Below are positions 1 through 32,305 of a DNA stretch of 32,305 nucleotides, one piece after another. Location: assembly GCA_023663945.1 (NCBI GenBank), contig JAMPGL010000042.1, forward strand, positions 1-32,305. Direction: 5' to 3'. The position numbers were made by a program, and so were the translations under genes. The DNA comes from Lachnospiraceae bacterium. GTDB taxonomy: Bacteria > Bacillota > Clostridia > Lachnospirales > Lachnospiraceae. Below the pieces are notes generated by a model. It was not told the DNA's origin and searched no databases. It saw only the letters and a list, made by a program, of their open reading frames with translations. How positions within the stretch are numbered: position 1 is the stretch's first letter; each line of letters starts with the position of its first letter.

Positions 1-52
1 CTTGATACGAGTGGTCGTTTTGATAATACGCCTAATCAAACTAAACCGGAAC

Positions 53-1039
53 TTATTCATCCAAAAACCGGAATATCTCCTGATAGTAAGGAATCAATAT
101 GTCCCGATGGCTGTTATAGATTTCATGCCGGCTTCCGCTCACGGGAACAAGCCTTGCAGTGGGAGTGTTTTCCACAAACTGTTTGATGGCGGATGCTTTC
201 ACAAAAGTATCGTTTTCCGACTGAAATACCAAAACGGGAATAGTGATTTTGGCGCAATTCTTTTTTTGCGTCATCTGGGTGCAGGCACACAATGACCGGT
301 AAGCCCAGCTGTAACTAGAACCGCTGTTTTGGAAAAGCGGGGTGGATTCCTTTTTGCGTTGATAATAATCAAACCGTTCTTTGCAGGAAGAACCGCTTTC
401 TTCCCACTTTTCTCCGGGAATAAAATCATGCTGGCCGGGGGCATAGCACTGTGCCCTGCCAAGCTTGATCATCACATATCCCAGCGCTTTTGCAGGAAAG
501 GCAGGCACAGAGCCCATAGCGATCCCAAGCATTGGAGAAGTGAGGACTGCCTTTTGGAAGGTGTCTGGGTAAGTTTCCAGATAAAATGCGCCGATACCGC
601 CGCCCATGGAATGTGCGTAAAGATACAAAGGCAGGGAAACGGAGCCGGGTATCACGATAGCGGTAATAAACCGGTGCAGGGTTTCCGTATAATCCTCAAA
701 ACGGTTGATATGCACCATGTTGGGGTGGCTGGTATCGCGGAGAGACCGTCCGTGTCCACGCTGGTCTGCAAGATAAACCTGAAAGCCCATTTTGGTAAAG
801 TAATAGATAACTTCCTTATACTTTTCAATAGTTTCGCAAAACCCGTGGCTGATTACAATTGCGCCGCGGGCGTTTTGGGGACGGTAGATTTCGTAATACA
901 GCCGTCCTGCATCTCCTCTGGCAGTATCAATGGATAGATAACCGCATTTGACAATCGAGGAGAGATAAGGAATAACCTCACGGTCCATATGGCTGTCAAA
1001 ATCATTTTCCGGTAAAATCTGAATCATTTCCTTCATCAT
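53..1039 (-). CDS. Alpha/beta hydrolase, monoacylglycerol lipase / S33-like
   Basis: A serine hydrolase of 328 residues, probably cytoplasmic, acting on an ester, lipid or peptide substrate that cannot be named. Visible: oxyanion segment SHGF near residue 64, nucleophile in AHSMGG (Ser144), acid in SEND (Asp277) and SRHEIY (His305), with a lid-like insertion at about 170-250. This order and length fit the Hydrolase_4 / monoacylglycerol lipase group. The open frame extends 40 codons upstream, but that part overlaps the regulator gene. The chosen ATG has a GGAG-type site about 10 bases upstream. It lies 19 bp after the DtxR-like gene and is probably cotranscribed with it, an unusual pairing that does not itself define a function. 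Confidence 0.87.
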   Translation of the reverse strand: MMKEMIQILPENDFDSHMDREVIPYLSSIVKCGYLSIDTARGDAGRLYYEIYRPQNARGAIVISHGFCETIEKYKEVIYYFTKMGFQVYLADQRGHGRSLRDTSHPNMVHINRFEDYTETLHRFITAIVIPGSVSLPLYLYAHSMGGGIGAFYLETYPDTFQKAVLTSPMLGIAMGSVPAFPAKALGYVMIKLGRAQCYAPGQHDFIPGEKWEESGSSCKERFDYYQRKKESTPLFQNSGSSYSWAYRSLCACTQMTQKKNCAKITIPVLVFQSENDTFVKASAIKQFVENTPTARLVPVSGSRHEIYNSHRDILIPYYQEIFRFLDE

Positions 1040-1058
1040 ACAGCACTCCGCTCCATCA

Positions 1059-1421
1059 TTAATTTTTGATATGTTTCTTGATTGCCTCAAAGCTTTCTTT
1101 GCTGACATCATGTTCAATCCGGCAGGCATCTGCCGCGGCAATCTTTTCGTCAACGCCAAGCTGAATCAGCCATTTAGTAAGCAGTTCATGACGTTCATAA
1201 ATCATTTCGGCAATTTCCTTACCGGAAGGAGTGAGATAAATGAAGCCCTCCTTCGTTACGGTAATATGTTCCTTTTCCCGCAGGTTTTTCATGGCAACGC
1301 TGACGCTGGATTTTTTAAAGCCCATCTCCTCTGCAATATCTACAGAACGCACCACCGGGCGGCTTTTACTGAGAATTAAAATAGTTTCCAAATAATCTTC
1401 GGCAGATTCATTTCTGTGCAT
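1059..1421 (-). CDS. DtxR/MntR-family metal-dependent transcriptional regulator
   Basis: A 120-residue repressor: N-terminal winged helix (about 5-65) followed by the metal-binding/dimerisation helices. It lacks the C-terminal SH3-like domain of full DtxR, so it has MntR-like architecture. Aligned by eye to MntR, metal ligands are Asp9, Glu12, His78, Cys100, Glu103 and His104. The Cys at the position of MntR Glu99 resembles DtxR, while Asp9 resembles MntR, so metal preference (Mn or Fe) cannot be read off. The ATG at 1421 has a GGAGG site; an ORF start 13 codons further up has no such support. It is the first gene of a pair with the hydrolase. A palindrome at 1465-1499 in its promoter region could be its own operator. 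The feo operon lies 5 kb away, so it may be a target, but no shared site was found. Confidence 0.9.
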   Translation of the reverse strand: MHRNESAEDYLETILILSKSRPVVRSVDIAEEMGFKKSSVSVAMKNLREKEHITVTKEGFIYLTPSGKEIAEMIYERHELLTKWLIQLGVDEKIAAADACRIEHDVSKESFEAIKKHIKN

Positions 1422-1464
1422 AGTAACCTCCATTACAATAAAAATAGTTTTAGAAATCAAAACT

Positions 1465-1499
1465 TTTGTGTTATTATCTATAAGGGATTATAACACAAA
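1465..1499. promoter_or_regulatory. Inverted repeat in the promoter region of the DtxR-like gene
   Basis: Two perfect 10-base arms, TTTGTGTTAT (1465-1474) and ATAACACAAA (1490-1499), are separated by 15 bases. On the minus strand the sequence TATAAT lies inside the right half (complement of 1487-1492), in the right place for a -10 of the regulator gene. A palindrome over a -10 is what an autorepressor operator would look like. The identification as an operator is inference, and the arms are farther apart than in typical MntR sites. Confidence 0.45.
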
Positions 1500-1630
1500 G
1501 AAAGAATAAAAAAAATAAAGAAATATTTGTGGCGTGCGCCGGTAATATGCAGTATTATATATAGGATGGGAGAAAAAGGAATGAGGCGGGTATGCGGAAG
1601 GAGCTATTAAGGGAAGGGGCATAAGAGGTA

Positions 1631-2248
1631 ATGAATGACATGGACATTTTAACAAAACTGGCAATGGAGCTTCAGGCGCTTGCGCAGTGCGGGCTTACTT
1701 ATACAAAGGATAAGTACGATATGCAGCGTTTTGAGAGGATACGGGAAATTTCGGCAGAATTGATGTCCTTGAAAACAACGCTTCCGATTGAGAAAGTAAA
1801 AGAGCTTTTTTGCAATGAGACAGGCTATCAGACACCCAAGATAGAGACAAGGGGAGTCCTGTTTAAAGATAATAAGATTATGCTTGTAAAGGAAAAAGGG
1901 AAGTGGTCGCTTCCGGGCGGCTGGGTTGATTATGATCAGTCAATAGCATCTAATACTGTGAAGGAGGTAAAAGAGGAAGCCGGATTAGATGTAATTCCGG
2001 TGAAAATTATTGCATTGCAGGACAGGAATAAATACAATTTTCCGAAATACGCGTATGGAATATGTAAGGTTTTTGTACTATGTGAAATTATAGGGGGCAG
2101 GTTTCAGGAAAATTTGGAAACCACGGAAAGCGGTTACTTTTCATTGAATGAACTGCCGGTGCTGGATGAAGACAAAAACGTATACGAGCAGATTAAAATG
2201 TGTTTTGAGGCAAATAGTGATGAGAATTGGAAAGTCGTATTTGACTGA
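1631..2248 (+). CDS. NUDIX hydrolase with N-terminal Nudix_hydro_N-type domain
   Basis: A 205-residue nucleoside-diphosphate-linked pyrophosphohydrolase. Residues about 3-65 look like the helical N-terminal domain found in 'hydrolase of X-linked nucleoside diphosphate' proteins; the Nudix fold follows. The Nudix box is at 97-119: G97, then Gln103 where the first Glu is usual, Lys111 in place of Arg, then E112, E115, E116, G118. The metal-binding Glu residues are kept, so it should be active, but two consensus positions are changed. The substrate is unknown; relatives act on ADP-ribose or CDP-choline-like compounds. The start at 1631 has only a weak GAGGT site; a Met at 1640 is an alternative. 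It is not tightly linked to the next gene (39 bp gap). Confidence 0.88.
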   Translation: MNDMDILTKLAMELQALAQCGLTYTKDKYDMQRFERIREISAELMSLKTTLPIEKVKELFCNETGYQTPKIETRGVLFKDNKIMLVKEKGKWSLPGGWVDYDQSIASNTVKEVKEEAGLDVIPVKIIALQDRNKYNFPKYAYGICKVFVLCEIIGGRFQENLETTESGYFSLNELPVLDEDKNVYEQIKMCFEANSDENWKVVFD

Positions 2249-2287
2249 TTTATCAGTGGTGCGTAAAGAAAGGGGAACTTGGGCTGA

Positions 2288-3253
2288 GTGATTCTTAATA
2301 CCGGAAGCAGGACAGATATACCGGCTTATTACAGTGACTGGTTTTACAATCGAATTAAGGAAGGATATGTACTGGTGCGAAATCCCTATAATCCATTGCA
2401 GGTTACAAAGTACATTCTCGCGCCGGAGGTGGTTGACGTGATCGTGTTTTGCACCAAAAATCCGGAGCCTATGCTTGACCGGCTGGAGCTTTTGTCCGAA
2501 TTTGAGATGTTTTGGTTTGTGACTATTACGCCCTACGGAAAAGAGATTGAACCTTACGTTCCGGAGAAAGAACGGGTAACGTCATCTTTTCGGAAATTAG
2601 CGCAATTAGTAGGAAGAGACAGGGTAAGCTGGCGGTACGATCCTATTTTTATCACAGAAAAGTATTCCGTGGATGAGCATATTCGCAGCTTTGAACGGCT
2701 GGCGGAGCGGCTTGTGGGAGCGACGGGACAATGCGTGGTAAGCTTTGTCGATTTATACGAAAAGACCAAAAAGAATTTCCCAGGGGTGCGGAAGGTTACG
2801 GCGCAGGAACAAGAGTACCTGATAGAAGCCTTTGGAGAAATTGCCGGCGAACATCATCTTCAGATTCACTTATGCTGTGAAGACAGCCGGCTTGTGCGAA
2901 AGAATGTAGATGCAGATGGATGTATGTCGAAAGAAGTGCTTGAGAGGGCAATCGGATGGAAGCTGGATGTGCCGAATAAAAGGACGGCAAGAGCGGAATG
3001 CAATTGCCTGCTGGGGGCAGATATAGGAGTGTACAATACCTGTGGACATGGCTGCCTGTATTGTTATGCAAATTATGACAGACAGACTGTGACCGCCAAC
3101 AGGAAAGCTCATGATGCAAATTCACCATTTCTTGTAGGCAGTTTACGGAATGATGATGTTATAAAGGAGGCGGAGCAGAAAACATGGAAAAATGGTCAGA
3201 TGAGTATTTTTGATATGATGACTGCAAAAGACATGTTGGAAAAGAGGTTTTGA
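2288..3253 (+). CDS. DUF1848 family protein with C-terminal Cys cluster
   Basis: A 321-residue DUF1848 protein recognised from the opening (SRTDIPAYYSDWF, about 7-19) and the C-terminal Cys-rich motif. It starts at GTG, which gives the usual DUF1848 N-terminus; an AAAGGGG site lies about 12 bases upstream. Cysteines at 238, 240, 252, 256 and 259 form CXC-X11-CX3CX2C with Tyr258 before the last Cys. The CX3CX2C part is the arrangement of radical SAM proteins, but here it is near the C-terminus, so iron-sulfur binding is plausible while radical SAM chemistry is unproven. The family is uncharacterised. Nearby NUDIX and hydrolase genes give no clear pathway. Confidence 0.85.
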   Translation: MILNTGSRTDIPAYYSDWFYNRIKEGYVLVRNPYNPLQVTKYILAPEVVDVIVFCTKNPEPMLDRLELLSEFEMFWFVTITPYGKEIEPYVPEKERVTSSFRKLAQLVGRDRVSWRYDPIFITEKYSVDEHIRSFERLAERLVGATGQCVVSFVDLYEKTKKNFPGVRKVTAQEQEYLIEAFGEIAGEHHLQIHLCCEDSRLVRKNVDADGCMSKEVLERAIGWKLDVPNKRTARAECNCLLGADIGVYNTCGHGCLYCYANYDRQTVTANRKAHDANSPFLVGSLRNDDVIKEAEQKTWKNGQMSIFDMMTAKDMLEKRF

Positions 3254-3319
3254 TGAAAAGAAGGAGCAGTATGGTTGAAACAAAAAAGACTGTAAAAGTG
3301 GCAAAAGAAAGGAGAAATT

Positions 3320-3973
3320 ATGAGTAAAAGAGTAACAAACGTAACTGTTAAGAGCGTGGACGGACCTACAAGTGTTTTCCTTGTAGGAAAAGAAAGGAGA
3401 GAGAGGATTCTCAGGCGTATCCGAAAATATCTTTGCCAGAAGAAGAAAAACAGGATTGCTAAAAGGATTGTTGCAGATGCTCATACCCTCACGGAGACAG
3501 TTTCTTACATTAAGGAAAAATATCATGCGGTGGAAGAGGCGCAGCAGTCCCGGAATTATCAGGAGCAGAGAAACAGCTTGAAAGAATCCTTGATTACCCG
3601 GCATAAGCCGGAACTGCTTGGAGACCTGTTAAAGCTGGAACTGCCCAAAAAGCAAGACAAGGAATCGCTGGAAGAGTTTTTGCGCCTGTTAGGACAAAGA
3701 AATAAGATGTCGCAGGCGGTTCCGGATGAAGTCTTTCCCGTGGATTTTCATTTATATCGAATTGATTTTGCAGGTATAGGTGAAATGGAAGTGATGGTAG
3801 AGCATAAATGGGAGCAGTTTAGTATTTCTTACAGCGGAGATAAAAAGATCATAAAGCAGATGAGGGAAATAATGAAGGATATTTATTTGTATTACGGAGT
3901 CACGCAGGAGGACATTGATCGGCAGACGGAAAGATATAAATCGTTGTTGATGAATTTGTACACATTTTCTTAA
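3320..3973 (+). CDS. Hypothetical protein, basic N-terminus
   Basis: A 217-residue protein I do not recognise. The first 25 residues look like two beta strands (VTNVTVKSV, TSVFLVGK). A strongly basic helical stretch follows (about 25-50, rich in Arg and Lys), then charged helices to about 130. The C-terminal part (about 138-215) has a strand-helix pattern with aromatic residues ending in YTFS. There is no signal peptide or membrane segment. The ATG follows a GGAG site by about 6 bases. It sits 66 bp after the DUF1848 gene and 49 bp before a hydrolase, in the same direction, so shared transcription is possible. Codon use resembles its neighbours, so it is probably real. Confidence 0.6.
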   Translation: MSKRVTNVTVKSVDGPTSVFLVGKERRERILRRIRKYLCQKKKNRIAKRIVADAHTLTETVSYIKEKYHAVEEAQQSRNYQEQRNSLKESLITRHKPELLGDLLKLELPKKQDKESLEEFLRLLGQRNKMSQAVPDEVFPVDFHLYRIDFAGIGEMEVMVEHKWEQFSISYSGDKKIIKQMREIMKDIYLYYGVTQEDIDRQTERYKSLLMNLYTFS

Positions 3974-4022
3974 AGCGGATGATGGCATTTTCTGTTACGC
4001 AAATCAGAAACAAGGAGGACTT

Positions 4023-4835
4023 ATGAGCAATATAGTAGAAAAGGAATTATCTTTTTTTAGAAACGGCATGAAAATATACGCGAAGGAATTTATTTCTGCG
4101 GACAGAGCCGTAACAGAAGGTCTTTCTATGCCTGCAATGGTATTAAGCCACGGGTTTGGCAGCAGCGCCCGGGAAATGGAATATTACGCCGGAGCATTTG
4201 CCGGGATGGGGTATGCGGCGTACTGCTTTGACTTTTGTGGGGGAAGCGCTGGCGGAAGCGGAAGAAGTGAGGGAACTCCTTCTGAGATGACGATTGGAAC
4301 AGAATGCGAGGATTTAATTGCTGTTATTGAAGGCATTAAGGAGTTTCCTTATGTGGATGGAAGCAGAATATCCTTAATGGGATGCAGTCAGGGTGGATTT
4401 GTTTCTGCGCTGACCGCCGCCAGGTTAGGAAGTGCGGTGGAGAATTTGATCCTGCTTTATCCGGCGTTATGCATCCCGGATCATGCCAGACTGGGGATAC
4501 TGGGCGGAGCCCGCTATGATGTGCGGTGCGTTCCGGAGTTTATTGCGTGCCCGAACCAAATGAATCTGCCCCGGCGATTCCATGAGGAAATGCAGGCGAT
4601 GGATCCCTATCTGGAAATCAGCAAATATAAGGGCAGGGTGTTATTGATTCATGGCATGCGGGATGAGGTTGTAAATTACGCATATGCGGTGAAAGCAAAG
4701 GAAAGCTATGAAAAGGGGCAATGCTCCCTTATGCTGATCAGGGATGCCGGGCATGGATTTAATGAACAGCAGAACGAAAGTGCAGTAATTGAAATGGAAC
4801 ATTTTCTGCAACAAGAGAGTGAATTGCAGGTTTAG
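4023..4835 (+). CDS. Alpha/beta hydrolase (dienelactone hydrolase / S9-like)
   Basis: A 270-residue serine hydrolase without a signal peptide. Features in order: oxyanion motif LSHGFG (41-46), Gly/Ser-rich loop (73-83) after the DFCGG strand, nucleophile elbow MGCSQGG (Ser122), acid in HGMRDE (Asp214) and DAGHGF (His244). The complete triad predicts an active esterase or peptidase, with substrate unknown. It is not closely similar to the hydrolase at the left edge of the window. An AAGGAGG site lies just before the ATG. The structured element that begins about 40 bp after its stop ends in a T-run and may serve as its terminator. Confidence 0.87.
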   Translation: MSNIVEKELSFFRNGMKIYAKEFISADRAVTEGLSMPAMVLSHGFGSSAREMEYYAGAFAGMGYAAYCFDFCGGSAGGSGRSEGTPSEMTIGTECEDLIAVIEGIKEFPYVDGSRISLMGCSQGGFVSALTAARLGSAVENLILLYPALCIPDHARLGILGGARYDVRCVPEFIACPNQMNLPRRFHEEMQAMDPYLEISKYKGRVLLIHGMRDEVVNYAYAVKAKESYEKGQCSLMLIRDAGHGFNEQQNESAVIEMEHFLQQESELQV

Positions 4836-4873
4836 AGATAAAAATAGGTTGCTTTTTTTGTTAGAAAGGTGTT

Positions 4874-4981
4874 ATAGTAGTTGCATATTCATTTATCACA
4901 TAGGTTTATGTGATGTCTGACTTCCGGTGAAACCGGGAATAAACGGAACGAATCGTTCTTAGTTTACCACTACTATTTTTT
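4874..4981 (+). ncRNA. Candidate structured RNA / leader of unknown class
   Basis: Three consecutive hairpins are enclosed by a long-range stem. Outer stem: 4874-4881 with 4969-4976 (ATAGTAGT / ACTACTAT), directly followed by six T. Hairpin 1: 4895-4902 with 4907-4914, 8 bp, GGTT loop. Hairpin 2: 4924-4928 with 4932-4936 (CCGGT/ACCGG). Hairpin 3: 4946-4950 with 4954-4958 (GAACG/CGTTC), extended by TAAAC/GTTTA (4940-4944, 4962-4966). This cloverleaf-like arrangement does not match any riboswitch class I can recall. Caveat: TATAGT at 4873-4878 with TTGCTT 18 bp upstream resembles a promoter. If it is used, the left arm of the outer stem would not be in that transcript. The next gene starts 95 bp downstream. 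Confidence 0.45.
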
Positions 4982-5076
4982 GACAGGAAAAGCAAGTGAT
5001 GTCAGGAAGACTGCTGGTGTTTCTTTCCTTTTCCAAGTCGCAGGGTGCAGGGATATTGCACAGAAAAGGAGATGCC

Positions 5077-6150
5077 ATGGCAAAAGAAAACAAACCTACT
5101 ATTTTAAACACGCAGCCAAGGGACAGCAGCAGTAAGCTGATTTTCGGGGATAATATTTTATGTTCGCAATTTCTGCGAAATTATGCGGATATGGACATTT
5201 TGAAAAATATCCGCCCTGAAGATCTTGAAGATGTGTCAGAACGTTATGTTCCGTTATTGGGAGAAGAACGGGAAAGCGATACGGTTAAAAAGGTGAATAT
5301 TGGTAAATATTTACCCACAAAAGAGGACGGAAACTCGCTTGATTTATCACTTTATATAGTTTCTCTTATTGAACATAAGACAAAAGTGGAGTATAATGTG
5401 AGTATGCAGATACTCCGATATATGCTCTACATATGGGAAGATTATGAAAAAGAGATGGAAAAACGATACCCTTATATAAGCGATAGAAAGGAGTTTCGTT
5501 ATCCGCCGGTCTTCCCGATTGTATACTATGAAGGGACAGGCAGGTGGACAGCATCTCGTGACCTGGCAGACCGGATACTCTGTAAGGAATTATTAAGTGA
5601 TTATTTACCGCATTTTAAATATCAGGTAGTCAGCCTGCATGATTATTCCAACAAAGAACTGTTGGATAAAGGAGACGAAATTTCTCTGGCAATGCTGATT
5701 AACAAAATTCGATGTGTGGAAGATATGGAAGCTTTTACACAGCTTTCTGATAACCAGATAAATAAGATTTTAAAGGATACGCCGGAATACCTTCTGGGTG
5801 TTATGGAAAAGTTGACGCGCGTATTGCTTTACAGCATGAATTTGGAAGTGGAAAAGACGGAAAAGGCGGTTGCAAAGATTAAGGAGCGGAAAATGGGCAG
5901 ATTATTTGAAGGAGTGACATTCGATTTTCAGGCGGCAAAAAGAGAAATGGAAGAGGAAGCAAGAGCAAAGGCAAGAGCAGAGGTAAGGGCAGAGGTTGAA
6001 ACTACAGAAAGGGAGCTGAGGATAGCAAAGTATATTATCAAAATGCTGATTAACAGCCATTCCGAAAAAGAGATACAAGAAGCATTGCAGAAAGAATTTG
6101 GATTGTCGGAAAAGGAGGCAGAAGAAAAGTATCAAGCGGCAGTCATGTAG
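5077..6150 (+). CDS. Rpn-family recombination-promoting nuclease / PD-(D/E)XK 'transposase_31' protein
   Basis: A 357-residue member of the Rpn group (Rpn proteins of E. coli are DNA endonucleases that raise recombination). The nuclease core is visible as D89 (SLDLSLYI), then IEHKT with E99 and K101, followed by QILRYMLYIWEDY, a typical order for this group. The C-terminal third is a charged coiled coil (about 287-330) and ends in a helical segment (SEKEIQEALQKEFGLSEKEA). The ATG at 5077 follows an AAGGAG site by about 6 bases. The open frame starts 27 codons earlier, without such a site. It stands alone, with no transposase ends around it. Such genes are often variable between strains; mobility is not shown here. 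Confidence 0.82.
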   Translation: MAKENKPTILNTQPRDSSSKLIFGDNILCSQFLRNYADMDILKNIRPEDLEDVSERYVPLLGEERESDTVKKVNIGKYLPTKEDGNSLDLSLYIVSLIEHKTKVEYNVSMQILRYMLYIWEDYEKEMEKRYPYISDRKEFRYPPVFPIVYYEGTGRWTASRDLADRILCKELLSDYLPHFKYQVVSLHDYSNKELLDKGDEISLAMLINKIRCVEDMEAFTQLSDNQINKILKDTPEYLLGVMEKLTRVLLYSMNLEVEKTEKAVAKIKERKMGRLFEGVTFDFQAAKREMEEEARAKARAEVRAEVETTERELRIAKYIIKMLINSHSEKEIQEALQKEFGLSEKEAEEKYQAAVM

Positions 6151-6206
6151 AGCGGAGGAGATATTTGAGCCAAACCTTTTTCAGGATAAAAATTTTAATA
6201 ATGATA

Positions 6207-6235
6207 TTGACAACTAACGACAGATAGACTATACT
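6207..6235 (+). promoter_or_regulatory. Promoter of the feo operon
   Basis: TTGACA (6207-6212) and TATACT (6230-6235) are separated by exactly 17 bases, giving a near-consensus housekeeping promoter with a predicted start near 6242. This leaves a leader of about 90 bases before the first feoA, which can fold locally (for example TGGGA with TCCCA around 6290-6312). Two ACTAAC copies (6213-6218 and 6233-6238) lie between and over the promoter boxes and could be regulator contacts, which is speculation. Confidence 0.75.
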
Positions 6236-6333
6236 AACCTCGTGAGCAAAAGCGATCACCAATATAAAGTGCATGGGTGGGGGTCTGAACTTGGGAGAGC
6301 CGGATTCCCATCCGAGAGAAAGAAGGTAGGAGT

Positions 6334-6546
6334 ATGCCCTTGTCATTAGCAAGAGAAGGTGAGCCTGCAGTTATTAATAAAGTGGGCGGAAAGGAAGAAA
6401 CCAGAAAATTTTTGGAGAATTTGGGTTTTGTGACTGGAAGCATGGTAACGGTCATATCTCAGGTGGGCGGCAGTCTGATCGTGAATGTGAAAGACGCAAG
6501 GGTTGCCATCGGCAGGGATATGGCAAATAAGATTTTGGTAGGCTGA
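6334..6546 (+). CDS. feoA: FeoA family ferrous iron transport protein (first copy)
   Basis: A 70-residue SH3-fold cytoplasmic protein of the FeoA family, thought to interact with FeoB during Fe(II) uptake. Family signature: LENLGFVTGSMVTVISQVGGSLIVNVKDARVAI is recognisable at about 28-60, with the typical final strand and ANKILV helix. The ATG is preceded by GGTAGGAG. It is the first gene of a four-gene feo operon driven by the promoter at 6207; a second FeoA follows after 23 bp. The two copies share the fold but differ much in sequence, so they are not a recent duplication. Confidence 0.93.
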   Translation: MPLSLAREGEPAVINKVGGKEETRKFLENLGFVTGSMVTVISQVGGSLIVNVKDARVAIGRDMANKILVG

Positions 6547-6569
6547 TAGGAAGGAGTGAAAGTACAGCA

Positions 6570-6791
6570 ATGAAAACATTAAAAGAAGTTCCCTGCGGTA
6601 ACACTGTAAAAGTCAGCAGACTTACCGGAGAGGGACCGGTGAAACGGAGAATTATGGATATGGGCATTACCAAGGGCGTGGAAATATTTGTGCGGAAGGT
6701 TGCGCCTCTTGGGGATCCGGTAGAAGTTACTGTGCGGGGATATGAGCTTTCTTTGCGGAAGGCGGATGCAGAGATGATTCTTGTAGAGTAA
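6570..6791 (+). CDS. feoA: FeoA family ferrous iron transport protein (second copy)
   Basis: A 73-residue FeoA. It shows the family pattern: VPCGNTVKVSRLTGEGPVKRR (about 6-26), MDMGITKGVEIFVRKVAPLGDPVEV (about 28-52), then LRKADAEMILVE at the end. It is closer to textbook FeoA than the first copy (RRRIMDMGI-type segment, PLGDPV). A GGAAGGAG site precedes the ATG by about 14 bases. It lies 56 bp before feoB. Double feoA arrangements are common in Clostridia; a division of labour between the copies is not established. Confidence 0.94.
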   Translation: MKTLKEVPCGNTVKVSRLTGEGPVKRRIMDMGITKGVEIFVRKVAPLGDPVEVTVRGYELSLRKADAEMILVE

Positions 6792-6847
6792 TAATTTTTT
6801 GATTATGAGTTAGAGATAACTAATAAAAGTAAGAGGAGAGATGAGAA

Positions 6848-9031
6848 ATGTCTGTTAAGATTGCACTCGCAGGAAATCCAAACTGCGGTAAGACAACACT
6901 ATTTAATGCATTTACGGGCTCTAATCAGTTTGTGGGGAACTGGCCCGGCGTAACGGTTGAAAAAAAGGAAGGAAAATTAAAGGGACATAAGGATGTCGTA
7001 ATCATGGATCTTCCCGGAATTTATTCCCTTTCCCCTTATACTTTGGAGGAAGTGGTAGCGAGAAATTATCTGATTTCGGAGAGGCCGGATGCTATTATTA
7101 ATATTGTGGATGGCACAAATATTGAAAGAAATCTTTATCTGTCAACACAGCTTATGGAGCTTGGGATTCCGGTTGTTATGGCTGTCAATATGATGGATAT
7201 AATCTCGAAAAGCGGAGATAAGATCAACACGGATAAGCTTTCTGAAAAGCTGGGCTGTCCGGTAGTTGAAATTTCTGCACTGAAAGGAACCGGAATCACA
7301 AAGGCTGCAGAAAAGGCAGTTGCACTGGCAAATGAAAAGAAGGCAGTACCTCCGGTTCATAAGTTTGCGGTCCGGGTGGAAAATGTTCTTGAAAAGATTG
7401 AAGATAAGCTTGGGAATGAGATTCCGGCTGAGCAGAAGCGCTTTTTTGCCATTAAGCTTTTGGAGCGTGATGACAAGATTGCCGAGCAGATGTCTTTTGT
7501 GCCGGATGTATCGGCGGAGATTGAACGCATAGAGAAAGAGATGGATGATGATACCGAAAGCATCATCACCAATGAAAGATATGTATATATTTCATCTATT
7601 ATCGGTGAATGTTACCAAAAGAACAGCAAGGAAAAGTTGACGGTTTCCGATAAGATTGATAAAATTGTGACGAACAGATGGCTCGCGCTTCCTATTTTTG
7701 CAGTGGTTATGTTCATTGTATACTACATTTCAGTGACCACTGTGGGAACTTGGGCGACGGATTGGGCAAATGACGGAGTGTTCGGCGACGGATGGAGCCT
7801 GTTTGGATTGGAGGTTCCGGGAATACCGGTGTTAGTAGAAGGTCTGCTTGGCGCTATCGGATGCGCTGACTGGCTCCAATCGCTGATTCTTGACGGAATT
7901 GTGGCGGGCGTCGGCGCTGTTTTGGGATTTGTACCGCAGATGCTGGTGCTCTTTATCTTCCTTGCCTTTTTGGAGGCGTGCGGATATATGGCAAGAGTTG
8001 CGTTTATTATGGACCGTATTTTCCGTAAATTCGGGCTTTCCGGCAAATCCTTTATCCCGATCTTGATTGGCACCGGATGTGGGGTTCCCGGAGTTATGGC
8101 GTCAAGAACCATTGAAAATGACAGAGACCGTAAAATGACGATTATGACCACCACATTTATTCCCTGCGGGGCGAAGCTGCCGATCATCGGTTTGATTGCA
8201 GGCGCATTGTTTGACGGAGCCGCATGGGTGGCGTGGAGCGCATGGTTTGTAGGCTTTGCGGCAATTGTATGTTCCGGTATTATTTTAAAGAAGACCAAGA
8301 TGTTTGCAGGAGACCCGGCGCCTTTTGTTATGGAGCTTCCGGCATATCATATGCCTACGGCTGGGAATGTGCTTCGAAGCATGTGGGAGAGAGGCTGGTC
8401 CTTTATCAAAAAGGCAGGAACGATTATCCTCCTTTCAACCATCGTTCTTTGGTTCTTAATGAGCTTTGGCTGGGCGGACGGTTCCTTTGGAATGCTGGAG
8501 GCAGAACAGCTTGACAGCAGTATCTTAGCGGGACTGGGAAGCATTTTTGCACCCCTGTTTATTCCTCTTGGCTGGGGAGACTGGAAGATGGCAGTTGCGG
8601 CAATTACCGGCTTGATTGCTAAGGAAAATGTAGTAGGAACTTTTGGCATTCTCTTTGGATTTGCAGAAGTAGCAGACGAGGGAGAGGAGATTTGGGGAGC
8701 GTTAGCAGGCAGCATGAGCGCGGTTGCGGCTTATTCCTTCCTGATATTCAACCTGTTGTGCGCGCCTTGCTTTGCGGCAATGGGAGCAATCAAGAGAGAG
8801 ATGAATAATGCAAAATGGTTCTGGTTTGCAATTGGATACCAGACAGTGCTTGCCTATGTAGTTTCCCTCTGTGTTTACCAGTTAGGATCCCTGTTCAGTG
8901 CAGGAGCGTTTGGAATCGGTACGGCAGTTGCAGTGCTTTTGGTAGTCGGTTTCCTTTATCTGCTGTTTCGGCCATACAAAGAGAGCGGAACCTTAAAGGT
9001 AAACATGAAAAAGATGGTACAGAGCAAATAA
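6848..9031 (+). CDS. feoB: Ferrous iron transporter FeoB
   Basis: A 727-residue GTPase-coupled Fe(II) permease of the inner membrane. The N-terminal G domain has G1 GNPNCGKT (9-16), G3 DLPG (54-57), G4 NMMD (114-117) and G5 near SALKG (about 143), then a helical GDI-like spacer to about 270. The membrane part begins near residue 285 (RWLALPIFAVVMFIVYY). Gate motifs with conserved Cys are visible: GTGCGVPGVMASR (Cys411) and CAPCFAA (Cys638, Cys641). The sequence ends in a hydrophobic helix and a basic tail. Length and order are normal and the gene is intact. It is cotranscribed with two feoA genes and a short Cys-rich membrane protein. Confidence 0.97.
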   Translation: MSVKIALAGNPNCGKTTLFNAFTGSNQFVGNWPGVTVEKKEGKLKGHKDVVIMDLPGIYSLSPYTLEEVVARNYLISERPDAIINIVDGTNIERNLYLSTQLMELGIPVVMAVNMMDIISKSGDKINTDKLSEKLGCPVVEISALKGTGITKAAEKAVALANEKKAVPPVHKFAVRVENVLEKIEDKLGNEIPAEQKRFFAIKLLERDDKIAEQMSFVPDVSAEIERIEKEMDDDTESIITNERYVYISSIIGECYQKNSKEKLTVSDKIDKIVTNRWLALPIFAVVMFIVYYISVTTVGTWATDWANDGVFGDGWSLFGLEVPGIPVLVEGLLGAIGCADWLQSLILDGIVAGVGAVLGFVPQMLVLFIFLAFLEACGYMARVAFIMDRIFRKFGLSGKSFIPILIGTGCGVPGVMASRTIENDRDRKMTIMTTTFIPCGAKLPIIGLIAGALFDGAAWVAWSAWFVGFAAIVCSGIILKKTKMFAGDPAPFVMELPAYHMPTAGNVLRSMWERGWSFIKKAGTIILLSTIVLWFLMSFGWADGSFGMLEAEQLDSSILAGLGSIFAPLFIPLGWGDWKMAVAAITGLIAKENVVGTFGILFGFAEVADEGEEIWGALAGSMSAVAAYSFLIFNLLCAPCFAAMGAIKREMNNAKWFWFAIGYQTVLAYVVSLCVYQLGSLFSAGAFGIGTAVAVLLVVGFLYLLFRPYKESGTLKVNMKKMVQSK

Positions 9032-9079
9032 CATCTGCATAAGATGAAGCAGAGCGTAAAAGGTGTTGAGGAGAAGGTC

Positions 9080-9223
9080 ATGGGAACTATCGTTACAGCG
9101 GCAGTTTTAGTCTGCATCGTGGGATTGGTAATCCGGAAGATGATTTGTGATAAAAAAAGCGGGAAATCCCTCCAATGTGGATGCGATTGTAAGAATTGCG
9201 CAGGCGGATGTGGACAGAGGTAA
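9080..9223 (+). CDS. FeoB-associated Cys-rich membrane protein
   Basis: A 47-residue protein starting at the ATG at 9080 after a GAGGAGAAGG site. An N-terminal membrane helix (about residues 3-18, TIVTAAVLVCIVGLVI) is followed by a basic linker and a tail rich in Cys: QCGCDCKNCAGGCGQ with Cys at 33, 35, 37, 40 and 44. This matches the FeoB_associated family found right after feoB in many Firmicutes. It is thought to assist FeoB, perhaps by handling the metal or an iron-sulfur cluster; the exact role is unknown. It is the last gene of the feo operon, 48 bp after feoB. Confidence 0.9.
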   Translation: MGTIVTAAVLVCIVGLVIRKMICDKKSGKSLQCGCDCKNCAGGCGQR

Positions 9224-9322
9224 ATGTATAAATGCAAAACTCCGGGAATCGAAGGACGGTGACTGGATATTATGAAGCTTTCGGAAGTAAGCCCTATCCT
9301 TTACAGCAGTTTTTGGAGCAGT

Positions 9323-9452
9323 TTATTCCCGCGAGCAACGAGTCAAAGTCATGCTTGCATGACCTTGACGACTGCCGCGAGGGTCTAATACCCCGCAGCT
9401 TGCTGCGTTACAAGTTTGATGCCCCGTCAGCTTGCTACGGGGTATTTGACTC
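9323..9452 (+). repeat. Structured intergenic repeat, copy A
   Basis: First of three copies of a dispersed element beginning TTATTCCCGCGAGCAA. Hairpin GTCATGC-TT-GCATGAC (9348-9354 with 9357-9363) is flanked by GTCAA/TTGAC. A conserved block GACTGCCGCGAGGGTC follows, then a terminal GC-rich hairpin. GAGTCAAA (9340-9347) can alternatively pair with TTTGACTC (9445-9452). Copy A has 31 extra bases relative to copy C, holding a second hairpin CGCAGC-TT-GCTGCG, which looks like a duplicated terminal module. It fills most of the 403 bp without genes between the feo operon and the LytTR gene. A TATAAT-like stretch near 9576 may serve the LytTR gene; nothing else was recognised in this gap. Confidence 0.85.
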
Positions 9453-9626
9453 CGTAGGCATAAAGAGCGCATGGCTTGTGGTCATGCGCTTTTGGCATAG
9501 AAGGATTTTTGGTCATTTTGTGCCGTGATTAGTCGTTTGGTGCAATCTTCCCAAATTTTATTTAAAACCGAACCGATATAATTCATATACTATGTGGCAG
9601 AAACGGAGGCGGAATGACAGGGGCGT

Positions 9627-9995
9627 ATGAATAGTGGGTTAAGGGCTGCAAGATGTGATGACGGTGAAGGGGACAGAATCATTCAATTTTCTTTTGTGGA
9701 AGGAAAAAAGAGCATCAAGGTGGACGAGATTGTTTATATTGAAACATCTCGTCACAAAAATATCTTTTATGTGGGAGAACAGACTTACAGCATCTATAAA
9801 AAGTTAGACGAGATTGAGCAGGAGCTGAAAGGGCTGGATTTTCTGCGGATTCACCAAAGCTTTCTTGTTAATATGCATTATATCGAAAAGATCAGCAGTT
9901 ATGTACTCCGGCTTAAGACCGGAAGGGAGCTTTCGGTTCCCAAGGCGCGTTATCCGGAGGTAAAGAGACAATTTATGATGTTTAAAGGAGAATAA
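9627..9995 (+). CDS. LytTR-type DNA-binding regulator without receiver domain
   Basis: A 122-residue protein that is almost entirely one LytTR DNA-binding domain: about 20-115, with the signature KVDEIVYIETSRHKNIFYV, LDFLRIHQSFLVNMHYIEKI and ELSVPKARYPEVKRQF. LytTR domains usually sit behind a response-regulator receiver or a membrane sensor; here there is neither. An in-frame stop at 9615 rules out a simple N-terminal extension, and no receiver remnant was seen upstream, so this is likely a stand-alone regulator. The ribosome site is poor: GGAGGC is 17 bases upstream. It ends 4 bp before the next small gene and probably forms a two-gene unit with it. Confidence 0.87.
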   Translation: MNSGLRAARCDDGEGDRIIQFSFVEGKKSIKVDEIVYIETSRHKNIFYVGEQTYSIYKKLDEIEQELKGLDFLRIHQSFLVNMHYIEKISSYVLRLKTGRELSVPKARYPEVKRQFMMFKGE

Positions 9996-9999
9996 GATT

Positions 10000-10314
10000 A
10001 TGGCAGTGCAGGGAGTAAATCAAAACACCTCTTTTGGGGAAAGAACCAGCCAGGGCAAGTCCCAACAAGCGGCAGGCGGATTTGGAGAAATCATGGAATT
10101 GATTCAAAACCGGAAAAGTGAAATCTTGGAAAAGGTCAAAAAGGGAGAGACCGAGCCTGTGATTCAGATTGGCGCACAGGCGTATACGGAGAAGCAGTGG
10201 GAAAAGATGCTGGAGAGCCTGGATGATACCGAAAAGGACATTAAGGATATGATTCAGGAGGCAATCGAAATGTATAAGAAGAAACGGGAGCAGGAGGATA
10301 AGCAGCAGGCGTAA
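10000..10314 (+). CDS. Small charged hypothetical protein
   Basis: A 104-residue protein I do not recognise. Residues 1-30 are polar and Gly/Gln/Ser-rich (probably disordered). Residues 30-50 form a helix (FGEIMELIQNRKSEILEKVKKG). The segment EPVIQIGAQAYTEKQWEKMLESLDDTEKDIKDMI follows, then a Lys/Glu-rich tail. There is no signal peptide or membrane segment. It starts 4 bp after the LytTR gene, with a GGAG site within that gene's end (AAAGGAGAATAAG), so the two are translationally close. Its composition and size resemble the small unknown gene at 13626, but no convincing alignment was made. It may be a partner or target of the LytTR regulator (inference). Confidence 0.7.
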   Translation: MAVQGVNQNTSFGERTSQGKSQQAAGGFGEIMELIQNRKSEILEKVKKGETEPVIQIGAQAYTEKQWEKMLESLDDTEKDIKDMIQEAIEMYKKKREQEDKQQA

Positions 10315-10357
10315 ACGCGCCTAAAAATTTTTACTTAAAATTTTCATTTCATAAACG

Positions 10358-10386
10358 TTGACTTCATTGCGTTAAAGCAGTATAAT
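10358..10386 (+). promoter_or_regulatory. Promoter of the ABC transporter operon
   Basis: TTGACT (10358-10363) and a perfect TATAAT (10381-10386) are separated by 17 bases, about 40 bases ahead of the lipoprotein start. It lies in the short gap after the small gene that ends at 10314. No operator-like palindrome or leader structure was recognised. Confidence 0.85.
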
Positions 10387-10427
10387 CAAAAACGGTGAAA
10401 ACAAACTGTTTAGAGGAGGAAAATGAA

Positions 10428-11513
10428 ATGAAAAAGTTTTTGGCATTATTGGCAGCGGCGGCATTGACAGTCAGCCTTGCGGCATGCGGAGGCGCGTCTG
10501 CGGAAGAGAGCAGTGCGGCGGACAATGCAGCGGAAAGTGATACTGCTGAGCAGGAAGCGGACAATGCAGCGGAAAGCGATACTGCTGAGCAGGAAGCGGC
10601 TCCGGCGCAGTCGGAGGAATCAGACGGCGCTTCTTACACAGTAGGAATCTGCCAGCTGGTTCAGCATGACGCACTGGACGCGGCAACACAAGGGTTCATG
10701 GATGCATTAAAAGAAGAATTTGGTGATCAGATTACCTTCGATGTGCAGAATGCACAGGGCGACTCCAACACCTGTTCCACCATTATCAATGGTTTTGTTT
10801 CAGAGAAAGTGGATCTGATTTTGGCAAACGCAACACCGGCACTTCAGGCAGCAGCTGCAGGAACCAATGAGATTCCGATTCTTGGAACTTCCGTTACGGA
10901 GTACGGCGTAGCTCTTGATATTGATAATTTCTCCGGCACGGTAGGTGGAAACATCTCCGGTACATCAGACCTTGCGCCCCTTGACGGGCAGGCGGATATG
11001 TTAGAGGAGCTGTTCCCGGATGCAAAGAAGGTAGGGCTTTTGTATTGTTCCGCAGAGCCTAATTCCCAGTATCAGGTTGATACGGTTAAGGAATTTTTGG
11101 AGGCAAAGGGATATGAGTGCGAATATTATGCATTCTCTGATTCCAACGACCTTTCTGCAATTGCAACCACAGCGGCAAATGAAGCGGACGTAATTTATAC
11201 GCCCACTGACAATACCGTGGCAAACAATACAGAGATCGTTGCTAATATTTGTATCCCTGCAAACGTACCGGTTATCGCAGGTGAGGAGGGTATCTGTAGA
11301 GGCTGCGGCGTGGCAACGCTTTCCATCAGCTATTATGATTTGGGCGTAGGCACCGGCAGGATGGCGGCTAAGATTCTTAAGGGCGAGGCGGATATTTCTA
11401 CCATGCCTATCGAGTATGCGCCGAACTTTACCAAGAAGTACAGTGTTGAAAACTGCGAAGCTTTAGGAGTTACCATTCCGGATGATTACGAAGCAATCGC
11501 GGCAGCAGAATAA
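10428..11513 (+). CDS. ABC transporter substrate-binding lipoprotein (ABC_sub_bind family)
   Basis: A 361-residue lipoprotein. Signal peptide MKKFLALLAAAALTVSLAAC with lipobox Cys20; then a Ser/Ala/Glu-rich linker with a 13-residue sequence repeated twice (residues 31-56). The type-I periplasmic-binding fold follows from about residue 68 (YTVGICQLVQHDALDAATQGF). This opening, the VGLLYCSAEPNSQYQV segment and the partner genes fit the ABC_sub_bind family, which includes the tryptophan-binding TrpX of streptococci. The substrate here is undetermined. The start at 10428 has a GAGGAGG site; 11 more upstream in-frame codons lack signal-peptide character. It heads an operon with a permease and an ATPase, separated from them by a hairpin at 11542 that could lower downstream expression. 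Confidence 0.93.
   Translation: MKKFLALLAAAALTVSLAACGGASAEESSAADNAAESDTAEQEADNAAESDTAEQEAAPAQSEESDGASYTVGICQLVQHDALDAATQGFMDALKEEFGDQITFDVQNAQGDSNTCSTIINGFVSEKVDLILANATPALQAAAAGTNEIPILGTSVTEYGVALDIDNFSGTVGGNISGTSDLAPLDGQADMLEELFPDAKKVGLLYCSAEPNSQYQVDTVKEFLEAKGYECEYYAFSDSNDLSAIATTAANEADVIYTPTDNTVANNTEIVANICIPANVPVIAGEEGICRGCGVATLSISYYDLGVGTGRMAAKILKGEADISTMPIEYAPNFTKKYSVENCEALGVTIPDDYEAIAAAE
10518..10595 (+). repeat. In-frame 39-bp tandem duplication in the lipoprotein linker
   Basis: Two 39-base units (10518-10556 and 10557-10595) differ by a single base (agt/agc) and encode ADNAAESDTAEQE twice. Because the unit is 13 codons it keeps the frame. It lies in the flexible linker between lipid anchor and binding domain, where copy number could vary by slippage without damaging the protein. 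Confidence 0.9.
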
Positions 11514-11541
11514 ATAAGGACAACAAACAGGAAATGGAAAC

Positions 11542-11573
11542 GGCAGTGGGAGGCGGACTCTCACTGCCTTTCT
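11542..11573 (+). terminator. Hairpin between binding-protein and permease genes (leaky terminator)
   Basis: GGCAGTG (11542-11548) pairs with CACTGCC (11562-11568), extended by GAG/CTC inside, followed by TTTCTG. The T-run is short, so partial termination or protection of the upstream mRNA end is more likely than full termination. That would give more binding protein than permease, a common arrangement in ABC operons. Confidence 0.6.
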
Positions 11574-11605
11574 GAAAACACACCCCTTTTCAATGGAGGA
11601 GCTCA

Positions 11606-12535
11606 ATGAATGTTTTAAATCTGCTTAGCGCAATGCCGGGTGCGCTTGCTCAGGGACTAATATGGGGAATCACGGCAATCGGCATTTATATTACTTTTCG
11701 GATTTTGGATTTTGCAGATCTGACGGTGGATGGTTCATTATGTACGGGCGGAGCGGTATGTATTATGATGATGCTTTCCGGACATAATGTTTTTATTTCT
11801 ATGCTTGCGGCAACCTTTGCAGGGATGCTCACCGGGCTTGCCACCGGAATTTTTCATACTTTTATGGGGATACCGCCGATTCTTTCCGGTATTCTTACGC
11901 AGCTGGCGCTGTATTCCGTAAATCTGGAGATTATGGGAAAGGCGAATCAGGCAATTAATGTAGACAAATACGACCTTTTGGTATCGCTTCGTTACATAAA
12001 AGGTGTTCCGATATATAAAAACACTATTTTGGTGGTGGCAGTTGCAATCATGCTGGTTGTAGCTGTTCTTTACTGGTTTTTTGGAACGGAGCTCGGCTGT
12101 GCGCTGCGGGCTACCGGATGCAATGCAGGCATGGCAAGGGCACAGGGAATCAATACCAATTTTTCAAAGGTGCTGGGGCTGATGATCTCCAATGGCCTGG
12201 TGGGACTTTCCGGCGCAATGCTTTCCCAGTATCAGGGATTTGCGGATGTGAATATGGGACGAGGCGCAATTGTTATCGGGCTTGCGGCGGTGATTATCGG
12301 CGAGGCGGTATTTGGAAGACTGTTCAATAATTTTGGTTTTAAGCTGATCGGCGTAGCATGCGGTTCCATTCTTTATTACTTTGTCCTCCAAACAGTGATT
12401 TGGATGGGCGTAAAGCCGGACCGGCTGAAGCTCTTCTCCGCGGTGGTGGTTGCAATTTTCCTTGCAATTCCTTATTGGAAGGATAAATATTTTGCAACGT
12501 CCGCTTTAAAGAAGGGAGGCAAAAATCATGCTTGA
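11606..12535 (+). CDS. ABC transporter permease (BPD_transp_2 type)
   Basis: A 309-residue polytopic membrane protein with about eight to nine hydrophobic segments, beginning with GALAQGLIWGITAIGIYITFRILDF, which is typical of the branched-chain amino-acid/ribose-type permease family. The cytoplasmic coupling region is recognisable as LGCALRATGCNAGMARAQGI (about 164-183). A GGAGG site lies before the ATG. Its last 8 bases overlap the start of the ATPase gene, which implies translational coupling. It serves as the channel for the upstream binding protein, cargo unknown. Confidence 0.93.
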   Translation: MNVLNLLSAMPGALAQGLIWGITAIGIYITFRILDFADLTVDGSLCTGGAVCIMMMLSGHNVFISMLAATFAGMLTGLATGIFHTFMGIPPILSGILTQLALYSVNLEIMGKANQAINVDKYDLLVSLRYIKGVPIYKNTILVVAVAIMLVVAVLYWFFGTELGCALRATGCNAGMARAQGINTNFSKVLGLMISNGLVGLSGAMLSQYQGFADVNMGRGAIVIGLAAVIIGEAVFGRLFNNFGFKLIGVACGSILYYFVLQTVIWMGVKPDRLKLFSAVVVAIFLAIPYWKDKYFATSALKKGGKNHA

Positions 12536-13322
12536 GATTAGAAATGTGACAAAAGTGTTTAATCCCGGAACAGTCAATGAAAAGCTTGCTCTTGACAATT
12601 TTTCCATGACCCTCGAAGACGGGGAGTTTGTGACGGTAATCGGCGGAAACGGAGCGGGCAAGTCAACCATGATGAACGCCATTGCGGGCGTGTGGCAGGT
12701 GGATTCCGGTCAGATATTGATTGACGGCGAGGATGTGACGAAGCTTTCTGAACACAAGCGTGCGAAATACTTGGGACGTGTGTTTCAGGATCCTATGATG
12801 GGAACGGCGGCAACCATGGGAATCGAAGAAAACCTTGCCCTTGCAAAACGCCGGGGACACGGGCGGACAATCCGCGCCGGAATTACCAAAAAGGAACGTG
12901 AGGAATACCGGGAGAAGCTGGCAATTCTGGGACTTGGACTGGAAGAGCGGCTTACCACCAAGGTGGGTCTCCTCTCGGGAGGACAAAGACAGGCGCTCAC
13001 CCTGCTGATGGCTGCCCTGCAAAAGCCCAAGCTGCTTCTTTTGGATGAGCATACTGCAGCGCTTGACCCCAAAACCGCGGCGAAGGTGTTGGAAACCACG
13101 GAATACATTGTAAACAGGGATCATCTGACCACCCTTATGATCACTCATAACATGAAGGATGCAATCGCTCACGGCAACCGTCTGATCATGATGATGGACG
13201 GCAGGATTGTTTTGGATATCCGAGGAGAAGAAAAGAAAAAGCTTACCGTGGAAGAACTGCTCCACAAGTTTGGAGAAGCAAGCGGGGAGGAATTTGTTAG
13301 TGATAAAGCAATCCTTGGGTAA
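12528..13322 (+). CDS. ABC transporter ATP-binding protein
   Basis: A 264-residue ATPase energising the transporter. Walker A GGNGAGKST at about 39-47, Q-loop near FQDPMMGT, signature LSGGQRQALTLLMA at about 148-161, Walker B LLLLDEHTAALDP at about 168-180 (Glu followed by His where many families have Pro or Ala), H-loop MITHNM at about 203-208. All catalytic motifs are intact. It overlaps the permease gene by 8 bases. After the stop there is no clear terminator before repeat copy B at 13350. Confidence 0.95.
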   Translation: MLEIRNVTKVFNPGTVNEKLALDNFSMTLEDGEFVTVIGGNGAGKSTMMNAIAGVWQVDSGQILIDGEDVTKLSEHKRAKYLGRVFQDPMMGTAATMGIEENLALAKRRGHGRTIRAGITKKEREEYREKLAILGLGLEERLTTKVGLLSGGQRQALTLLMAALQKPKLLLLDEHTAALDPKTAAKVLETTEYIVNRDHLTTLMITHNMKDAIAHGNRLIMMMDGRIVLDIRGEEKKKLTVEELLHKFGEASGEEFVSDKAILG

Positions 13323-13349
13323 TATACAGTAAATGGTATAACAGATTGC

Positions 13350-13463
13350 TTATTCCCGCGAGCAATGAGTCAAGTGGCTGCTTGCAGACATTTGACGACT
13401 GCCGCGAGGGTCAATACCCCGCATCGAAGATGTGCTATGCTCTGTGGCGGGGTTATTGACTTC
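13350..13463 (+). repeat. Structured intergenic repeat, copy B (diverged)
   Basis: Second copy of the element seen at 9323 and 30320. The conserved start TTATTCCCGCGAGCAA and block GACGACTGCCGCGAGGGTC are kept. The first hairpin is changed to GTGGCTGC-TT-GCAGACAT with mostly preserved pairing. The terminal stem is ACCCCGC/GCGGGGT (13416-13422 with 13447-13453) instead of ACCCCGT/ACGGGGT, a compensatory base-pair change. Its loop is replaced by a longer one containing ATC-GAA-GAT. GAGTCAA (13367-13373) can pair with TTGACT (13456-13461). It occupies the 303 bp without a gene after the ABC operon; nothing else was recognised there except the ribosome site of the next gene. Confidence 0.82.
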
Positions 13464-13625
13464 ATGACGGATAATGGACGTTTTGTGCCATTTCTCTTAA
13501 AAAGATAAGCGGACAGACCGATACAGATATGGGAGTAAAAATAGATGTATGGGTGCCTGTCCGCTGTTTTTATGAGAGTCAATGGCAGGACGGTGCCGGC
13601 AATTTTGAGTACAGGAGGAAGCAGT

Positions 13626-13937
13626 ATGAAAGTAGAAATAGGAAATGTCCAAAGTTTTATGGGAGGTCAGGAGAGCAAGGCGGCGAAGCGCGCCGAAGAG
13701 GAAAAGCAGATTAAGAAGGGCATTTATCAGATGAAGGCAATGATTGCCTCCCAGACGATGGAAACCCTTATGGAAGAGAGCGATAAGGCCGCGGAACGCA
13801 AGGGCAGAGAGCCGAAGGAGACGGCGGGCACAGAGTCTAAATCTGAGAAAAATAAAAAAACCGATGTGCAGACGGAAATGGAGAAGATGATCTCCACGGC
13901 AGGTCAAAAAGCCGTGTCAAACAAACTGGTTGTATGA
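13626..13937 (+). CDS. Small hypothetical protein, helical and charged
   Basis: A 103-residue protein, unrecognised. It is nearly all predicted helix: KVEIGNVQSFMGGQESKAAKR, then IKKGIYQMKAMIASQTMETLMEES (about 34-57), a Lys/Glu-rich spacer and a final amphipathic stretch MEKMISTAGQKAVSNKLVV. There is no signal peptide or membrane helix. The ATG at 13626 has an AGGAGG site; the open frame extends 27 codons upstream without one. It is followed by a strong terminator, so it is a single-gene transcript or the end of one. Real coding is likely from the ribosome site and terminator; function unknown. Confidence 0.65.
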   Translation: MKVEIGNVQSFMGGQESKAAKRAEEEKQIKKGIYQMKAMIASQTMETLMEESDKAAERKGREPKETAGTESKSEKNKKTDVQTEMEKMISTAGQKAVSNKLVV

Positions 13938-13960
13938 AGTAGTATTATTATAGATGGGAG

Positions 13961-13994
13961 CCCTCATGTTGCGCGTGCGCAATATGAGGGTTTC
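13961..13994 (+). terminator. Strong hairpin terminator
   Basis: CCCTCAT (13961-13967) pairs with ATGAGGG (13984-13990), and inside it TTGCGC pairs with GCGCAA around a GT loop, giving a stem of about 13 bp. TTTCTT follows. It closes the small gene ending at 13937 and separates it from the polyphosphate operon. Confidence 0.85.
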
Positions 13995-14121
13995 TTAGTA
14001 TCTGAAAATCTTTGATGTACAAAAAGGAGGAACACACAAAATTCACAAATTTTCCATTGGTTGGACAAATTTTAAAAGTAAACTAATGCCAGTTCTTAAA
14101 ATGCCAAAAGGGGGGAAACAG

Positions 14122-14796
14122 TTGGAACAATTTCGACACGAGTGGAAGCATGAGATCAATGCACTTGACGCGGTGCTGATCCGCCAGCGCATGCGAGCGG
14201 TGATGAAGCCGGATCCTCATGCAAGAGATGGAAAATATACTATCAGGAGCCTTTATTTTGATAATCTGCAGGACAAAGCACTGCGGGAAAAAATTGACGG
14301 CACGGACAGACGGGAAAAATTCCGCATCCGCTGTTATGACGGTGATTTGTCGGTTATTCATCTGGAAAAAAAGAAAAAACGAAATAATCTCACAAGCAAG
14401 GAGAGCGCGCCCCTTACAAGGGAGGAGGCATGTGCCGTCATTAGAGGAGACCTCAGTTTTATCAAGGAGAGCCCTTATGAGCTGGTGAGGGAGCTGTCCT
14501 GCAAGATGCAGTTCGCCGGGCTTAAGCCTAAGACCATTGTGGATTATACCCGTGAGCCCTTTGTGTATGCGCCGGGAAATGTCCGCGTCACGCTGGACTA
14601 TAATATCAGAACGGGGCTTGACTGTGTGGATTTTTTAAATCCGGACTGCGTGACGATACCGGCGGGAGACCCGGTAATCATTTTGGAGGTAAAGTGGGAT
14701 GCCTTTCTGCCGGATGTAATCCGAGATGCATTGCAGCTCACGAACCGGCGTGCGTGCGCTTATTCCAAATATGCGGCATGCCGGATTTATGGATAA
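14122..14796 (+). CDS. VTC-domain polyphosphate polymerase
   Basis: A 224-residue VTC-domain protein of the triphosphate tunnel metalloenzyme fold, in which relatives make polyphosphate from ATP at the membrane. Visible tunnel-strand motifs: FRHEWKHEIN near the start, IRSLYFDN, REKFRIRCYDG, VIHLEKKKKR, VDYTREPFVY, VRVTLDYNIRTG and IILEVKWD, with alternating basic and acidic residues as expected for the phosphate tunnel. I chose the TTG at 14122 because AAGGGGGG lies 6 bases upstream and it gives the usual N-terminus. An ATG at 14086 adds 12 residues but has no ribosome site. It is followed by a DUF4956 membrane protein and CotH, a recurrent cassette in Lachnospiraceae. Confidence 0.9.
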   Translation: MEQFRHEWKHEINALDAVLIRQRMRAVMKPDPHARDGKYTIRSLYFDNLQDKALREKIDGTDRREKFRIRCYDGDLSVIHLEKKKKRNNLTSKESAPLTREEACAVIRGDLSFIKESPYELVRELSCKMQFAGLKPKTIVDYTREPFVYAPGNVRVTLDYNIRTGLDCVDFLNPDCVTIPAGDPVIILEVKWDAFLPDVIRDALQLTNRRACAYSKYAACRIYG

Positions 14797-14866
14797 GAGC
14801 ATAACAGGAAAGAAACGATAAGGAAAGATAAAAGAAAATAAAGCGGAAAGGGATAGGAAGAAAGAG

Positions 14867-15538
14867 ATGGCGTTTCAGGATATTTTTAAATCAGGATTTT
14901 TGGAGAATATAGGAAGTGTGAGCGCTTTTGATATGCTGATTGCGCTGGTTCTGGCATTTGGGCTGGGAATGTTTATTTTTCTGGTCTACAAGAAGACTTT
15001 TTCCGGAGTAATGTATTCTTCCAGCTTTGGAGTGACGCTGATTGCGCTTACCATGATTACAACAGTGGTGATTCTTGCGGTCACTTCCAACGTGGTGCTG
15101 TCGCTGGGAATGGTAGGCGCCCTGTCTATTGTGAGGTTCCGGACTGCTATCAAGGAGCCTTTGGATATTGCATTTTTGTTTTGGTCTATTGCCGTGGGCA
15201 TCGTGCTGGCGGCTGGAATGATTCCCCTTGCGGTAGTGGGAAGTCTGGCAATCGGAGTCGTACTATTGGTTTTCGTTAACCGGAAGCCCCACTTTAACCC
15301 ATATATTCTTGTGCTGAGCTGTGAGGGACAGGAAAGCGAACAGCGGGCGCTTGATTATTTGCAGGGAAAGATAAGAAAATGCGTGGTAAAAAGCAAAACG
15401 GCTCAAAAGGGAGCGGTGGAGCTTAATCTGGAAATCCGTATGAAGGAGGATAACACAGACTTTATCAATGAGCTTGCCGATATGGATGGGGTAAACAGCG
15501 CCGTGCTGGTCAGCTATAACGGGGAGTACATGGGGTAG
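14867..15538 (+). CDS. DUF4956 membrane protein
   Basis: A 223-residue membrane protein with a hydrophobic half: helices at about 21-42, 52-80 (GVTLIALTMITTVVILAVT) and 100-137. The conserved DUF4956 stretch GMVGALSIVRFRTAIKEPLD (about 82-101) lies between. The C-terminal soluble domain (about 143-223) has strand-helix alternation like a small ferredoxin-fold domain. DUF4956 proteins are found beside VTC polymerases and have been suggested to aid polymer export or membrane coupling; the role is unproven. It has an AGGAAG site, sits 70 bp after the VTC gene and 11 bp before cotH, and is clearly part of the operon. Confidence 0.9.
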   Translation: MAFQDIFKSGFLENIGSVSAFDMLIALVLAFGLGMFIFLVYKKTFSGVMYSSSFGVTLIALTMITTVVILAVTSNVVLSLGMVGALSIVRFRTAIKEPLDIAFLFWSIAVGIVLAAGMIPLAVVGSLAIGVVLLVFVNRKPHFNPYILVLSCEGQESEQRALDYLQGKIRKCVVKSKTAQKGAVELNLEIRMKEDNTDFINELADMDGVNSAVLVSYNGEYMG

Positions 15539-15549
15539 GAGGAAACCGT

Positions 15550-17196
15550 ATGTCAACACATAAACAGATTGACAAAATATGCTGTGGAGTGCTTGTGCTG
15601 GTTCTTCTTTTGACGGTATTCCTTGTGAATGCCTCAAAGCTGGGAGTTGTGCCCGTCACGGCGCAGACCGGATATGCATCAAGATTGTTTGATGATTCCA
15701 AGGTGCATGTCATTGACATTGTAATGGATGATTGGGACAGCTTTATCAAAAGCTGTGAGAACGAGGAGTATTCCGCCTGTGCGCTGGTGATTGACGGAGA
15801 ACCCTATAAGAATATCGGGATACGTGCAAAAGGAAACACCTCCTTAAGCTCTGTTAAAGAATACGGAAACAACCGTTACAGTTTTAAGATTGAGTTTGAC
15901 TGCTATGAGAGTGGAAATACTTATCACGGTCTGGATAAAATCAGTCTGAACAATCTGATACAGGACAACACTTATATGAAGGATTATCTGACCTACCGCA
16001 TGATGGGAGAGTTTGGAGTGTCAGCCCCGCTCTGTAGTTATGCATTTATCAGGGTAAACGGTGAGGACTGGGGACTTTATCTGGCAGTGGAAGGAGTGGA
16101 AGAAAGCTTCTTACAGCGCAATTACGGCAGTGATTACGGGAATCTTTACAAGCCGGACAGCATGGATATGGGCGGAGGACGCGGAAACGGCGGGAGATTT
16201 AATCCTGACGACATAAAGAATTTTATGGAAGAAGGGGATGAGAAACTTTCTCCGGATGAGGAACCGGAGTTTCCGGGAGAACCGGAAATGAGGGAGCCTT
16301 TTGGACAGAGAGGAGAAATGCCGGAGATGCCTTTCGATTTGGGGAGGAAGCCTGAATTTGACGATTTAGAAGAACCGTCCGGGTTTGGAGGGCGGGGAGG
16401 AATGTCTATGAGAGGCAATGATGTGGCGCTTATCTATTCGGATGATTCTTATGACAGCTATCAGAATATTTTTGATAACGCCAAAACAAAGATTACGGAT
16501 GGAGACAAAGACCGTCTGATTCATTCCCTGAAAAATCTTTCCCAAGAGGAAGAGATTGAAAATGTGGTAGACGTGGATGCGGTGCTGCGCTACTTTGTGG
16601 TTCATAATTTTGTCTGCAACTTTGACAGTTATACCGGAACTTTGATGCATAACTATTATTTGTATGAGAAAGACGGGAAGCTTTCCATGATTCCCTGGGA
16701 TTACAACCTTGCTTTTGGAGGCTTTGATGCGGGAAGCGGTGCTGGGAGCGGCGCTGGAAGCATGGTGAATTACCCCATTGATACTCCTGTATCGGGAACC
16801 GGCGTGGAAGAGCGTCCCATGCTTGCATGGATTTTTGCAGATGAAGGATACACCGAAAGCTATCATCAATATTTTGCGGAGTTTTTGAAAAAATATTTTT
16901 ACAGCGGATATTTGGAAGAAATGATTACTGAGGCACAGACGCTGATAGCTCCTTATGTGGAACAGGATCCTACCAAGTTCTGCAGTTATGAGGAATTTGA
17001 GAAGGGCATCGCGGCTTTAAAGGATTTTTGCCTGCTCAGGGCGGAAAGCGTGGAGGGGCAGCTTGCGGGAGAAATTCCGACAACTACGGAAGGGCAGAAG
17101 GAGAGTCCGGATGCCCTGATTGACGCTTCGGGAGTATCGTTATCGGATATGGGGACTATGGATAGAGGAATGGGAAGAGGGGGAAGAAAGAAGTAA
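15550..17196 (+). CDS. CotH kinase family protein, membrane-anchored
   Basis: A 548-residue protein with an N-terminal membrane helix (about 12-28), so most of the chain is probably outside the membrane. CotH proteins are atypical protein kinases (spore coat CotH phosphorylates CotB and CotG). Kinase motifs: IRAKGNTSLSS (about 91-101), YSFKIEFD (about 111-118), GLYLAVEGVEESFL (about 176-189), NFDSYTGTLMHNYYLY (Asp near 358) and IPWDYNLAFGG (Asp near 384). A disordered acidic, Gly/Met/Pro-rich insert occupies about 205-295 and may be a phosphate-accepting or surface segment. It closes the VTC-DUF4956-CotH operon (11 bp gap). The substrate is unknown; the operon suggests polyphosphate and extracellular phosphorylation are linked. 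Confidence 0.92.
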   Translation: MSTHKQIDKICCGVLVLVLLLTVFLVNASKLGVVPVTAQTGYASRLFDDSKVHVIDIVMDDWDSFIKSCENEEYSACALVIDGEPYKNIGIRAKGNTSLSSVKEYGNNRYSFKIEFDCYESGNTYHGLDKISLNNLIQDNTYMKDYLTYRMMGEFGVSAPLCSYAFIRVNGEDWGLYLAVEGVEESFLQRNYGSDYGNLYKPDSMDMGGGRGNGGRFNPDDIKNFMEEGDEKLSPDEEPEFPGEPEMREPFGQRGEMPEMPFDLGRKPEFDDLEEPSGFGGRGGMSMRGNDVALIYSDDSYDSYQNIFDNAKTKITDGDKDRLIHSLKNLSQEEEIENVVDVDAVLRYFVVHNFVCNFDSYTGTLMHNYYLYEKDGKLSMIPWDYNLAFGGFDAGSGAGSGAGSMVNYPIDTPVSGTGVEERPMLAWIFADEGYTESYHQYFAEFLKKYFYSGYLEEMITEAQTLIAPYVEQDPTKFCSYEEFEKGIAALKDFCLLRAESVEGQLAGEIPTTTEGQKESPDALIDASGVSLSDMGTMDRGMGRGGRKK

Positions 17197-17342
17197 GAGC
17201 CTCATTATGGATAGTGTGATCGTGGTATTTTTTATAAAAAATTTACAATTTGTTCATTGAATGTTTGATTAGATTTGAGTACACTATAAGTAAGAAATCT
17301 TATGGATTTCTACCTTTCGCAATGTAGGACAAAAAACATTGT

Positions 17343-17375
17343 AAGCCCTATATGGATGTATAGGGCTTTTCTTTT
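17343..17375 (+). terminator. Strong hairpin terminator, possible attenuator before the MATE gene
   Basis: AAGCCCTATA (17343-17352) pairs perfectly with TATAGGGCTT (17359-17368) over 10 bp and is followed by TTCTTTT. Two smaller hairpins precede it (AGAAATC/GATTTCT at 17293-17311 and CAATGT/ACATTG at 17320-17341). It may end the CotH operon. A TATAAG box at 17285-17290 raises the option that it lies in the MATE leader and works as an attenuator. Confidence 0.8.
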
Positions 17376-17425
17376 GCAAACTAAGCATATTTTTACAGAA
17401 GATTATATAAAGAGGGAGAATCACT

Positions 17426-18802
17426 ATGGAATTTTTGAAAAAATTTGTCGAGCCGGTGGATATGACAGCAGGCTCCCCGTGGAAAAAGATTGTACTTTTT
17501 GCCGTTCCCATGCTGGTAGGAAATATTGCACAGCAGTTATATAATACGGTGGACAGTGTGGTAGTCGGCAACTACGTTGGAGACAATGCACTGGCGGCGG
17601 TGGGAAGCGCAGGACCTATTTTGAATCTGCTGATCGTTCTATTTGTGGGAATCAGTGTGGGCGCCGGTATTATGGTGTCACAGTATTTTGGAGCCAAAGA
17701 AAGGGAAAAGTTATCAATTACCATTGGAAACTGCATTACCCTTACGGCGGCGGCTTCTCTTTTTGTGATGGTGGCGGCATCCTTGGTGGCAAGACCGCTT
17801 TTGGAGCTTTTGGATACGCCGGAGTCCATTATTGACTGGTGTCATTCTTACCTGCTTATTTTGTTTATCGGTTCGGCGGGTCTTGCTTACTACAATATTT
17901 TAGGCGGAATTTTAAGGGGGCTTGGAGATTCGGTGTCGGCACTGGTCTATCTTCTGGTTTCCACCGTAATCAATATCGCGCTGGATTTATTATTTGTGGC
18001 GAAGCTGGGGATGGGAGTTAACGGCGTGGCGCTGGCTACGGTGATTGCTCAGGCAATTTCAGCCCTTTTGTGTCTGTTCCGCTTACTGCGGATGAAAGAG
18101 TACTTTGACCTGAAGCGTGATTATTTGAAACCCCGCGGAAAGTACACCAAAAAGATTATTCGTTTAGGACTGCCTTCCGGCATTACGCAGGCGATTCTTT
18201 CTATGGCAATGATTGTGGTGCAGTCTCTTACCAATAGCTTTGGAGAGATGTTCATTGCGGCAAACGTGATTGTCATGCGCGTAGATGGATTTGCCATGAT
18301 GCCTAACTTTTCCTTTGGAACGGCAATGACTACTTATGCCGGTCAGAATGTGGGAGCGGGAAGCATGGACAGAGTCAATAAAGGCGCAAAGCAGGGAACT
18401 TTGATAGCGGTGGCCACTTCGGCTGTGATTACCGGATTGATTTTAATTTTTGGCAAAACTCTTATGGGAATCTTTACCAGCACGCCGGAGCTGGTTCTGC
18501 TCAGCAGGGACATGATGGGAATTTTGGCGGTAGGGTATATTGCAATGGCAGTGACTCAGAGCCTTTCAGGAGTCATGCGTGGGGCAGGGGATACCATGAC
18601 GCCCATGTGGATTTCCATTGTCACCACAATATTAATCAGAGTGCCTATCGCATACGGGATTTCATTTCTCACCAGAACCCCGGAACTGCCGAACGGAAGA
18701 CAGGAGTGCATCTTTATTTCCCTTCTCCTTTCCTGGCTGATTGGCGCTTTGATCACATTTATCTTTTATAAGAGGGGCAAGTGGAGGGAGAAGGCGGTTT
18801 AA
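17426..18802 (+). CDS. MATE family efflux transporter
   Basis: A 458-residue, twelve-helix MATE exporter expected to extrude cationic drugs or metabolites with Na+ or H+. It has the two-repeat layout: the first MatE domain opens with PWKKIVLFAVPMLVGNIAQQLYNTVDSVVVG (about 13-43) and the second with GLPSGITQAILSMAMIVVQSL (about 250-270). NVGAGSMDRV near 308-317 and GVMRGAGDTMTPM (about 379-391) are family-typical. A GAGGGAGAA site precedes the ATG. No regulator gene is adjacent, but the leader holds hairpins and a terminator. Substrate not predictable. Confidence 0.94.
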   Translation: MEFLKKFVEPVDMTAGSPWKKIVLFAVPMLVGNIAQQLYNTVDSVVVGNYVGDNALAAVGSAGPILNLLIVLFVGISVGAGIMVSQYFGAKEREKLSITIGNCITLTAAASLFVMVAASLVARPLLELLDTPESIIDWCHSYLLILFIGSAGLAYYNILGGILRGLGDSVSALVYLLVSTVINIALDLLFVAKLGMGVNGVALATVIAQAISALLCLFRLLRMKEYFDLKRDYLKPRGKYTKKIIRLGLPSGITQAILSMAMIVVQSLTNSFGEMFIAANVIVMRVDGFAMMPNFSFGTAMTTYAGQNVGAGSMDRVNKGAKQGTLIAVATSAVITGLILIFGKTLMGIFTSTPELVLLSRDMMGILAVGYIAMAVTQSLSGVMRGAGDTMTPMWISIVTTILIRVPIAYGISFLTRTPELPNGRQECIFISLLLSWLIGALITFIFYKRGKWREKAV

Positions 18803-18854
18803 TTGTACATTTTTACCATATTTTACAGATATAGACAGAAAAAGTATTTTTCTA

Positions 18855-18883
18855 TTGAAATTAGATAGGAAAAAAAATATAAT
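18855..18883 (+). promoter_or_regulatory. Promoter of the TM-helix membrane protein gene
   Basis: TTGAAA (18855-18860) and TATAAT (18878-18883) are separated by 17 bases. The surrounding A/T-rich stretch lacks other signals. The predicted start near 18890 leaves a short leader that just holds the GGAGGG ribosome site. Confidence 0.8.
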
Positions 18884-18914
18884 AAAGTATAAAATTTGAT
18901 TGGAGGGTTTAAAT

Positions 18915-20102
18915 ATGGTAGAATTGTTTGCTTCATTTTTAGGATCCTTAGGCTCCGGATTAGGAGCAGTGATCAAAGCAGTCCTGATCTTGATCCTTGC
19001 ATTTGTTGTGGCGGCAATCGTGAAATCACTGGTAGTGAAACTGCTGACCAAAACAAAGCTCAGTTCTCTGCTTGGAAAGACAGGGGCTGACAGTGCGAAA
19101 TTAACAGAGAGTATCGGCAAAATCGTTTATCTGCTGGTATTTTTGCTGTTTGTGCCGGGGATTTTTGAAAGCCTTGGCATGAATGAAATTTCCATGCCGA
19201 TCTTAACCATCTTAAATACCATGTGGGGATATGTGCCGAATATTCTTGCGGCGGCAGTAATTCTTTGGGTAGGGTTTTTTGTTGCAAAGCTTGTGCGTGA
19301 GATTCTTGCTCCGATTTTCAACAAGCTTAAAGTTGATCATCTTCAGGAGATTGCAGGCATTGAAGCGTCTGATAAAGCAAAACTTTCTGAGACATTGGCT
19401 TACATCATTTACGTGCTGATTTTGATTCCGGTTATCATTACTGCACTGCAGGTGCTGGACATCAGCGCAATATCGGAGCCGGCAATCAGAATGCTTGATA
19501 TTATCTTTGGATTTATCCCGAACATTTTGGTAGCCCTTGTTCTTATCATTGTGGGATGCATGGTTGCAAAGCTGTCTGGAAATATTGTTGAGAATCTGAT
19601 TGCTTCCGCAGGACTGGATGCAAAGCTTTCTGCTCTTCTTGACAGCAAAAACAACAATTTTGTGCTTTCAAAGGTAATTGGCAAAACGGTTCAAGCCATT
19701 ATGATTGTATTCTTCATCGTTGAAGGTTTTGGAGTGCTTCGACTGGAGGTTCTCACAGACATTGGAAGCACCATCATCAGCTACATGCCGTATGTGCTGG
19801 CGGCACTGTTGATTCTTGTGGCATGCTTTATCTGCAATGCAATTGTACAGAAAGCTCTTACCAAGGCTGGACAGACTACTTACATACTTCCTGCAAAGTG
19901 CGCGATTTATGTCCTTGGCGGATTTATGGTGCTCAATGAGCTTGGCATTGCATCTGAGATTGTAAATACAGCGTTTATTCTGATCATTGCGGCTCTGGCA
20001 ATCGCTTTTGCAATTGCTTTTGGCGTGGGCGGAAAGGATTTTGCCGCCAAAGCTCTTAAGAAGCTGGAAGATAAGAAGGAAGAGGACTCTAAGGAAGAGT
20101 AA
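18915..20102 (+). CDS. Conserved TM-helix repeat / mechanosensitive-channel-like membrane protein
   Basis: A 395-residue membrane protein built from repeated TM-helix units: about 10-48, LNTMWGYVPNILAAAVILWVGFFVAKLV (about 98-125), LDIIFGFIPNILVALVLIIVGCMVAKLS (about 193-220) and ISYMPYVLAALLILVACFICNAIV (about 288-311). It ends with AIAFAIAFGVGGKDFAAKALKKLED. This is the pattern of the Conserved_TM_helix (CmpX-like) proteins often annotated as mechanosensitive channels; it lacks a classical MscS beta domain, so channel function is not certain. The ATG at 18915 is placed 7 bases after GGAGGG. It is a single-gene transcript from its own promoter. After it, 231 bp hold only weak hairpins (ATCTTTT/AAAAGAT at 20102-20120, AAGCGG/CCGCTT at 20186-20209). 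Confidence 0.85.
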   Translation: MVELFASFLGSLGSGLGAVIKAVLILILAFVVAAIVKSLVVKLLTKTKLSSLLGKTGADSAKLTESIGKIVYLLVFLLFVPGIFESLGMNEISMPILTILNTMWGYVPNILAAAVILWVGFFVAKLVREILAPIFNKLKVDHLQEIAGIEASDKAKLSETLAYIIYVLILIPVIITALQVLDISAISEPAIRMLDIIFGFIPNILVALVLIIVGCMVAKLSGNIVENLIASAGLDAKLSALLDSKNNNFVLSKVIGKTVQAIMIVFFIVEGFGVLRLEVLTDIGSTIISYMPYVLAALLILVACFICNAIVQKALTKAGQTTYILPAKCAIYVLGGFMVLNELGIASEIVNTAFILIIAALAIAFAIAFGVGGKDFAAKALKKLEDKKEEDSKEE

Positions 20103-20333
20103 TCTTTTTATCCAAAAGATTTGACGGACTTTCATTTGACAGGTCTTGTAATTGAATAAGCACGTATGCGGCGTTTCTAAGTTCCAAGCGGAAAATAGAG
20201 GCGCCGCTTTTAATAGTAAACGGTATTTGCTGTGCCGCCTGCTGTATTTGGTACAGAAATTTAAAACAGCAGAAATTGACAACGGCATATGAAAATGCTA
20301 CGGTGTAATAAAAAGCGGATTGGAGGAAGAGTG

Positions 20334-20951
20334 ATGAAGGTTTTAATGATCAACGGAAGTCCTAAGGTAAACGGGAATACTTCTACGGCACTGCATGAGA
20401 TGGAGAAGATTTTTGAGCAGGAGGGAGTAGAGACTCATATTTTACATATTGGCAGTCAGGACATTCGCAGCTGTATTGCCTGCGGCTTCTGCTCACAGAA
20501 TGGAAAGTGTGTATTTGATGATCTGGTAAATGCGACGGCTGCGGAATTTGAAGCGTGCGACGGACTGGTAGTGGGGAGCCCCGTCTATTATGCATCTGCC
20601 AATGCAACATTGGTTGCCTTTTTGACGAGGCTGTTTTACAGTACATCCTTTGACAAATCCATGAAAGTGGGAGCGGCGGTAGTGGCGGCGCGGAGGGGCG
20701 GTTTGTCGGCAACCTTTGATGAGCTGAATAAGTTCTTTACGATTTCGGGAATGCCGGTGGCGTCCAGCCAGTATTGGAACAGCATTCACGGCACAGCGCC
20801 CGGAGAGGCGGTTCAGGATGCAGAAGGGCTGCAGACGATGCGGACGCTGGCAAGAAATATGACATTTCTAATGAAAAGCATTGCGCTTGGGAAGGAAAAA
20901 TACGGTCTTCCGGAAAGAGAACTTTTTGAACGCACCAACTTTATCCGCTGA
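20334..20951 (+). CDS. Iron-sulfur flavoprotein / NADPH-dependent FMN reductase family
   Basis: A 205-residue flavodoxin-fold protein. The FMN phosphate loop is seen as NGSPKVNGNTSTAL (about 7-20). A Cys motif IACGFCSQNGKC (about 47-58; CX2CX5C) can hold an iron-sulfur cluster or redox thiols. VVGSPVYYASANA (about 82-94) contacts the flavin ring. The family uses FMN and NAD(P)H for electron transfer in anaerobes; substrate unknown. The ATG at 20334 follows a GGAGGAAGAG site; 15 upstream in-frame codons are unlikely to be coding. It precedes the sugar kinase by 26 bp and may be cotranscribed. A second flavodoxin-like gene is at 28066. Confidence 0.9.
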   Translation: MKVLMINGSPKVNGNTSTALHEMEKIFEQEGVETHILHIGSQDIRSCIACGFCSQNGKCVFDDLVNATAAEFEACDGLVVGSPVYYASANATLVAFLTRLFYSTSFDKSMKVGAAVVAARRGGLSATFDELNKFFTISGMPVASSQYWNSIHGTAPGEAVQDAEGLQTMRTLARNMTFLMKSIALGKEKYGLPERELFERTNFIR

Positions 20952-20977
20952 GCAGATTGGAAAGGAAGAATGCCGGG

Positions 20978-21901
20978 ATGATTTATACAGTTACCTTTAA
21001 TCCCTCTTTGGATTATATTGTGTCCATGGAAAGCTTTGGGCTGGGCAGGACAAACCGCACCACAGGGGAGCGCATTTTCCCGGGCGGGAAGGGAATCAAT
21101 GTGTCCATGGTTCTTAATAATCTTGGAATTGAGAATACGGCTCTGGGATTTGTGGCGGGCTTTACGGGGGAGCAGATCGAAAAAGAAACGCGCAGGATGG
21201 GGCTTGTCACGGATTTTATCCGCGTGGACGGGGGATTTTCCCGAATCAATGTGAAGCTGAAGGATTATGACGGCACGGAAATTAACGGCAGGGGACCGGA
21301 GATCACGCAGGAAGCAGTACGGGAACTGTACGGGAAACTGGACAGTCTGGCAGGCGGAGATATATTGGTTTTGGCGGGAAGCATTCCTGAGTGTCTTCCG
21401 GACTCTATTTATAGGGATATTATGACAAGGCTCCAGAATAAGGGAGTCCTATTTGTCGTTGACGCGTCAAAAGACCTGCTTGTAAATGTGCTGGAATATA
21501 AACCGTTTCTGATTAAACCGAATCATCATGAGCTGGGAGAAATTTTTAAGGTGAAGTTGAACACAAGGGAAGAAGCGGTTCCCTATGCCTGCAGGCTGAA
21601 AAAGATGGGAGCCGTGAATGTGCTGGTATCAATGGCCGGGCAGGGAGCGGTGCTGGCCGATGAAAATGAGAAAGTGCATATGCTTCCGGCACCGGAGGGA
21701 AGATTAGTCAATGCGGTAGGAGCGGGAGATTCCATGGTGGCAGGGTTTTTGGCAGGATGGATTCAGAAGCAGGATTATGCGCATGCCTTTCGGATGGGAG
21801 TCTCCGCAGGGAGCGCCAGCGCTTTTTCAGAGCTTTTGGCAACAGGAAAAGAGGTGGAGGAGGTTTATAAAAGGATAGGACAGGAGGAGAATTTGTTGTG
21901 A
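20978..21901 (+). CDS. 1-phosphofructokinase family hexose kinase (PfkB fold)
   Basis: A 307-residue ribokinase-fold sugar kinase. N-terminal TVTFNPSLDYIV and FPGGKGINVSMVLNNLG (about 34-50) are signatures of the FruK/LacC group. The C-terminal PfkB signature GAGDSMVAGFLAGW (about 247-260) contains the catalytic Asp. These proteins phosphorylate fructose 1-phosphate or tagatose 6-phosphate with ATP in the cytosol. The usual fructose PTS and regulator are not adjacent, so the exact substrate is open. The ATG at 20978 gives the standard N-terminus; AAGGAAG lies about 10 bases before it. It is followed directly by a 33-bp tandem repeat. Confidence 0.9.
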   Translation: MIYTVTFNPSLDYIVSMESFGLGRTNRTTGERIFPGGKGINVSMVLNNLGIENTALGFVAGFTGEQIEKETRRMGLVTDFIRVDGGFSRINVKLKDYDGTEINGRGPEITQEAVRELYGKLDSLAGGDILVLAGSIPECLPDSIYRDIMTRLQNKGVLFVVDASKDLLVNVLEYKPFLIKPNHHELGEIFKVKLNTREEAVPYACRLKKMGAVNVLVSMAGQGAVLADENEKVHMLPAPEGRLVNAVGAGDSMVAGFLAGWIQKQDYAHAFRMGVSAGSASAFSELLATGKEVEEVYKRIGQEENLL

Positions 21902-22050
21902 AAAACGCGGATATGTGTTAAAATGTTAAAATAAAAAATGCGAATATGTAGAAAAATATTAAAATAAAAAATGCGAATGTGTAGAAAAATATTAAAATAA
22001 AAAATGCGAATGTGTAGTAAAGACTGAGAAACAAAAATGCGAATAAATGG
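21901..22050 (+). repeat. 33-bp tandem direct repeat upstream of the AAA ATPase
   Basis: A 33-base unit starting AAAAAATGCGAATGTGTAG recurs with exact spacing: ATG positions 21938, 21971, 22004 and 22037, plus a degenerate unit with ACG at 21905. Two units (21938, 21971) encode a nine-residue peptide and stop (MRICRKILK or MRMCRKILK), a third encodes MRMCSKD and stop. The last ATG opens a frame that runs into the downstream ATPase. As 33 is a multiple of three, all share the frame of that gene. The region is very A-rich, so slippage expansion is plausible. Confidence 0.85.
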
Positions 22051-22090
22051 AAAAGCCGTTAAAAAACAATGTGAGTGCGCAGGAGGCAGT

Positions 22091-23419
22091 ATGTTTAGGC
22101 GAAAATTATATGATAAAATGCTTAAATGGAAAGAGGATTCCGAAGGGAAAACAGCTCTTTTAATAGAAGGGGCGCGCCGCGTCGGTAAGTCAACAATTGT
22201 AGAAGCATTTGCCAAGAAAGAATACGAAAGTTACATTCTGATTGATTTTGCGAAAGCATCAAAAGAAGTACGGTGCTTGTTTGATGATGTTTCGGATTTG
22301 AATTACCTTTTTTTGCAATTGCAACTACAATACAAAACTGATTTGCATGAGAGAAAATCAGTGATTATTTTTGATGAAGTCCAGCTTTGCCCCATGGCGC
22401 GTCAGGCAATTAAGCCGCTTGTTCAGGATCATAGATATGATTATATTGAGACAGGTTCCTTAATATCCATCAAAAAGAATGTGAAAGACATTTTGATTCC
22501 CAGCGAAGAGCGTAAAATAAGTATGTACCCGATGGATTATGAAGAATTTTTATGGGCGGTTGGAGATGACGTGACGTTTCCGATGCTTAAAAAATTTTAT
22601 GAAACTGGAAGAGCATTGGGGGAACAATTGAACAGGAAACAGCTAAGACAGTTTAGATTATACATGCTCGTAGGGGGAATGCCGCAGGCAGTCAATGAGT
22701 ATATTGAAACAAATAATTTTAGAAAAGTGGATGAGGTAAAAAGAGATATTTTGTCGCTCTATGAAGATGATTTTATGAAAATTGACTCTACGGGGCGGTT
22801 ATCACTTTTGTTTGATTCTATACCGGCTAAGCTTAATACCAATGCGTCACGTTATCAGGTGAGTGCGGTGCTTGGAAGCGAATCCCGGGATAAGATTTTG
22901 GAATATATTGCAGAACTGAAGGATTCAAAGACTGTTCTGGTATCCTATCATGCGAATGATCCCAATGTTGGAATGTCAAATACGAAAGACCTTTCAAGAT
23001 TTAAGCTGTTTTTAAGTGATACAGGGCTCTTTGTTTCATTAATGTTTAAAGATAGGGAATTTACGGAGAATGTGGTTTATGAAAAACTGTTAAGCGACAA
23101 GCTTAGCGCAAATTTGGGATACCTTTACGAAAATGTGACCGCACAGATACTGACGGCGAATGGGAATCAACTGTTTTACTATACAATGCCCAACGAAACC
23201 ACACGGCATAATTATGAGATTGATTTTTTGCTGTCCAGAAAAAATAAGGTTTGTCCATTAGAAATTAAATCATCAGGATATAAGACCCACAAATCATTAG
23301 ATGTCTTTACAGAAAGATTTTCGGACAGAATACTCCAAAGATATTTAATTTATACGAGGGATATGGATAAAGAACGGGATATTTTTTGTCTTCCGGTTTA
23401 TATGACCCCGTTTTTGTAA
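22091..23419 (+). CDS. AAA_14 / DUF4143 ATPase
   Basis: A 442-residue ATPase of the widespread AAA_14-DUF4143 family, function unknown. Walker A is GARRVGKST (27-35), Walker B IIFDEVQLCP (about 95-104), then a sensor-like stretch near YIETGSLISIK (about 118-128) and a winged-helix region at about 225-290. The C-terminal DUF4143 part contains a PD-(D/E)XK-type pattern: D378 in EIDFLL and E391/K393 in CPLEIKSS, so nuclease activity is possible. I chose the ATG at 22091 because AGGAGG precedes it; the frame is open 18 codons upstream, into the last unit of the 33-bp repeat. It is flanked by unrelated metabolic genes, suggesting an accessory insertion. Confidence 0.9.
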   Translation: MFRRKLYDKMLKWKEDSEGKTALLIEGARRVGKSTIVEAFAKKEYESYILIDFAKASKEVRCLFDDVSDLNYLFLQLQLQYKTDLHERKSVIIFDEVQLCPMARQAIKPLVQDHRYDYIETGSLISIKKNVKDILIPSEERKISMYPMDYEEFLWAVGDDVTFPMLKKFYETGRALGEQLNRKQLRQFRLYMLVGGMPQAVNEYIETNNFRKVDEVKRDILSLYEDDFMKIDSTGRLSLLFDSIPAKLNTNASRYQVSAVLGSESRDKILEYIAELKDSKTVLVSYHANDPNVGMSNTKDLSRFKLFLSDTGLFVSLMFKDREFTENVVYEKLLSDKLSANLGYLYENVTAQILTANGNQLFYYTMPNETTRHNYEIDFLLSRKNKVCPLEIKSSGYKTHKSLDVFTERFSDRILQRYLIYTRDMDKERDIFCLPVYMTPFL

Positions 23420-23467
23420 ATCATAGTAAAGACAAAAACCAAAGATTATGTGATAATTGACATCATT

Positions 23468-23496
23468 TTGGGTTTTTGATAAGCTATTGTTAGAAT
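23468..23496 (+). promoter_or_regulatory. Possible promoter of the beta-glucoside operon
   Basis: TTGGGT (23468-23473) and TAGAAT (23491-23496) are separated by 17 bases. A better -35, TTGACA at 23457-23462, has only TAAGCT at the right distance. Which is used cannot be told. No clear antiterminator target or catabolite-responsive site was found in the 129 bp between the ATPase and the glucosidase. Confidence 0.4.
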
Positions 23497-23545
23497 GTAC
23501 TTTAGAAAGCGTGATTACAGAAATATTAAGGAGGGATGACTTTAA

Positions 23546-24985
<1,440 letters not shown>

Positions 24986-25010
24986 CAGCACGGAATTTAC
25001 CAAAGAATAG

Positions 25011-26972
<1,962 letters not shown>

Positions 26973-26991
26973 GAGTAATTAATGAACAGAC

Positions 26992-27105
26992 GGGGCTGTC
27001 GCAATAAGCAAAGCGCATACAATATAGGGACATTTTACAGAATGCAATCAACTATATATTGTATGGCTTGGTCTTAATGCGACAGCCTCTATGCAATTTT
27101 TATAA
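26992..27105 (+). terminator. Long imperfect inverted repeat / terminator after the PTS gene
   Basis: GGCTGTCGCA (26994-27003) pairs with TGCGACAGCC (27078-27087). Inside it CATACAATATA (27016-27026) pairs with TATATTGTATG (27055-27065), leaving a short A/T-rich loop region. ATTTTTATAATTT follows after a few bases. It probably ends the beta-glucoside operon. The two nested perfect arms over 94 bases are larger than a typical terminator and could also mark a small MITE-like insertion. Confidence 0.6.
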
Positions 27106-27129
27106 TTTAAGCGGAGGGATGTCATATCC

Positions 27130-27453
27130 ATGTACAAGAATATTGAAAAGCAAGTGAGCCTTAGACTGAAGGATTTGGTTGAATATCAAAAGGGACAGGT
27201 GGTTAGTAAAACATTAGTTCAGAATGAACAGGTCAGCATGACGATTTTTTCTTTTGATAAGGGAGAGGAAATCTCCACCCATGCATCGGGAGGAGATGCA
27301 ATGGTGACGGTGTTAGAAGGTACAGGAAGATTTACCGTAGGCGGTGAAGTGTTTCTTTTGGGAGAGGGAGAGACTCTGGTTATGCCAAAAGATATCCCCC
27401 ATGCGGTGTACGGAGAGGAAGCATTTAAAATGCAGCTTACGGTTTCGTTTTAA
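27130..27453 (+). CDS. Cupin domain protein
   Basis: A 107-residue single-cupin protein, cytoplasmic. Cupin motif 1 is visible near HASGGDAMVTVLEGTGRFTVGG (about 57-78) and motif 2 near LVMPKDIPHAV (about 86-96). Of the usual metal ligands, His57 and His94 can be seen. Such small cupins have varied roles (isomerases, sensors); no specific one can be assigned. A GGAGGG site precedes the ATG by about 13 bases. It is followed after 24 bp by a HIT protein gene in the same direction and probably shares its transcript. Confidence 0.88.
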   Translation: MYKNIEKQVSLRLKDLVEYQKGQVVSKTLVQNEQVSMTIFSFDKGEEISTHASGGDAMVTVLEGTGRFTVGGEVFLLGEGETLVMPKDIPHAVYGEEAFKMQLTVSF

Positions 27454-27477
27454 TTCAAATTAAGGAGGAAGGCAGAG

Positions 27478-27897
27478 ATGAAGGATTTAAGTTGTGGGTA
27501 TTGTCAGGGCGGAGAACTGCTTGCTAAGTTTGGGATTAAAATCTGTGATCTGGATGTGAGCCAGTTAATTTTATTCAAGGAACAAAGCAAGCCGGGAAGA
27601 TGCATTGTGGCATATAAGGATCATGTCAGTGAGATTGTGGATATTAGCGAGGAGGAAAGGAACCGTTTTTTCGCGGATGTCACCAGAGCGGCTAAGGCGA
27701 TTCATAAGGCGTTTGCGCCGGATAAGCTCAATTATGGCGCTTACGGCGATACAGGATGCCATCTGCATATGCATTTGGTTCCCAAGTATAAAGGACAGGA
27801 TGAGTGGGGCGGCGTATTTCAGATGAACCCTGACAAAAAGTACTTAAGCGAAGAGGAATATGAGGAAATGATTGAGAAAATAAAGGAATGTCTGTAA
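27478..27897 (+). CDS. HIT family nucleotide hydrolase/transferase
   Basis: A 139-residue HIT-superfamily protein. The catalytic triad motif HLHMHLV is at 95-101 (His95, His97, His99). The N-terminal CGYC (6-9) is a possible zinc-binding pair. The family hydrolyses adenosine phosphoramidates or dinucleoside polyphosphates in the cytosol. AAGGAGGAAGG precedes the ATG. It ends the cupin-HIT unit, with a terminator at 27951. Length is normal. Confidence 0.92.
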   Translation: MKDLSCGYCQGGELLAKFGIKICDLDVSQLILFKEQSKPGRCIVAYKDHVSEIVDISEEERNRFFADVTRAAKAIHKAFAPDKLNYGAYGDTGCHLHMHLVPKYKGQDEWGGVFQMNPDKKYLSEEEYEEMIEKIKECL

Positions 27898-27950
27898 CCG
27901 GAATAATTAGGTAAGATGAATAGTAATTCTCTGATGGTATGTGATGGGAT

Positions 27951-27985
27951 ACCCCATGTGCTGATAGTGGTGCATGGGGTGTTTT
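27951..27985 (+). terminator. Hairpin terminator after the HIT gene
   Basis: ACCCCATG (27951-27958) pairs with CATGGGGT (27973-27980) over 8 bp, followed by GTTTT. It separates the cupin-HIT unit from the oxidoreductase at 28066. Confidence 0.8.
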
Positions 27986-28065
27986 AATAAAATGGAAAAC
28001 AGATAAAGGAAACGTGGGGAAGTGAATGCCTGCTGCAAAAAGGAAAAGAGAGGAGATATGAGTTT

Positions 28066-28647
28066 ATGAAAAAAATACTCGTCATACAGGGCGGCGGAAG
28101 ACCGAAAGGGAACACCGCACAGCTTGTGGAACATTTCATAGGGGGAGCGGAAGAAGCAGGGAACAAGGTGGAGCTGTTCTCCCTTTTAAAAAATGAAGTA
28201 AAGGGCTGTCTTGGCTGTAATGCCTGCCGTTATGGAAAACCATGCATCCAGAAAGATTCCTTTAATGAAATTGTGCCTAAGATTAAAAATGCAGACTGTA
28301 TTGTCTTTGCATCACCCTTATATTTTTGGACCATTTCATCTAAGATAAAGGCATTTATAGAACGGTTTTACTGTATCGCAGAGGAGGATGTCAATCCGCC
28401 GCTTGGAAGGTATGAAAAATATCCGGTGGGGGACTGCGCTCTGCTGATGACTTCCGCAGATAACTTCTTTTGGACGTTTGAACAGGCAGTCTCCTATTAT
28501 CAATTTACTCTGATTAATTACATAGGATTTCATGACAAAGGGATGCTTCTTGCAGGGGGATGTGGCGACACCAATGGGAAACCGCAGATTGACAGGACAG
28601 ATTATTTAAGACAGGCATATGAATTTGGAAAGAAAATCTATCCCTAA
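28066..28647 (+). CDS. Flavodoxin-like NAD(P)H-dependent oxidoreductase with Cys motif
   Basis: A 193-residue flavodoxin-fold reductase. The FMN loop is GGGRPKGNTAQLV (about 9-21). The Cys motif CLGCNACRYGKPC (about 46-58; CX2CX2CX5C) can bind an iron-sulfur cluster. ASPLYFWTISSKIKAF (about 86-101) contacts the flavin. It is related in fold to the protein at 20334 but clearly different in sequence. An AGAGGAGA site lies upstream of the ATG. It appears to be a single-gene unit; the 244 bp after it hold no ORF, only a short CTGAA/TTCAG palindrome near 28803 and A/T-rich promoter-like stretches. Confidence 0.9.
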   Translation: MKKILVIQGGGRPKGNTAQLVEHFIGGAEEAGNKVELFSLLKNEVKGCLGCNACRYGKPCIQKDSFNEIVPKIKNADCIVFASPLYFWTISSKIKAFIERFYCIAEEDVNPPLGRYEKYPVGDCALLMTSADNFFWTFEQAVSYYQFTLINYIGFHDKGMLLAGGCGDTNGKPQIDRTDYLRQAYEFGKKIYP

Positions 28648-28891
28648 AACACGGGCATTAGAGAAAAAGGATGCAACAATAGTGAAGATAGTGGAAAATG
28701 GACATGAAAATAAATTTATAATGGCTATTTAGAATGCGCTGCGCTATACTATCTTAATATACGGAAATGAAAAACAGGCTGAAGCAATTGATGTCAGAGT
28801 ATCCTGAAATACTTCAGATGTATGCTTTTACCATAATTTTGGACAGTGATTTCAGTGACTGATAGTGTAAATGTTGGAGGGATAGCGGCTT

Positions 28892-30136
28892 ATGAAATTA
28901 GATTTGACGGATATGCTTTGTGCCTTGTCATTTGCATTAGACAAGGTAGAAATAGAACTATTGGGATTGGATACCGGTCACAGTAAGCGTGTGGCAGGTC
29001 TTGCATTGTTAATGGGAAAAGAGGCAGGGTTTGCAGGAGAAGAATTGAGAGATTTTGTAGGATGTTGTATACTGCATGACAATGCTTTGACAGAGTTTAT
29101 CCATGAGGAACTGTCAAATCGTTTCGAGCCGCAGGATTTGGCCATGCAGTTTTCTGACATAACCGTATTGGCGGGGGCAGAGATGAATTGCCGCCATTGT
29201 GTGATTGGAGAGCAGAATATCCGCTTGCTGCCGTTTCGTACAGATGTAAAGGATATCATTCTTTACCATCACGAGAATGCAGATGGTTCCGGGGCATTGG
29301 GCAAAACAGACTCAGAAACCACATTGAAATCTCAGATTTTACATTTGGCAGATGTCATTGATATGACAAGCCGGCTGAATGGAATGGCAATCACAGAGTT
29401 TGAGGAGCTCCGCAGGTGGGTACGGAAGCAGTCAGGAGGTTTGTTTTCTGGTGATGCCGTGGAATTATTCCTTAGAGCTGTGAATTTTGACAGATTACTG
29501 GATATGCAGGAAGGAGATGCCCTGACCTATTTCCAAGAGGAAATTGAAACAACATTTTATGATTATTCTGACGGGGAAATTAGAAATATTGCAGGACTGT
29601 TTGCAAAAATAGTGGATTATAAATCAGCATTTACACAGGCACATTCAAGGGGAGTGGCAGAAAAAGCGGAAGTGATGGCACATTATTATGGATTTGACAG
29701 GGAAAAAGCAATCCGTTACTATTTTGCAGGGGCAATGCATGATATCGGTAAGCTGGTGATTTCTAATGACATTTTGGAAAAGCCGGGAAAGCTCAGCGAT
29801 AATGAATTTGCGGAAATGAAAAATCATGCTGCTGCCACCCATTACATACTGTGTCAGATAAAGGGGATTTCTGATATCGTGAAATGGGCTTCTAATCATC
29901 ACGAAAAACTAAATGGAACGGGCTATCCGCAGGGACTGACAGAGCAAGATTTAAGCTTTGAGGAGCGGCTGATGACCTGCATTGATATTTATCAGGCACT
30001 GACGGAAAAAAGACCGTACAAAGATGGCATGTCTCATGAACAGGCTATTTCCATTATGTCAGATATGGCAAATAATGGTGAAATTAGTCAAAAGATTGTA
30101 CAGGATATGAGTGCTGCAATGGGGACATGTAAATAA
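28892..30136 (+). CDS. Tandem HD-GYP-like protein (first domain degenerate)
   Basis: A 414-residue protein with two HD-type domains and no membrane helix or receiver. Domain 1 (about 5-185) keeps GHS (His30), LHD (His62/Asp63) and HHENADGSGALG (126-137), but lacks the Tyr-Pro of the GYP motif. Domain 2 (about 225-410) has H251, MHDIGK (His283/Asp284) and a full HHEKLNGTGYP (336-346), so it is likely the active one. HD-GYP domains hydrolyse cyclic di-GMP or related dinucleotides with two or three metal ions. The first domain may be regulatory. GGAGGG precedes the ATG. No GGDEF partner is in the window. The mobile-element remnants begin right after it. Confidence 0.9.
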   Translation: MKLDLTDMLCALSFALDKVEIELLGLDTGHSKRVAGLALLMGKEAGFAGEELRDFVGCCILHDNALTEFIHEELSNRFEPQDLAMQFSDITVLAGAEMNCRHCVIGEQNIRLLPFRTDVKDIILYHHENADGSGALGKTDSETTLKSQILHLADVIDMTSRLNGMAITEFEELRRWVRKQSGGLFSGDAVELFLRAVNFDRLLDMQEGDALTYFQEEIETTFYDYSDGEIRNIAGLFAKIVDYKSAFTQAHSRGVAEKAEVMAHYYGFDREKAIRYYFAGAMHDIGKLVISNDILEKPGKLSDNEFAEMKNHAAATHYILCQIKGISDIVKWASNHHEKLNGTGYPQGLTEQDLSFEERLMTCIDIYQALTEKRPYKDGMSHEQAISIMSDMANNGEISQKIVQDMSAAMGTCK

Positions 30137-30151
30137 ATACTATCATAGCAG

Positions 30152-30268
30152 ATGAACTATGCGGCAAGATACGAAGGCATGACACCGGCGGAGATTGTGG
30201 CAGATACGAAAGCCGGTGCGGCGGAGTTCCTTGAAATAATGAAGAAGCGCAAACTTATGAAAGTATAA
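30152..30268 (+). pseudogene. Truncated duplicate of the antitoxin-like gene at 31309
   Basis: A 38-codon open frame (MNYAARYEGMTPAEIV...) matches the last 36 or so residues of the 61-residue protein at 31309 with one or two substitutions. The homology continues past the stop into the shared terminator. The 5' half of the gene (EISERFDLDDIRKIRE part) and any ribosome site are missing. It is a decayed second copy of the antitoxin end of a toxin-antitoxin locus; no toxin precedes it. Confidence 0.85.
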
Positions 30269-30289
30269 GCACCTTTATAAGGATTGAAA

Positions 30290-30321
30290 CACACTTAAAT
30301 ACAGCTTTAGGTGTGGTTTTT
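30290..30321 (+). terminator. Terminator copy shared with the 31309 gene
   Basis: CACAC (30290-30294) pairs with GTGTG (30311-30315), with a T-run following. The same sequence, better preserved, follows the intact gene at 31513. It directly abuts the start of repeat copy C. Confidence 0.6.
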
Positions 30322-30419
30322 ATTCCCGCGAGCAACGAGTCAAAGTCATGCTTGCATGACCTTGACGACTGCCGCGAGGGTCTAATACCCCGTCAGCTTG
30401 CTACGGGGTATTTGACTCC
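30320..30419 (+). repeat. Structured intergenic repeat, copy C
   Basis: Third copy, virtually identical to copy A apart from lacking the 31-base extra module. Hairpin GTCATGC/GCATGAC lies at 30345-30351 with 30354-30360; terminal hairpin ACCCCGT/ACGGGGT at 30387-30393 with 30403-30409; GAGTCAAA (30337-30344) can pair with TTTGACTC (30411-30418). It sits exactly between a terminator and a gene fragment whose 5' part is missing, so it marks a rearrangement junction or insertion. Confidence 0.87.
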
Positions 30420-30421
30420 TA

Positions 30422-30640
30422 CAACGGTATGGCTTCCGGGAAGTGTTCACGCGGTATATGCGGAGCATTTTTCGGAATAAAGCGCTTGTGTTCCAGTCCA
30501 GCGGCTACCGCGAAATGAGGGCGGAGATTAAGGCAAAGGAGGAAGCGGAAAAACGGGCGGCGGCAAGGAAAGCGAAAGGAGGAAGGAGCATATGGCTACG
30601 GAGGAAAGGAAAAGAAACGTTTACGACGTGGAAGAGATAA
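30422..30640 (+). pseudogene. C-terminal fragment of an unidentified gene, cut at repeat copy C
   Basis: An open frame running from the repeat edge encodes about 72 residues (RYGFREVFTRYMRS..., then a Lys/Ala/Glu-rich helix EIKAKEEAEKRAAARKAKGG) without a proper start or ribosome site. An in-frame stop lies inside the repeat at 30413. The composition is that of a genuine protein C-terminus, not random sequence. Its 3' end overlaps the start of the next gene, whose ribosome site lies within it, as is usual inside an operon. The parent protein was not identified. Confidence 0.45.
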
Positions 30641-30765
30641 AGATAGAGGGGCTTGAACCCACGCCGGAAATGAAGGAACTGCTGGAAAGGGAAAAGCGCG
30701 GGGAAATCACGAAAAAAGAGATACGGGAGATATTTAACAGACGGGGCTATACTATGAAAGCTTAA
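30592..30765 (+). CDS. Small antitoxin-like protein (VbhA-like?)
   Basis: A 57-residue acidic/basic protein starting at the ATG at 30592 after an AAAGGAGGAAGGAG site. Residues about 10-47 read VYDVEEIKIEGLEPTPEMKELLEREKRGEI, which resembles the short antitoxin VbhA type that blocks Fic toxins (an EG followed by a PSPE/PTPE turn and a GEI helix). The exact inhibitory motif (Ser/Thr four residues before the Glu) is not present and no Fic gene follows, so the assignment is tentative. It overlaps the preceding gene fragment and may be an orphan left from the same mobile element. Confidence 0.5.
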   Translation: MATEERKRNVYDVEEIKIEGLEPTPEMKELLEREKRGEITKKEIREIFNRRGYTMKA

Positions 30766-30827
30766 CTATCTGCTTTTATTTGGAAATATATATGGTAAAA
30801 ATAAGCAAGCCGGAAGGAGGACAGCAC

Positions 30828-31334
30828 ATGAATAAGATAAAGGTATATCTGGATACATCAGTGATCAGTTACCTTGACCAGCAGGATGCGCCCGAAAGAA
30901 TGAAGGAAACGCAGGAGATATGGGAATTGTTTAAAGAAGGACGGTATGATATTTATATTTCTGATGTGGTGGTGTATGAGATTAATAAATGCAGTGAGGA
31001 AAAACGGGAAACTCTGTTGGAATATTTGGACCAGATAGAGTATAATATAATTGAAACAGATGAAGACACCGTAAACCTTGCCGAGAAGTTTATTGACTTT
31101 GGATTCTTAAAAAGAAAAAGTTATGACGACTGCAGGCATATAGCGGCGGCAATCCTTGCAGGATGCGATTTTATCATTTCATGGAATTTTAAGCATATCG
31201 TCAATGTTAAGACAATCCGGGGGATAAAAGCTATCACAACCTATGAGGGCTACAAAGATTTAATGATCTACCCGCCATCGGCATTACTGGAAGAGGAGGA
31301 TGAAGATTATGGCAGTAATGATAAAGGAACCTGA
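30828..31334 (+). CDS. PIN-domain toxin-like ribonuclease
   Basis: A 168-residue PIN-domain protein. Acidic site: Asp9 in VYLDTSVIS, Glu51 in VVVYEIN, Asp101 in KSYDDCRHIAAA, and Asn120 in IISWNFKHI, the standard order for a VapC-like metal-dependent RNase. The ATG at 30828 follows GGAGGACAG; earlier in-frame Met codons (30780, 30792) lack a site. The downstream 61-residue gene overlaps it by 26 bp and is the probable antitoxin, so this is a toxin-first pair. All catalytic residues are present, so it should be functional. Confidence 0.87.
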   Translation: MNKIKVYLDTSVISYLDQQDAPERMKETQEIWELFKEGRYDIYISDVVVYEINKCSEEKRETLLEYLDQIEYNIIETDEDTVNLAEKFIDFGFLKRKSYDDCRHIAAAILAGCDFIISWNFKHIVNVKTIRGIKAITTYEGYKDLMIYPPSALLEEEDEDYGSNDKGT

Positions 31335-31494
31335 GATCAGTGAGCGTTTTGATCTGGATGACATCAGGAAGATACGCGAATACAATGCGGCAAGATACGA
31401 GGGCATGACACCGGCGGAAATTGTGGCTGATACGAAAGCCGGTGCAGCGGAGCTTCTTGAAATAATGAAGAAACGCAAACTTATGAAAGTATAA
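31309..31494 (+). CDS. Probable antitoxin partner of the PIN protein
   Basis: A 61-residue protein: EPEISERFDLDDIRKIREYN, then AARYEGMTPAEIVADTKAGAAELLEIMKKRK. The helical C-terminal half is the kind of small element that wraps the toxin. The gene overlaps the end of the PIN gene by 26 bp, which suggests coupled translation. I chose the ATG at 31309 because AGGAGG (around 31294-31300) is about 9 bases upstream; the ATG at 31300 sits on the site itself. Its 3' part and terminator are duplicated at 30152. DNA-binding ability is not visible, so autoregulation is unknown. Confidence 0.8.
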   Translation: MAVMIKEPEISERFDLDDIRKIREYNAARYEGMTPAEIVADTKAGAAELLEIMKKRKLMKV

Positions 31495-31512
31495 ATATTT
31501 TTTTAGGATTGG

Positions 31513-31548
31513 AACACACTTAAATACAGCTTTTAGGTGTGTTTTTTA
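31513..31548 (+). terminator. Terminator of the toxin-antitoxin pair
   Basis: AACACAC (31513-31519) pairs with GTGTGTT (31537-31543), followed by a run of T. It is the intact version of the copy at 30290. Confidence 0.75.
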
Positions 31549-31659
31549 TTGGGATTTTTCATCATACAGCCAGCCCGGAATGGAACAGCACAAAAGAAAC
31601 ATTCAGAAAATGTTGAGAGATTTCGCTTAATCAATTAGAAGCATACAACAATCATCAGA

Positions 31660-31693
31660 CCCGGAAGGGAGTGCGGAAAGCCCCCTTGCCGGG
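31660..31693 (+). other. GC-rich hairpin in the mobile-element remnant
   Basis: CCCGG (31660-31664) pairs with CCGGG (31689-31693), with AGGG/CCCCT-type pairing inside, followed by ATTTTCT. It may be a weak terminator. The rest of the stretch 31549-31781 contains no gene that I can support. Confidence 0.4.
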
Positions 31694-31781
31694 ATTTTCT
31701 GCATATGGGGAATAGACAGCGAAAAAATGAGATGCAGTTTCAGTCTCCATCCCTTCCGGCAGAAAGGAAGGAGCAGACAGA

Positions 31782-31979
31782 TTGAGATTATTTCAGGACA
31801 AATTTTCTATCTACAAAAAGGCTGGGGAGCCTTTGTATAAAACCCCGAAGAGCGTGCAGGAGTGCATAGAGCTTCTTAAAGTAGCGCCAGACGGCATCTT
31901 TGAGGTGGCGGATAACCGCTACAGCAAAAGCTACCTGTTTTCGGACGTGAACTACAACACCACCAGCGAAGGGGAGTAG
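31782..31979 (+). pseudogene. N-terminal fragment of a VirB4/TraE-like conjugation ATPase
   Basis: Sixty-five codons from a TTG with a GGAAGGAG site upstream. The segment KTPKSVQECIELLKVAPDGIFEV followed by YSKSYLFSDVNYNTTSE matches the start of VirB4-like ATPases of Tn916/Tn1549-type integrative elements, normally about 800 residues. A stop comes right after SEGE; the ATPase domains are absent. So it is a remnant of a conjugative transposon. The in-frame text after the stop (GIEQERYLTM) could belong either to this protein or to the recombinase that follows. Confidence 0.65.
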
Positions 31980-31983
31980 GGGA

Positions 31984-32256
31984 TTGAGCAGGAGCGGTAT
32001 CTTACCATGTAAGAAATACCGCAACTCTCCGGCACTCTTTATCCTTTGCGGAACTGGTTTGCGGTTAGGAGAATTACTTGCCTTAAAATGGAGCAAGATT
32101 GACCTTGAACACAGGACAATTAAGATTGAGAGGACGCAGACGGAGTACACTGACTATGACACCAATTCCAAGATTTATGAGGAAAGCACCCCGAAAAACA
32201 AAACTTCCCGCAGAACCATAGTCATCAATGATTTTACCTATAAATGGCTGATATGA
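31984..32256 (+). pseudogene. Fragment of a tyrosine recombinase (integrase)
   Basis: The frame encodes KYRNSPALFILCGTGLRLGELLALKW (about residues 11-36), the first catalytic box with its Arg, then IDLEHRTIKIERTQ and STPKNKTSRRTIVIND with the beta-hairpin Lys region. This is typical of integrases of Tn916/Tn1549-like elements. The N-terminal arm and core-binding domains, the HxxR box and the catalytic Tyr are missing, and a stop follows at KWLI. A frameshift near 32011 seems likely, since EQERYLTM in another frame would join naturally. It is inactive. Confidence 0.75.
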
Positions 32257-32305
32257 AGCACTTTTTTATCCTGGTATTTCTCATACAGCTCCGGAAAGTT
32301 CTCTC

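Follow-up and report, generated by a model that had tools for sequence, protein, structure and literature searches.

A two-hairpin repeat of Lachnospiraceae with the features of a non-autonomous single-strand transposon

A short repeat found three times in the window, which is the whole 32,305-nucleotide stretch of Lachnospiraceae DNA analysed, is probably a PATE-type transposon, non-autonomous and moved as single-stranded DNA by a Y1 TnpA acting in trans. The PATEs of Haloquadratum walsbyi are described, in the portions consulted of PMC3119063 and PMC7290912, as IS605-related elements with palindromes near their ends and no terminal inverted repeats. The repeat is counted as PATE-like because it carries no gene, lacks terminal inverted repeats, and has two hairpins on a single strand. 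The initial annotation regarded it as either a REP/MITE-like mobile repeat or a regulatory RNA. Mobility is supported by the copy number, defined ends, pre-existing target, absence of target duplication at the sites examined, and wide distribution, and PATE-like is the more exact term, as the hairpins are related to those of IS200/IS605 elements.

The three copies in the window are 93 to 124 nucleotides long, which is too short for a transposase (Table 1), and copies throughout the family measure about 90 to 125 bases. Reading of the sequence gave the same positions and common orientation as the initial annotation, and its quotations of the shared strings and of the stem variants are accurate. 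The placement between genes is correct for the window but not for the genome, in which 19 of 84 copies are inside open frames (at least 100 amino acids, naive calling) and 65 are outside. The element begins with CCCGCG, CCCGCGAGCAAYGAG being its left end, and it finishes with TTGACT; a TTTATT-like hexamer is immediately 5' of it. Terminal inverted repeats are absent, as CCCGCGAGC... at one end and ...TATTTGACT at the other are not inverted versions of each other. Instead there are palindromes near both termini, hairpin I and hairpin II. Copies A and B follow feoB and an ABC operon on the 3' side.

Table 1. Repeat copies and associated sites in the window. Values of z are for folding as single-stranded DNA, relative to dinucleotide shuffles.
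Feature	Position	Strand	Remarks
Target hexamer TTTATT, copy A	9322..9327	+	flank, outside element
Copy A, long form, CCCGCG...TTTGACT	9328..9451	+	sequence read; fold z = -5.7
Copy A hairpin I (5' module)	9328..9382	+	fold; covariation
Copy A hairpin II, long form, inner CCCCGCAGCTTGCTGCG...TTTGATG arm; IS200-related 3' module	9383..9450	+	fold; IS match
Target hexamer CTTATT, copy B	13349..13354	+	CTTATT in 5 of 82 copies
Copy B, variant apical stems	13355..13461	+	hairpin I 13355-13409, hairpin II 13410-13460; fold z = -4.5
Target hexamer TTTATT, copy C	30319..30324	+	also at unoccupied paralogue, 31545-31550
Copy C, short hairpin II form	30325..30417	+	hairpin I 30325-30379, hairpin II 30380-30416; fold z = -7.0
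Paralogue of copy C left flank without element (unoccupied, left side only)	31382..31550	+	90% identity, 170 columns

The repeat would be a widespread mobile family of Lachnospiraceae, and no earlier description of it was found, either by sequence strings or in the consulted portions of the literature on Lachnospiraceae repeats and IS200. With up to three mismatches allowed, TTCCCGCGAGCAAYGAGTCAA has 84 matches in its own genome, 42 on each contig strand, and the reversed control has none; the possibility raised in the initial annotation that only three copies exist did not hold. Within the order, the repeat was matched in 54 of 392 genomes and 46 of 174 genera. Beyond the order, a sample of the phylum gave 2 matches in 398 genomes, namely in the genome that the repeat comes from and in a second genome of the same family. 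A match in G052 that is without the left end was rejected as a chance hit. Carriage on plasmids or phages was also rejected: a plasmid search gave no match, a phage search gave one partial match, and viral contigs gave one. The copies differ in their internal deletions (for example L005, L011, L196, L202, and L220), and these forms keep the left end and the right TTGACT. Hairpin II is absent or replaced in various copies that retain their ends. The right-end motif is absent within 110 nucleotides in 25 of 115 copies (two of the 115 being from the repeat's own genome), and an autonomous, longer element was not obvious in the 140 nucleotides following those 25, which have variant, cut, or decayed right ends. 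Assemblies break at the repeat, with contigs C13, C16, C32, and C71 beginning or ending in a copy, and it also adds to the differences among strains.

The target hexamer predates insertion. It is exactly TTTATT in 57 of the 82 scored copies of the repeat's own genome, and it ends in ATT in 80. This fixed short target stays in the left flank, with insertion occurring 3' of it. In the window, the unoccupied paralogue of the copy C flank runs up to TTTATT, its position 31550 corresponding to 30324, and covers the left side only. At the unoccupied loci L023 and L200, ...GGAGATTTATT is followed without a gap by TCTACGTCG..., and the partial locus L294 has ATGGAGATTTATT followed by TCTACGTCG. The filled halves of this site are L008, in which a left flank of the L023/L200 type precedes CCCGCG, and L029, in which TTTGACT precedes the matching right flank; in this case, the best among the unoccupied sites, the two filled halves are on different contigs. 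L007, a copy within a frame, is collinear with its homologue L087 and has no target duplication. No duplication was seen at the unoccupied paralogous or homologous sites, none of which forms a complete filled and empty pair at one locus. A search for the empty site of a Blautia parvula copy gave no DNA match in 19 other genomes of the genus.

The 3' module of the repeat is related to an IS200-type element. Such an element, with an intact TnpA frame, is found on the viral contig L425. The long form of the repeat matches its left end over 35 nucleotides at 91% identity and its right-end hairpin over 20 nucleotides at 100%. At the C66 tnpA locus of the repeat's own genome, the left end is that of L425, and the right end shares 98% identity with the repeat along 64 nucleotides. 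The latter seems to be a recombinant between the insertion sequence and the repeat, so the 98% match reflects contact and not descent. The L425/C66 element and the repeat have in common a left-end segment, GAGGGTYTAATWCCCCGCAGCTTGCTGCG, and a right-end hairpin, CCCCG...CGGGGTA. The element differs in having tnpA, in a distance of about 6 nucleotides from target to GAGGG, without hairpin I, and in its target, TTTAAT; judging from flanks, the targets of the insertion sequences appear to be TTTAAT or TTGAAT, not TTTATT. As the repeat contains no TnpA gene, it is not filed as an insertion sequence. The initial annotation would have set the repeat aside had it matched a known IS end. The match exists for the 3' module only, and it explains the element without dismissing it.

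The L425-type TnpA is an IS200/IS605 equivalog (138 bits) and its best PDB hit is 2xm3, which is ISDra2; this TnpA is ISDra2-like. Close TnpA proteins (E <= 1e-20) were detected in 2 of the 392 genomes of the order. Both belong to a set of 11 in which the repeat has 12 or more matches, and the other 9 of this set have no close TnpA. Among 60 relatives, close TnpA is present in four (G000, G022, G024, and G032), all of which carry the repeat. None of the TnpA loci examined has tnpA inside an element with hairpin I. Comparison of 37 Y1 loci, several of them overlapping, with the repeat model gave L064 as the sole match, a repeat beside a tnpA fragment. In a motif search of 30 loci, the only left ends were those of L240 and L266, which are separate copies near C77 and C66. 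In a tblastn search with the C77 TnpA, 146 loci, most with the repeat, yielded one match, L132, where the repeat interrupts tnpA. We infer the mobilizing enzyme, because four repeat-bearing genomes (G002 and G030, and the high-copy G373 and G329) have no Y1_Tnp match.

These four genomes could also point to a mobile element moved by a non-Y1 enzyme, such as an unrecognised recombinase, whose resemblance to IS200 arose through recombination at similar CCCCG hairpins. The lack of a tnpA with the 5' module and the chimeric right end of C66 fit this explanation, as does a strand preference that is not clear-cut. As a gauge of the lagging-strand template preference of IS200/IS605 elements, copies on the G-rich strand were counted, and these are 52 of 84 (p = 0.04). 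The share is higher than for TTTATT sites between genes (191 of 450; p = 0.0012) but not significantly higher than for TTTATT sites as a whole (924 of 1667; p = 0.26). We consider a non-Y1 enzyme unlikely. Asymmetric hairpins on one strand, insertion on the 3' side of a fixed T-rich hexamer, and the absence of inverted repeats and duplications make up the IS200/IS605 pattern, and the L425 left-end match is independent of the C66 chimera. Transposase genes may also have been lost or may be absent from draft assemblies.

Hairpin I covaries. It extends from CCC to the GGs of GAGGG and has a bulged A, a tandem G-A/A-G internal loop, and a variable apical stem. Hairpin II is GTC(A/T)AATACCCC..GGGGTATTTGAC, and its arms change jointly, for example GTCAAAAACCC/GGGTTTTTGAC. 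The stem variants in the initial annotation are confirmed, but the actual fold is larger than was described. Covariation, the absence of which from a larger alignment would have counted against the repeat, is present: there are 152 changes on both sides, compared to 53.7 +/- 9.7 in shuffled and 5-19 in slid alignments. Two of five measures were no better than shuffles (double-change pairs, 8 versus 7.3; further pair types, 23 versus 24.6). The sequences of this alignment (A2) are related to one another, and conservation is inflated in the pattern columns because the copies were found by exact patterns. At one covarying position of hairpin I, the partners (T with A, or C with C) do not always form a Watson-Crick pair. 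A switch in which GAGTCAAA would compete with the first hairpin by pairing with TTTGACTC was rejected, as the pairing is not conserved across genomes. The left side is GAGCCA while the right keeps TTGA in 57 of 76 other-genome copies with a scorable right end, and the final C of TTTGACTC falls outside the element.

Covariation together with the conserved unpaired bases of the repeat would also be expected of a structured regulatory RNA spread by duplication, with mobility secondary, and the locations of copies A and B relative to genes agree with this. Equal covariation would result if a transposase read the hairpin as DNA. The regulatory RNA proposed in the initial annotation found no positive support and is very improbable. 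Rfam has no match in the window at the gathering cut-off, and when the surroundings of copy A were searched permissively, the sole hit was Atu_C9, below threshold, at 9461-9493, beyond the limits of the element. The equal numbers on the two contig strands, the copies within frames, and the forms that lose or replace hairpin II but keep their ends also argue against an RNA.

For the preferred reading, a PATE-like transposon, a mechanism can be proposed. The top strand would fold with hairpin I as the left end and hairpin II as the right end. The folded strand would be recognised by an IS200/IS605-family TnpA of the Y1 (HUH) type that is provided in trans, and this enzyme would bind and cut after the left hexamer (between TTTATT and CCCGCG) and after the right end (following TTGACT). 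The element would then leave as single-stranded DNA and, without duplicating the target, insert on the 3' side of a further TTTATT. The 3' module is probably derived from an IS200-type element that lost tnpA, with hairpin I being a 5' module that was added on.

As far as the consulted portions of the papers describe PATEs, they too are without target duplication, are too short for a transposase, and have shortened forms, and their hairpins are related to an IS605-type element, which in the repeat applies only to the 3' module. Unlike PATEs, the repeat has a 5' hairpin module that was not found in the related autonomous element. The hosts also differ, PATEs being haloarchaeal and the repeat bacterial (Lachnospiraceae among the named records). 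According to the portion consulted of PMC5934647, IS608 and ISDra2 likewise have hairpins at both ends on one strand, and they insert on the 3' side of a short, fixed target that remains in the left flank, which is TTAC for IS608 and TTGAT for ISDra2 as against TTTATT; the repeat is without tnpA or tnpB. Just 5' of the inner stem is a candidate guide, AAYGAG, which covaries with a base 3' of the stem, and IS608 has triplets of guide and 3'-flank bases at the corresponding place (PMC5934647, same portion). On paper AAYGAG can pair with TTTATT, and GGTCAA with TTGACT. The target does not track Y: among copies from other genomes, TTTATT is found in 44 of the 59 with C and in 32 of the 44 with T. 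REP/RAYT systems resemble the repeat in having dispersed hairpins tied to Y1 transposases and differ in end tag and transposase subfamily (PMC3116915 and PMC3733652, in part). A classical REP/BIME with a dedicated RAYT transposase, which the high copy number, the hairpins, and the 65 copies outside naive frames would suit, is hardly credible, as the related TnpA scores only 26 bits (cut-off 80) as a REP-associated transposase and the GTAG or CGTC tag given in the consulted part of PMC3733652 is absent from the ends as read.

A more speculative possibility, which we hold tentatively, is that the non-autonomous element itself acquired hairpin I as a recognition module. Hairpin I would have replaced the target-GAGGG linker of the parent IS200 and retargeted the element from TTTAAT/TTGAAT to TTTATT. 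The covarying position of inconsistent pairing might be a third-strand contact like the guide/3'-flank triplets of IS608. The element would then have spread to dozens of the order's genera, in some genomes perhaps with an enzyme not recognisable as Y1. Natural variation in the repeat, including the covarying pair that is not always Watson-Crick, could be used to probe the way in which transposases acting on single strands recognise folded ends and select their targets.

Some copies, including copy C, are located at the T-runs of terminators. Targeting of Rho-independent terminators was rejected on a strict test (19 of 82 copies versus 16 of 116 control TTTATT sites, p = 0.09), and a looser energy comparison differed (p = 0.01). 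We prefer the hexamer over the terminator as the target, and a mild excess at terminators is possible.

The repeat is a new and widespread family of PATE-like elements (palindrome-associated transposable elements, a kind already known and defined in PMC3119063). The family is distinguished by an added 5' hairpin, while its mobilising enzyme is unproven. The three window copies have the positions and the common orientation reported in the initial annotation, and their folding as single-stranded DNA beat 200 of 200 shuffles (z -5.7, -4.5 and -7.0). An Rfam search of the window gave nothing at the gathering level. A search of the genome with the left-end pattern gave 84 matches, 42 per strand, and the reversed pattern gave none. 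We read 86 loci there, comprising 83 of the 84 left-pattern places and three others, and the left motif is found in 85 of them.

Three comparisons together indicate that the repeat inserts 3' of a pre-existing TTTATT. Within the window, an element-free paralogue of the copy C left flank is 90% identical to it through TTTATT and divergent beyond that hexamer. At a repeated locus, two sequences (L023 and L200) run uninterrupted from GGAGATTTATT into TCTACGTCG; L008 has the same left flank and then the element, and L029 has the element and then the same right flank. These are two half-junctions rather than one filled site, as the sequence to the left of the element differs in L029 and L008 begins its contig. 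The copy in L007, inside a frame, aligns collinearly with an L087 homologue, with no duplication. No target duplication was seen at any of these compared sites. Of 82 copies scored for the hexamer 5' of CCCGCG, 57 have TTTATT and 80 have a hexamer ending in ATT (from 85, the extra loci L237 and L238 were excluded and a further one, whose flank is repeated, was merged).

The element is modular, with the layout TTTATT / CCC GCG a GCA AYGA GYCAA - variable stem - TTGRC GAM TGC CGC ga GGG TC - hairpin II - TTGACT / (slashes mark the element ends). Hairpin II is long in some copies, such as copy A (124 nt in total), short in others, such as copy C (93 nt), and absent from some copies in the genome; some have an extra AACCAGCTAAGGCTGGTT stem. 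Both ends are retained in copies with differing internal deletions, and the right end is lost in some decayed copies (such as L222, L230 and L232). Among 76 scorable right ends from other genomes, 40 are TTTGACT, 20 TTTGATT, 10 GTTGACT and six other forms. Four loci of other genomes (L334, L339, L341 and L342) form a subfamily with a similar hairpin I and a different right arm, such as GATAACTTGAGAAAC...GTTTCTCATAGTT.

Pairing was assessed in 61 of 66 sequences collected from this genome, relatives and named contigs. Paired cells make up 89.5%, and 152 cells are double-changed, versus 53.7 +/- 9.7 in shuffles and 5-19 with the partner strand slid. Two other covariation measures, counts of pairs and of pair types, showed no excess over shuffles. 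RNAalifold recovered the same structural outline. A position adjoining the tandem G-A pairs covaries, not always as a Watson-Crick pair: in 149 copies, with two twice-counted copies removed, it is C/C in 100, T/A in 44, T/C in two, A/A in two and C/T in one.

By analogy, this pattern fits single-strand transposition of the IS608 kind. PMC5934647 describes IS608 as inserting 3' of a short target kept in the left flank, with guides 5' of each hairpin foot that form triplets with the hairpin 3' flank. In the repeat, AAYGAG could pair with TTTATT and GGTCAA with TTGACT as candidate guides, and the covarying pair would join a guide-like base to the 3' flank. The target does not change with the Y of AAYGAG in copies from other genomes. 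A lagging-strand preference is reported for IS608 and ISDra2 in PMC6006769. The G-rich strand carries 52 of 84 copies, higher than intergenic TTTATT sites (191/450, p = 0.0012) and with no excess over all TTTATT sites (924/1667, p = 0.26). The share is 37/65 for intergenic copies (p = 0.033 against intergenic sites) and 27/45 for mismatch-free copies (p = 0.23 binomial, 0.027 against intergenic sites). Because a lagging-strand preference of the repeat is not established, our fairly good confidence in the best explanation was lowered very slightly.

The repeat shares sequence with IS200-type elements. The genome has four Y1_Tnp transposase stretches; a 70-residue comparison of those on contigs C66 and C77 shows 71% similarity. 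The C66 left end is common to an intact relative in the viral contig L425 (89% over 617 nt). The C66 right end matches 64 nt of the repeat at 98% identity but, judged against L425, looks recombinant. The long 3' module of the repeat aligns to both ends of the L425 element: 35 nt at 91% with the left end and 20 nt at 100% with the right-end hairpin. About 6 nt link target and GAGGG in C66 and L425, whereas the repeat has hairpin I in that place; hairpin I inside a tnpA element was absent from all Y1 loci examined. A related TnpA of genome G338 (154 aa) matches the IS200/IS605 equivalog at 138 bits, and its closest PDB entry is 2xm3.

In a sample of 392 genomes of the order, with scoring limited to 13 candidates per genome, model R1 of the repeat has matches in 54 genomes and in 46 of 174 genera. 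In a sample of 398 genomes of the phylum it has matches in two, one being the source genome. A close TnpA occurs in two of the 392, both among the 11 with at least 12 repeat matches, and in four of 60 relatives, all four with the repeat. Its absence from nine of the 11 high-copy genomes counts against the TnpA reading, as does a Y1_Tnp search of four repeat-bearing genomes (G002, G030, G329 and G373) that gave no match. Among at least 80 named contigs listed, R1 matches include Blautia parvula, Hungatella effluvii, Parablautia intestinalis, Eisenbergiella porci and Lacrimispora saccharolytica. Other contigs in that listing, such as those of Bradyrhizobium and Sphingomonas, are chance hits with no R1 match.

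Positions of repeat copies and of other features in the window and in further loci
Feature	Location	Observation
Copy A	window 9328-9451	
Copy B	window 13355-13461	
Copy C	window 30325-30417	follows the first paralogous segment
Paralogous segments	window 30156-30288 and 31382-31514	87-90% identical; flank the PIN-domain frame
PIN-domain frame	window 30780-31334	
Tandem duplication	window 10518-10595	39 nt, in frame, within ABC substrate-binding protein gene
Tandem AT-rich units	window 21901-22065	33 nt (AAAAATGCGAATATGTAG...), at start of AAA/DUF4143 gene frame
Short frame	window 31984-32256	phage integrase match, at window end
Repeated target locus	L023:207-346, L200:1-106, L181:5095-5151, start of L294	contains TCTACGTCGCC...; itself repeated at four or more other places in the genome
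Solitary hairpin II	L289:1502-1540 (contig C35 of the genome)	AGTCAAATACCCCG...CGGGGTATTTGACT, without hairpin I
Repeat copy	L132:7598-7666 (Blautia parvula)	splits an apparently decayed IS605-type tnpA; putative tnpB-like frame downstream
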